Shown one piece after another: positions 1-50,571 of a stretch of DNA of 50,571 nucleotides (positions are counted from its first letter, which is position 1; every line of letters starts with the position of its first letter). Source of the DNA: Richelia sp. SL_2_1 (GTDB taxonomy: Bacteria; Cyanobacteriota; Cyanobacteriia; Cyanobacteriales; Nostocaceae); the NCBI GenBank assembly GCA_012033205.1, contig JAAUSO010000029.1, forward strand, positions 1-50,571. Reading direction: 5' to 3'. The notes beneath the pieces were generated by a model. It ran no database searches and was not told the DNA's origin. It saw nothing but the letters and a program-made list of their open reading frames with translations. The position numbers were made by a program, and so were the translations under genes.

Positions 1-2112
1 TTGTTTATGGAGGATTCCGAGCAAGGGCTAGTTGCGACTTGCGAGTACAACACTGACTTATTTAATCCAAATACTATTACCCGGATGCTGGGACATTTCC
101 AAACTTTACTGTCAAGCATAGTTAGCGATCCCCAACAAGATATTGCAAAATTGCAATTGTTAACATCATCTGAAATTAAGCAGTTATTAGTGGAGTGGAA
201 TGATACTAAGACAGACTACCCTCAAGATAAATGTATTCATCAGTTCTTTGAGGATATTGTTGAGAAAACACCGTCTGACATTGCTGTTATCTTTGAAAAC
301 CAACAATTAACCTACCAGGAGTTAAATAACAGAGCAAATCAGCTAGCTGATTACTTGCAGCAACAAAGTGTGAAATCAGACACAGTTGTTGGTATTTGTA
401 TGGAGCGCTCTATAGAAATGGTAGTGGCTTTAATAGCGATTTTGAAAGCTGGAGGAGCCTATTTACCGTTAGATCCAGCATATCCTCAAGAACGGATAGA
501 TTTTATGCTGGCAGATGCTGGAGTATCGGTATTGTTAACGCAATCACCTTTAAAAAGCAAATTGCGATCGCATCAAGGACAATTAATATGTATAGATACT
601 CAAGGTTTATACAGTAATTACAGTTGCAAAAATCCTAGCAGCGATATAAAACCAGAAAATTTAGCTTATGTAATTTATACATCTGGTTCTACAGGTAAAC
701 CCAAGGGAGTAATGAATACTCATCGGGGATTGTGCAATCGCTTGCTGTGGATGCAAGATGCTTATCAATTAACATCATCAGACCGAGTTTTACAAAAGAC
801 TCCTTTTAGTTTCGATGTATCTGTATGGGAATTTTTCTGGACATTATTAACGGGTGCAGCTTTAGTTGTAGCGAAACCAGGAGGACATCAAGATGCGGGG
901 TATATAGCAGAACTTATATCACAACAAAAAATAACTACACTTCACTTTGTTCCTTCTATGCTGCAAGCTTTTCTAGAAGAACCAGAACATCAAAACTGTA
1001 AAACTATCAAGCGCGTAATTTGTAGTGGTGAAGCTTTATCTTTTGAATTACAACAGCGATTTTTTCGGAGTTTTGATGCTCAATTACATAACCTTTATGG
1101 GCCAACGGAAGCATCTATTGATGTGACAGCGTGGTACTGTAATCGAAATGAAAAAATTGTTCCTATTGGTCGTCCGATTGCGAATACACAGATATTTCTC
1201 TTAGATAAACATTTACAACCCGTTCCTATAGGAGTTTCTGGGGAATTACATATCGGTGGAATGGGATTAGCACGAGGTTATTTGAATAGACCAGAATTAA
1301 CTGAAGAAAAGTTTATTCCTAATCCATTTAATGATTTACAATTAAATAGAAATTCTCCAAGTCAAAATCTCAGTTTAGACGCACGACTGTACAAAACGGG
1401 AGATTTAGCACGCTATCGCGAAGATGGAAACATTGAATTTTTAGGCAGAATCGATTATCAAGTCAAAATTCGTGGGAATCGCATTGAACTAGGAGAAATT
1501 GAAGCTTTATTAGAGCAACATCCGCAGGTGCGAGAAACGGTAGTAGTAGCAAGGGAAGATACACCGAATGACTTTCGTTTAATTGCATATCTGGTTAATC
1601 GGGAGAATGCTAGACCTTCTGTAGAAGAATTACGGGGTTTTCTCAAACAAAAACTACCCGAATATATGCTTCCTTCTGCCTTTGTCATGTTAGATGCTTT
1701 ACCTTTGACATCCAACGGAAAAATAGACCGTCGTGCTTTACCAAAACCTGACAATGTACGTCCAGAATTAACAGCATCTTTTAAGCCACCCCAGTCTGAA
1801 ATGGAACAGCAGATTGCCAAAGTTTGGCAAGAGGTGCTGCACATCGATAAAGTAGGTATTAATGATAATTTTTTTGATTTAGGTGGAAACTCCTTACTGA
1901 TACTTCAAGTAAATAATAAACTGCGTGCAATTTTGCAGCGAGAGATATCAGTAGTAACGATGTTTCAAAATCCCACTATTTACTCATTAGCGGAATATTT
2001 AAGTCAAAAAAATAGAGATAAAATTATTTTTGAAAACATACACAATCGTGTAGAAAAACAAAAAAAATCTTTCAATAGCCGAAAACAATTATTTAGAAAA
2101 ACAAAAAAATAA
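1..2112 (+). CDS. NRPS, 3' part: C-domain tail, A domain (Ser), PCP; cut by window edge
   Basis: This is the C-terminal part of a non-ribosomal peptide synthetase that continues upstream of the window, so the start at base 1 is not real. Residues 1-60 are the tail of a condensation domain. Residues about 80-590 are an adenylation domain with the core motif YTSGSTGKPKG (near residue 226) and the closing NGKIDRRALP. The carrier domain has LGGNS with the phosphopantetheine serine near residue 630. Aligned by eye, the substrate pocket reads D-V-W-H-I-S-L-I-D, a typical serine code. A basic tail of about 40 residues follows the carrier and probably docks onto the next protein, a polyketide synthase. 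The KS downstream would therefore extend a seryl unit by two carbons. Confidence 0.9.
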   Translation: MFMEDSEQGLVATCEYNTDLFNPNTITRMLGHFQTLLSSIVSDPQQDIAKLQLLTSSEIKQLLVEWNDTKTDYPQDKCIHQFFEDIVEKTPSDIAVIFENQQLTYQELNNRANQLADYLQQQSVKSDTVVGICMERSIEMVVALIAILKAGGAYLPLDPAYPQERIDFMLADAGVSVLLTQSPLKSKLRSHQGQLICIDTQGLYSNYSCKNPSSDIKPENLAYVIYTSGSTGKPKGVMNTHRGLCNRLLWMQDAYQLTSSDRVLQKTPFSFDVSVWEFFWTLLTGAALVVAKPGGHQDAGYIAELISQQKITTLHFVPSMLQAFLEEPEHQNCKTIKRVICSGEALSFELQQRFFRSFDAQLHNLYGPTEASIDVTAWYCNRNEKIVPIGRPIANTQIFLLDKHLQPVPIGVSGELHIGGMGLARGYLNRPELTEEKFIPNPFNDLQLNRNSPSQNLSLDARLYKTGDLARYREDGNIEFLGRIDYQVKIRGNRIELGEIEALLEQHPQVRETVVVAREDTPNDFRLIAYLVNRENARPSVEELRGFLKQKLPEYMLPSAFVMLDALPLTSNGKIDRRALPKPDNVRPELTASFKPPQSEMEQQIAKVWQEVLHIDKVGINDNFFDLGGNSLLILQVNNKLRAILQREISVVTMFQNPTIYSLAEYLSQKNRDKIIFENIHNRVEKQKKSFNSRKQLFRKTKK

Positions 2113-2217
2113 AACACAATATCAGTTAACTTTTAATTTTTGAATTTTGGACAGCAGTACTAATTCAGACTCTACTGAATAGTGATTATGTAGGTGGGGG
2201 AGAAAATTTATAACTAT

Positions 2218-2259
2218 GTCATTGCGAATGGAGCGAAGCGAAATGAAGCAATCGCAAGG
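2218..2259. repeat. Interspersed palindromic repeat in the NRPS-PKS spacer
   Basis: The 267-base gap between the first NRPS and the PKS contains a short repeat starting GTCATTGCGAATGGAGCGAA and ending GAAGCAATCGCAAGG. The ends pair (CATTGCGA with GCAATCGC-like sequence). This matches a short interspersed repeat common in cyanobacterial intergenic DNA. No gene was seen in the gap. Confidence 0.6.
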
Positions 2260-2379
2260 GTTTCGATGTTTTTACATTTTGTTATATAGTTAGGTTTATT
2301 TTAGCCAACCTACTTATCGTTAATATAAAGGTTCAATGATATGAACATGAATAATGAGAATGAAAAGATAAATTAATTA

Positions 2380-2856
2380 ATGGAAGGGATTGCAATCATC
2401 GGCATGGCGGGGCGTTTTCCCGGAGCTAGTAATGTCCAATCCTTCTGGGAAAACTTATGTAATGGTGTAGAGTCATTATCTATTTTAGAAAATGAAGAAT
2501 TACTGAATGCTGGAGTTCCTCTAGCTTTAATCAATAATACTAATTATGTTAAAGCTGCAAATATTTTAGAAAATATTGATTTATTTGATGCAGGTTTTTT
2601 TGACATTAATCCTAAAGAAGCTGAATTAACAGACCCTCAACATCGTCTGTTTTTAGAATGTGCTTGGGAAGCTTTAGAAAATGCTGGTTATGATTCAACC
2701 AAGTGCGAAAGTCGCATTGGTGTTTATGCTGGTGCTAGCTTAAATAACTATTTAGATTTTGATGTGAAAAAGGATGGGCTGGGGTCAGCAGAATCTTATC
2801 AAAAGCTAATTGGAATGATAAAGATTTTCTTTCTACTCGCGTTTCCTATAAATTAA
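2380..2856 (+). CDS. Type I PKS, N-terminal KS fragment (frameshifted gene, part 1)
   Basis: This reading frame encodes the first 150 residues of a ketosynthase: IAIIGMAGRFPGA near the start, then DPQHRLFLECAWEALENAGY. It runs out of frame just before the active-site cysteine and ends with a non-homologous tail. Homology continues one frame over from base 2814 (NDKDFLSTRVSYKLN). Restoring one A at GGAATGAT (2812-2817) would give G-N-D-K-D, the usual KS sequence. ATG 2380 is the first usable start, but in-frame codons upstream (ATG 2341, then MNMNNENEKIN, stop, LMEG) look like an older leader closed by a TAA at 2374. Alone, this fragment cannot be active. Confidence 0.85.
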   Translation: MEGIAIIGMAGRFPGASNVQSFWENLCNGVESLSILENEELLNAGVPLALINNTNYVKAANILENIDLFDAGFFDINPKEAELTDPQHRLFLECAWEALENAGYDSTKCESRIGVYAGASLNNYLDFDVKKDGLGSAESYQKLIGMIKIFFLLAFPIN

Positions 2857-5800
2857 ATCTGACTGGTCCGAGTTTGACGGTACAAACCGCTTGCTCTACT
2901 TCTTTAGTTGCAACAACACTTGCTTGTCAAAGTCTATTGAATTATCAATGCGATATCGCTTTGGCAGGAGGGGTTTCCATCCGAGTACCACAAACAACAG
3001 GTTATTTGTATCAACAAGGGGGAACTTTATCTGCTGACGGTCATTGTCGTGCTTTTGATATCAATGCAGGGGGGACAACCATTGGTAATGGTGTAGGGCT
3101 TGTGGTTCTCAAGCGACTAAATGATGCTATTGCTGACGGAGATTGTATTTATGCAGTCATAAAAGGTACGGCAATCAATAATGATGGTTCTATCAAAGTT
3201 GGCTTTAGCGCACCAAGCGTCGATGGACAAGCAGAAGCGATCGCAGAAGCGATAGTATTAGCAGATGTAGAACCAGAAACAATCAACTATATTGAAGCTC
3301 ACGGTACTGGTACATCTTTAGGAGATCCAATTGAAATTGCTGCGCTAAGCAAGGTGTTTGCCGCTAGTACTGAGAAAAAAGCTTTTTGTGCAATCGGTTC
3401 AGTCAAAACTAATATTGGTCATTTAGATGCAGCTGCTGGTATTGCAGGATTAATTAAGACATCTCTGGCACTCAAACATCAGCTAATTCCACCCAGCTTA
3501 AATTTTGAGCAGCCTAATCCCCAAATTGATTTTACTAATAGTCCCTTTTTCGTGAATACAAAACTCAGGGAATGGGAAGCAGGTTCTACTCCCCGTCGTG
3601 CTGGTGTAAGTTCTTTAGGAATGGGAGGAACCAACGCTCATGTCGTTTTGGAACAAGCTCCCGTACTGGCAAATTCTGGTGCTTCTCGTGCTTGGCAATT
3701 ATTAGTTTTGTCCGCAAAAACAGAATCTGCGCTTGAAACTGCGACACAAAATCTGATCCAATATCTGAAGTTGCATCTCGATGAAAACTTGGCAGATATA
3801 GCTTATACATTACAATTAGGACGTAGAGATTTTAATCATCGAAAAGTACTTATTTGCTCGGATATCCCAGATGCAATTAATGGATTAACCGCACAAGCCT
3901 CAACACGAGTTTTTACTCAGTTTGAACCAAGGGAGAATCCCTCCATCGCTTTCATGTTCCCCGGACAGGGCTCCCAGTATGTCAATATGGGAAAAGAACT
4001 CTACGCAACAGAATCAGTATTTCGCAAACATATTGAGCATTGCAGTTCAATATTAATACCCTATTTAGGATTAGATTTGCGATCGCTGATTTATCCAAGT
4101 GAGTTAGAAAGAGTAAGTGCAGCAGAAAAACTCAAACAAACTTATTTTGCTCAACCTGCACTGTTCGTAATTGAATATGCTTTAGCTCAGTTGTGGATGT
4201 CGTGGGGAATTTCTCCTCAAGCAACGATAGGACATAGTATAGGAGAATATGTAGCTGCTACTCTGGCTGGAGTTTTTTCGCTTGAAGATGCTCTTGTTGT
4301 AGTAGCTAACAGAGGAAAACTGATGCAGCAATTACCCGGAGGTGCAATGCTCTCAGTTGAACTTTCCGAACAAGAAATAGCACCCCTGTTGGCAGAAAAT
4401 ATATCTTTAGCTGCTTGCAATACAACTTCATATAGCACGGTATCGGGTTGTACTGAAGCAATAGAGAAATTACAACAGCATCTACAACAAATAGGGGTAT
4501 CTTGTCGAAGACTGCATACTTCTCATGCTTTTCATTCTCAGATGATGGAACCGATCGTTGAGACATTTACACAGTTGTTGCAAAAAGTCAAACTCAATCC
4601 TCCGGAAATACCATTTATCTCTAATGTCAGCGGGACTTGGATTACCAAATCCGAAGCTACAAATGCTAATTACTGGGCAAAACATTTAAGACAGCCTGTA
4701 CGTTTTTGTCAAGGGATTGCTGAGTTATTAAAAACACAAAATTTTATCTTATTAGAAGTTGGTCTGGGACGAACGTTAAGTACTTTTGCTAAACAGCAGC
4801 AAAAACAAGAATTGATAGCACTGACATCGCTTCCTCATCCAAAAGAGCAACAGTCAGATGTAGTATTTTCACTTAATACTTTAGGTAAACTTTGGTTATC
4901 AGGAATCAAGATCGATTGGTCAGGTTTTTATATCAACGAACGTCGTCATCGTTTACCCTTACCAAGTTATCCCTTTGAACGTCAGCGTTATTGGCTCGAA
5001 CGAGATAATTCATCTACTTCCAACATAAATGGAGGGGAATCGTCAGATGGAAATTCACCGAGTCATGCTCTAGGAAATCAACGTTACTCTATTAAGCTAA
5101 ACTCCTCAGAAACAGCATCAGAGCCATTATTAGAGAAAAAACCAAATATTACTGACTGGTTTAATATTCCTGTATGGAAGCAATTGATATCAGTTGAGTC
5201 TTTTCAAGCAAAAGAAGAAAGCCAACAAAAGTTAACCTATTTAATTTTTATAGATAAATACGGAGTAGGAACTGAATTTGCTCAAAGACTCGGACAGTTA
5301 GGACAAGATGTAATTACTGTAGGAATTGGTAAACAGTTTTGCAAGCTTGATGACCGTGTTTATACCATCAATCCCCAAGAATCTGATGACTATCATACTT
5401 TGTTTGAAGAACTTAAAAAGCAAGACTTGATTCCAAGGAAAATCGCACATTTTTGGAGCATTACACCCAATGATACTTTGCTCGACAACGAGCTAAAATT
5501 GCTTGAAAAATCTGAGAATCTGGGCTTTTATAGCCTGATGTATTTAGCACAAGCCATCGGTAAAAAAGATATTTCAGATTCTCTCAAACTGTTGATTGTT
5601 ACGAATAATCTATATCATGTCATCGGCGATGAAAAATTATGCCCACAGAAGGCTACGGTATTAGGAGCAACTAAGGTAATTCCCAAGGAATACGGGAATA
5701 TTAATTGCACTAGTGTTGATTTAGTAATACATTCTGCTCGAACTACTTTATCAAAAAAACTCATAGATAATTTAGTAGTAGAATTAAAACTGCAACAAGC

Positions 5801-8453
5801 TCATGAAATAATTGCCTATCGCGGACATTATCGTTGGATTCAGACTTGGGAAGCAGTTGCTTTAGACGAGGGTATTGCAGACAGAAATAAGTTAAAAAAA
5901 GGTGGAGTTTACTTAATTACTGGCGGATTTGGTGGTATTGGTTTGGTATTAGCAGAACATTTAGCAAAAACGCTACAAGCCAAATTAATACTAGTCGGAC
6001 GAGAAAAACTACCGCAACCTTTTGAATGGGAACAATGGTTAGCGACTCATGATACCCAAGATAGAGTTAGTCGTAAAATACAAAAAGTGCGATCGCTTGA
6101 AGAATTGGGTGCAGAAGTTGAACTCAAAAGTGCCGATGTGACTAATTTTGCACAAATGCAAGCAGTAATTGCTCTAGGGTTACAAAGATTTGGTCAAATT
6201 AATGGTGTAATCCATGCGGCTGGTATTGCTGGTGGTGGTGTAACTCAACTCAAAACGCGGGAGATGGCAAGCAATGTCTTAGCATCAAAAGTCACGGGTA
6301 CATTAATTTTAGAGGAAGTTTGTAAGAATATAAATTTGGATTTCTTAATGCTTTGTTCATCTAAAACTTCTATTTTAGGTGAATTTGGACAGATAGATTA
6401 TTGTGCAGCTAATAGCTTTTTAGATGCTTATGCTTATTGTCATAACTCCACATCAGATAGATTAACAATATCTATTAGTTGGGATACTTGGAAGGAAGTT
6501 GGATTAGCAGTAGAAACTACATTACCAGATAACATTAAACAACAGCGTCAAGAAATGATTAACAAAGGCATATTACCTCAAGAAGGTATCGATGTTTTTA
6601 ATCGTGTTTTGGCAAGTAATTTACCTCATATTGTTGTATCAACACAAGATTTACCGGCTTTAATTAAACAAAATAATTCTGATAAATATTTACAAGAATT
6701 AACGTTTTCCCAATCAGAATTATCTTCAGTCAATGTTTCCAAAGCAAGACATTCTCGTCCGAATTTAGGTAATAATTATGTCGCTCCCCAAAATCAAACC
6801 GAATGCATACTAACTGAAATTTGGCAAGAAATTCTCGGAATTGAAAATATAGGTATCTACGACAATTTCTTTGAGTTAGGAGGAAATTCCATCAACACAA
6901 TTCAAATTGCAGCGAATGCAAACAAAGCAGGCTTAAAGTTAACAACTCAACAGTTTTTTCAACATCAAACAATTGCTGAATTGGTAAAAAACTTATCAAT
7001 TACCGAAACTATCCAACCCCAACAAAAATTAGAAAGAAAAGAATTACAGCTTACACCGAGTCAACATTACTTCTTTGAACAGAATCAGTCCGAAGTACAT
7101 AAGTGCAATCAGTCGTTGTTGCTGGAAATGCAAGAATGCGAGCCTAATTTATTAGAACAGGCTTTAGAACATTTAATTCAACATCATGATGTATTTCGCT
7201 TGCATTTTATCCAAACAGAATCTGGGACTCAACAAGTTTATGATAGTTCTGATGATACTATTAAATTAAAACGAGTAGATTTATCCTCACTATCAGAAAT
7301 TGAGCAAAAATTAGCGATAGAATCTGTTGCAGCAGAACTAAAAGCAAGTTTAAATTTATTTGCAGCACCACTTGTAAGATTTGCTTTCTTTGATTTAGCC
7401 CCACAACCAACTAGCTACCTGTTAATTGTTATTCACGACTTAGTGATTGATAATATTTCTTGGCAAATTTTACTAGAAGACTTACAAACAGTTTACAAGC
7501 AAAAATGTCAGCGTAAAGCCATAGATTTGCCAGATAGTACTAGCTCATATATTCAGTGGACGCAATTTTTACAGCAATATGTCCAATCTTCAGAAATGAT
7601 GCGAGAGCAAGACTATTGGTTGCGAGAAATCCAAAAACCATTTACCAGCTTGCCAGTAGATTATGCAATCGATGATAATACACATAATCATCCAGATACT
7701 GTATCAGTTAGTCTAAATAAACAAACAACAAAAGCTTTATTAGAGGAAATTCATCAAGCCTATAACACGCAAATCAACGATGTATTGCTCACGGCTTTAG
7801 TACAAGCTTTTGCAAAATGGACGGGAGAAGCAAAACTACGGGTAGATATTAGAAATGATGGTCGAAAAACTGTTTTTCAAGATATAAAATTATCCCGTAC
7901 TGTTGGTTTATTTAGTAGTTATTTTCCGATAATATTGGATGCAACAACATCTTCAAATCAAGAAGATTTATTAATCCAAATCAAAGAATATTTGCGTAGT
8001 ATTCCAAATAATGGTGTTGGTTATGGCATATTAAAGTATTTGAACAGTGAGCAGGAAATACAATCAAAACTGCAAGCCTTGCCTCAAAGTGAAATTAGTT
8101 TCAACTACTTAGGTCAACATGACCAAATGATTTTTGATTCTTCTTTGTTTCGTTTAACTCAAAGTTCTCAAGATATTATCTATAGTAGACCTAACAATAG
8201 AAAATATTTACTAGAGATTAATGCAATTGTGGTTCAAGAACAATTGCAATTGTACTGGAATTACAATAATGCTATTCATAACCGAGAAACCATTGAAAAT
8301 TTAGCTAATAAATTTATAGAAGAACTAAGCTCCTTAATAGCTCATTGTAATTCCGTTGAAGCACAAAGATACACACCCTCTGACTTTTTCAGAGCTAAAT
8401 TAAATCAACAACAATTAGATAATTTACTCAGTAAAATTAATCGACATAATTAG
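2814..8453 (+). CDS. Type I PKS: KS-AT(malonyl)-KR-ACP-inactive E (part 2)
   Basis: This is the body of the frameshifted PKS. The KS has its cysteine in QTACSTS (about 2890) and histidines in EAHGTGT and NIGH. The acyltransferase has GHSIGEYVAA (about 4231) and HAFH (about 4530), which indicates malonyl-CoA. The ketoreductase has TGGFGGIG and keeps its Ser and Tyr (DYCAAN), so it should form a beta-hydroxyl on the Ser-derived chain (statine-like unit). The carrier has LGGNS (about 6887). The last 430 residues are an epimerization domain in which HHxxxDG has become HDLVIDN and EGHGRE has become RNDGRK, so it lacks both catalytic residues. It ends with a COM-like tail (TPSDFFRAKLNQQQLDNLL) suited to docking on the separate C protein 11 bases downstream. 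Confidence 0.9.
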   Translation, partial: NDKDFLSTRVSYKLNLTGPSLTVQTACSTSLVATTLACQSLLNYQCDIALAGGVSIRVPQTTGYLYQQGGTLSADGHCRAFDINAGGTTIGNGVGLVVLKRLNDAIADGDCIYAVIKGTAINNDGSIKVGFSAPSVDGQAEAIAEAIVLADVEPETINYIEAHGTGTSLGDPIEIAALSKVFAASTEKKAFCAIGSVKTNIGHLDAAAGIAGLIKTSLALKHQLIPPSLNFEQPNPQIDFTNSPFFVNTKLREWEAGSTPRRAGVSSLGMGGTNAHVVLEQAPVLANSGASRAWQLLVLSAKTESALETATQNLIQYLKLHLDENLADIAYTLQLGRRDFNHRKVLICSDIPDAINGLTAQASTRVFTQFEPRENPSIAFMFPGQGSQYVNMGKELYATESVFRKHIEHCSSILIPYLGLDLRSLIYPSELERVSAAEKLKQTYFAQPALFVIEYALAQLWMSWGISPQATIGHSIGEYVAATLAGVFSLEDALVVVANRGKLMQQLPGGAMLSVELSEQEIAPLLAENISLAACNTTSYSTVSGCTEAIEKLQQHLQQIGVSCRRLHTSHAFHSQMMEPIVETFTQLLQKVKLNPPEIPFISNVSGTWITKSEATNANYWAKHLRQPVRFCQGIAELLKTQNFILLEVGLGRTLSTFAKQQQKQELIALTSLPHPKEQQSDVVFSLNTLGKLWLSGIKIDWSGFYINERRHRLPLPSYPFERQRYWLERDNSSTSNINGGESSDGNSPSHALGNQRYSIKLNSSETASEPLLEKKPNITDWFNIPVWKQLISVESFQAKEESQQKLTYLIFIDKYGVGTEFAQRLGQLGQDVITVGIGKQFCKLDDRVYTINPQESDDYHTLFEELKKQDLIPRKIAHFWSITPNDTLLDNELKLLEKSENLGFYSLMYLAQAIGKKDISDSLKLLIVTNNLYHVIGDEKLCPQKATVLGATKVIPKEYGNINCTSVDLVIHSARTTLSKKLIDNLVVELKLQQAHEIIAYRGHYRWIQTWEAVALDEGIADRNKLKKGGVYLITGGFGGIGLVLAEHLAKTLQAKLILVGREKLPQPFEWEQWLATHDTQDRVSRKIQKVRSLEELGAEVELKSADVTNFAQMQAVIALGLQRFGQINGVIHAAGIAGGGVTQLKTREMASNVLASKVTGTLILEEVCKNINLDFLMLCSSKTSILGEFGQIDYCAANSFLDAYAYCHNSTSDRLTISISWDTWKEVGLAVETTLPDNIKQQRQEMINKGILPQEGIDVFNRVLASNLPHIVVSTQDLPALIKQNNSDKYLQELTFSQSELSSVNVSKARHSRPNLGNNYVAPQNQTECILTEIWQEILGIENIGIYDNFFELGGNSINTIQIAANANKAGLKLTTQQFFQHQTIAELVKNLSITETIQPQQKLERKELQLTPSQHYFFEQNQSEVHKCNQSLLLEMQECEPNLLEQALEHLIQHHDVFRLHFIQTESGTQQVYDSSDDTIKLKRVDLSSLSEIEQKLAIESVAAELKASLNLFAAPLVRFAFFDLAPQPTSYLLIVIHDLVIDNISWQILLEDLQTVYKQKCQRKAIDLPDSTSSYIQWTQFLQQYVQSSEMMREQDYWLREIQKPFTSLPVDYAIDDNTHNHPDTVSVSLNKQTTKALLEEIHQAYNTQINDVLLTALVQAFAKWTGEAKLRVDIRNDGRKTVFQDIKLSRTVGLFSSYFPIILDATTSSNQEDLLIQIKEYLRSIPNNGVGYGILKYLNSEQEIQSKLQALPQSEISFNYLGQHDQMIFDSSLFRLTQSSQDIIYSRPNNRKYLLEINAIVVQEQLQLYWNYNNAIHNRETIENLANKFIEELSSLIAHCNSVEAQRYTPSDFFRAKLNQQQLDNLLSKINRHN

Positions 8454-8464
8454 AACCTAAGTAA

Positions 8465-9883
8465 ATGAAAAACAATCATATTATTGAAGACATATACCAA
8501 CTTACACCTGTACAAAAGGGAATGTTGTTCCACTGTTTGTATGATAGTGAATTGTCCTTATATTTTTTTCAGCATATCTTTACTATACGTGGAAACCTTA
8601 AACTAGATATGTTTGAAAAGGCTTGGCAATTAGTCATAGATCGGCATCCTATTTTACGTACTAGTTTTTATTGGGAAGAAGTTGAAAGTCCACTACAAAT
8701 TGTATATCATCAAGTAAAAGTACCTCTAACTTACTATGACTGGTCTGATATGGATTCAGCTAAACAAAAAAACCAACTTGAAGCTTTTATTATTAGCGAT
8801 CGCCAAAAAAGTTTTGACTTTTCTGAGCCATGTTTAATGCGTCATACTTTAATTCGCACTACTAATGACTCTTATCAATATATCTGGAGTATGAATCATA
8901 TTATTATAGATGGCTGGGGTGGTTCGCTGGTATTCCAAGAATTTCTAGAAATTTATGGAGCGCTTTGCAAAAACCAACAAATTAGCTTAGCATCTACTCG
9001 CCCTTTTAGAGATTACATTGACTGGTTGGAGCAACAAGATATATCAAAAGCCGAAAATTTTTGGCGAGAAGCACTACAAGGTATTAAAGCACCAACTCCT
9101 TTAACTTATTTTGAAAAAACTCAAACAACTGACCAATTATCCACTGAAGAAATTAGGTACAGTGAAGAAATAATTCAACTATCATTAACAAGTACAAAAG
9201 CACTACAATCTTTTGCAACACAACATCATCTCACTCTTGCTACTATTTTTAACGCTATTTGGGCTATTCTCCTGAGTCGCTATTCTTGTTGCACTAATAT
9301 ATTGTATGGCTGTACCGTTACTGGACGACCAGCAGATTTGAATGCAGTAGAGTCAATGGTTGGTATGTTTGTTAATACCTTGCCTATTCATATCAATCTA
9401 GATACTGAACAGATTTTATTATCATGGCTCCAACGTTTTCAGCTGCAATTAGTTGAGGTGCGCGATTATGAATACACTCCATTAAAGGAAGCGCATAAAT
9501 GGAGCGAACTTCCACCAAACTCAACTTTATTTGAAAGTATTGTAGTACTTGAAAATTTCCCAGTCAGTGAATTTATTCGAAATTGGAAGGGAAATATAAC
9601 ATTTGAACATAAAGAATTGTATTACAGAAATAATTACCCTCTCAACTTGGTTGTATATCCAAATCAAGAGTTATTAATAGCGCTTTCGTTTGACAATAGA
9701 AGATTTGATCGTGATACTACTACCGGAATACTCGAAGATATTGAAAACCTCTTACAAGAATTGATTGTTAATCCTAACATTCAAATTCAAGATTTAAATT
9801 TTTTTACACCAGAACAACAACAAGTTACTTCAATGTTAGAAAAAGAAGCATTATTTGATTGGAGTTTTTCTCTAGCTAGTTAA
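8465..9883 (+). CDS. Free-standing NRPS condensation domain (DCL type)
   Basis: This 472-residue protein is only a condensation domain. It opens with an acceptor-type COM/C1 region (DIYQLTPVQKGMLFH), the form seen in C domains that follow epimerization domains. The active site is NHIIIDGW: the first histidine is Asn, but the catalytic second histidine, Asp and Gly remain, so it should be active. It ends at the usual C-A linker (FTPEQQQ) plus about 20 residues. It lies 11 bases after the PKS and before the first Dab module, so it probably joins the polyketide-extended chain to Dab in trans. A paralogue at 20090-21541 sits in the same relative position in the second half of the cluster. Confidence 0.88.
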   Translation: MKNNHIIEDIYQLTPVQKGMLFHCLYDSELSLYFFQHIFTIRGNLKLDMFEKAWQLVIDRHPILRTSFYWEEVESPLQIVYHQVKVPLTYYDWSDMDSAKQKNQLEAFIISDRQKSFDFSEPCLMRHTLIRTTNDSYQYIWSMNHIIIDGWGGSLVFQEFLEIYGALCKNQQISLASTRPFRDYIDWLEQQDISKAENFWREALQGIKAPTPLTYFEKTQTTDQLSTEEIRYSEEIIQLSLTSTKALQSFATQHHLTLATIFNAIWAILLSRYSCCTNILYGCTVTGRPADLNAVESMVGMFVNTLPIHINLDTEQILLSWLQRFQLQLVEVRDYEYTPLKEAHKWSELPPNSTLFESIVVLENFPVSEFIRNWKGNITFEHKELYYRNNYPLNLVVYPNQELLIALSFDNRRFDRDTTTGILEDIENLLQELIVNPNIQIQDLNFFTPEQQQVTSMLEKEALFDWSFSLAS

Positions 9884-10056
9884 ACTATTATGATTACGGA
9901 ATAACACAGAATTTGAAACATATACATTGAACAATCAATATGCCTATCCTATTTTAAGTTTGTTCCATTACTATTTTTTTTTGAGAATACATAAATACCA
10001 AATTATGAAATGATGATATTTATGTTTTAAGCATTATTTAGATATAAAGGAGAAAA

Positions 10057-10779
10057 ATGACTATGCATTTACGCAAAAATAAAATATTTTCTCAAAAGAT
10101 TTATTGGGTCAATAAATTATCAGGAGAGCTATCAGAAACAAATCTTATTTTAGACTATATAAGACCTTCATTATCTAGCAGTAAAAATAAGTCATTAAGC
10201 TTTGAATTATCCCATGATTTATCTCATAAAATTCTTAAACTAGCTAAAGGCTCTTACTTTTCAACTTACTTGATACTTGTATCTGCATTGAATATATTGC
10301 TGCAAAAATACACTAGAAGCAATGATATTATTGTCGGAATACCAATATATGAAAAAAATGGGACTAATGATTTAAATAGCAAAGTTATTCCTTTACGCAC
10401 TCAGGTAATACCTCAGCTTTCATTTAAAGATTTTTTGTTGCAAGTTAAAGATTCAGTTATCGGTGCTTACAGCCATCAGAACTATAATTTTGATGATTTA
10501 ATCCAGTTATTAAAAATATCAACAAGCCCGAATCGCTGTCCGATTTATGATATAGTAGTTTTATTAGAAAATATTCATAATGTAAAGAATTTAAATAATC
10601 TCAATAATGACATCACATTTTGGTTTTCAATTAATGGTGAAACAATTGGCGCTAAGATCGAATATAGCGAAGATATATTTAAATATGAAAATATCAAAAT
10701 TATAAGTAGATATTATATCAATATTATTGAAAATATTATTAATAATATTGATACTAAATATCAGATATTTATATATTGA
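10057..10779 (+). CDS. NRPS N-terminal half-C domain (frameshifted gene, part 1)
   Basis: This fragment starts at ATG 10057 behind a good ribosome binding site (AAGGAG, 10047-10052). Its 240 residues match only the C-terminal lobe of a condensation domain: the YWxxxLSGE entry, a DIIVGIP segment, then FLLQVKDSVIGAYSHQNYNF and PIYDIVVLLEN. The N-terminal lobe that carries HHxxxDG is absent, and the 173-base gap upstream is too short to hold it. The frame breaks near 10756-10758: adding one A to the AAA run would give KISDIYILKDFDRHLLLKQF, which flows into the A domain downstream. So this and the next entry are one gene. The same half-C is present at 23019, which argues for a designed part rather than a random remnant. 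Confidence 0.8.
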   Translation: MTMHLRKNKIFSQKIYWVNKLSGELSETNLILDYIRPSLSSSKNKSLSFELSHDLSHKILKLAKGSYFSTYLILVSALNILLQKYTRSNDIIVGIPIYEKNGTNDLNSKVIPLRTQVIPQLSFKDFLLQVKDSVIGAYSHQNYNFDDLIQLLKISTSPNRCPIYDIVVLLENIHNVKNLNNLNNDITFWFSINGETIGAKIEYSEDIFKYENIKIISRYYINIIENIINNIDTKYQIFIY

Positions 10780-13700
10780 AAGACTTTGATCGACACCTGC
10801 TATTAAAGCAATTCAATGAGAATAGTAAAGAGTATCCAATTACACAATCCATAAATTATTTGTTTGAGGAGCAAGTAGATAAAACTCCTAACAATATAGC
10901 TGTAGTTCATGGAAAAAGTAAATTAACTTATCAAGAGTTAAATGAAAAAGCTAATCAGCTAGCTGTAATGCTACGTAAACTAGGAGTAAACAAAGGTGAA
11001 TTTGTCGGCATATTTAAAGACCGCGATATTAATTTTATTATAAGTATTCTCGCTATATATAAAGCAGGGGGAGCTTACGTACCGATTGATAGTACTTATC
11101 CCTTAAATAGAATTGAATATATGCTATCTAATAGTGAAGTAAGGTTTCTATTAACTGATTTTTCATTATTAAATACCTTGGGAGATTTGGTAGATAACTG
11201 TTATCAGTTAAAAACTATTATATGTTTAGATGAGGTTGTTACCGAAAATATACAGTTGACCCAGGAAAAAGAGTTCAAAATATATAATAAACTTGATTTC
11301 AATAACTTTCCTAAAGAGAATCTAGAGCAAGTAAATGATGGGATTGACCCAGCTTACATGATCTATACTTCGGGGTCTACAGGATTACCAAAGGGTACAA
11401 TTGTCAGACATGATGGTGCAATTAATCATATTTATGCCCAATTGGATCAGTTGGAGATAACAGAAGATTTTTGTTTTCTACAAAGCGCTCCATCTTCAAC
11501 GGATATTTCTGTATGGCAATTTTTAGCACCACTTTTAATTGGAGGAAAGACAGTAATAGTAGATATTGAAACCGTTGCGATTCCCGATCAACTATTTAAA
11601 GTACTTTTTTCAGAAGAAATTACAGTTGTTGAATTAGTGCCGGCATTATTTACAAGTTTACTTGAATATACTTGTGGATTAGCAAACCATAAAAGGGTAT
11701 TACCAAATTTAAAATGGATGATGTTATCGGGTGAATCTGTATCGCCTAAATTTATAAATAAGTGGCTTGAGATATACCCACAGATCAGAATTGCTAATGC
11801 TTACGGTCCTAGCGAAGCTGCTGATGATATCACTCAGTTTATCGTTGACAAGCCTTTTGGTGAAAACCAAAAAACAGTTCCAATTGGTAAACCATTAGCA
11901 AATTTAAATCTCTATATTCTCGATTCCCAGATGAAATTATTACCGATTGGGGTTCCTGGAGAAATTTGCGTATCGGGAATTGGTGTCGGTGCTGGTTACT
12001 GGAAGAATGAAGAAAAAACCAAAAACAGTTTTGTTCCCAATCCATTTACAGATGCTAGGAAAAATTTACCAGGAAATCGCCCAGATTTAATTTATAAAAC
12101 TGGAGATTTAGGAAGGTGGTTAACTGATGGGAATATAGAATTCCTCGGACGTATTGACCATCAGGTGAAGATTCGTGGTTTCCGCGTTGAACTTGGAGAA
12201 ATTGAGACGCTTTTATGTGAGTACCAAGCTGTTAAGGAAGTTGTAGTTGTAGTTAGAGAAGATAACCCTGACGATCAACGCTTAATCGCTTATGTTGTTC
12301 CTAGATCTGAGTTTGATCGGGATGACTCAACAAGCAACGAACTAGTCCAACAGTTACGCGATTTTCTTACGGAAAAGCTACCAGGACATATGATACCTTC
12401 TGCGATTGTACTGCTCGAAGCATTACCCCTAGCTCCCAGTGGTAAAATAGACCGTCGCGCATTACCTGTACCAAATTTCAATAATGAATCTGAATTTGGC
12501 TTTGTTGCACCCCGTACTTCCACAGAAGAGATAGTTGCTGACATCTGGAGTCAGGTACTAAAGCAAGAACATATAGGTATCCATGATAACTTCTTTGATT
12601 TGGGTGGGCATTCTTTACTGGCAACTCAAGTTATTTCTCGGTTGCGTGAAGCATTTAAGGTTGAGTTGCCTTTACGTAGTTTATTTGAAGCACCTACGGT
12701 AGCTCAATTGGTCGAAAGTATCGAGAAGGATAAAAAAAATGTGACTTTGAGCGCTCAAAAGCAGTTTATTCACCCAGCACCACCTCAGGAAAATCCATCT
12801 TTATCCTTTGCTCAACAGCGTCTTTGGTTTATTGAGCAATTTGAAAAAAGCGATAGTATGTATAATTTACCTTTTGCTCTTCATCTAAAAGGCTTACTGA
12901 ACCTAACTGCACTAAAACGTACTTTGAACGAAATCGTACAACGGCACGAAGTATTGAGAGCCAATTTTAAATCACGAAAAGGGCAACCCTTCCAAATTAT
13001 TAGACCAAATTTAATTTTATCTTTACCTATAATTAACCTAGAAAACTTAAAACAAGTAGATCGCGAAAACGAAGTTCAAAGGCTTGTCAATGAGGAAGGC
13101 TCGGGATGCTTTAATTTATCAGAAGATCCATTGTTGCGGTGTCGTATATTTAAGTTAGATGAAGAAGAATATGTATTAACACTTATCATGCATCATATCA
13201 TCTCCGATGGCTGGTCGATGAGGGTAATTGTAGACGAAGTAACAGCACTTTATAAAGCCTTTTGTCAGAATCAAGCTTCACCACTTCTAGAATTACCTAT
13301 TCAGTATTCAGATTTTGCATTTTGGCAGCAACAATTATTAAGACAGGGTAAATTAGATACTCAGATTCAATACTGGAAGCAGCAATTGGCAGGTGCTAAA
13401 ACAGTAATAAAACTACCAGCAGATAAACCTAGAACACAACTACAGTCATCCAGGGGTGCAATTTATTCTTTCGCACTTTCCTCAAATTTATCTCACTCCC
13501 TCAAAATCCTTAGTCAGAAACAAGATGTAACCATGTTTATGACTTTGGTGACAGCTTATAACGTGTTGCTTTACTACTACACAAACCAAGAAGATATACT
13601 GATTGGTACACCTATTTCCAACCGTAACCAAAGTGAAACTGAAAGCTTGATAGGTTTATTTGTCAATACTTTGGTATTCCGTACTAATCTTTCCAATAAT

Positions 13701-14225
13701 CCTAGTTTTCAAAAATTATTGCAGCAAACACGAGAAGTCGCATTAGGAGCATATGCTAATCAAGACTTACCTTTTGAAAAGCTTGTTACAGAATTACAGC
13801 CAGAACGCAGACTCAATCAATCGCCATTGTTTCAGGTATGGTTTGTAATCCATAATGTGCCTATATCGAAGCTTGATCTGCCAGGACTGAAGATAAACGT
13901 TTTAGAAGCTGAAAGTTTAATGGAACAACGTAATGTGCGACATGATTTAAATCTTGATATCTCTGAAACATCAGAGGGAATCAAAGGTTTTTTTGAGTAC
14001 AAAATAGACCTTTTCAATACTACTACTATTGCTCAAATGGCAAAACTATTTGAAATTTTGTTGGAAGTAGTTGTAAAACAACCCGATATTCAACTTAAAG
14101 AATTGATTGAAATACTTAATGAGTCTCAAAAACAACAGCAAATACTCGCAAATCAAGAATTTCAAAAAATACGTCGTCAAAAATTAGGAAAGCTTTCTCG
14201 TAAAGCACCTACCCATATTAATTAA
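10758..14225 (+). CDS. NRPS: A (probably 2,4-diaminobutyrate)-PCP-C (part 2)
   Basis: This is the body of the Dab module. The A domain has YTSGSTGLPKG and a pocket read by eye as D-I-W-E-M-S-A-D-D. Acidic residues at pocket positions 278, 330 and 331 suit a substrate with a side-chain amine, and a diaminobutyrate aminotransferase lies in the same cluster, so Dab is inferred. The carrier has LGGHS (about 12610). A complete LCL-type condensation domain follows with an intact MHHIISDGW (about 13190), and the protein ends in a short basic tail. This terminal C domain must make the bond to the next module, Asp, encoded at 15444. The paralogous module at 23019-25786 has the same pocket code and very similar DNA. 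Confidence 0.85.
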   Translation: MSDIYILKDFDRHLLLKQFNENSKEYPITQSINYLFEEQVDKTPNNIAVVHGKSKLTYQELNEKANQLAVMLRKLGVNKGEFVGIFKDRDINFIISILAIYKAGGAYVPIDSTYPLNRIEYMLSNSEVRFLLTDFSLLNTLGDLVDNCYQLKTIICLDEVVTENIQLTQEKEFKIYNKLDFNNFPKENLEQVNDGIDPAYMIYTSGSTGLPKGTIVRHDGAINHIYAQLDQLEITEDFCFLQSAPSSTDISVWQFLAPLLIGGKTVIVDIETVAIPDQLFKVLFSEEITVVELVPALFTSLLEYTCGLANHKRVLPNLKWMMLSGESVSPKFINKWLEIYPQIRIANAYGPSEAADDITQFIVDKPFGENQKTVPIGKPLANLNLYILDSQMKLLPIGVPGEICVSGIGVGAGYWKNEEKTKNSFVPNPFTDARKNLPGNRPDLIYKTGDLGRWLTDGNIEFLGRIDHQVKIRGFRVELGEIETLLCEYQAVKEVVVVVREDNPDDQRLIAYVVPRSEFDRDDSTSNELVQQLRDFLTEKLPGHMIPSAIVLLEALPLAPSGKIDRRALPVPNFNNESEFGFVAPRTSTEEIVADIWSQVLKQEHIGIHDNFFDLGGHSLLATQVISRLREAFKVELPLRSLFEAPTVAQLVESIEKDKKNVTLSAQKQFIHPAPPQENPSLSFAQQRLWFIEQFEKSDSMYNLPFALHLKGLLNLTALKRTLNEIVQRHEVLRANFKSRKGQPFQIIRPNLILSLPIINLENLKQVDRENEVQRLVNEEGSGCFNLSEDPLLRCRIFKLDEEEYVLTLIMHHIISDGWSMRVIVDEVTALYKAFCQNQASPLLELPIQYSDFAFWQQQLLRQGKLDTQIQYWKQQLAGAKTVIKLPADKPRTQLQSSRGAIYSFALSSNLSHSLKILSQKQDVTMFMTLVTAYNVLLYYYTNQEDILIGTPISNRNQSETESLIGLFVNTLVFRTNLSNNPSFQKLLQQTREVALGAYANQDLPFEKLVTELQPERRLNQSPLFQVWFVIHNVPISKLDLPGLKINVLEAESLMEQRNVRHDLNLDISETSEGIKGFFEYKIDLFNTTTIAQMAKLFEILLEVVVKQPDIQLKELIEILNESQKQQQILANQEFQKIRRQKLGKLSRKAPTHIN

Positions 14226-14392
14226 ATTCACAGATGAGCTTATAAAACAAGTGAAACTGTTTATCAAATCAAGCATTATTTACTTTCTAAGTATCTAACC
14301 GAACAGCTTAAACGCCTAAAATTTACCATGTGTGTAAGTTTTTAGGCGGCAGAAAATTTCCCCCATCAATAAAAAAACACAGAGTGATAAAA

Positions 14393-14989
14393 ATGATAAA
14401 CTTAAAATCCTTTCAACGGAAACAAATAAATCTATCTCAAGAAAAATTAATCAAAACTGACTTTTTTCAGGCAAAACAGCATTTGCCTTTGCTAGTTGAA
14501 CCTTTAATAGATGGCATTGATTTAGCTACTTGGGCTACTAGTAATCTGGAGTGGATTGAAACTCAGATATTAAAATATGGAGGTATACTTTTTCGCAATT
14601 TTAATATCGATAAAATTAATGGATTTGAGCATTTTATTCAAATTATTTCTGGGAAATTAATCGAATATTCTTATCGTTCAACTCCGCGCAGTCAAGTTAG
14701 TGGTAATATATATACATCAACTGAATATCCAGCCGAGCAATCAATTCCTTTACACAACGAAATGGCTTACTCAAGAAGTTGGCCAATGAAGATTTGGTTT
14801 TTTTGTGTAGAAGCAGCATCAACAGGTGGCGAAACACCCATCGCTGATAGTAAAAAAGTATTTCAGCGCATCGATCCAAAAATTAAAGAAAAGTTTATTG
14901 AAAAAAAATCATGTATGTCCGGAATTACGGACAAGGGCTTGATTTACAGTGGGAAAATGTATTTCAAACTACCAGTAAATCATTCGTGA
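14393..14989 (+). CDS. TauD/SyrP-like Fe(II)/2-oxoglutarate dioxygenase, N-terminal part (frameshifted gene, part 1)
   Basis: This is the first half of a non-heme iron dioxygenase of the TauD/SyrP family. The start is taken as ATG 14393; the in-frame GTG at 14330 would add a leader unlike the family. The first two iron ligands are in LHNEMAYS (H-x-E). The frame breaks in a run of eight A at 14901-14908; with nine A it would read EKKIMYVRNYG and continue in the next entry. Family members of this type hydroxylate carrier-bound aspartate at the beta carbon. Its position immediately before an A(Asp) module fits that role. As written, this half lacks the distal histidine and would be inactive. Confidence 0.82.
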   Translation: MINLKSFQRKQINLSQEKLIKTDFFQAKQHLPLLVEPLIDGIDLATWATSNLEWIETQILKYGGILFRNFNIDKINGFEHFIQIISGKLIEYSYRSTPRSQVSGNIYTSTEYPAEQSIPLHNEMAYSRSWPMKIWFFCVEAASTGGETPIADSKKVFQRIDPKIKEKFIEKKSCMSGITDKGLIYSGKMYFKLPVNHS

Positions 14990-15402
14990 CAAGTTATTGC
15001 TGTAATGCTGGAATTGAGTTTGAGTGGAAAGATGAAAAAAACTTAAGAACTCGTCAAGTTTGTCAAGCTGTTGCAGCTCATCCAAAAACTGGTGAAATGG
15101 TGTGGTTTAATCAGGCTCATTTATTTCATATATCCAGTTTAAAGCCAGAAGTTCGTGAATCTTTACTTTCAATGATTCACGAAGAAGAATTACCCCGTAA
15201 TGCATTCTATGGCGATGGTTCAAAAATAGAAAGTTCTGTAATAGAAGAAATTCAAGAAATTTATCAACAAGAAGCTATTTTATTCCCTTGGAAAGAAGGT
15301 GATCTATTAATGCTAGATAATATGTTGGTTGCTCATGGTCGTCAGCCGTTTGTTGGTAAAAGAAAAGTTGTAGTAGGGATGGCTGAACCTTTTTGTGCTT
15401 AA
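14902..15402 (+). CDS. TauD/SyrP-like dioxygenase, C-terminal part (part 2)
   Basis: This is the second half of the dioxygenase, open from 14902 with the first ATG at 14911. It contains the family-typical stretch RTRQVCQAVAAHPKTGEMVW, then NQAHLFH and LPRNAFYGDG, and near the end MLDNMLVAHGRQPF, which supplies the third iron ligand (His). The following Arg (GKRK or the GRQ arginine) would bind 2-oxoglutarate. With one A restored the joined protein would be about 336 residues, a normal length for SyrP relatives. It ends 41 bases before the Asp NRPS gene. The protein is inferred to act in trans on Asp bound to the carriers of the two Asp modules. Confidence 0.82.
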   Translation, partial: KKIMYVRNYGQGLDLQWENVFQTTSKSFVTSYCCNAGIEFEWKDEKNLRTRQVCQAVAAHPKTGEMVWFNQAHLFHISSLKPEVRESLLSMIHEEELPRNAFYGDGSKIESSVIEEIQEIYQQEAILFPWKEGDLLMLDNMLVAHGRQPFVGKRKVVVGMAEPFCA

Positions 15403-15443
15403 TATGCTTAGTAAGTTAACTCGGAGAATAAATGAGGTAAATT

Positions 15444-18400
15444 ATGCCAAGTAATTCTATAAACACAATTAATGGTTTCGGGCTTTCACCTCAGCAAAAG
15501 CATTTATGGTTATTGCAACAACTTGAAGTTACCAACCAACCTTATCGAGTGCAATGTTCGATTTTGATAGAGGGAAATCTTAATTACCAAGTTTTAGAGT
15601 TAGTGTTGCAAAAGATTGTTGAAAAATATGAAATTTTTCGCACTAGTTTTCAAACTTTAAAGGGTATGAATATTCCCTTACAAGTTATCGATGAATCAAC
15701 TAATAAATCTAAATTATCTATTAATATTCATAATTTAAGCGGGATTGAATCTCAAAAACAAAATCTAGAAATAGAAAATATTTATCACCAGCAACATTTA
15801 AAAATTTTTGACTGGCAGAGTAATTGTGTCCTAGATTTACATTTAGTCACTCTCTCTTCTTCTAAGAATGTTTTACTAATTGGTATACCCGCTCTTTGTG
15901 CAGATGCAGTATCAATTCATAACCTTGTAAATGAAATTAGTCAGCTATACACTGCCTGTTTACATCAGCAAGAACTTTCTGAAGAGACTTTACAATATGC
16001 AGATATTGCAGCATGGCAAAATGAATTATTTGAAGGAGAAGAAGGAGAAGTTGGAGAAGTTGGAAGAAAGTATTGGCAGAATCAAAATCTTTCGGGTTTA
16101 GTAATTAATAAACTAGCAAGTGAAAAATATTCTGCAAATAATAAATTAGCCTTTCAACCGAAATTTATTAATATTAATTTAAATGATCAGACTGTAGCCA
16201 ATATTAAAGCACTAGCAAATAACAATGGTGTTTCTATTTCGATAATTTTGATCAGTTGTTGGCAAATTTTGCTTTCCCGTCTCACCGGACAACCTGAGAT
16301 GAGTATTGCTATGTGCTGCGATGGCAGGGATTATGATGAATTAAAACCAGCCATTGGATTATTAGCTAAATATATACCAGTTAGTGTTGCCCTGAATGCT
16401 AATTCTAAATTTTCTGAAATAATCAAGCAGTTAGAAGAAAATATAAAAGAACATCAACAGTGGCAGGAGTTTTTTAACTGGGAAGAATTTGTGAGTCTAA
16501 ACCAGACTAATTATAAACTATCATTTCTACCGTTTGCATTTGAGTTTGACTCGCAAACAACAAAATATTTCGCAGAGGGCGTATCATTTTCTATTACCAA
16601 AAAATATTCTTGTATTGACAAATTTAAACTGAAATTATCTTGTCAGGAGCAGGATAATTCTTTATTAGCCCAATTGCATTACGATGCTAGTTTATTTGAA
16701 AGAGAAGATGTTGAAAACTTAGCAATTCACTTACAGACTTTATTATCTAGTGCAATTAATAAACCTGCAACTGCAATATCCCAACTAGAAATTCTTAGTC
16801 CTCATCAACGTCAGAAGATTTTAGTCGATTTCAATGCTACTCAAACCAATTATCCTCAAAACCAGTGTATTCATCAATTAATTGAGCAGCAAGCAACAAT
16901 AAATCCTCATAATATCGCAGTTGTTTTTGAAAATCAGCAACTAACCTATGCTCAACTAAATACTCGTGCCAATCAACTTGCTCACCATCTTAAGACATTA
17001 GGAGTAAGTGCCGAAACAGTTGTGGCACTTTGTGTAGAACGTTCTTTGGAAATGTGTATTGGTATTTTGGGAATTCTCAAAGCTGGTGGAGCTTATCTTG
17101 CTTTAGATCCGTTGCTACCAGAAGAGCGTCTTGACTACATGATACAGGATGCTACAGCCTCAGTCATTTTGACTCACCAGCATTTAGCCAGAATATTCTC
17201 CCAACAGCAAGTACCAATTATATGTTTCGATACTGACTGGCATAATATAGCTGAGCAATCACAAACAAATTTGCCTTGTGAAGTAACTCCTGATAATTTG
17301 GTTTATATAGTGTATACTTCTGGTTCAACTGGTAAACCCAAAGGAGTAGCTGTTGAACATAAACAACTGTTTAACTATCTGCAAAGTATTGTAGAAAAAT
17401 TAAATCTTCCTGTTGGCTCAAGTTTTGCAACAGTCTCTACCTTCGCAGCGGATTTAGGTAATACTTCGATTTTTTCGTCACTTTGTGTGGGTGGGTGCCT
17501 ACATATCATCTCCCAAGAAAGAGCAACTAATCCAGAAGCTTTAATAGAATATTGCGATCGCCATACCATTGACTGTCTTAAAATTGTTCCATCACACTTG
17601 ATGGCACTTTTGAGTGCTTCCCAACCACAAAAAATTCTACCTCGAAAACGACTAGTTATTGGTGGTGAAGCATTAAGTAGTCAACTAGTTAAGACTGTGC
17701 GACAGTATACACAAGATTGTCAGATTATTAACCATTACGGACCATCAGAAACCACTGTAGGTGTTTCTACTTTTACATTTAATATTGATAATAATTGGGA
17801 CATATCTGATACATTTTCTATCGGTAGTCCCCTTAATAATACTCAGATTTATATTCTTGATAATTATCTACAACCATCACCAATTGGCGTATCTGGCGAA
17901 ATTTATATTGGTGGAAATAATCTAACACGAGGCTATATTAACCACCCTGAACTAACCAGCGAAAGATTTATACCCAACCCTTTTGCTGATGATGGTTCGC
18001 GTTTGTACAAAACAGGAGATAAGGCACGTTATTTATCCGACGGTAATATAGAATTTCTAGGACGAGCAGACAACCAAGTTAAGATTCGCGGTTTTCGTAT
18101 AGAACTTTCGGAAATTGAATCGGTGTTAAGACAACACCCTAACATCCGAGAGAATACTGTTTTAATATGGGAAGAACAATCGGGTAACAAAGGTTTGGTA
18201 GCTTATTTTGTTACTAATAACGAATCTGAAGTTTCAAGCAACGAACTCCGTGACTTTCTTCAACAAAAGCTGCCAGATTATATGATTCCTTCAATTTTGA
18301 TACAATTGAAGGCGCTACCTCTTACATCTAATGGCAAAATAGATCGTCAAGCTTTACCAGCACCAGAAAATATTAACCCGGAATTAGCAGCTAAATTTGT

Positions 18401-20084
18401 TGCTCCACGCAATTCTGTAGAGAAAACAATTGCCAAAATTTGGTCTGGGGTATTAAAGATTGAGAAAGTGGGAATTTATGACAATTTCTTTGAGTTGGGT
18501 GGAGATTCAATTATAAGTATTCAAATCATCGCTAGACTCAATCAAGCTGGTTTGCAACTAACACCCAAACAATTATTTGATTCCCCAACCGTTGCCGGAT
18601 TAGCTGCTGTTGTCGGTAATGTTTCAAAGCTTGAGGTTGAACAAGCACCTGTGGCAGGTTTAGTTCCCTTAACTCCGATTCAGCACTGGTTCTTTGAACA
18701 AAATTTTTCTGAACCACATCACTCTAATCAAAGTTTACTGTTGGAAGTCTCATCAGAAATTGACTTGGCTCTCTTAGAGCAATCAGTGCAGTATTTACAG
18801 CAACACCATGATGCTCTGCGTCTGCGGTTTATTCCTCAAGAATCTGGTTGGCAACAAATTAACGGTAGACCAGAAGAAGTAGCAAAAGTTAGTATTTTAT
18901 ATAAAGATTTATCAATATTACCCGTAGAACCACAAGAGACTGCACTGGAAACAACAGCCACTGAGTTACAAGCAAGCCTAAATTTAGCAGAAGGTTTGCT
19001 GATGCGCTTCGCTTTATTTGACTTAGGGGAACAGGGGAAACGGCTGCTATTAGTAATTCATCATTTGGCAGTTGATGGTGTTTCTTGGCGAATTTTGATA
19101 GAAGACCTTGAGCAAGTTTATCAACAACTTAGCCAAAAACAAGCAATACAGTTGCCTTTGAAAACAACTTCTTTCAAAGATTGGTCTGAATTTTTACAAG
19201 ATTATGCACAGTCATCTCAGCTTCAGCAAGAACTAGACTACTGGTTAAAAGGTTCTTTTCAGGATATTTCACGCCTGCCGGTTGATTATCCTGATGGTAC
19301 AAATATCGAAAAATATACTGATACAGTTTCAGTATCTCTAACAGTAGAAGAAACTAAGGCTTTATTGCAGGATGTACCTGCGACCTATCATACTCAAATA
19401 AATGATATATTGTTAACCGCTTTAGCGCTAGCCTTTACTGAATGGACAGGTGGATACTCTTTACTTGTCGATTTGGAAGGACACGGAAGAGAGTCTATCG
19501 ACAACGACATTAACCTCACACGCACGGTTGGGTGGTTCACAACTATTTTCCCTGTACTGCTAAGCTTAGAAAAGATTTCCCAACCAGTAGAAGCACTCAA
19601 AGCTATCAAAGAGCAACTCCGGAGTATCCCAAATCGAGGTATTGGCTATGGGTTGTTGCGCTATCTGAGCCAAAACTCTGAAATTGTAACAAATCTGCAA
19701 ACCCTTCCTCAAGCCGAGGTGCGATTTAACTATCTCGGTCAGTTTGACCAAATACTACCTGAATCATCATTGTTTAAACTCAGTAGTCAATCTATTGGTA
19801 ACAGCCGTAGTTTGCAAAGTAATCGGCGGTATCTTTTAGACATTAATGGGTTTGTACTAGTCGGTCAACTGCAATTGGAATGGACTTACAGCAACAAAAT
19901 ACATCAAAGAAGCACAATTGAGCAGCTAGCTAACGAGTTTATCAAAATGTTGCGATCGCTAATAAACGATTGTCAATCTGGTACATCTTTTAGTTTTACA
20001 TCTTCTGATTTTCCAGAAGCCAACTTGAGCCAAAATGATCTAGAGCAGTTCCTAGCAAAAATTAATCGCGGGAGTGAGAATTAA
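15444..20084 (+). CDS. NRPS: degenerate C (interface-like)-A(Asp)-PCP-E
   Basis: This 1546-residue synthetase is intact. Residues 1-430 are a C-family domain (GFGLSPQQKHLWLLQQ) whose HHxxxDG site reads PALCADA, with no histidine; it cannot form bonds. Such domains precede Asp modules served by stand-alone beta-hydroxylases in some siderophore synthetases (interface domains). The A domain (YTSGSTGKPKG near residue 622) has the pocket D-L-T-K-V-G-H-V-G, an aspartate code. The carrier is LGGDS (about residue 1018). The epimerization domain keeps HHLAVDGVSW and EGHGRE, so it should be active and give D-configured Asp or hydroxyAsp. The C-terminal tail (SSDFPEANLSQNDLEQFL) is a COM donor for the C protein that starts 5 bases later. 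A short GGAGAAGTT-type repeat (16033-16070) encodes an acidic linker. Confidence 0.9.
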   Translation: MPSNSINTINGFGLSPQQKHLWLLQQLEVTNQPYRVQCSILIEGNLNYQVLELVLQKIVEKYEIFRTSFQTLKGMNIPLQVIDESTNKSKLSINIHNLSGIESQKQNLEIENIYHQQHLKIFDWQSNCVLDLHLVTLSSSKNVLLIGIPALCADAVSIHNLVNEISQLYTACLHQQELSEETLQYADIAAWQNELFEGEEGEVGEVGRKYWQNQNLSGLVINKLASEKYSANNKLAFQPKFININLNDQTVANIKALANNNGVSISIILISCWQILLSRLTGQPEMSIAMCCDGRDYDELKPAIGLLAKYIPVSVALNANSKFSEIIKQLEENIKEHQQWQEFFNWEEFVSLNQTNYKLSFLPFAFEFDSQTTKYFAEGVSFSITKKYSCIDKFKLKLSCQEQDNSLLAQLHYDASLFEREDVENLAIHLQTLLSSAINKPATAISQLEILSPHQRQKILVDFNATQTNYPQNQCIHQLIEQQATINPHNIAVVFENQQLTYAQLNTRANQLAHHLKTLGVSAETVVALCVERSLEMCIGILGILKAGGAYLALDPLLPEERLDYMIQDATASVILTHQHLARIFSQQQVPIICFDTDWHNIAEQSQTNLPCEVTPDNLVYIVYTSGSTGKPKGVAVEHKQLFNYLQSIVEKLNLPVGSSFATVSTFAADLGNTSIFSSLCVGGCLHIISQERATNPEALIEYCDRHTIDCLKIVPSHLMALLSASQPQKILPRKRLVIGGEALSSQLVKTVRQYTQDCQIINHYGPSETTVGVSTFTFNIDNNWDISDTFSIGSPLNNTQIYILDNYLQPSPIGVSGEIYIGGNNLTRGYINHPELTSERFIPNPFADDGSRLYKTGDKARYLSDGNIEFLGRADNQVKIRGFRIELSEIESVLRQHPNIRENTVLIWEEQSGNKGLVAYFVTNNESEVSSNELRDFLQQKLPDYMIPSILIQLKALPLTSNGKIDRQALPAPENINPELAAKFVAPRNSVEKTIAKIWSGVLKIEKVGIYDNFFELGGDSIISIQIIARLNQAGLQLTPKQLFDSPTVAGLAAVVGNVSKLEVEQAPVAGLVPLTPIQHWFFEQNFSEPHHSNQSLLLEVSSEIDLALLEQSVQYLQQHHDALRLRFIPQESGWQQINGRPEEVAKVSILYKDLSILPVEPQETALETTATELQASLNLAEGLLMRFALFDLGEQGKRLLLVIHHLAVDGVSWRILIEDLEQVYQQLSQKQAIQLPLKTTSFKDWSEFLQDYAQSSQLQQELDYWLKGSFQDISRLPVDYPDGTNIEKYTDTVSVSLTVEETKALLQDVPATYHTQINDILLTALALAFTEWTGGYSLLVDLEGHGRESIDNDINLTRTVGWFTTIFPVLLSLEKISQPVEALKAIKEQLRSIPNRGIGYGLLRYLSQNSEIVTNLQTLPQAEVRFNYLGQFDQILPESSLFKLSSQSIGNSRSLQSNRRYLLDINGFVLVGQLQLEWTYSNKIHQRSTIEQLANEFIKMLRSLINDCQSGTSFSFTSSDFPEANLSQNDLEQFLAKINRGSEN

Positions 20085-20089
20085 AACCA

Positions 20090-21541
20090 ATGAAAACAGA
20101 AAACATCCAAGATATCTACGAACTCTCACCCGTTCAGAAAGGTATTTTATTCCATAGTTTATATACTCCTGAATTAGGGCTTTATTTTATTCATTTTAGC
20201 TATACAGTGCGCGGCAATCTGAACGTTGGCGCTTTTGAACAAGCTTGGCAAGAAATAGCAACTAGATATACAATTTTGCGTACTAGTTTCTATTGGCAAG
20301 AGATTGACAAACCTCTACAAGTTGTGCATCAAAAAGTCACAGTACCATTTGAGTTCCAAGATTGGCGAGACAAAGATAGTAAACAACAAGATGAGTTTTT
20401 AAAATCTTTTCTTTTGAGCGATCGCCAACGTGGGTTTGACTTGTCTCAAGCTCCATTAATGCGCTTAACTGTCATTCGCTTAGCAGAGGACGTTTACCAA
20501 ATCGTTTGGAGCAAACATCATCTCATTTTGGATGGTTGGTCAGCACCAATTCTCATAGAAGAAGTTTTTAAACAATATAAAGCTCAGTGTCAAGGTAAAG
20601 ATGTTTCCTTACCCCCCACTCGTCCTTTCAAAGAATACATTGCTTGGTTACGAAAACAAGATCTATCTAAAGCTGAGTCATTTTGGCGAAAATTACTAGA
20701 GCCAGTGCAAGCACCTACGCCTTTAACCAATATTGAAGTAAAAAACTTATCTGGAGAGGAAAAATACGATGAGCAACAAATGAGACTCTCAGCAGAAACT
20801 ACTGCTACATTACAATCTATAGCACGGCAGCATGAACTGACTATAAATACAATCTTTCAGGGAGCTTGGGCTATACTTCTAAGTCGTTACACTTGTCAAA
20901 AGCAAGTAGTCTATGGCTGTGGTGTTTCTGGTCGTCCAGTAGATTTAACGGGAGTTGAGTCGATGGTAGGTGTATTTATTAACACTTTACCTGTTTATAT
21001 TCAGATAGAGCCAGAGCAATTTCTTATGGTTTGGCTGAAGCAACTTCAGAAACAACAAATTGAAATGCGACAGTATGAATATAGCCCCCTAGTAGAGATT
21101 CAAGGGTGGAGTAAAGTACCGCGAAACCAAACTTTATTTGAGAGCATCGTCGTTTTTGAGAACTACCCAGAAGTACAGATTGAGCAAAGCGGTGAAGATG
21201 ACTTAGAAATCCTCAATTTTAATGGCTTTTACAAAACGAACTATACCTTAAATGTAATTGGGTATCCAGGTTCACAATTAGTGATTGGAATTAATTACAA
21301 TGGTCAACGCTTTGATACCTCAACAATTACAGGAATACTTAAAGATTTTGAAATATTGCTACAAGGGATGGCAGATAATCCTAAAGTGAAACTTAAGCAA
21401 TTATCTTTTTTAACGCCAAAACAGCAGCAGATTACTTCAATCTTAGAAAAGGAAACATCAGGCTGGAACTTTTACAAATTTAGTTACCAAGGCAACATAA
21501 TTTTTAAATTTTATAAAACCTATCTTAATTATGCTGATTAA
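20090..21541 (+). CDS. Free-standing NRPS condensation domain (DCL type)
   Basis: This 483-residue protein is a single condensation domain and a paralogue of the one at 8465. It starts DIYELSPVQKGILFH, a COM acceptor/C1 region of the type that follows E domains. The active site is complete: SKHHLILDGWS. It begins 5 bases after the Asp-PCP-E gene, so translational coupling is likely. Its role is inferred to be joining the D-hydroxyaspartyl chain to the second Dab module, which lacks a full C domain of its own. The last 30 residues after LTPKQQQ are unlike the paralogue and unlike a normal C-A linker. Confidence 0.9.
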   Translation: MKTENIQDIYELSPVQKGILFHSLYTPELGLYFIHFSYTVRGNLNVGAFEQAWQEIATRYTILRTSFYWQEIDKPLQVVHQKVTVPFEFQDWRDKDSKQQDEFLKSFLLSDRQRGFDLSQAPLMRLTVIRLAEDVYQIVWSKHHLILDGWSAPILIEEVFKQYKAQCQGKDVSLPPTRPFKEYIAWLRKQDLSKAESFWRKLLEPVQAPTPLTNIEVKNLSGEEKYDEQQMRLSAETTATLQSIARQHELTINTIFQGAWAILLSRYTCQKQVVYGCGVSGRPVDLTGVESMVGVFINTLPVYIQIEPEQFLMVWLKQLQKQQIEMRQYEYSPLVEIQGWSKVPRNQTLFESIVVFENYPEVQIEQSGEDDLEILNFNGFYKTNYTLNVIGYPGSQLVIGINYNGQRFDTSTITGILKDFEILLQGMADNPKVKLKQLSFLTPKQQQITSILEKETSGWNFYKFSYQGNIIFKFYKTYLNYAD

Positions 21542-21597
21542 AGAAATGCTTAAATAATCTTGAGACTACTTTATGACAATACAAAGCGAGTAATTCC

Positions 21598-22848
21598 ATG
21601 AATATTTTTGAAAAATGTGAATCAAATGTTAGAAGCTATTGTCGTAGTTTCCCTGCTATATTCCATCGGGCAAAAGGTTCTATTATTTATGATGAATCAG
21701 GCAAGGAATATATAGATTTTTTTGCAGGAGCAGGTGCTTTAAATTATGGACATAATCATGATTACATAAAACAAAAGGTTATGTCTTATTTAGATGCCGA
21801 TGGAATATCTCACGGCTTAGATATGTATACTTCAGCTAAGGAGAAATTTTTAGCTAAATTTAATGAAGTAGTACTTAATCCAAAACAGTTAGATTACCGC
21901 GTCCAGTTCTGCGGTCCAACAGGAACAAATGCAGTTGAGGCAGCTTTAAAGTTAGCGAGAAAAGTAAAACAAAGAACAGGCATATTCTCCTTTATGGGAG
22001 CATATCATGGCATGACTTTAGGCAGCTTATCAATTACTGGTAATACCGGAGTCCGAGCGGGAACAATCGGAACATTAAATAATGTCACATTTATGCCTTA
22101 TCCCTATGGATTCATGGAAACTTTTGACACAATAGAATACATGGATTCAGTTTTAAATGATGTTAACTCTGGAATTGAAAAACCAGCAGCAATAATCTTT
22201 GAAACAGTGCAAGCTGAAGGTGGAGTTATTGTTGCTCCTCTAAAGTGGATGCAAAAACTAAGAAAGTTGTGTGACGAAAATGATATTTTATTAATCTGCG
22301 ACGATATTCAGGTAGGTTGTAATAGAACGGGGTCTTTCTTTTCTTTTGAAAGAGCAAATATTGTTCCCGACATGGTGACACTTTCTAAATCTATTAGTGG
22401 CTACGGGTTTCCAATGTCGTTATTATTGATTAAGCCTGAATTGGATATATGGGAACCGGGTGAGCATAATGGTACTTTCCGGGGTAATCAATTAGCATTT
22501 ATAGGAGCAACAGCGGCTCTTGAGTATCAAGGAAATATTAATATCGAGCAGGATGTCAAAGAAAAAGAGCTGTTCTTAAAAAACTTTCTCACTCAAAAAA
22601 TTGCACCGATTAGTGATAATATATCAATACGCGGAATTGGAATGATTTGGGGTATCGATGTTAAAAACCTAGGCGATAAAAGTTTAGCCAAAACTATAAC
22701 TTCACTTTGTTTTGAAAAAGGTTTAATAGTTGAAGTAGCAGGTAGAAATAGTACAGTAATTAAAATTTTGCCTCCTTTGGTAATTGATATGTCTACGTTA
22801 CAAAAAGGTTGTTCAATTATTAAATCAGCTTTTGATGAATGCTTGTAA
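21598..22848 (+). CDS. Diaminobutyrate--2-oxoglutarate aminotransferase (EctB/Dat-like)
   Basis: This is a class III PLP aminotransferase of 416 residues, close to the usual EctB/Dat length. Supporting motifs are the N-terminal FHRAKGSIIYDESGKEYIDFFAGAGALNYGHN pattern (shown in part), VQFCGPTGTNAVEAALKLAR, and the PLP lysine in TLSKSISGYGFP. The family makes L-2,4-diaminobutyrate from aspartate semialdehyde and glutamate. No ectoine synthase (EctC) or acetyltransferase (EctA) gene is beside it, so the product is probably a building block for the two flanking NRPS modules with the D-I-W-E pocket. It sits between the free-standing C gene and the second Dab module. Confidence 0.88.
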   Translation: MNIFEKCESNVRSYCRSFPAIFHRAKGSIIYDESGKEYIDFFAGAGALNYGHNHDYIKQKVMSYLDADGISHGLDMYTSAKEKFLAKFNEVVLNPKQLDYRVQFCGPTGTNAVEAALKLARKVKQRTGIFSFMGAYHGMTLGSLSITGNTGVRAGTIGTLNNVTFMPYPYGFMETFDTIEYMDSVLNDVNSGIEKPAAIIFETVQAEGGVIVAPLKWMQKLRKLCDENDILLICDDIQVGCNRTGSFFSFERANIVPDMVTLSKSISGYGFPMSLLLIKPELDIWEPGEHNGTFRGNQLAFIGATAALEYQGNINIEQDVKEKELFLKNFLTQKIAPISDNISIRGIGMIWGIDVKNLGDKSLAKTITSLCFEKGLIVEVAGRNSTVIKILPPLVIDMSTLQKGCSIIKSAFDECL

Positions 22849-23018
22849 GAAAATTTTGAACATTGTCGTTGGTCGCGAGTGATATATCATAATTGATTGA
22901 TATAGTTAATCTTTGTTTCGTCACGCACCCTAAAATTAGTTTTTGCTCAAAAACTGTAAATACTTATATCGCTATACATAATGTTGCTAGAATAGCTAAT
23001 TTAAATTAGGTCAAAAGG

Positions 23019-23381
23019 ATGATTAAAACATTAGAACCGCAAGAGTTATTTTCTCAAAAAATCTACTGGTTAAACAAACTTTCGGGAGAATTACCAGAAA
23101 CAAATCTTATACTAGATTATCTTAGACCTTTACAACGTCCAGAAAAAAATAAAAACCATTGTTTTGAGTTACCATTAGACTTATCTCAAACAATTATTAA
23201 GATAACTAAAGGTTCTTACTTTGGGATATACTTAGTACTTTTATCAGTATTCAAGATACTACTGCAAAAGTACGCTCGGAATCATGACCTTATCGTCGGA
23301 ATACCAACTTATAAAAAAATAGATAACATAAATCTAGATTATTTAATGATCATAAAGTTATTCCCTTACGTACTCAGCTAA
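23019..23381 (+). CDS. NRPS N-terminal half-C fragment (frameshifted gene, part 1)
   Basis: This is the start of the second Dab module. It is closely similar to the protein start at 10057 (FSQKIYWLNKLSGELPETNL) and, like it, corresponds only to the C-terminal lobe of a condensation domain. The frame is lost near 23342-23346: one more A in TTAATGAT would give LNDHKVIPLRTQL, the expected continuation, which is present in the next frame from 23345. The gap to the upstream aminotransferase is only 170 bases, so no N-terminal lobe is encoded nearby. The missing lobe in both copies suggests that it is functionally dispensable or supplied by the free-standing C protein. Confidence 0.8.
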   Translation: MIKTLEPQELFSQKIYWLNKLSGELPETNLILDYLRPLQRPEKNKNHCFELPLDLSQTIIKITKGSYFGIYLVLLSVFKILLQKYARNHDLIVGIPTYKKIDNINLDYLMIIKLFPYVLS

Positions 23382-25786
23382 ATGATGAAATTAAATTTAA
23401 AAATTATTTTATTCAAGTCAGAGATAGTGTAATTCAAGCTTACAGCCATCAGGATTATTGTTTTGATGAATTAATTAAATTATTAAATTTACCTCAAAGC
23501 CAGAATCGCTGTCCAATTTTTGATATCGTCGTCTTATTAGGAAATATTCATAGTCAAGCTAACCTCACAAAACTTAATAATGATATTACTATTTATTTTA
23601 TTGTTGAAAATGATAGTATTCGTGGCTCCATCAAATATAATCCACTTATTTTTAACGATGAAAATATTAAATTGATGAGCCATTACTACATCAATGTAAT
23701 TCAGAAGATTATTAATAATCTTGATATTAAAATATCAGATATTGATTTTCTCAATGACCCCGATAAACATAAACTACTAAAAGAATATAATAGTAAAATT
23801 AAAGACTATCCCATTAAAAAAACAATTAATAACTTATTTGAGGAACAAGTAGAAAAAGTACCTAACCAGATAGCTGTAATTCATCAAAATAAAAAATTAA
23901 CCTATACAGAGTTAAACGAAAAAGCCAATAATTTAGCTAGATTACTGCGAAAATTGGGAGTCTGTAAAGGAGACTTTGTAGGTATTTTCAAAGACCGGGA
24001 TATCAATTTTCTTGTTGGTATTCTGGGAATACATAAAGCTGGCGGAGCCTACGTACCTATTGATAGTACTTACCCGTCTAATAGAATTGAATATATGCTA
24101 TCTAATAGCGAAGTCAGATTTGTTTTGACTGATGTTTCTTTATTAAATAATTTAGAATTAAAAACAAATTGTTCTTCATTAAAAACAATTATTTGTTTCG
24201 ATGAGTGTATTGCGAAAGATAAACAATTTTCTCAGCATAAATTAGCAATATATGATGAATTTGATTTTAGCAATCTTCCTAAAGATAACTTAGAACCAGT
24301 CAACGAAGCAGTCGATCCAGCTTACATTATTTATACCTCTGGTTCCACAGGACTACCCAAGGGAGCAATAGTGAGACATGATGGTGCAATTAATCATATT
24401 TATGCTCAGTATGACGAGTTGGAATTAACGTCTGAATTTTGTTTTCTGCAAAGCGCTCCTGCTTCAACGGATATTTCTGTATGGCAATTTTTAGCACCAG
24501 TTTTAATTGGTGGAAAGACGGTAATTGTAGACATTGAAACTGTTGCTATTCCCCAAAAATTATTTCAAGCACTAAAAACAGCAAAAATAACAGTTGTTGA
24601 ATTAGTACCAGCATTATTTGGGAGTTTACTTGAATATATTTCCCAATTGCCAAACCATGAAAGAGAATTACCCGATTTAAAATGGATGATGTTATCGGGT
24701 GAATCTGTATCGGTTCAATGGGTAAACAAGTGGCTTGAGATATACCCTCATATCAGAATTGCGAATGCTTATGGTCCTAGCGAGGCTGCTGATGATATCG
24801 CTCAGTTTATTGTTGACAAGCCGTTTGGTGAAAACCAAAGAACAGTTCCGATTGGTAAACCATTAGCAAACTTAAATCTCTACATTCTTGATGAGGAGAT
24901 GAAATTGTTACCGATTGGCGCTCCTGGAGAGATTTGTGTATCGGGAATCGGTGTGGGTGCTGGTTACTGGAAAAATGAACAAAAAACTAAAAAAAGTTTT
25001 GTCCCAAACCCGTTTACAGATGGAAGGAAGAACTTACCAAAAAATCGGCAAGATTTGATTTATAAAACTGGAGATTTAGGAAGATGGCTTAGTAATGGAA
25101 ATATGGAATTCCTTGGACGTATTGATCATCAAGTAAAAATTCGGGGTTTTCGGGTTGAACTTGGAGAAATCGAAACATTTTTAGTTCAGCACCCAAATGT
25201 ACGCGAAAATGTAGTTGTAGTTTATCAGGAGGAAGCGGATAATCTACAATTAGTTGCTTATGTAGTTCCGTCTACCGAAGAAGTTCCTAGTATTAACGAA
25301 CTGCGTAGCTTTTTGAAGGAAAAATTACCCGACCATATGATTCCTTCTTTTTTTGTAATGCTGGACAATCTACCGCTAGCACCCAGCGGAAAGGTAGACC
25401 GCAAAGCTTTACCCAAGCCAGATAATCTTCGCCCGGAACTTGATACAACTTACGTATCACCGCGAAATGAGATAGAGCGTAAAGTTGCTGATATTTGGCA
25501 GAAAGTACTTAATCTTGAAAAAGTCGGCATTCAAGATAACTTTTTTGACCTTGGTGGTCATTCCTTAAATGTGCTTCAGGTTTACAGTAAATTGCAAGAA
25601 CTTTTCCCAGACAATTTAGCAATGACTGACCTGTTTAAATATCCTACAATCAGTTCCATATCCCGATATTTAAATCAAGAAGAAGATAGTTTTGCCAATC
25701 AAAGCGATGAATTAAATGAAGAATTAGAAGTTGGTAAAGCTCGATTAAAACAACGGTTTTTACGAAATCAGCAACAGAATGTTTAA
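23345..25786 (+). CDS. NRPS: rest of half-C, A (probably 2,4-diaminobutyrate), PCP (part 2)
   Basis: This continues the gene begun at 23019. It first completes the half-C lobe (AYSHQDYCFDELIKLL, NRCPIFDIVVLL), then an A domain with YTSGSTGLPKG and the same pocket as the first Dab module, D-I-W-E-M-S-A-D-D. The carrier has LGGHS (about 25560). Unlike its paralogue it stops after the PCP, ending in a charged tail (GKARLKQRFL) of the sort that docks onto a following KS; a PKS gene starts 36 bases later. The DNA around 24480 is nearly identical to that around 11510, so the two modules arose by a fairly recent duplication or exchange sequence by gene conversion. Confidence 0.86.
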   Translation, partial: NDHKVIPLRTQLNDEIKFKNYFIQVRDSVIQAYSHQDYCFDELIKLLNLPQSQNRCPIFDIVVLLGNIHSQANLTKLNNDITIYFIVENDSIRGSIKYNPLIFNDENIKLMSHYYINVIQKIINNLDIKISDIDFLNDPDKHKLLKEYNSKIKDYPIKKTINNLFEEQVEKVPNQIAVIHQNKKLTYTELNEKANNLARLLRKLGVCKGDFVGIFKDRDINFLVGILGIHKAGGAYVPIDSTYPSNRIEYMLSNSEVRFVLTDVSLLNNLELKTNCSSLKTIICFDECIAKDKQFSQHKLAIYDEFDFSNLPKDNLEPVNEAVDPAYIIYTSGSTGLPKGAIVRHDGAINHIYAQYDELELTSEFCFLQSAPASTDISVWQFLAPVLIGGKTVIVDIETVAIPQKLFQALKTAKITVVELVPALFGSLLEYISQLPNHERELPDLKWMMLSGESVSVQWVNKWLEIYPHIRIANAYGPSEAADDIAQFIVDKPFGENQRTVPIGKPLANLNLYILDEEMKLLPIGAPGEICVSGIGVGAGYWKNEQKTKKSFVPNPFTDGRKNLPKNRQDLIYKTGDLGRWLSNGNMEFLGRIDHQVKIRGFRVELGEIETFLVQHPNVRENVVVVYQEEADNLQLVAYVVPSTEEVPSINELRSFLKEKLPDHMIPSFFVMLDNLPLAPSGKVDRKALPKPDNLRPELDTTYVSPRNEIERKVADIWQKVLNLEKVGIQDNFFDLGGHSLNVLQVYSKLQELFPDNLAMTDLFKYPTISSISRYLNQEEDSFANQSDELNEELEVGKARLKQRFLRNQQQNV

Positions 25787-25822
25787 AGATTATTATTTAA
25801 CTGTTAACGGTTAACATTGATT

Positions 25823-28800
25823 ATGATAAATATAGTACATTCAAACTATCGAACTGGTTTAGAAATAGCTATTATTGGCATGAGTGGCTGTTTTCCAGGA
25901 GCTAAAAATATTGAGGAATTTTGGTATAATCTCCGAGACGGAATAGAATCAATACATAGATTTACCGACCAAGAGTTAAAAGATTTAGGTGTAGATGCTG
26001 CCTTATTTAATGACCCAAATTATGTTAAAGCAGAGGGTTTAGTTAAAGATATAGACTTGTTTGATTCTTCATTCTTTGACATCAGTCCCAGAGAAGCTGA
26101 AGTTATGGATCCTTCAATGCGTTTTTTCTTGGAGCATTCATGGAAAGCACTTGAAGACGCAGGTTATAGTTCCGAACTGTATAAAAAACCTATTGGAGTC
26201 TATGCTGGTACAGGTTTTGGTAGTTATCTACTTAATATTTATTCAAATTACGAGTTTCTAGCCTCTGTTGGTGATAAGCAGATAGAAAAAGGAATTTCTC
26301 CCAGTTATGTCACCACACTTACTTCTTATAAATTAAACTTACAAGGACCGAGTTATGCAGTTCAAACCACCTGCTCTAGTTCATTGGTTGCCATACATTT
26401 AGCTTGCCAGAGTTTACTCAGTGGTGAATGTAATATTGCTTTAGCAGGAGGAGTATCAATCTCAACAGCAGATGGTTATTTATATCAAGAGGGAGGAATT
26501 GAATCTCCTGATGGGCATTGCCGTGCTTTTGATGCTAAAGCAGGGGGAACCGTAAGAGGAAGGGGTTTGGGTCTTGTAGTTCTCAAACGCTTAGAAGAAG
26601 CCATCGGAGATGGGGACTATATCCACGCTGTTATCAAAGGCTCTGCCATCAATAATGATGGATCGGATAAAGTTAGCTTTACAGCACCCAGCGTAAATGG
26701 TCAAGCTAAGGTGATTAGAGCAGCTCAGATTATGGCTGAGGTAGAACCCGATACTATTAGCTACATTGAAGCCCATGGAACAGGAACAACTTTGGGTGAT
26801 CCGATTGAAATTTCGGCATTAACGCAAGCTTTTCGTGCAAAAACTCAGGAAAAGGGATTTTGTGCAATTGGTTCTGTGAAAACCAATATTGGGCATTTAG
26901 ATTCCGCTGCTGGAGTAGCAGGTTTGATTAAAACTGTACTAGCACTCAAACATCAACAAATTCCCCCTAGTTTGAACTTTGAAGAACCATCGCCCCAGAT
27001 AGATTTTGCCAATAGTCCTTTTTACGTTAATAATAAATTGAGTGAGTGGAGAACTAATGGTATTCCTCGTCGTGCGGGTGTTAGTTCCTTTGGCTTTGGT
27101 GGGACAAATGCCCATGTGATTTTGGAAGAGGCTCCGTTAGTTAAACCTTCTAGTTCTTCTCGCCCTTGGCAGTTGTTATTACTTTCAGCTAAGACGAGTA
27201 CAGCACTGGAAAATGTAACAGAAAGTCTGACTGATTACCTCTTGAAACACCCAGATTCAAATCTTGCTGATGTTGCTCATACCTTGCAAGTAGGTCGCTG
27301 GAATTTAAACCATCGGCGAATGCTAGTTTGCCAAGACCAAGAAGATGCAATAAAGGCATTGCAAGACCCTCAAACAGTTTTTACTCATTACCAAGAACCT
27401 TGTAACCGCCCGATTGTATTTATGTTTTCCGGACAAGGTTCGCAGTATGTAAATATGGGTCGGGAATTATACGAGAACGAAACCGTATTTAGAGAACAAA
27501 TTGATTACTGCTGTGAACTGCTCAAACCTCATCTGGAATTAGACTTACGTACAATTCTCTATCCCAGCGAAGAAAAAGCTCAACAAGCGACACAAAAATT
27601 GCAACAAACAGCAATTACTCAACCAGCACTATTTGTAATTGAGTATGCTTTAGCCAAGTTGTGGATGACATGGGGTGTATACCCAGAGATGATGATTGGT
27701 CACAGTATAGGAGAATATGTCGCTGCAACTTTGGCTGGAGTCTTCTCTTTAGAAGATGCATTGACAATCGTGGCAACACGAGGGAAGCTCATGCAGCAGT
27801 TGCCTGGGGGTGCTATGCTCTCAATTGCTCTTCCGCAAACAGAAGTACAGCAATTCCTAGAAAAAGAAATCTTTCTAGCTGCGAGCAATACACCTTCTTC
27901 TTGCGTGGTATCCGGTACCACAGAAGCGATAGACCAATTGCAACAGGAAGTACAACAAATAAATGTAAGTTGTAGGCGTTTGCATACTTCCCATGCCTTT
28001 CATTCTCAAATGATGGAACCCATCATTGACACTTTTGTCCAATTTCTACAAAAGGTTAAACTAAATCCACCGAAAATTCCTTTTGTATCCAACGTCAGTG
28101 GTACTTGGATCAAAGCAGTCCAAGCCACAGACCCCAATTATTGGGCAAAACATCTAAGACAGCCTGTACGTTTTTGTGAAGGAATTATTGAGTTAAGTAA
28201 AACACCAGACAGATTATTTTTGGAAGTCGGACCAGGAAGAACATTAAGCACTTTTGTAAAACAACATCAAAAAGAAGAATACCTAGTGCTGACCTCGATA
28301 CGCCATCCTCGGGAACAACAGTCTGATGTAGCATTTTTACTTAATAGTTTAGGTAAGCTATGGCTATTTGGGGTGAAAGTAGATTGGTCAGGTTTTTACA
28401 TTAATGAGCATCGTCATCGCATTCCTTTGCCAACCTATCCTTTTGAAAGAAAACGTTACTGGATTGAGGTTAATAGAAATGCTACTTTAGCAAAGATGTC
28501 TGAGGCGAGTTCAGGTAAGAAGCCAGATATTGCTGATTGGTTCTATGTTCCTCGCTGGAAAGAATCTATACCGCTAGAATTTTTCCAAAAGGAAAAATTC
28601 TTGGAAGAGAAGTTATGTTGGTTGGTGTTTGCTGATACCTATGGAGTCGGAGCAGAGGTTGCCGAAAGACTCAAACAACAGGAGCAGGATGTAATTATCG
28701 TTAAAATTGCAGATAGTTTTGCGAAAATCAATGATTATACATACACAATTAATCCCCAGCAAAGGGATAATTATGATACCTTGCTGCAAGCACTGCAAGA

Positions 28801-31435
28801 ACAGAATTGGATACCACAAGGAATTGCCCATTTTTGGAGTGTAACTCCCAACGATGCTTTATCTAATCAAAAGCAAGATAAAAAAGCTCAATTAGAATTA
28901 CGGTATCAATTTTTTGAAGATTGTCAAAATCTCGGTTTTTATAGTTTGCTGTTTTTAGCACAGGCTTTAGGACAGCAAAATATCATTGAGCCAATTAAAC
29001 TGATGGTTATTACCAGTAATGTACATGATATAACTGGTTCGGAAAATTTATATCCTGAGAAAGTAACCGTATTAAGTCCTTGCAAAGTAATTCCCCAGGA
29101 ATATCCCAATATTAGCTGCTATTGCTTTGATATCGTGCTAGAAGATTCAGGATATAAATCATCACAAAAGCATATTGATTACCTGCTTGCCGAATTTAAA
29201 ACACAGCCAAATGATAATGTAATTAGTTATCGCGGAAATCATCGTTGGGTTCAAACATACGAGCCTATCCATTTAGATAAAAACTTTGCTAGTAAAACTA
29301 GGTTAAGGGAAAAAGGAGTTTACTTAATCACTGGTGGACTTGGTAATGTTGGTTTAGTATTGGCAGAATATTTGGCTCGTACTGTACAGGCAAAATTGAT
29401 TCTAATAGGACGAAAAGGTTTTCCTGAAAAACACCAATGGTTTCAATGGTTAGAAACTCACAACCGAGAAGATAATATTAGCTGTAAGATTCGTAAAGTA
29501 CAAGAAATTGAAGCTTTCGGTGGTGAGGTATTAGTTATCAGTGCTGACGTGGCAAATGAACAACAAATGCACGAGTCTATTGCGATCGCGAATAAGAAGT
29601 TTGGTAACATCAATGGTGTTATTTATGCAGCAGGAAATGCCAAGGATGCACATTGCGCTATTACAGAAACTTCGAAAGCCGAAGCACAGTCGCAATTTCA
29701 CCCCAAAGTTTATGGACTATTTGTATTAGAAAAAGTTGTAAGAGGACAAGAGCTAGACTTTTGTCAATTAACATCGTCGTTAGCATCCGTGTTGGGAGGT
29801 TTAGGATTTATCTCCTATTCCGCAGCAAACATATTTATGGATGCTTTTGTTCACAACTACAATCAAAAAAACTCTTGTCCTTGGAGTAGTGTTAATTGGG
29901 ATGATTGGGGAATCGAACAAAACCAGCACAATACAGGTGTTATGGAAACCTTCTCTAAATATTCTATGACATCAAAGGCTGGTATAGATTCATTTGTACG
30001 TCTATTATCCCTATATCAAGTTCCTCAAGTTATTGTTTCCACTGGAGATTTGCAAACTAGAATTGAGCAATGGATAAAACTTGAGTCTTTACAAACTAGG
30101 AAATTTTCAAATAACGAAGATTTTTTTACAAAACACCAAAGACCAAATTTACACACAGTATACATTCCTCCAAGAAATCAAATTGAGCAAAAAATTGCAA
30201 AAATTTGGCAACAAGTTCTTGGTATAACAGAGGTAGGAATTGATGATAATTTCTTTGAATTAGGAGGAGATTCATTAATTGCGACTTGTGTAATGTCTCA
30301 AATCAGGCAAGTATTTGGGGTAGAACTTCCTTTACGTTATTTATTTGAAAAGCCAACTATAGCAGAGCTAGCAGAAGAAATTGAAAAAGCCAAGCATACT
30401 GATTTAGGATTGGAATTACCACTCATAAAACGGATTGATCCAGGGACAGAATTACCACTATCATTTGCCCAGCAAAGGTTATGGTTCCTAACTCAGCTAG
30501 AGCCAAACAGTTCCTCCTACAATATTCCTGCGGCTGTTAGATTACAAGGAGAATTAAATCACAAAGCATTAGAACAAAGCTTCAACGAAATTGTCCGCCG
30601 TCATGAAGCGCTTAGAACCAATTTCCAAGCCTTAGAAGGACAAGCAGTAGCTGTCATTTCGGAAGATTTGCTCTTAACATTACCAATATTAGATATTAGC
30701 GAGTTACCAGCAAGTCAACAAGAAGCTGAAATTAAAGAACAAGCTCGACAAGAAGCCCAACAACTCTTTGATCTAGCCAGCGACAATCTAATAAGATTAA
30801 AACTATTCCGTCTTGGGGAGCAAGAACACATTGTACTACTGACAATGCATCATATTGTCTCTGATGCTTGGTCAACAGGGGTATTAATTGAGGAATTAGC
30901 AGCCCTATACCCAGCTTTCTGTGCCGGAAAGCCTTCTCCACTTTCGGAACTACCCATACAGTATGCAGATTTTGCTGTTTGGCAGCGCCAATGGTTACAA
31001 GGGAAAGTATTACAAACACAGCTAGATTATTGGAAAAAACAACTTGGTAATACCCATCCTCGATTAACATTGCCTAAGCCACCAAACCCTTCAAATGTCG
31101 AAAGTAGCAAGGGTGCAAAGCAATCATTTATATTGTCTAAAGAGTTAACCGAAGCAATCAATTTGCTTAATCGTCAAGAAGGGGTAACTCTATTCATGAC
31201 ACTGCTGGTGGTTTTCCAAGTGTTGCTCCATTGCTTTACAGGTACTCAAGACATCCGAGTTGGTTCACCTATTGCCAACCGCAATCGAGTTGAGATTGAA
31301 AAATTAATTGGATTTTTTATTAATACTTTGGTGCTACGCATCGACTTATCTGGTAATCCCACTTTCCGGGAGTTATTAATGCTCCCCGCGTCAAGTCACT
31401 TTAGAAGCCTATGCTCACCAAGACTTACCTTTTGA
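25823..31435 (+). CDS. Type I PKS-NRPS: KS-AT(malonyl)-KR-ACP-C (frameshifted gene, part 1)
   Basis: ATG 25823 is preferred over TTG 25817. The KS has its cysteine in QTTCSSS, plus EAHGTGT and NIGH. The AT has GHSIGEYVAA and HAFH (malonyl). The KR has TGGLGNVG and SYSAANIF with the catalytic Tyr, so it should leave a beta-hydroxyl on the Dab-derived unit. The carrier is LGGDS (about 30265). A condensation domain follows with MHHIVSDAW, where the usual Gly is Ala but the catalytic His is kept. The frame is lost at the CCCC run 31384-31387: with three C the sequence would read LPRQVTLEAYAHQDLPFEKL. The C domain joins this unit to the Asp module at 31992. No E domain is present, unlike the first PKS. 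Confidence 0.9.
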   Translation: MINIVHSNYRTGLEIAIIGMSGCFPGAKNIEEFWYNLRDGIESIHRFTDQELKDLGVDAALFNDPNYVKAEGLVKDIDLFDSSFFDISPREAEVMDPSMRFFLEHSWKALEDAGYSSELYKKPIGVYAGTGFGSYLLNIYSNYEFLASVGDKQIEKGISPSYVTTLTSYKLNLQGPSYAVQTTCSSSLVAIHLACQSLLSGECNIALAGGVSISTADGYLYQEGGIESPDGHCRAFDAKAGGTVRGRGLGLVVLKRLEEAIGDGDYIHAVIKGSAINNDGSDKVSFTAPSVNGQAKVIRAAQIMAEVEPDTISYIEAHGTGTTLGDPIEISALTQAFRAKTQEKGFCAIGSVKTNIGHLDSAAGVAGLIKTVLALKHQQIPPSLNFEEPSPQIDFANSPFYVNNKLSEWRTNGIPRRAGVSSFGFGGTNAHVILEEAPLVKPSSSSRPWQLLLLSAKTSTALENVTESLTDYLLKHPDSNLADVAHTLQVGRWNLNHRRMLVCQDQEDAIKALQDPQTVFTHYQEPCNRPIVFMFSGQGSQYVNMGRELYENETVFREQIDYCCELLKPHLELDLRTILYPSEEKAQQATQKLQQTAITQPALFVIEYALAKLWMTWGVYPEMMIGHSIGEYVAATLAGVFSLEDALTIVATRGKLMQQLPGGAMLSIALPQTEVQQFLEKEIFLAASNTPSSCVVSGTTEAIDQLQQEVQQINVSCRRLHTSHAFHSQMMEPIIDTFVQFLQKVKLNPPKIPFVSNVSGTWIKAVQATDPNYWAKHLRQPVRFCEGIIELSKTPDRLFLEVGPGRTLSTFVKQHQKEEYLVLTSIRHPREQQSDVAFLLNSLGKLWLFGVKVDWSGFYINEHRHRIPLPTYPFERKRYWIEVNRNATLAKMSEASSGKKPDIADWFYVPRWKESIPLEFFQKEKFLEEKLCWLVFADTYGVGAEVAERLKQQEQDVIIVKIADSFAKINDYTYTINPQQRDNYDTLLQALQEQNWIPQGIAHFWSVTPNDALSNQKQDKKAQLELRYQFFEDCQNLGFYSLLFLAQALGQQNIIEPIKLMVITSNVHDITGSENLYPEKVTVLSPCKVIPQEYPNISCYCFDIVLEDSGYKSSQKHIDYLLAEFKTQPNDNVISYRGNHRWVQTYEPIHLDKNFASKTRLREKGVYLITGGLGNVGLVLAEYLARTVQAKLILIGRKGFPEKHQWFQWLETHNREDNISCKIRKVQEIEAFGGEVLVISADVANEQQMHESIAIANKKFGNINGVIYAAGNAKDAHCAITETSKAEAQSQFHPKVYGLFVLEKVVRGQELDFCQLTSSLASVLGGLGFISYSAANIFMDAFVHNYNQKNSCPWSSVNWDDWGIEQNQHNTGVMETFSKYSMTSKAGIDSFVRLLSLYQVPQVIVSTGDLQTRIEQWIKLESLQTRKFSNNEDFFTKHQRPNLHTVYIPPRNQIEQKIAKIWQQVLGITEVGIDDNFFELGGDSLIATCVMSQIRQVFGVELPLRYLFEKPTIAELAEEIEKAKHTDLGLELPLIKRIDPGTELPLSFAQQRLWFLTQLEPNSSSYNIPAAVRLQGELNHKALEQSFNEIVRRHEALRTNFQALEGQAVAVISEDLLLTLPILDISELPASQQEAEIKEQARQEAQQLFDLASDNLIRLKLFRLGEQEHIVLLTMHHIVSDAWSTGVLIEELAALYPAFCAGKPSPLSELPIQYADFAVWQRQWLQGKVLQTQLDYWKKQLGNTHPRLTLPKPPNPSNVESSKGAKQSFILSKELTEAINLLNRQEGVTLFMTLLVVFQVLLHCFTGTQDIRVGSPIANRNRVEIEKLIGFFINTLVLRIDLSGNPTFRELLMLPASSHFRSLCSPRLTF

Positions 31436-31865
31436 AAAACTCGTAGAAGAATTACAACCAGAAAGAAATTTAAATCAAAATCCATTGTATCAAGCATGGT
31501 TTGTCCTCCAAAATGCTCCAATGCCAGAGTTGAAATTACCCGGTTTAACCCTCACAACCTTTGAGATTGAAAGTGGAAGCGTGCGACATGATTTGCTTCT
31601 CGCAATTTGGGAAAGTTCAGAAGGGCTTAATGGTGTATTCGAGTATAAAACTAACTTATTTCACGAGGCTAGTATTTCTCGGTTAATTGAACATTTTAAG
31701 ACAGTTGTACATCATGTTATCGTACAGCCAGATACAACATTACATGAAATTGCGACAATATTGATTCAAAGCGATGAAGAACAACAGAGGATACAACAAC
31801 AAGAACTTCAAACCGTAGAACGCCAGAAATTAAAGATGACTAAGCGGAAAATAATTCGGAATTAA
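31386..31865 (+). CDS. C-domain C-terminal end of the PKS-NRPS (part 2)
   Basis: This segment is the out-of-frame end of the PKS gene at 25823. It encodes RQVTLEAYAHQDLPFEKLVEEL, PLYQAWFVLQNAP and the final C-domain helix, then a glutamine-rich coiled tail (EEQQRIQQQELQ) similar to that at the end of the protein at 10758. Without it the condensation domain lacks its last 150 residues, including the floor of the donor side. The first in-frame ATG-like start is internal, so independent translation is unlikely to give a useful product. The next gene starts 126 bases downstream. Confidence 0.85.
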   Translation, partial: PRQVTLEAYAHQDLPFEKLVEELQPERNLNQNPLYQAWFVLQNAPMPELKLPGLTLTTFEIESGSVRHDLLLAIWESSEGLNGVFEYKTNLFHEASISRLIEHFKTVVHHVIVQPDTTLHEIATILIQSDEEQQRIQQQELQTVERQKLKMTKRKIIRN

Positions 31866-31991
31866 TGATAAAAAGTGACAAGGTATATACATCAAATAAT
31901 TTCATTTCAAGATGAATATCAATTTTTAGTAGTAATGGCTGAATACAATAGTGACCAAGAAGTTTAGTGTTAATAAAATGGTGATATTAAT

Positions 31992-34900
31992 ATGGAAAAA
32001 GAACAACTAGAAGGGTTTGGATTATCTCCCCAGCAAAAGCATTTGTGGCTTTTACAACAAAGTGAGAGTCAATTGCCTTATCGTGTTCAGCGTGCAGTTA
32101 TAATCACAGGTAATTTAAATATTGAGGTTTTAAAAACTGCATTGCAGAATGTTGTCAATCAGTACGAGATTCTTCGGACTAATTTTAATTGCCTTCCTGG
32201 GATGACAGTACCATTACAAGTAATAGCTGACACTTCTGATATTTATATCAACAAATATATTAATGAATTTAATTTTATTGGTTTGCCTCCGGAAGAACAA
32301 GAAAATGAAATTGAGTCTCTATTTACTAAATTAAAACAAACACCTTTGCAGTTAGAAAAGGACTTACCTTTACAGATATATATCATTACTTTATCTCCGA
32401 CAAAATATATATTAATTTTAAGTTTATCTGCATTAATTGCGGATAGTTTTACTCTCAAAGTTTTATTCAACAAAATTAGTAGTTCATATGCGGCTTGCTT
32501 AGGAGATAAACACATTCTTGATGAACCAATGCAATATGCGGATATCGCAGAATGGCAAAATGAACTTTTAGAGTCAAAAGAGTCAGAATTAGGTAAAGAA
32601 TATTGGCGTAAGCAAGATGTGAGTTTGATTGATAATGTAAAACTTTGGTTTGAAAACAAACAAACTACAATTTCACAATTTCAACCTGAATGCATTTCTT
32701 TAAATATCAATAATGATTTAATCAAACAGATAGAATCATTAACTAACATATATAAGGTTAATAAGTCTGATTTTCTACTAGCTTGCTGGTTGATATTACT
32801 GTGGAAAATTACTAGACAGCCGGATATATTTATTGGTGTTACTGGCGATGGTAGAAAATACGAAGAATTAAATCAAGCTTTAGGACTGTTATCCAAACAT
32901 TTACCGCATTTTTATCATTTAGAAGCAGAATTTAAATTTAGCGAAATACTAAAAAAAATAAATAAACTGGTAAATAATGCCTACGAATGTCAAGAATATT
33001 TTACCTGGCAAGAAACTGTAAACTCACAGTCTTTTTGTCCAATTAGTTTTGAATTTGAAGAATATCCGGAATTATCTGCTGGGAATCTATCCTTTTCTTT
33101 ATACAAACAGTACTCTTGTATTGATAAATTTAAAATTAAATTAACTTGCCTTCTTCAGTCTGATAATTTAATTGCCCAGTTTTATTTTGATTCAAAGTTA
33201 TATAATCTGCAAGATATCAAAACATTATCAGAACAGTTTCAAAATTTATTAGCAAGTGCAATTCAAAATCCAGAAAGTTCTATTGCGAGGCTAAATATTC
33301 TTGGCGATCGCCAAAGACAACAACTGTTAATTGAATTTAATAACACGCAAAAACAATACCCACAAGATAAGTGTATTCACCAGATATTTGAGGAACAAGT
33401 AAATCGGACACCTGATAAAATTGCTGTTGTTTTTGAAGAACAACAACTAACTTACTACGAGTTAAACACACGCGCCAATCAATTAGCTAACTATCTACAA
33501 AGCCAAGGAGTTAAACCAGAAGTTTTAGTAGGAGTTTATTTAGAGCAATCGCTTGAAATAGTTATCGCTCTACTGGCTATCCTCAAAGCAGGTGGAGCCT
33601 ATCTTCCTCTCGATCCAGCACTACCTCCAGAGAGTTTAGCGTACCGATTGCAAGATGCTCAGGTACGTGTAATTTTGACACAAGGGGCATTAGTTAAGAA
33701 AATTCCAGATTTTAAAACTCAGATAGTATCCTTAGATACAAACTGGGGAATGATTGCTCAAGAGAGAACTAGCAAACCGAATAACTTTGTAACAACTAAA
33801 GATTTAGTCTATGTACTGTTCACTTCCGGTTCTACAGGCAAACCCAAAGGAGTTGCTGTAGAACATCAACAACTTGTCAACTATGTAAATGCAATTAAAG
33901 AAAGACTAAACCTTTCGGTATGTAATAGATTTGCTACCGTTTCTACATTTGCTGCTGATTTAGGTAACACTGTTATTTTTCCTGCTTTATGTACTGGTGG
34001 ATGCCTCTACCTGGTGTCACCAGAATATGCTTCTAACCCTGAGATTTTAGCAGATTATTTTCATCGTCATTCCATAGACTGTCTGAAGATTGTCCCTTCT
34101 CATCTAAGTGGTTTACTAACATCTTCTGACGCGGCAAAAATCTTACCTAGAAAGCGACTGATTCTTGGTGGTGAAGCAAGTTCATGGAAGTTGATTGAAC
34201 AAATACAACAATTAGCTCCCCAATGCCTTATCTTTAACCATTACGGACCAACAGAAGCCACTGTAGGCGTATTAACTTATCCAATCAAGCTTGAGCAAAC
34301 TATTGATTATTCTGGGAATGTTCCTCTGGGTCGTCCAATTGCTAATACTCAAATTTATATTTTGGATTCTTTACTACAACCAGTGCCTATTGGCGTACCT
34401 GGAGAATTATACCTTGGGGGTGCAGGAGTAGCTAGGTGCTACCTAAACCGGCCCGAGCTAACAAATGAAAAATTTATTTCTAATCCCTTTGGAGAAACAC
34501 AAGAGATTGGTTTTGGTCAGCGCTTGTACAAAACAGGTGATTTAGCTCGCTATTTACCAGACGGCAATATTGAGTTTCTCGGACGGATTGATAACCAAGT
34601 CAAAATTCACGGCTTTCGCATTGAGCTAGGCGAAATTGAATCTGCACTCAGACAACACCCTAATATTCGAGAAACTGTGGTACTGGCTCGTGAGGATAGA
34701 CTAGGTAACAAATGTCTGGTAGCATATGTAGTGCCTGAAAAACAATCTACCCTTACAACACCTGACCTACGAGATTTTTTACTAGAAAGGCTAGTACACT
34801 ACATGGTTCCGTCTGCCTTTGTCAAGTTAAAAGCTCTGCCACTTTTGCCTAATGGTAAGGTAAATCGTCAGGGATTGCCAGCACCTGATAGCCGATCTGA

Positions 34901-37391
34901 TTTGGCAGAAAATTTTGTTGCACCTCGTACCACTGCCGAGAAAACACTAGCTACTATTTGGGCTAGGATTCTTAAACTCGAACAGGTAGGAATTTATCAT
35001 AACTTTTTTGAGTTGGGAGGAGATTCCATCCTTAGTATGCAGATTATCGCCAAAGCTAACCAGGCTGGTTTGCGACTGACACCTAAGCAGTTTTTTGAAC
35101 ACCAAACCATTGCCGAATTAGCTGCGGTTGCGGGTAATAATAAAGTGATTCAAGCTGAACAAGGGTTAGTAACAGGTTCAGTTCCTCTTACCCCTATTCA
35201 ACGCTGGTTCTTTGAACAGAATTTTCCCCAGATGCATCACTGGAATCAAGCAGTTTTGTTGGAAGTGCGACAAGCTTTTGACCCACTCTTGTTGGCACAA
35301 GCAGTAAAGCAATTGTTAAAGCATCACGATGCTCTGCGCCTGCGTTATAATTCCTATGGAACAGACTGGCAGCAGGTTAATACTGACTTTGACGAGGTTG
35401 TGCCATTGACCTTGCTTGATTTATCAAATATGTCAGAACTCAAGCAAAAGTCAGCCATTTCAAACACAGCCACTATACTCCATAGCAGCCTGGACCTAAG
35501 TAATGGTCCTCTGCTACGAATTGCTCTATTTGATTTAGGCACTGGTAAGTCACAACGCCTGTTAATTATTATTCACCATTTGGTCGTCGATGGCATATCT
35601 TGGCGGGTTTTGTTGGAAGACTTACAAACTGCTTACCAACAGCTTAGCCAAGGAAAGGCGATACGCGTTACTCTAACGAGTCAGCAAGCTGAACGCGCAG
35701 CGTGTCCGAAGGACTCAGCGTCAAGCCTCCGGCTTATCGCATTGCCTCCTAAAACCACATCATTCAAGCATTGGGCACAACGACTCCAAGAATATACCCA
35801 GTCTCAAGTAATACCACAAGAATTAAATTACTGGTTAACCAAGATTCCTCGACAAACTGTCAGGTTACCTGTAGACTTTCCTAATGGTGATAACACTGTC
35901 GCTTTAACTGAAAACATATCGGTGACTTTAAGTCAAGAAGAAACTCAAACTTTATTACAAAAAGTTTCCGCAACTTATCAAACACAAATTAATGATGTCC
36001 TACTCACAGCACTGATAAAAGCTGTTGAAAAGTGGGTTGGTGTGCGTTCACTGGTGGTTGATTTGGAAGGTCATGGAAGAGAAGAAATCTTCGATGATGT
36101 AGACTTATCCCGAACTTTGGGTTGGTTTAGTACTATTTTTCCGGTATTCTTAGATATTAGAAAGACAAATGGGATAGAATCTGCTTTAAAAACTATCAAA
36201 ACTCAGCTTCGGAGTATTCCGAATCGTGGAATAGGCTATGGTTTACTGCGCTATCTCGGTGGTGAAGAAGCTGCGGTTTTACGAGATTGCATACCAAAAG
36301 CAGAAATTAGATTTAATTATTTGGGTCAGTCTGACCAGTTATTCGGAGATTCGTCTTTATTTATACCAGCCCAAGAATTTACAGAAACAGAACGCAGCTT
36401 ACTGTCTAACCGAAGCTATTTACTTGATGTTACTGGGATTGTCACAGGAGGTCAATTACAGATAAATTGGACATATAGCAAGGCAATTCATCACCGAGCT
36501 ACGATTGAGCGTCTAGCTGGAGGTTTCATGGAGGGGCTGCGGGAAATCATTGCCCATTGTCATTCTCTAAGAACTAAGGAACATCCCTCGGGTTTAAGTG
36601 CAATCCCATTTGTTACTCAAGCAGAAACTTCTATTGCGACAAGCAAAATCACACTTGAAGTTTTAAATGCTGAAGCTGTACTAGATTCTACAATTCGTCC
36701 TGAAACATCTTTTGAGTATTCAAATCAGTCATCTCATATATTTTTGACTGGAGCAACAGGGTTTGTAGGAGCATTCTTACTATATGAACTTTTACAACAA
36801 ACTAATGCTAGTATTTATTGCTTGGTACGTGCTGCCAATGCTGAATTAGGAAAGGAAAAGCTCCAAAAACATCTTGAATCTTATTTTATTTGGGATGAAT
36901 CTTTAAGCGATCGCATCATTCCAGTAATAGGAGATTTGTCTGATCCGTTGTTGGGTCTTTCTGAGCAACAATTTAAAGTGATGGCTGAGAAAATTGATGT
37001 CATTTATCACAACGCTGCGGCAATTAATCTTATTTATTCATATTCTGCCCTGAAAGCGACTAATGTTCTGGGAACTCAAGAAATCTTCAGATTAGCTAGT
37101 CAAATTAAAGTTAAACCCGTACATTACATCTCAACATTGAGTGTTTTGTCTTCAGAAGGGCATGCACAAGTCAAAAAAATTCAAGAATTGCATAACTTTA
37201 GTCATAGTCAAATTCCTTCTGGTGGCTATGCTCAAACTAAATGGGTTGCCGAAAAGTTAGTTTCTACTGCATATAATCTAGGTATTCCAGTTTCTATTTA
37301 CAGGCTAGGGCGTGTATCGGGACACAGTAAACAGGTATTTGTAACACGAACGACCGTTTATATAGAATGCTCAAAGGCTTTATACAACTGA
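31992..37391 (+). CDS. NRPS: degenerate C (interface-like)-A(Asp)-PCP-E-reductase (frameshifted gene, part 1)
   Basis: This is the terminal synthetase. Residues 1-430 are a second histidine-free C-like domain (site SALIADS). The A domain pocket reads D-L-T-K-I-G-H-V-G (Asp); its A8 motif has QVKIHGFR, with His for the usual Arg. The carrier is LGGDS (about residue 1010). The epimerization domain keeps HHLVVDGISW and EGHGRE but contains a 25-residue in-frame insert from a palindromic repeat (35658-35740). From about residue 1575 there is a thioester reductase: TGATGFVG for NADPH and YAQTK as the Tyr-Lys pair. The frame is lost at TTT 37338-37340; one extra T gives VFCNTNDRLYRMLKG, which continues one frame over. 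Reductive release to an aldehyde is expected. Confidence 0.9.
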   Translation: MEKEQLEGFGLSPQQKHLWLLQQSESQLPYRVQRAVIITGNLNIEVLKTALQNVVNQYEILRTNFNCLPGMTVPLQVIADTSDIYINKYINEFNFIGLPPEEQENEIESLFTKLKQTPLQLEKDLPLQIYIITLSPTKYILILSLSALIADSFTLKVLFNKISSSYAACLGDKHILDEPMQYADIAEWQNELLESKESELGKEYWRKQDVSLIDNVKLWFENKQTTISQFQPECISLNINNDLIKQIESLTNIYKVNKSDFLLACWLILLWKITRQPDIFIGVTGDGRKYEELNQALGLLSKHLPHFYHLEAEFKFSEILKKINKLVNNAYECQEYFTWQETVNSQSFCPISFEFEEYPELSAGNLSFSLYKQYSCIDKFKIKLTCLLQSDNLIAQFYFDSKLYNLQDIKTLSEQFQNLLASAIQNPESSIARLNILGDRQRQQLLIEFNNTQKQYPQDKCIHQIFEEQVNRTPDKIAVVFEEQQLTYYELNTRANQLANYLQSQGVKPEVLVGVYLEQSLEIVIALLAILKAGGAYLPLDPALPPESLAYRLQDAQVRVILTQGALVKKIPDFKTQIVSLDTNWGMIAQERTSKPNNFVTTKDLVYVLFTSGSTGKPKGVAVEHQQLVNYVNAIKERLNLSVCNRFATVSTFAADLGNTVIFPALCTGGCLYLVSPEYASNPEILADYFHRHSIDCLKIVPSHLSGLLTSSDAAKILPRKRLILGGEASSWKLIEQIQQLAPQCLIFNHYGPTEATVGVLTYPIKLEQTIDYSGNVPLGRPIANTQIYILDSLLQPVPIGVPGELYLGGAGVARCYLNRPELTNEKFISNPFGETQEIGFGQRLYKTGDLARYLPDGNIEFLGRIDNQVKIHGFRIELGEIESALRQHPNIRETVVLAREDRLGNKCLVAYVVPEKQSTLTTPDLRDFLLERLVHYMVPSAFVKLKALPLLPNGKVNRQGLPAPDSRSDLAENFVAPRTTAEKTLATIWARILKLEQVGIYHNFFELGGDSILSMQIIAKANQAGLRLTPKQFFEHQTIAELAAVAGNNKVIQAEQGLVTGSVPLTPIQRWFFEQNFPQMHHWNQAVLLEVRQAFDPLLLAQAVKQLLKHHDALRLRYNSYGTDWQQVNTDFDEVVPLTLLDLSNMSELKQKSAISNTATILHSSLDLSNGPLLRIALFDLGTGKSQRLLIIIHHLVVDGISWRVLLEDLQTAYQQLSQGKAIRVTLTSQQAERAACPKDSASSLRLIALPPKTTSFKHWAQRLQEYTQSQVIPQELNYWLTKIPRQTVRLPVDFPNGDNTVALTENISVTLSQEETQTLLQKVSATYQTQINDVLLTALIKAVEKWVGVRSLVVDLEGHGREEIFDDVDLSRTLGWFSTIFPVFLDIRKTNGIESALKTIKTQLRSIPNRGIGYGLLRYLGGEEAAVLRDCIPKAEIRFNYLGQSDQLFGDSSLFIPAQEFTETERSLLSNRSYLLDVTGIVTGGQLQINWTYSKAIHHRATIERLAGGFMEGLREIIAHCHSLRTKEHPSGLSAIPFVTQAETSIATSKITLEVLNAEAVLDSTIRPETSFEYSNQSSHIFLTGATGFVGAFLLYELLQQTNASIYCLVRAANAELGKEKLQKHLESYFIWDESLSDRIIPVIGDLSDPLLGLSEQQFKVMAEKIDVIYHNAAAINLIYSYSALKATNVLGTQEIFRLASQIKVKPVHYISTLSVLSSEGHAQVKKIQELHNFSHSQIPSGGYAQTKWVAEKLVSTAYNLGIPVSIYRLGRVSGHSKQVFVTRTTVYIECSKALYN
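35658..35740. repeat. Palindromic repeat inserted in frame within the E domain
   Basis: An 83-base segment bounded by GCGATA and TATCGC, with internal pairs such as GAGTC/GACTC, lies inside the E domain coding region. The paralogous E domain at 15444 reads QKQAIQLPLKTTSF across this point, whereas here QGKAI and LPPKTTSF are separated by about 25 extra residues rich in Ala, Ser and Arg. The GC content is clearly above that of the surrounding gene. The insert adds 75 bases, so the frame is kept. Confidence 0.75.
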
Positions 37392-37879
37392 AATGTGCGC
37401 CAGATGTAGATACCACTGTAGACATGACCCCTGTGGATTATGTCAGCAGTGCTATAGTTCATTTATCAAAGCAGACACAATCTCTTGATAAAATCTTTCA
37501 TTTGTCGAATCACCAACCTATCGGCTCTTTTGAGCTTTTTAACTGGATACGTGAATTTGGCTACTCCCTCGAACCCATGTCTTACAATCAGTGGCAAACA
37601 GAACTTATCAATGCTTCTGAAACTTCTCTGGACAATCCATTGTACCCATTGATACCTTTTTTTGCTGGTAAAGAGACTGAAGATGCTCTCAAACAAGAGT
37701 CTTCAGAACAAAATTCTAACTCAGCAGAATTGAAGTTAGATTGTCAGAATACAACCGATGGACTTGTAGATACTTCCATTGTTTGTCCACCAGTAGATGG
37801 AAAGTTACTTAGTACTTATTTTTCTTACTTGATTCAAAGCGGCTTTTTAAATCCCCCCAGTAAATACCTTATTAGTTGA
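37340..37879 (+). CDS. Thioester reductase C-terminal part (part 2)
   Basis: This continues the reductase domain of the gene at 31992 after the frameshift at 37338-37340. It carries RMLKGFIQLKCAPDVD and MTPVDYVSSAIVHLS, which are the substrate-binding half of the SDR-type reductase domain, then FHLSNHQPI and the family's C-terminal helices. The stop at 37877-37879 is 5 bases before the ATG of the aminotransferase. Without this part the reductase would lack its substrate pocket although it keeps the NADPH fold. Confidence 0.85.
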   Translation, partial: CNTNDRLYRMLKGFIQLKCAPDVDTTVDMTPVDYVSSAIVHLSKQTQSLDKIFHLSNHQPIGSFELFNWIREFGYSLEPMSYNQWQTELINASETSLDNPLYPLIPFFAGKETEDALKQESSEQNSNSAELKLDCQNTTDGLVDTSIVCPPVDGKLLSTYFSYLIQSGFLNPPSKYLIS

Positions 37880-37884
37880 CGAAA

Positions 37885-39309
37885 ATGCAAAAGAACAACA
37901 TCAAAGATATACCAAACAAAACTTCCCACGAGCAGAAGTATATGCAAAAATTTATTTCAAGTTACATTCAACGAACAAAAAAATCAAAACATCTTACACA
38001 GCAATATCGTCCGGTTCTAGCTGATAATAGAGTGTCAGCAGGTTTTAATTTCCCATTTAAGGAAATACTTTATCCCATTGTGGCAAAACGTTCTCTAGGT
38101 TCGAGGATATGGGATGTGGATGGCAACGAATATATAGATCTGATGATGGGATTGGGTGTTAATCTCTTTGGGCATAATCCACCTTTTATCAAAGAAGTTT
38201 TACAAGAGCAATTAGAAAAAGGTATACAACTTGGCCCGCAATCAGATATGACGGGTGAAGTGGCTGAGTTAATTTGCGAGTTTACAGGAATGGAGCGAGT
38301 TACCTTTAGCAATACAGGTACAGAAGCAGTCATGACTGCGATACGTTTAGCACGAACAGTCACAGGTAGAAATAAGATAGCGCTGTTTTCAGATTCTTAT
38401 CACGGTCATTCCGATGGAACTTTAGTCAAATTAGAGAAAATAGGTTCAAATCTGCACACAGTACCAATAGCTCCAGGGATTCCGGCAAATATTGCAGAAG
38501 ACGTTTTAGTCCTAGATTATGGCAATCCCCAATCACTCAGCATTATTCAAGCCCACGAACAAGAATTAGCAGCTGTTTTAGTTGTACCAGTGCCAACGAC
38601 GCGACCAGATTTACAACCCAAAATATTTCTTCAGCAATTGCGCCAATTAACAGAACAAGCAGGAATTGCATTGATTTTTGACGAAATGGTAACTGGATTT
38701 CGTATTCATCCTGGTGGTGCACAAGCGTGGTTTGGAATTAAAGCCGATATAGCCACCTATGGAAAGATTGTTGGTGGTGGTATGCCAATTGGAATTATTG
38801 CTGGTAAAGCGACTTATATGGATGCCATCGATGGTGGTATGTGGAATTATGGAGATGATTCTTCCCCGACTGCTAAAACAACATTTTTTGCAGGTACTTT
38901 TTGTAAACATCCTTTAGCAATGGCAGCTGCACGGGCTGTTCTCAAATACTTAAAGATTCAAGGAGAAAGCCTTCAGAAGCAACTTAATCAACGCACATCC
39001 GAGTTTGTCACAGCACTTAATGTTTGCTTTGAGAAAGAAGAATTACCTATACGAATGGCTAATTTTGGTTCACTTTTCGGTCTTGCTTCAGAGGAAAATT
39101 CTACATCTGAGGAAAATTCTGCTACTTCACAGAGTATGGACTTGTTACGCTATTACCTACTGAGCAAAGGAGTTTATCTACTTCGAGCAGGTGGTTATTT
39201 ATCTACCGCTCACACTGACGAAGATATTAGTTATGTAATTGGAGCAGTAAAAGAAAGTATCGGGGAACTTCGAGAGGCAGGCTTTTTACCTGTTCTTGTA
39301 AAAAATTAG
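37885..39309 (+). CDS. Class III aminotransferase, glutamate-1-semialdehyde aminomutase-like
   Basis: This PLP enzyme of about 474 residues resembles glutamate-1-semialdehyde aminomutases and NRPS/PKS-associated aminotransferases. Visible motifs are RIWDVDGNEYIDLMMGLGVN, FSNTGTEAVMTAIRLAR, DEMVTGFR and the PLP lysine in YGKIVGGGMPIG. ATG 37885 is preferred; a TTG at 37876 would overlap the upstream stop. It directly follows the thioester reductase, the same pairing as in myxochelin biosynthesis, where a GSA-like aminotransferase converts the released aldehyde to an amine. Both ketoreductases in the cluster appear active, so transamination of a beta-keto intermediate, as in microcystin-type AMT domains, is less likely. 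A short acidic repeat (EENSTSEENSATS) lies near residue 410. Confidence 0.85.
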   Translation: MQKNNIKDIPNKTSHEQKYMQKFISSYIQRTKKSKHLTQQYRPVLADNRVSAGFNFPFKEILYPIVAKRSLGSRIWDVDGNEYIDLMMGLGVNLFGHNPPFIKEVLQEQLEKGIQLGPQSDMTGEVAELICEFTGMERVTFSNTGTEAVMTAIRLARTVTGRNKIALFSDSYHGHSDGTLVKLEKIGSNLHTVPIAPGIPANIAEDVLVLDYGNPQSLSIIQAHEQELAAVLVVPVPTTRPDLQPKIFLQQLRQLTEQAGIALIFDEMVTGFRIHPGGAQAWFGIKADIATYGKIVGGGMPIGIIAGKATYMDAIDGGMWNYGDDSSPTAKTTFFAGTFCKHPLAMAAARAVLKYLKIQGESLQKQLNQRTSEFVTALNVCFEKEELPIRMANFGSLFGLASEENSTSEENSATSQSMDLLRYYLLSKGVYLLRAGGYLSTAHTDEDISYVIGAVKESIGELREAGFLPVLVKN

Positions 39310-39421
39310 TCAAAGTTTTGTTTTATCTAAACACCCTTTTATTGGATTGTAAAGATCGATTTGACGACCACAATTGACACTTCTGCTTTTTCATACAAAC
39401 TTCAAATTAGGATAAATTGTA

Positions 39422-40186
39422 ATGTTTCCTTCAACCACTCGCCATTCATATGATATTTGGGCACGGATATATAACGAAAAAAAAGGTCCGAATACCACTA
39501 AATTAGCACTCCCTCCTGTGGAGAAATTGTTGTTGCCCTTTCTTCCTCAAGGAACGCATATTCTCGATCTTGGCTGCGGTACAGGACAATTAGCACAATA
39601 TTTGAAATCAAAAGGTTATCAAGTAACTGGAATTGACGTTTCAGAAGGAATGCTAAATTACGCCCGTGAAAATGCACCAGGTGTAGATTTTATCCTTACT
39701 GACGCACGCTTTTTTGACTTACCTTCTACTTTTGATGGAGTCATTTCGACATCTGATGGCTTGAACCATCTTATGAACCTAGAAGATTTAACTCATGTCT
39801 TTCAAAATGTGTATACATCACTACTAGCAAATGGTTTATTCCTATTTGATTTGAATATGGAAGAACGGTATGAAACAGATTGGTGGAACGGTTCCATTGA
39901 AGGGGATGTGAAAGACGATTATGCTTGGGCTGCTCAAAGGAGCTATGACCGAGAAGAAAAAATCAGCCAAACTCACATTACTGTATTTAATCTGGTAGAT
40001 GGTAGCTGGCAGCGTACAGACTCTAATTTGGTTGGTAGATGTTATTCTAGATCGGAAATTCGTTCGGCTTTAAAGACCGTGGGTTTTACAGAAGTTAAAG
40101 AATATGATGCAGAGCGAGATTTTGACATACATGAATGGGGACCAGGCAAAGCTTACTTTGTTTGTTGTAAAAAGCTAGGCGAGTAG
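39422..40186 (+). CDS. Class I SAM-dependent methyltransferase
   Basis: This 254-residue protein has the SAM-binding motif ILDLGCGTGQLA (about residue 47), then GIDVSEGML and FDGVISTSDGLNHL, and is of normal length for a small-molecule methyltransferase. It lies 112 bases after the aminotransferase on the same strand and is followed by other cluster genes, so a tailoring role (N- or O-methylation of the peptide) is plausible. The substrate cannot be read from the sequence. Confidence 0.85.
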   Translation: MFPSTTRHSYDIWARIYNEKKGPNTTKLALPPVEKLLLPFLPQGTHILDLGCGTGQLAQYLKSKGYQVTGIDVSEGMLNYARENAPGVDFILTDARFFDLPSTFDGVISTSDGLNHLMNLEDLTHVFQNVYTSLLANGLFLFDLNMEERYETDWWNGSIEGDVKDDYAWAAQRSYDREEKISQTHITVFNLVDGSWQRTDSNLVGRCYSRSEIRSALKTVGFTEVKEYDAERDFDIHEWGPGKAYFVCCKKLGE

Positions 40187-40305
40187 ACATAAAAAAGCTA
40201 ATTTTTTACGGTAACAATTTATAGTAAAAAGAGCTATTGTCTTATGGACTATGTTTTGCACATATTATAGCGCTTCTCAGTTTAGTGAGGTACAAAAAAT
40301 AATCT

Positions 40306-40346
40306 GTATACTTTAATTTTCATGGCTCACAAAAATTAAAGTATAC
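40306..40346. other. Perfect AT-rich hairpin in a 352-base gap
   Basis: GTATACTTTAATTTT (40306-40320) is exactly complementary to AAAATTAAAGTATAC (40332-40346), with an 11-base loop. It lies in the gap 40187-40538, where no gene was seen. No T run follows on the plus strand, so a classic terminator is not supported; an operator, mRNA stability element or miniature repeat are alternatives. Confidence 0.55.
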
Positions 40347-40538
40347 TTCATCAGTTTGGGAAACGCGATATATTTATGTTAATAGTCTTTGTCTTAACTT
40401 TTTTAGAATTTAAGAATTTAACAAAACTAAAATTTGAACAATACAGATTATCAATTATATTAAAAAATACCTTCGGAATTGGATTTTTTATCAAAAAAAT
40501 AATAATTGTTATTTATAACTTATAAAAGAGGTGCCGAA

Positions 40539-40835
40539 ATGCCAACAATGGGAAAGTACTGCAAAGCATACTTAATCAAAAATTTACGTCAATTTGAGCA
40601 ATGGACTGAGAATTTAGAAAATACAAGAAAAGAAAAACAACAGATAGATGGTACGGAAGTAGAAGTTAAAAGAGTGTTAACGGATGATGATTTTTTATAT
40701 TTACAAGAGAACTACGTAGTTACAGATGGAATCTACAAGGACGAGAATATTATCTTTGATAATGTAACACCTGGGTGGAAAGAGTTTTGTCATCAGATTC
40801 TTGAATTCGAGATTCCTGTTTACGAAACAGTATAA
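40539..40835 (+). CDS. Small uncharacterised protein in the NRPS cluster
   Basis: ATG 40539 follows a usable ribosome binding site (AAAGAGGTG, 40526-40534) and gives 98 residues. I do not recognise the family. The protein is soluble, rich in acidic and aromatic residues, with no membrane segment or signal peptide. Notable stretches are KYCKAYLIKNLRQFEQWTEN at the start and VTPGWKEFCHQILEFEIP near the end. The start is preferred over one at 40506, which has no binding site. Its place between the methyltransferase and the MbtH-like gene suggests an accessory role in the pathway, but this rests on position only. Confidence 0.65.
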   Translation: MPTMGKYCKAYLIKNLRQFEQWTENLENTRKEKQQIDGTEVEVKRVLTDDDFLYLQENYVVTDGIYKDENIIFDNVTPGWKEFCHQILEFEIPVYETV

Positions 40836-41017
40836 GTACAAGCATCTGAAAGTTCTTCCGAAAAATAAAGTATAAAAAAAGTCAGCCATTCGTCCTAAGG
40901 TGCGCTTCATCTTACTATGAATAAGGGTGAGTTCCGCTCAAGCTTCTCGCTCTAACATAGCAGCATAGCTGAATTCTTTTTATCTTCAGGTAATAGTTAA
41001 ATATCAAAAGGTTAATT

Positions 41018-41242
41018 ATGTATCAAGATGACAAAGAAGACACGACAATTTACAAAGTTGTAGTTAATCATAAAGAACAGTATTCCATCTGGCCATCTGA
41101 GCGTGATAATCCGCTTGGTTGGAAAGATGCTGGAAAAAATGGACTCAAACAAGAGTGTTTAGATTACATAAAAGAAGTCTGGACTGACATGAGACCGCTA
41201 AGCCTCCGAAAAAAAATGGAGGAAACAGCATCTAGCACTTAG
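41018..41242 (+). CDS. MbtH-like protein
   Basis: This 74-residue protein has the full MbtH signature: [33 protein letters not shown], with the three tryptophans. MbtH-like proteins bind NRPS adenylation domains and are often needed for their folding or activity. It presumably serves the five A domains in this window. It follows the small unknown protein after a 182-base gap and precedes the type II thioesterase. Confidence 0.95.
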
Positions 41243-41256
41243 GTTCCTTGTATTTT

Positions 41257-41282
41257 TTACGAATAGTCAACATAATTCGTAA
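41257..41282. other. Short inverted repeat after mbtH-like gene
   Basis: TTACGAAT (41257-41264) pairs exactly with ATTCGTAA (41275-41282) around a 10-base loop, 15 bases after the MbtH stop codon. The T run lies before the stem, so it could terminate only minus-strand transcription. The rest of the gap to 41522 shows nothing recognisable. Confidence 0.3.
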
Positions 41283-41522
41283 TTGCGGTCTTCGTAATTC
41301 GTCACAACCCTCAATTTTGAGAAACATAGGGAGTAGGGAATAGGTAATCATTCGGGTGTTTATTTCATTAGTAGCGAAAAGATTTTATAATTTTCGCCTT
41401 TGACATGCAGACCTTTAACCTGTTCCCCCTACCCTTACGAAAAGACTTTTACAGCTAACGTTGGCTATGCTAACAGCAAATCCTAATTATATAACGATTG
41501 CTTTTATTAAAAATTAGAAAAG

Positions 41523-42289
41523 ATGAAAACAATACGCAAGTTCAATTCCTACATTACCTGTCCAAAACCATCATCTCAAGCCTCCTTGAGGTTATTTTGT
41601 TTTCCCTATGCAGGTGGTAGCTCTTTAATTTTTCGTACATGGGCTGCGAGCTTACCTACAAATATTGAAATTTGTCCTGTAGAACTTCCAGGACGGGGAA
41701 TGCAAATGAAATCACCTCCATTTACGCGAATGGAAGCTTTAGTTAACGCAATTGCTCCCATTCTCCTCCCATATTTAGATAAACCATTCGCTTTTTTCGG
41801 TCATAGTATGGGTGGATTGCTCAGTTTTGAACTTGCTCGCTATCTTTACAAAGAATATGGCAAAAAACCAGTCCAACTATGTATTTCTGCTAGTCGCGCT
41901 CCTCAAATTCTCTCACCAAAACCATCTATCCATGCGCTCCCCGAAACAGAGTTTAAACAAGAGCTTCGTCGTCTTAACGGTACACCTGCTCCAGTGTTGG
42001 AAAATACCGAATTAATGCAAATACTTATCCCTATTCTAAGGGCAGATTTTGCAGTTTTAGAAACTTATGTTTACACTCAAGAGCCACCCCTTGAATGTCC
42101 AATCGCGGCTTTTGGTGGATTAGAAGACCAAGAAGTAACTGTAGAAGAACTAGAAGGGTGCGATCGCAAACACAAAGTTCCTTCAAATTACAAATGTTTT
42201 CCGGAGACCACTTTTTTATACACTCAGTCCAATCGCTTTTACTTGAGAATTTATCTCAACATTTGAAAGCATCAACTGACACAGAGTAA
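41523..42289 (+). CDS. Type II thioesterase (frameshifted near the C-terminus)
   Basis: This is an alpha/beta hydrolase of the editing thioesterase family. It shows LFCFPYAGG near the start, the nucleophile in FFGHSMGGLLSFEL (about residue 97) and the acid in FGGLEDQEV. The frame is lost at 42160: adding one G in GGGTGCGATCGC gives EGWRSQTQSSFKLQMF, and the catalytic histidine in SGDHFFIHS then lies in frame up to the stop at 42287-42289. As written, the frame ends at 42266 with an unrelated tail and lacks the histidine. Such enzymes clear stalled or misprimed carriers; release of the main product is probably by the reductase domain. Confidence 0.88.
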
Positions 42290-42394
42290 ATCAATTAAAA
42301 TTATTAAATCAGGAAGTTCGTGCTTGGTATATTTTTATTAATATTTCTATTAATACTTCAATAAAAATACGCACAAATTAGATATACATCTTTA

Positions 42395-42422
42395 TAGAGG
42401 CGCGACACTATGAGCGTCTCTA
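42395..42422. repeat. Short cyanobacterial palindromic repeat
   Basis: TAGAGGCGC near the left end and GCGTCTCTA at the right form an imperfect palindrome of a type scattered through cyanobacterial intergenic DNA. It lies in the 483-base gap 42290-42772 between two convergent genes. The rest of that gap shows only a purine-rich patch near 42510 and the terminator described separately. Confidence 0.5.
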
Positions 42423-42707
42423 CATTCATTTTTGGAGTTGTTTAATCTGACTAATTGATATAAAATTATTGTTTTCGGGTTTTACGTCAGATTTTTAAAA
42501 CAACACTCTTGAAAGGAGGAAGAGGGTTTGAGCGGAAGAAGAGACAAGAGTTGTAAACATTAACCAATGAAAATTGAATATATAAGTTAAATGTGTAGGA
42601 GTTTAACAGACATTTTATCTATAGCAGTAAAGATTTGATAATAGCCCAAGAAGCATCCCTGATAAAACCTTCACCATATCTCAGTGCGAGATAAACCTTA
42701 AATACAA

Positions 42708-42740
42708 AGGCAGGCTTATTATAGATTTCAAAGCCTGCCT
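42708..42740 (-). terminator. Hairpin downstream of the acylase gene
   Basis: AGGCAGGCTT (42708-42717) and AAGCCTGCCT (42731-42740) form a perfect 10-base-pair stem with a 13-base loop. It lies 33 bases beyond the stop codon of the minus-strand acylase and is followed on that strand by a T-rich but broken run. Because the neighbouring thioesterase gene converges on it, it may serve both strands. Confidence 0.6.
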
Positions 42741-42772
42741 GTTACGAAAATTGTAATTTCTACATTAGACTC

Positions 42773-44917
42773 TTAAAATACTTGACGAGATTCTAAATGA
42801 GCTTCAATATCCTTTCTAGTACGCCAAACCGGACGCAATTTTTGACGTGCAAACAGTGGTAACTGGTCAACAGAATGAGCAGAACCAGGTTGAGAGGAAT
42901 TACCGTAACTCATCAATGCCATTGCTTTAACTGGGGTAGAAAACTCAATCGCAGCCACATAAGAATCACCTGCAACGGGTTGAAATTGAGCATTTTCTGA
43001 AGGAGCAAAATTAACAACTCGAAAAATACCTAAGTAACCATCGCCACCATTACCTGGTAAATTTACGTTCCCATATTTCAAGCGGAAAACCTCTCCCCAA
43101 GCCACATCTAATTTTCCATAAGCTTTCTCTACTTTTGCTGCTACCGTTTCCAGTAATTTCACCGCATCTTGAGGATTTGCTAACCCATCGGGTGTAGTTC
43201 GAGGTGCATCTTGACTCCAAGGTTTACTAAAAGCTTGATCAAAATCTAATTCTTCCGCCCAAGCAGCAAATAATACTGCTCCCTTACTAGAAGCATTTGC
43301 TTGTCTATCCCACTTTTCTAAAACATTTACTGCTCGTTGTCCCAGTTTGCTGCCATATTTCCGCGCTGCTGGAATTAAATCATCCAGAATCCGGTCGGCA
43401 AATTCCATCCGCGTTGAATGCTTGTATTTAACCATTTCATTGAAGGTAATTTTTTTATCCTCATCGAGCATTCTGGCAGAACTCTGCGCTCGGAAATCCA
43501 TCAAACGCGGTGCCATATAAGGCGGATATTTTTCTGGTTGAATCGCTAATGGAAAAGTTGTTGTCCACGGTGAGTCATTAGCATTTTGTAACCAACCGCT
43601 CTGAGGGTCAACAACCCGAGGTAAATCTTCATAGGGATGATTTTTTGTCCACAACCTTTTAGATGTATCCCCCGGAATAACACCTTGCCAATCTGCAAAA
43701 TCTCCTTCCTCACGCACTGGAACTAGTCCGTTAAATAGATGCATAATATGACCTTTTCGGTCGGCATACATCACTGTAAACATTGGTAACTGCAAACGTT
43801 GGAGTACTTTTTCAAATTCTGCCAAATTTTGCGATCGTGCCATATCCCACCACTGTTTCAACACTCCTGGTTGGTCAAGTCCGACAACACGCAGCGCAGT
43901 AACTTTACCATCTTTCTCTGATACAACAGGTCCGTGAACAGAGCTTTTGACTACCAATGGTTGTTCCTGTAGTGTCCCGTCGTTTTGTTTGACTTTCAAG
44001 GAAACAGTTTTCGTTTCAAAGGGACGAACTTTATCATCAAAACGATAGCCATCACCAGCTAATTCTAGTTGATAAGCATCCCACCCATCATGAGTGTTAA
44101 CGGTATGAGTCCAACCCAAATTATCGTTGAAAGCAATATTTAAAACAGGAATTCCGACAAGCGATGCTCCATAAGCGTCGATTCCCGGTGCAGTAATTTG
44201 AGCTTCATACCATAAGTACAAATCCGACCAGGGAAGGTGAGGATTTGCCAGCAGCATAGCATTTCCAGATGCTGAACGAGAGGGTGCGATCGCCCAGCCA
44301 TTAGAACCAGCTTTTGATTCCGAACTACTCACACCCGCAACTTGTTCTGGACTAACTACAAATGTAAAGTTGAGTACTCTTTGTAGATGAGCGAGGATGT
44401 CTTCTCCTTTAACTGGTAGAACAACTTCAACCTCATCATCAATTGCATTCGGATTTTCTTTGACGTAAGTATTGATACTCTCTGCAAAAGCATCTAAATA
44501 ACTACGGAAAGATGCATCTTGTGCTTCATACCAAACGCTAGCGCGTTCGGGTACTCCCATTGTCAACATCCAACGGTCAGAGTCTATATAGTCCTCTCCC
44601 CAGTATTGGGCTGCACGTCCTCTTGCTTGTCCGTAGAGACGCAGTAATAAATTACCGTGGCTTTGCATTTGCGCCCATCCAAAAGCACGGAATGCACTTA
44701 TAGCATCCTGACCATAAATATGCGGTATCCCATAGGTATCCCACAATATTTCAGTACTAGGAACCTGAGTTCCAAAAGTTTGGCATCCTAAAATTAATGC
44801 AAACAACAGGCTGAGTGTAAATGATAAAATTCTATTGCGATTTCTTTTAAAAACCTTAAGTATCTGGGAATTATTCCCAGAAGATAAAAGGTAAGCGATA
44901 GTAATTAATTGCTGCAT
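42773..44917 (-). CDS. Penicillin-acylase family Ntn hydrolase (PvdQ/AiiC-like)
   Basis: This intact 714-residue protein is of the family that is made as a proenzyme and cleaves itself into two chains. The new N-terminal nucleophile would be the Ser in KAGSNGWAIAPSRS (about residue 210). Other family marks are DTYGIPHIYG, NPHLPW and FNDNLGWTHTVNTHDGWD. The N-terminus has a basic stretch, a hydrophobic segment and ILGCQ, a plausible lipoprotein signal, so export is likely. Relatives hydrolyse acyl-homoserine lactones (AiiC in Anabaena) or remove the fatty acyl chain from a pyoverdine precursor (PvdQ). Standing opposite a probable siderophore cluster, either role is possible; the sequence does not decide. 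Confidence 0.87.
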   Translation of the reverse strand: MQQLITIAYLLSSGNNSQILKVFKRNRNRILSFTLSLLFALILGCQTFGTQVPSTEILWDTYGIPHIYGQDAISAFRAFGWAQMQSHGNLLLRLYGQARGRAAQYWGEDYIDSDRWMLTMGVPERASVWYEAQDASFRSYLDAFAESINTYVKENPNAIDDEVEVVLPVKGEDILAHLQRVLNFTFVVSPEQVAGVSSSESKAGSNGWAIAPSRSASGNAMLLANPHLPWSDLYLWYEAQITAPGIDAYGASLVGIPVLNIAFNDNLGWTHTVNTHDGWDAYQLELAGDGYRFDDKVRPFETKTVSLKVKQNDGTLQEQPLVVKSSVHGPVVSEKDGKVTALRVVGLDQPGVLKQWWDMARSQNLAEFEKVLQRLQLPMFTVMYADRKGHIMHLFNGLVPVREEGDFADWQGVIPGDTSKRLWTKNHPYEDLPRVVDPQSGWLQNANDSPWTTTFPLAIQPEKYPPYMAPRLMDFRAQSSARMLDEDKKITFNEMVKYKHSTRMEFADRILDDLIPAARKYGSKLGQRAVNVLEKWDRQANASSKGAVLFAAWAEELDFDQAFSKPWSQDAPRTTPDGLANPQDAVKLLETVAAKVEKAYGKLDVAWGEVFRLKYGNVNLPGNGGDGYLGIFRVVNFAPSENAQFQPVAGDSYVAAIEFSTPVKAMALMSYGNSSQPGSAHSVDQLPLFARQKLRPVWRTRKDIEAHLESRQVF

Positions 44918-45260
44918 AGTTAATAAACACTACGTAAGGTAATTGATGATATTTTCCAAAAATATCTGTTATCTAGTACATTCATTCAAACATTATTGAG
45001 CAGATAGTGATGAATAAGGGATTATAGCCTGCTCGTTAGTGACAACTTGCGTTATGTCGCAAAATTTTTCAATAAAAAAGGCTGATTTGTAAACCTGCCT
45101 TGAGTGAGAAAATATCAGTCGAAACTTTTGCTTCAAGCAATACTTTCACTTGTACCCTAAAAAATAATAACAGGAATTCTTCTCAAATACTTTTAATTCT
45201 TATAACTGGAGTTTAGACTAAAAACCACAAAATGACTCAGTTACACTGAGTTAACAAGTA

Positions 45261-46624
45261 TCAAGCTACAAAATTTAAAAAATCAGTTAAACAGCAGATT
45301 GTTCTGTTTTTTTTAGGTGGCTTTGGAGTACTCTTTTTAACCATTGGATACCTGATTCTACGCTTACGAGGTTTTCCCTTTTTCCAGCCAGGTGATTTAC
45401 CGCGTACTTTTGGAGGTTTGGCAGGTGTAGAAATGTGGACTAAAATCCCAGGCATCGCCTGGGCAACTCAACAGGAGAGTTAATTTGGTTGTTGTTTTTT
45501 GCCAAGGAAGGGGATTGTCACTAACAATATCACGAGCGAGCCATAACTCCCAGGTCATTAACGGCATCAAATCACTCCATTTATCACAAGTAGTGTGGTG
45601 TTGATAATTTTGGAAGAGTCCAATGTAGTCTTTGCTTAATAAAACGATACCAGTGGTCAACTGCAAAACGGCGTAAATAAAATTTCCAAAGTTCATTTAT
45701 TGGCGGCATTTTGGAACCAACAAATGCTAACCACATCGGTCTTGATACACGTTTAGAACCATCTGGATTAAGACGTTCTACGAGTATAATAGTCATGGGA
45801 TGAAGGGGAGATTTACGTAAATGTAAGTTGTGCCAAACCCTAATTTTTACATACCCAACTTGGGAATCTTTTTCTTCTATTGTTTGTGCTGCTTCTGACC
45901 AAGTTGTTGAATCGTTAAGTTTGAATTTATCTCCATGAACTCTTGGCTTACCTCTACCTGAATATGAAGGTGGTTCTCCCCATAAGCATAAATTTGAGCG
46001 TAAACGCATTAATTTATCAGCATTAATGTCAGCCGTTTTGATTACAAATGGCGCACATCTGTATTCAATATCCCATAACGTTAAAGGTCGAGATGGTAAT
46101 TGCGGGCATACTTGTTGGAGTTGCCATACCGCTTTATTAATCGGATTCTCCCAACTAGTTATCCTCTCATGTCGCAATGGTAATGCCCAACTTCCTTCTT
46201 CTTCTGGAACCCATACAAGTGTACTGTAACCGAATCCTGCTGTTACTGGGCGACCTCCGATTCCACTTTGGGTATGATGTTCATAAGTCCAATATTTAAC
46301 GTTGGTGCGTTTGGTCTTGACCATGCAGTATGGTCTCCGGCAAGAATAATACGTTCTTGGCTTGGTATATTTTCGATGTATAGTCCCATTAATTTATTTC
46401 GTTGGACTTTTGTATCTTGCAATGCTTCATAGATGCTTGACCATTTTCGGCGTTAGCGAAGCGTGCCGAAGGCATAATATTGGGCATAGAGATAAGTCTG
46501 CCAAACTATATGCATTCCTTGTGAGCAGCACTGAGTCCGTTAATTCAAATGTCGCATCTTTTGCTTTACATAAACATTTGTACGCAGCTTGACGGAATTC
46601 CCTTAAATGTGCAAAAACATCCAT
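45261..46624 (-). pseudogene. Broken DDE transposase (IS701/IS4-like)
   Basis: The gene runs from ATG at 46624 (MDVFAHLREFRQAAYKC) leftwards. Coding pieces in three frames can be joined: LSLCP, then RKWSSIYEALQD, GDHTAWSRP, TYEHHTQSGIGG, LRHERITSWENP, RLRSNLCLW, RRFAVDHWYRFIKQRLHW, SDLMPLMTWELWLARD and a lysine-rich end (PRKRRIRYP). At least four lesions separate them: a 25-bp repeat insertion near 46450-46475, a missing A near 46300, and frame changes near 45600 and 45455. It cannot make a full transposase. Confidence 0.8.
46450..46475. repeat. Short GC-rich repeat inserted in the transposase gene
   Basis: The core TTAGCGAAGCGTGCCG (46453-46468) sits where the transposase should read LCP-x-F-R-x-KW without interruption. 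The same 16 bases recur at 46911-46926, outside the element. This is a mobile short repeat of the cyanobacterial type. Confidence 0.6.
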
Positions 46625-46724
46625 AACGAAAGTTGAGATTTGGTAGTGCTTTTCTCATCTTCCGTCGGGAGGTGCTTGTTTTACCACAAGCATTTCCCTA
46701 TTTTTTATCCCATTTTTTGTGCGC

Positions 46725-46745
46725 CGTGACCGCGTAGCGGTCACG
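46725..46745. repeat. Perfect 9-bp-stem palindrome
   Basis: CGTGACCGC, loop GTA, GCGGTCACG forms an exact hairpin just inside the right end of the decayed element. It is much richer in GC than its surroundings and resembles cyanobacterial short interspersed repeats. Confidence 0.55.
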
Positions 46746-46772
46746 AGCTTTAGTCTAAACTCCAGTTATAAG

Positions 46773-47086
46773 ATTAATGCTGTTCACGAAGTATCGTGAC
46801 TAAAACCCCGTGATTTTAATCCGAGGATGAAAGCTAATCGCAGGTTTTAACCTGCTTATAGAAAAATCCAGCATTTCTTCTACTGACTTAGAACAACAAA
46901 ATGTTTTACTTTAGCGAAGCGTGCCGTTAAGTATTGTAAGCGTGCTAAGTAATATCTTTACTATTTTCATCTTCCACCCGAGTCAATTATGTTTTAATAT
47001 AAGGGTTATTCAGTACTTGTTAAAGAGAAATACTTGCAGTTAGCTGTGAATCTAAAATTATCTATCTGCCAAAATACCGTTTAACT
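46773..47086. other. Gene-free spacer upstream of fetA
   Basis: This 314-base gap holds no gene that I can support. It has an exact palindrome GCAGGTTTTAACCTGC (46840-46855), a CACGA/TCGTG pair near 46785-46800 and a second copy of the TTAGCGAAGCGTGCCG repeat (46911-46926). The fetA promoter must lie in the last 150 bases, but no clear -10/-35 pair or Fur-type site could be assigned. Confidence 0.4.
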
Positions 47087-47482
47087 ATGAAAACCCAAGC
47101 CCAGGCTGCCGAAGCATTGGTATCTTCTCAAGCACCCATTCTTTCAGTACAAGGTTTGGGTCGAAAAATCGATAAATATTGGATTTGGCGTAACTTAAAT
47201 TTTGAAGTATTTTCGGGTGAAAAAGTCGCTGTCTTGGGTGCTTCTGGTTCGGGTAAAAGTTTACTTTTACGAACTTTAGCTGGACTTGACCGACTACAAG
47301 CAGGTCAAATTATCTTTGAGGGAAAAAGTATTGATGCTTGGTATTTACCTAAATATCGTTCCCAAATTATTTACCTCCATCAGCGTCCGGCTTTATGGTT
47401 CGGAACTGTAGAGTTAAATTTACAACAAGTTTATCATCTTAAAGCTAACCATCATAAGGCTTATAATCGCGCTACAATTCTA
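47087..47482 (+). pseudogene. fetA: FetA-like ABC ATPase, 5' part, interrupted by IS630 element
   Basis: This is the N-terminal part of an ABC transporter ATPase, with Walker A GASGSGKS (about residue 62) and the Q-loop region YLHQRPALWFG. At codon 132 (RATIL) the insertion sequence begins, and the frame runs 30 bases into it before a stop. The rest of the gene resumes at 48889. Together with the downstream UPF0014 permease this matches FetAB, an iron exporter system that affects iron balance and peroxide resistance. The signature motif and Walker B are on the other side of the insertion, so the protein as encoded is inactive. Confidence 0.85.
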
Positions 47483-47525
47483 GTACTCCGCCACATTAAT
47501 TTTGAGGAGTAATCAATGTAATATT

Positions 47526-47593
47526 GTAGGTTGGGCTGAACGAAGTGAAGCCCAACGCTGATGTTGGGTTGCGCTTCGCTTAACCCAACCTAC
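47526..47593. repeat. 68-base palindromic repeat nested in the IS630 element
   Basis: The segment starts GTAGGTTGGGCTGAACGAAG and ends TTAACCCAACCTAC, pairing end to end. It is a known style of cyanobacterial interspersed repeat and lies between the transposase stop and the terminal inverted repeat. It must have entered after, or travelled with, the element. Confidence 0.7.
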
Positions 47594-47650
47594 CAAGAGG
47601 CATCTTAACCCCTCATAACTTATGTGGTCAAGTACTAGTAGTCTTTTTCA

Positions 47651-48776
47651 TTAATTTTGATGGGTTGGATAAATCTTTGATAGCTTAACTCTTGCGTCTT
47701 CTGTACGAAAACGCCAATCTACACAAACTTTATTTTGATTGCGATCGCCCTCCCAATTAAAAATCTCTTCTTCTAAAATTTCGACATTCGGAATTCGTCG
47801 ATTTAAGCATTGCCGCGCAAGTACAGATAGTTCAGATTCAACCATATTTAGCCAGCTACCATGTTTGGGTGTATGGTGAATCTCTAATTTTTTGCAATTC
47901 TTCTGGCTTCTTCGGGGGTAAATACTTCATATAAAGAAGCGATTGTATGAGTATTTAAATTATCCATGACTAATCGAATTATTTCGGCTTCTTTGAAATG
48001 AATATCAACCAATTCTTTCATACAGTACGCAAAGTCAATTTTGGTTCTTCTACTAGTAACTTTGATGTGTCTCCATCCTAAATACGGAGCAAAAAATGCA
48101 AATAAATTACAAGTTCCATTCCGCTCATATTCATAGTCAATTTTTTCTTTTTTACCTGGTTTCTTTTCGGTTTTAGGGGCAGGTGGTATAGAGTCATAAA
48201 CATCCTCAATTAATGGGCATAGTTTTTCATCAAAACATATTAATGGACGTATCGGATCTAATGGTTTAGCGTATAAATCAAGTACGTCTTCCATTTTAGA
48301 GACAAACTCTGAACTCATTTTGGGGATGCACCATTGTTGCTTTAACCAAGGTTTTAAGTCGTTTTTTTTAGAGTGCGAAAAACTGTACTTTCACTCACGG
48401 TGTCAACTACTTCTAAACTCACCAATTTTGAGGCTAACATCTTTAAAGTCCAACGACCATAACCACTTGGCGGATTACTACAAGTTGTCGCTATTAGATA
48501 CGCCTCTGCTGACGAAGTTAATTTCGGTGGTTTACCACTACGTGGACGCTCTTTTAAAGTTTTTTCTAAACCTTCGGTGCAGAACTTTTTTCGAGTCCTT
48601 TCAACAGTCGGAATTGATATATGTAAAGTTTTAGATATGGTTTTATCAGTTTTACCATCATTTGCCATTAATAAAGTATGCGCCCTACGAATTTCTCTAG
48701 CACTACTTGAACCTTTTGTTACAATATTAAAGAATTGTTGCTTTTGTTCTGTTGTAAGATTAACTTTATGCTTCAT
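47651..48776 (-). pseudogene. IS630-family transposase in three frames
   Basis: Starting at ATG 48776 (MKHKVNLTTEQ) the protein has a helix-turn-helix region (TDKTISKTLHISIPTVERTRK) followed by a DDE domain with ICFDEK, LVMDNLNTHT and LNMVESELS supplying Asp, Asp and Glu. Two frame changes interrupt it: at the run of eight A (48362-48369 on the plus strand as T) and at six A (47888-47893). Both need a -1 shift. IS630 elements often use programmed -1 shifting at such A runs, so the first may be natural; two in one gene is unusual, and the second looks like a mutation or read error. Confidence 0.8.
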
Positions 48777-48888
48777 AGTAAGTACACCCATCTGACTGGC
48801 GATCGCAGGAACGCTTGTAGACTTAAAAGTCCACATCGCTCTTATTAGTATAGGGTAAAAAGCCATCAAAATTAATGTGGCGGAGTAC

Positions 48889-49181
48889 TAGATTATTTAC
48901 AAATTTTACATAAAAATGATGACTTTTTAAAGCGTCCGGTAAGTGCTATTTCTGGAGGTGAAGCTCAAATAGTCGCTTTTTTACGAGCATTGCAACTCAC
49001 ACCCAAAATACTGTTACTCGATGAGCCTACAGCATCATTAGATGCTCAAACTGCCCATAGTTTAGAAGCCTTGGTGGCAGCTTGGCAAGCCCAAGACCAA
49101 CAAAGAGCATATCTTTGGACAAGCCACGACTCAACCCAGTTAGAGCGAATTACCAACCGTCAAATTAGTTTGCAGGAATAG
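48889..49181 (+). pseudogene. fetA: FetA-like ABC ATPase, 3' part
   Basis: After the insertion the ATPase gene continues ([12 protein letters not shown]), with the ABC signature in ISGGEAQ, Walker [13 protein letters not shown] and the switch histidine in WTSHD. The stop at 49181 is 5 bases before the ATG of fetB, so the two were one operon. No separate start with a binding site was seen, so it is unlikely to be translated on its own. The insertion probably also cuts fetB off from its promoter unless the element supplies one. Confidence 0.85.
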
Positions 49182-49186
49182 GATTG

Positions 49187-49981
49187 ATGGATAAGTATAT
49201 TTCCATTAGTTACGCTCAACTGGCTTTAGCGACATTATTTATAATCATCAATGTTTGTCTTTCTCTAGGTTTACGATTGGGACTAACCCAAAGTTTGGTA
49301 ATAGCATCGTTACGAATGGTGGTACAACTATTGCTGGTAGGTTATGTATTGCAGTGGGTGTTTAACCTGCGTAACCCATTATTGGTATTACTTGTAGCCA
49401 TTGCCATGACGACCATCGCATCCCTGTCAAGTGTTAACCGTACCCGCAGACGATTTTCTAGTATTTACTGGAACAATTTTATCTGTCTGTTGAGCGCTTC
49501 ATTTTTAGTTACGGGATTAACGGTAAATGGAATTATTCGCGTTGAACCTTGGTACGACCCGCAATATTTAATTCCTTTATTGGGTATGGTTTTAGGTAAC
49601 GCACTAACGGGTACATCTTTAGCGTTAGATAAATTTATGGAAGATTTGAGTAGTAAGCGCGAGCAAATCGAAGCCTTGTTAACGTTAGGGGCTACTCGTT
49701 GGGAAGCAGCACACGAAACATTAAAAGAAGCACTGCGAACTGGGATGATTCCTACTATTAATTCCATGATGGTGATGGGATTAGTCAGTTTACCGGGAAT
49801 GATGACTGGTCAAATATTGGCTGGTGCTAGCCCCACTGATGCCGTGCGCTACCAGATTCTAATTATTTTTACGCAAGCTTCGGGAACGGCTTTGGCTACC
49901 ATAGGGGTGTTGATTTTAGCGTTTTTTGCCGTGTTTAACCGACAGCATCAGTTGAGTGGGAATTTAATCAGTAATTCGTAA
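49187..49981 (+). CDS. fetB: FetB-like ABC transporter permease (UPF0014)
   Basis: This is an intact inner-membrane protein of 264 residues with about seven hydrophobic segments and the UPF0014 family features LRMVVQLLLVGYVL, GMVLGNALTG, EALLTLGATRWEAA and PGMMTGQILAGASP. FetB forms an exporter with the FetA ATPase and lowers free cellular iron. ATG 49187 with the preceding AGGAATAGG is preferred over a TTG three bases earlier. Its partner gene is split by an IS630 element, so function depends on another ATPase or on excision. Confidence 0.9.
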   Translation: MDKYISISYAQLALATLFIIINVCLSLGLRLGLTQSLVIASLRMVVQLLLVGYVLQWVFNLRNPLLVLLVAIAMTTIASLSSVNRTRRRFSSIYWNNFICLLSASFLVTGLTVNGIIRVEPWYDPQYLIPLLGMVLGNALTGTSLALDKFMEDLSSKREQIEALLTLGATRWEAAHETLKEALRTGMIPTINSMMVMGLVSLPGMMTGQILAGASPTDAVRYQILIIFTQASGTALATIGVLILAFFAVFNRQHQLSGNLISNS

Positions 49982-50129
49982 GTATGTTTTTATTTGTTAC
50001 AAATGGAACTGAAGCTTTAGAATAAGACGGTAATAGCCTATCAAGCAACAGGTGAACTTCTTCCCGAACCACCTGTTAATAAAGCAGCGTAGTGAAAGCA
50101 TATTGCTCTCTAATTTATTACTTAAAAGT

Positions 50130-50390
50130 GGAAGGAAACTTGCTGAAAACGGATTCCAATTCAGAATTTGAGCGCATAGTTCTCTGCGGAAATTTATCAA
50201 CGAGGATATAAACTACCGGATGCTGCACAAGTATTAATCCCAGAAGCTAACTGTAAACCAGATTTTATTTATCATTGGCAGAAATTGCTGTTTTCTGCGA
50301 CGGTTCAGTTCACGATAATCCCGAACAAAGAAAGCAAGACACAATTGAACGAGATAGAGATATAGTACCAGCTATACCGTTCTAACCCTG
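50130..50390 (+). pseudogene. Remnant of a nuclease/helicase-like C-terminal region
   Basis: Pieces in different frames read SNSEFERIVL, then EIYQRGYKLPDAAQVLIPEA, then LAEIAVFCDGSVHDNPEQRK and DTIERDR. This order resembles the Vsr-like nuclease tail of large DUF1998/helicase-type proteins, but I cannot name the family firmly. At least two frame changes break it. The rest of 49982-50571 shows no intact gene. Confidence 0.45.
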
Positions 50391-50571
50391 CGACATGATG
50401 AAAATTGGCAAGAAAGGTGAAAGGTTGGAGTATTTAGCAAGCTTGTAAATTTTGAAGTAAGTATGATGTGTCGTTTTATAATTAGTCTCAAAATAGTTTT
50501 GAGCAACACAACTTTACTGGTTGTTAAATTATTTTAAAACCAATAAGCCTAAAAAATTATAGAAAATAAAA

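Follow-up and report, generated by a model that had tools for sequence, protein, structure and literature searches.

A stand-alone aspartate beta-hydroxylase that may serve two interface domains in a cyanochelin-like gene cluster of Richelia sp. SL_2_1

The stretch of Richelia sp. SL_2_1 DNA analysed here (50,571 nucleotides, hereafter the window) appears to hold the greater part of a cyanochelin-like siderophore gene cluster, in which two aspartate modules each begin with an interface domain (I1 and I2) and a single stand-alone hydroxylase gene lies beside the first. The balance of evidence tips slightly towards one hydroxylase serving both modules; the docking, the sharing, the hydroxylation of the second Asp and the stereochemistry are what we infer from sequence comparison. 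In the proposed mechanism, I1 and I2 would retain a condensation fold that has lost catalysis and would dock an Fe(II)/2-oxoglutarate aspartate beta-hydroxylase near the carrier-bound Asp, the single enzyme docking on I1 and, in trans, on I2. Both Asp residues would be converted to beta-hydroxy-Asp and then inverted by epimerization (E) domains, giving two D-configured beta-OH-Asp iron ligands. I2 would have lost its own hydroxylase gene and would have been retained because the remaining enzyme serves it.

The proteins at 15444-20084 (1546 aa) and 31992-37391 (1799 aa) are each opened by a PF00668 (Condensation) domain in Pfam. The HHxxxDG site reads PALCADA (15888-15908) in I1 (15444..16790, + strand) and SALIADS (32427-32447) in I2 (31992..33320, + strand). 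Both catalytic histidines are gone, and the preliminary description, which had pointed out two histidine-free C-family domains, is borne out by Pfam and alignment. When 116 interface-type domains were aligned with 21 ordinary C/E-type domains, either histidine was kept in none of the 116, implying that the loss characterises the family and is no coincidence. I1 and I2 scored 597 and 609 bits with an interface-domain HMM, for which members reached at least 435 bits and ordinary C domains at most 299 among the loci of that profile comparison. The tree placed both in an interface clade with support of 100 against the 21 ordinary C/E domains; this clade excludes ordinary condensation, D-type and epimerization domains and takes in the matching domain of CcsL. 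Histidine-free domains encoded next to TauD genes in Janthinobacterium, Methylocystis, Variovorax and Bradyrhizobium (L168, L172, L173 and L176) likewise matched the interface profile best. I1 and I2 are 42% identical, the N-terminal domain of CcsL is 35% identical to I1 and 41% to I2, and the nearest relatives of I2 (76-78% identical) are each paired with a TauD gene. These sequence comparisons identify I1 and I2 as interface domains by family membership.

Clustering with ordinary C domains, run as a check on the preliminary description, was not seen with the 21 ordinary C/E-type domains as references, and an ordinary LCL, D-type (following E) or epimerization identity was ruled out by profile and tree. 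A glycopeptide X domain was rejected for I1, whose match to 4tx2, a deposited NRPS module-7 domain that we take to be an X domain, was 52 bits compared to 90 bits for ordinary C domains. Variovorax VAI-C was discarded as a reference interface domain, as it carries HHIAGDG and is an ordinary C domain. Of the earlier interpretation, interface identity is thus upheld by profile and tree, and one hydroxylase for two modules is a step that we still infer.

All domains of the two modules lie on the + strand. The protein upstream of I1 (10776-14225) ends in an ordinary C domain (12798..14138; HHIISDG; Pfam), which clusters with ordinary C domains. I1 is followed by an A domain (16884..18338; Pfam; code DLTKVGHVG), a carrier (T) domain (18426..18611; Pfam; GGDSI motif) and an E domain (18657..20018; HHLAVDG; Pfam Condensation) that clusters with other E domains. 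A free-standing C domain of the type following E comes next (20090..21541; HHLILDG; Pfam and tree). Upstream of I2, an ordinary C domain (30449..31865; Pfam on both pieces) is split between two frames near 31380 (31435/31485), its HHIVSDA motif being found in the translation of protein 25817-31435. I2 is followed by an A domain (AMP-binding part 33387..34445; Pfam; code DLTKIGHVG), a T domain (34944..35126; Pfam; GGDSI motif), an E domain (35193..36557; best match the E profile, extent taken from partial matches) and a reductase domain for thioester release (36744..37879; Pfam NAD_binding_4; frame change near 37370). Both codes were read out as previously reported and presumably specify Asp. 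I1 and I2 therefore stand N-terminal to the A domain of the residue to be modified and are additional to the bond-forming C domains, whose presence at the ends of the upstream proteins agrees with the preliminary description; the division of the second over two frames had been overlooked there.

The hydroxylase gene (14393..15402, + strand) adjoins I1 and matches Pfam TauD in two pieces (3.7e-22 and 1.4e-18), which are 51-59% identical to CcsK of the cyanochelin B cluster. Its reported position before the first module was correct, its distribution over two frames (14393-14989 and 14911-15402, switching at eight consecutive A near 14905) having gone unnoticed. Since an NRPS contig elsewhere in this genome shows similar breaks, this split is probably an assembly indel. 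Genome-wide searches found no second TauD hydroxylase of this kind. No hydroxylase gene lies beside I2, where 126 bases separate the upstream gene from the interface domain; this absence had likewise been overlooked. No other hydroxylase family was found among the window ORFs scanned.

A TauD hydroxylase was found just upstream (within 2.1 kb) of 105 of the 116 interface domains, window included, and pairing was seen in 49 of 60 and 28 of 32 domains of further sets (the latter counted by eye). One hydroxylase per interface domain is thus the norm, and two domains with one hydroxylase are an exception. Among 24 unpaired domains, nine have a stand-alone TauD on the same contig and strand (the window, G006, G007, G008, one of G009, G012, G053, G067 and G402). 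For the other 15, the contig and strand carry only a fused or long-frame hydroxylase (three; G342, G404, G409), or a hydroxylase lies on the opposite strand (two; G260 pieces, G391), on other contigs (four; G001, G016, G384, G408) or more than 80 kb away (two of G009), or none was found in the genome (four; G010 twice, G011, G107).

The junction upstream of I2 points to the loss of a hydroxylase gene. In the closest relatives of I2, a hydroxylase gene separates the upstream C-domain end from the interface domain. In L089, L093 and L096 the upstream C protein has a KLKM-KRK-like end, followed by TauD and then the interface domain; in the window and in L080 (LEGE 11386), a KLKM-KRK-like end is followed directly by the interface domain and TauD is absent. 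Forcing I2 and the L080 domain (L116) to be sisters was rejected (p-AU 0.0001), suggesting that the losses were separate events at a homologous junction. The corresponding I2 module of L080 has no E domain. The ratio of interface-domain to A-domain divergence was 0.98 for I2 and L116, compared to a mean of 1.56 in 73 paired pairs of that band, and dN/dS was 0.21-0.27 in three unpaired comparisons (L040, L042 and L050) and 0.26-0.61 in seven paired ones. Moreover, 27 interface-specific residues were 89% kept in ten unpaired domains, 87% in 101 paired domains and 4% in ordinary C domains. Judged by these sequence measures, unpaired interface domains are not decaying. Sharing of the hydroxylase is favoured because searches of the genome found no second such gene, unpaired domains are conserved and the tree supports separate losses. 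Against it stand the family norm of one hydroxylase per interface domain, the 15 unpaired domains listed above, the split of the hydroxylase gene and the lack of E in the L080 module.

An alternative that we consider unlikely, though still to be reckoned with, is that I2 is purely structural, as a spacer or as part of the C-I-A contact, so that the second Asp would stay unmodified, leaving a single beta-OH-Asp to bind iron together with other ligands. The absence of an adjoining hydroxylase gene agrees with this, as does the lineage of the remaining one. By lineage, the window's hydroxylase belongs with I1: among 103 hydroxylases sorted by their similarity to it, those paired with close relatives of I2 come at places 26, 28 and 29, so that serving I2 would require it to work with an interface domain from a different lineage. 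A structural role would equally produce purifying selection, the genomes noted above in which no hydroxylase was found contain interface domains nonetheless, and two unpaired domains precede non-Asp A domains (L053 of G009 and L069 of G011). However, a structural role does not readily account for interface-specific residues being kept as well in unpaired as in paired domains, for the nine unpaired domains whose contig and strand still carry a stand-alone TauD, or for the two beta-OH-Asp residues of known cyanochelins (PMC12628792).

Three further observations were weighed. Interface domains and hydroxylases showed co-phylogeny (Mantel r 0.63, with 0 of 999 permutations as high), but this was not clearly above the control correlation between hydroxylases and A domains (difference 0.07, 95% range -0.04 to 0.18), so that linkage can explain it. 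It was dropped as proof of docking: over all domains the A-domain control came close to it, in the stand-alone subset the control exceeded it, and an advantage of the interface domain over the A domain was confined to the Asp-coded subset. An E domain was present in 7 of 8 readable unpaired modules, against 17 of 61 paired with a stand-alone hydroxylase and 1 of 15 paired with a fused one, an association set aside as main evidence because three of the seven form one clade and L080, whose other copy was truncated in this count, lacks E. Finally, a GGDSI carrier as recognition element, as in TbetaH-like systems, was rejected because the readable stand-alone-paired modules without E have GGHS carriers (38 of 38, with six more not readable); GGDSI in the window tracks the E domain.

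That the cluster is decaying, with the hydroxylase and four other domains frameshifted and no product made, seems improbable. The window has five in-domain frame breaks (KS, hydroxylase, half-C, C and R), and the transposase-like genes described below would also fit decay. However, three such breaks occur in 40 kb of C307, a further NRPS contig of this genome, and the nine break sites flagged in ten stretches of relatives lie at gene ends, pointing to indel errors in the assembly of this genome. Breaks were judged against relatives, as a simple frame-switch heuristic confused indels with overlapping genes. It is very unlikely that an enzyme outside the TauD family, or one encoded on an unassembled part, hydroxylates the second module: the window begins at a contig edge (C352, 50571 bases), completeness of 98.3% leaves room and some relatives have a phytanoyl-CoA dioxygenase, but the searches above found no further TauD of this kind in the genome and no other hydroxylase family in the window ORFs covered, and in G007, with both modules on one long contig, a luciferase-like monooxygenase was the sole other oxidase among the accessory genes scanned.

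The remaining genes are consistent with a siderophore cluster. An EctB-type diaminobutyrate transaminase is encoded at 21598..22848 (+ strand; TIGR02407, 584 bits, cut-off 552). A glutamate-1-semialdehyde-aminomutase-like aminotransferase (37876..39309, + strand; below curated cut-offs) follows the reductase, and a similar gene order follows unpaired interface modules in L040, L042, L050 and L062, by ORF order and sequence ends. A PvdQ-like acylase (42773..44917, - strand; NF051460, 2.4e-73, below cut-off), known from siderophore maturation contexts, a truncated FetA-like gene (47087-47512) and a FetB-like permease (49184..49981, + strand; profile match) were also found. Transposase-like genes lie between FetA and FetB. 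FetA/FetB also occur in the clusters of Nostoc NIES-3756 and G007; the window ORFs scanned included no TonB receptor. Two interface-bearing Asp modules together with FetB and a PvdQ-like acylase constitute a siderophore context, as in cyanochelin-type clusters.

Interface domains were proposed from genomics, and those with beta-hydroxylases (IbetaH-Asp and IbetaH-His) were reportedly described by Reitz et al. in 2019. Like these, I1 and I2 are C-family domains without the HHxxxDG histidines, placed before A, additional to a real C domain and with a TauD-family hydroxylase as the presumed partner; unlike them, I2 has no adjoining partner. The X domain of glycopeptide NRPSs, which recruits P450 Oxy enzymes, is likewise a catalytically dead C fold used for docking but has a different partner enzyme. 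No binding test of interface domains turned up in the literature surveyed. Profiles for IbetaH-Asp/IbetaH-His interface systems are included in antiSMASH 8 (PMC12230676), and CyanoBH_Asp1 and CyanoBH_Asp2 have been named as hydroxylase clades (PMC12971057). In the cyanochelin B cluster of Leptolyngbya sp. NIES-3755 (CcsK/CcsL, and a fused hydroxylase with CcsI), CcsL is preceded by a self-standing hydroxylase and is assigned the D-threo-beta-OH-Asp of cyanochelin B (PMC12628792). The kinship of I1 and I2 with CcsL speaks for the proposed function. The two clusters share a histidine-free C-like start of the Asp modules, an upstream TauD, an A(Asp)-T-E module, reductase release and a siderophore context. 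In contrast, one interface module there comes with a fused hydroxylase and the other with a stand-alone one, and E occurs in one of two Asp modules, whereas in the window it occurs in both. I1 and I2 both fall among stand-alone-paired domains, and instead of a fused and stand-alone pair, one per Asp module, the genome-wide searches found one stand-alone hydroxylase and no fused one. The stand-alone TbetaH-Asp hydroxylase MobD (tistrellabactin) is described as acting with a GGDSI carrier domain (PMC10391617). Here too the enzyme is a stand-alone TauD protein, about 50% identical in plasmid relatives, and none of the stand-alone TauD genes of L166, L169, L170, L171 and L175 had a recognisable interface-type domain as a neighbour; the window differs in having interface domains, which are the common feature here rather than a GGDSI carrier.

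One enzyme shared by two interface domains is not described in the literature consulted on these systems. Tentatively, and at a little below even confidence, we propose that an interface domain may persist after its own hydroxylase gene is lost and receive the enzyme of another module in trans, even across interface lineages about 40% identical, and that repeated loss of redundant genes makes a one-enzyme, several-domain architecture recurrent in cyanobacterial siderophore clusters. Natural clusters with two domains, one hydroxylase and intact genes, such as those of Nostoc sp. FACHB-892 (G007) and LEGE 11386, offer a ready-made test of such sharing. If sharing is real, the interface domain served by a trans-acting hydroxylase would be a portable docking domain, useful for engineering hydroxylated peptides, and the number of beta-OH-Asp residues would have to be read from interface domains and not from hydroxylase genes, which would alter the prediction of product structures from such clusters.

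Open-reading-frame and domain scans showed that the window, which is the entire contig C352 (50571 bases) from a genome of 7.55 Mb and 359 contigs, contains a hybrid NRPS/PKS cluster. It begins with C(end)-A-T, KS-AT-KR-T-E-like, C, half-C, A-T-C and a TauD-family aspartate beta-hydroxylase gene, continues with I1-A-T-E, C, an EctB-type transaminase, half-C and A-T, then KS-AT-KR-T-C, I2-A-T-E-R, an aminotransferase, a methyltransferase and a thioesterase, and ends with a PvdQ-like acylase on the opposite strand and FetA/FetB-like transporter genes. A siderophore setting is supported by FetB, the PvdQ-like acylase and the TonB receptors present in related clusters. Within 47087-49981, the FetA-like gene stops early at 47512, and putative transposase-like genes lie on the opposite strand between it and FetB, unlike in Nostoc NIES-3756, where FetA and FetB are side by side. 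The PKS protein at 2874-8453 ends in an E-like domain with the degenerate motif HDLVIDN, and next to it is a C domain with NHIIIDG (8465-9883). At 36744-40186, a reductase straight after E is followed by a glutamate-1-semialdehyde-type aminotransferase and a methyltransferase, an order suggesting that an aldehyde would be released and converted to an amine, which we take to be myxochelin MxcL-like. A similar gene order follows unpaired interface modules (those without a hydroxylase gene just upstream) at L040, L042, L050 and L062, the aminotransferase being Pfam-confirmed only in genome G007.

As the preliminary description had claimed, both Asp-module proteins open with a histidine-free C-like domain: PALCADA replaces HHxxxDG in I1 (15444-16790) and SALIADS in I2 (31992-33320), with DLTKVGHVG and DLTKIGHVG, respectively, as the codes of the following A domains. 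Among the matches listed in plasmid-record protein searches with I1 and I2, cyanobacterial domains formed a group with identities of about 35-46%, after which identity dropped to 30% or less; the N-terminal domain of CcsL, from the cyanochelin B cluster, fell within this group (34.8% to I1, 40.6% to I2). An interface profile built from 15 domains of the group gave 597 bits for I1, 609 for I2 and 435 for the lowest member kept, against at most 299 for ordinary C domains in the loci scored. A genome-collection scan confirmed at least 565 stretches, of which the best 80 gave 75 loci; together with plasmid and later-search loci, these yielded 116 distinct domain sequences, a few of which are the same domain cut twice. 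A FastTree tree joined the 116 in one clade (support 100) against 21 ordinary domains, and neither HHxxxDG histidine was kept in any of them (0/116). Profile and phylogeny thus place I1 and I2 apart from ordinary domains. Histidine-free domains beside TauD genes in Janthinobacterium, Methylocystis, Variovorax sp. PDNC026 and Bradyrhizobium also matched this profile best, as did one domain in Vibrio coralliilyticus.

The A-domain codes read behind interface domains included DLTKIGEVG (17) and DSALIAEVW (15, mostly in a separate clade), for example at L040, L042, L050, L048, L054 and L057. We assume these to be Asn-like and His-like, respectively, which suggests that further residues may be beta-hydroxylated in cyanobacterial siderophores. 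Interface-type domains at L053, L069, L133 and L018 precede A domains coded neither Asp, Asn nor His (DAWQYGLID, DARHMGVID, DLYDFSLVW and DAHITTHVV); L053 and L069 have no TauD neighbour, and all four are possibly repurposed.

A same-strand TauD gene of the hydroxylase family lay within 2.1 kb upstream of 105 of the 116 domains (within 405 bases for 97); eight had none, and for three the sequence available upstream was too short. In 388 evenly sampled Cyanobacteriia genomes, where scoring was limited to the four or five best candidates of each genome under strict cut-offs, there were 60 domains in 35 genomes (49 paired, nine unpaired, two at contig edges); in 12 further genomes picked as relatives, a count by eye gave 28 of 32 domains as paired. 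Because of these counts, two interface domains with one hydroxylase set the window off the family norm. Searches of its genome with the C-terminal hydroxylase piece and CcsK, a hydroxylase of the cyanochelin B cluster, found only the window gene and no second hydroxylase of the TauD kind.

Unpaired domains were tallied by eye over the genome tables (n=24). For nine (the window, G006, G007, G008, one of G009, G012, G053, G067 and G402), a hydroxylase read in a separate short frame lay on the same contig and strand; for the other 15 this was not so. Among the latter, G342, G404 and G409 had a fused or long-frame hydroxylase on the same contig and strand, G391 had one and G260 pieces on the other strand, G001, G016, G384 and G408 had one on other contigs only (several contigs being short), and two G009 domains lay more than 80 kb from any; none was found genome-wide for G010 (two domains), G011 and G107. 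The only further possible oxidase among the accessory genes scanned in the G007 cluster was a luciferase-like monooxygenase. The proposal of one hydroxylase for two modules is only partly supported by these counts. The observation in the preliminary description was borne out, with tree and profile favouring interface identity, and its interpretation was supported in part.

I2 may instead be only structural, the second Asp being plain, a rival reading with which the sequence is compatible. No sign of relic status for I2 was found in divergence-ratio, dN/dS (on other unpaired domains) and specific-residue tests. The interface/A-domain divergence ratio of I2 against L116, the unpaired LEGE 11386 domain, was 0.98, a value from a single pair and weak alone; the 73 paired pairs of the same band had a mean of 1.56. 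Three pairs among L040, L042 and L050 averaged 1.59 against 1.81 over 31 paired pairs. Nei-Gojobori dN/dS ranged from 0.21 to 0.27 for these three pairs and from 0.26 to 0.61 for seven comparisons between paired domains, I2 itself being too distant from its kin for inclusion. Ten unpaired domains kept on average 89% of 27 interface-specific residues (I2 89%), compared with 87% in 101 paired domains (leave-one-out) and 4% in ordinary C domains. Constraint, rather than binding of the hydroxylase, is what the three tests establish.

The reading frame of the window hydroxylase (14393-15402) shifts at eight consecutive A near 14905, and four more cluster domains are broken likewise (KS ~2.8 kb, half-C ~23.3 kb, C ~31.38 kb, R ~37.37 kb). 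C307 (L134, L135), a second NRPS/PKS contig of this genome, has three in-domain breaks in 40 kb; no break was found in two other NRPS-bearing stretches of the genome (L136, L137). In ten stretches of relatives, all nine flagged sites were at ends of open frames reading as separate genes. Real gene decay in both clusters may account for the breaks, the simplest account being indel errors in this assembly. Aligned with the family, the hydroxylase pieces between them keep HxE, the distal His and the Arg, positions that we presume to be functional.

Upstream of I2, the C-domain end (...RQKLKMTKRKIIRN) is followed by 126 bases and then I2; in LEGE 11386 (Nostocales, L080) a C end (...RQKLKMSKRKIIRN) is followed by 185 bases and the I2 counterpart, with no hydroxylase. 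At loci L093, L096 and L089, a TauD gene stands between a C end of close similarity and the interface domain. The I1 counterpart, also present in LEGE 11386, is accompanied by an unbroken hydroxylase gene, and the C, EctB and half-C genes come after it in the same order as in the window. A careful 18-domain tree placed I2 beside the paired domains of L093 and L096 (rows L101 and L104) rather than beside L116, and a tree with I2 and L116 as sisters was rejected (log-likelihood 48.8 worse, p-AU 0.0001). Independent losses at the two loci would fit these absences, as would one loss and a regain, which may have occurred by recombination.

The half condensation domains (10057-10779; 23019-23700, two frames) consist of the C-terminal half alone (PF00668 positions ~187-440) and open their proteins, whose A domains are presumably diaminobutyrate-like by code. 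As a subfamily they are conserved, with identities of 44-67% in L055, L088, L043, L030, L070, L011, L022 and L027. An EctB-type transaminase gene lay directly upstream in seven of 11 copies viewed (the window's second copy, L011, L022, L030, L043, L070 and L088), resembling TauD upstream of interface domains.

Interface and hydroxylase distance matrices were correlated (103 pairs, r 0.63, 0/999 permutations as high). Over 78 pairs, the hydroxylase correlated at 0.67 with the interface domain and 0.60 with the A domain (bootstrap difference -0.04 to 0.18); the A domain did better in the stand-alone subset (61; 0.76 vs 0.69) and the interface domain in the Asp-coded subset (42; 0.70 vs 0.46). 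Co-phylogeny was set aside as proof of docking, since the A domain correlates almost equally and linkage suffices to account for the overall pattern. Similarity matches the window hydroxylase to I1's lineage as its partner, those of I2's lineage ranking 26, 28 and 29 of 103; sharing would therefore require it to work with a domain from another lineage.

The antiSMASH 8 paper (PMC12230676) lists interface domains as a domain type, and an eLife 2026 paper (PMC12971057) names two cyanobacterial hydroxylase clades, its main text being without the word 'interface'. No description of one hydroxylase serving two interface domains was found in the accessible parts of the literature on interface domains with hydroxylation, cyanochelin and cyanobacterial hydroxyaspartate siderophores; an earlier mention is possible. 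Interface domains would probably hold the hydroxylase at the carrier domain. In work on cyanochelin B (PMC12628792), D-threo-beta-OH-Asp is assigned to a module that combines an E domain with a self-standing hydroxylase. Both Asp modules of the window have this form, so that a shared hydroxylase would be predicted to give two D-threo-beta-OH-Asp residues. With two interface domains and one hydroxylase, the window offers a clean natural experiment on the function of interface domains.
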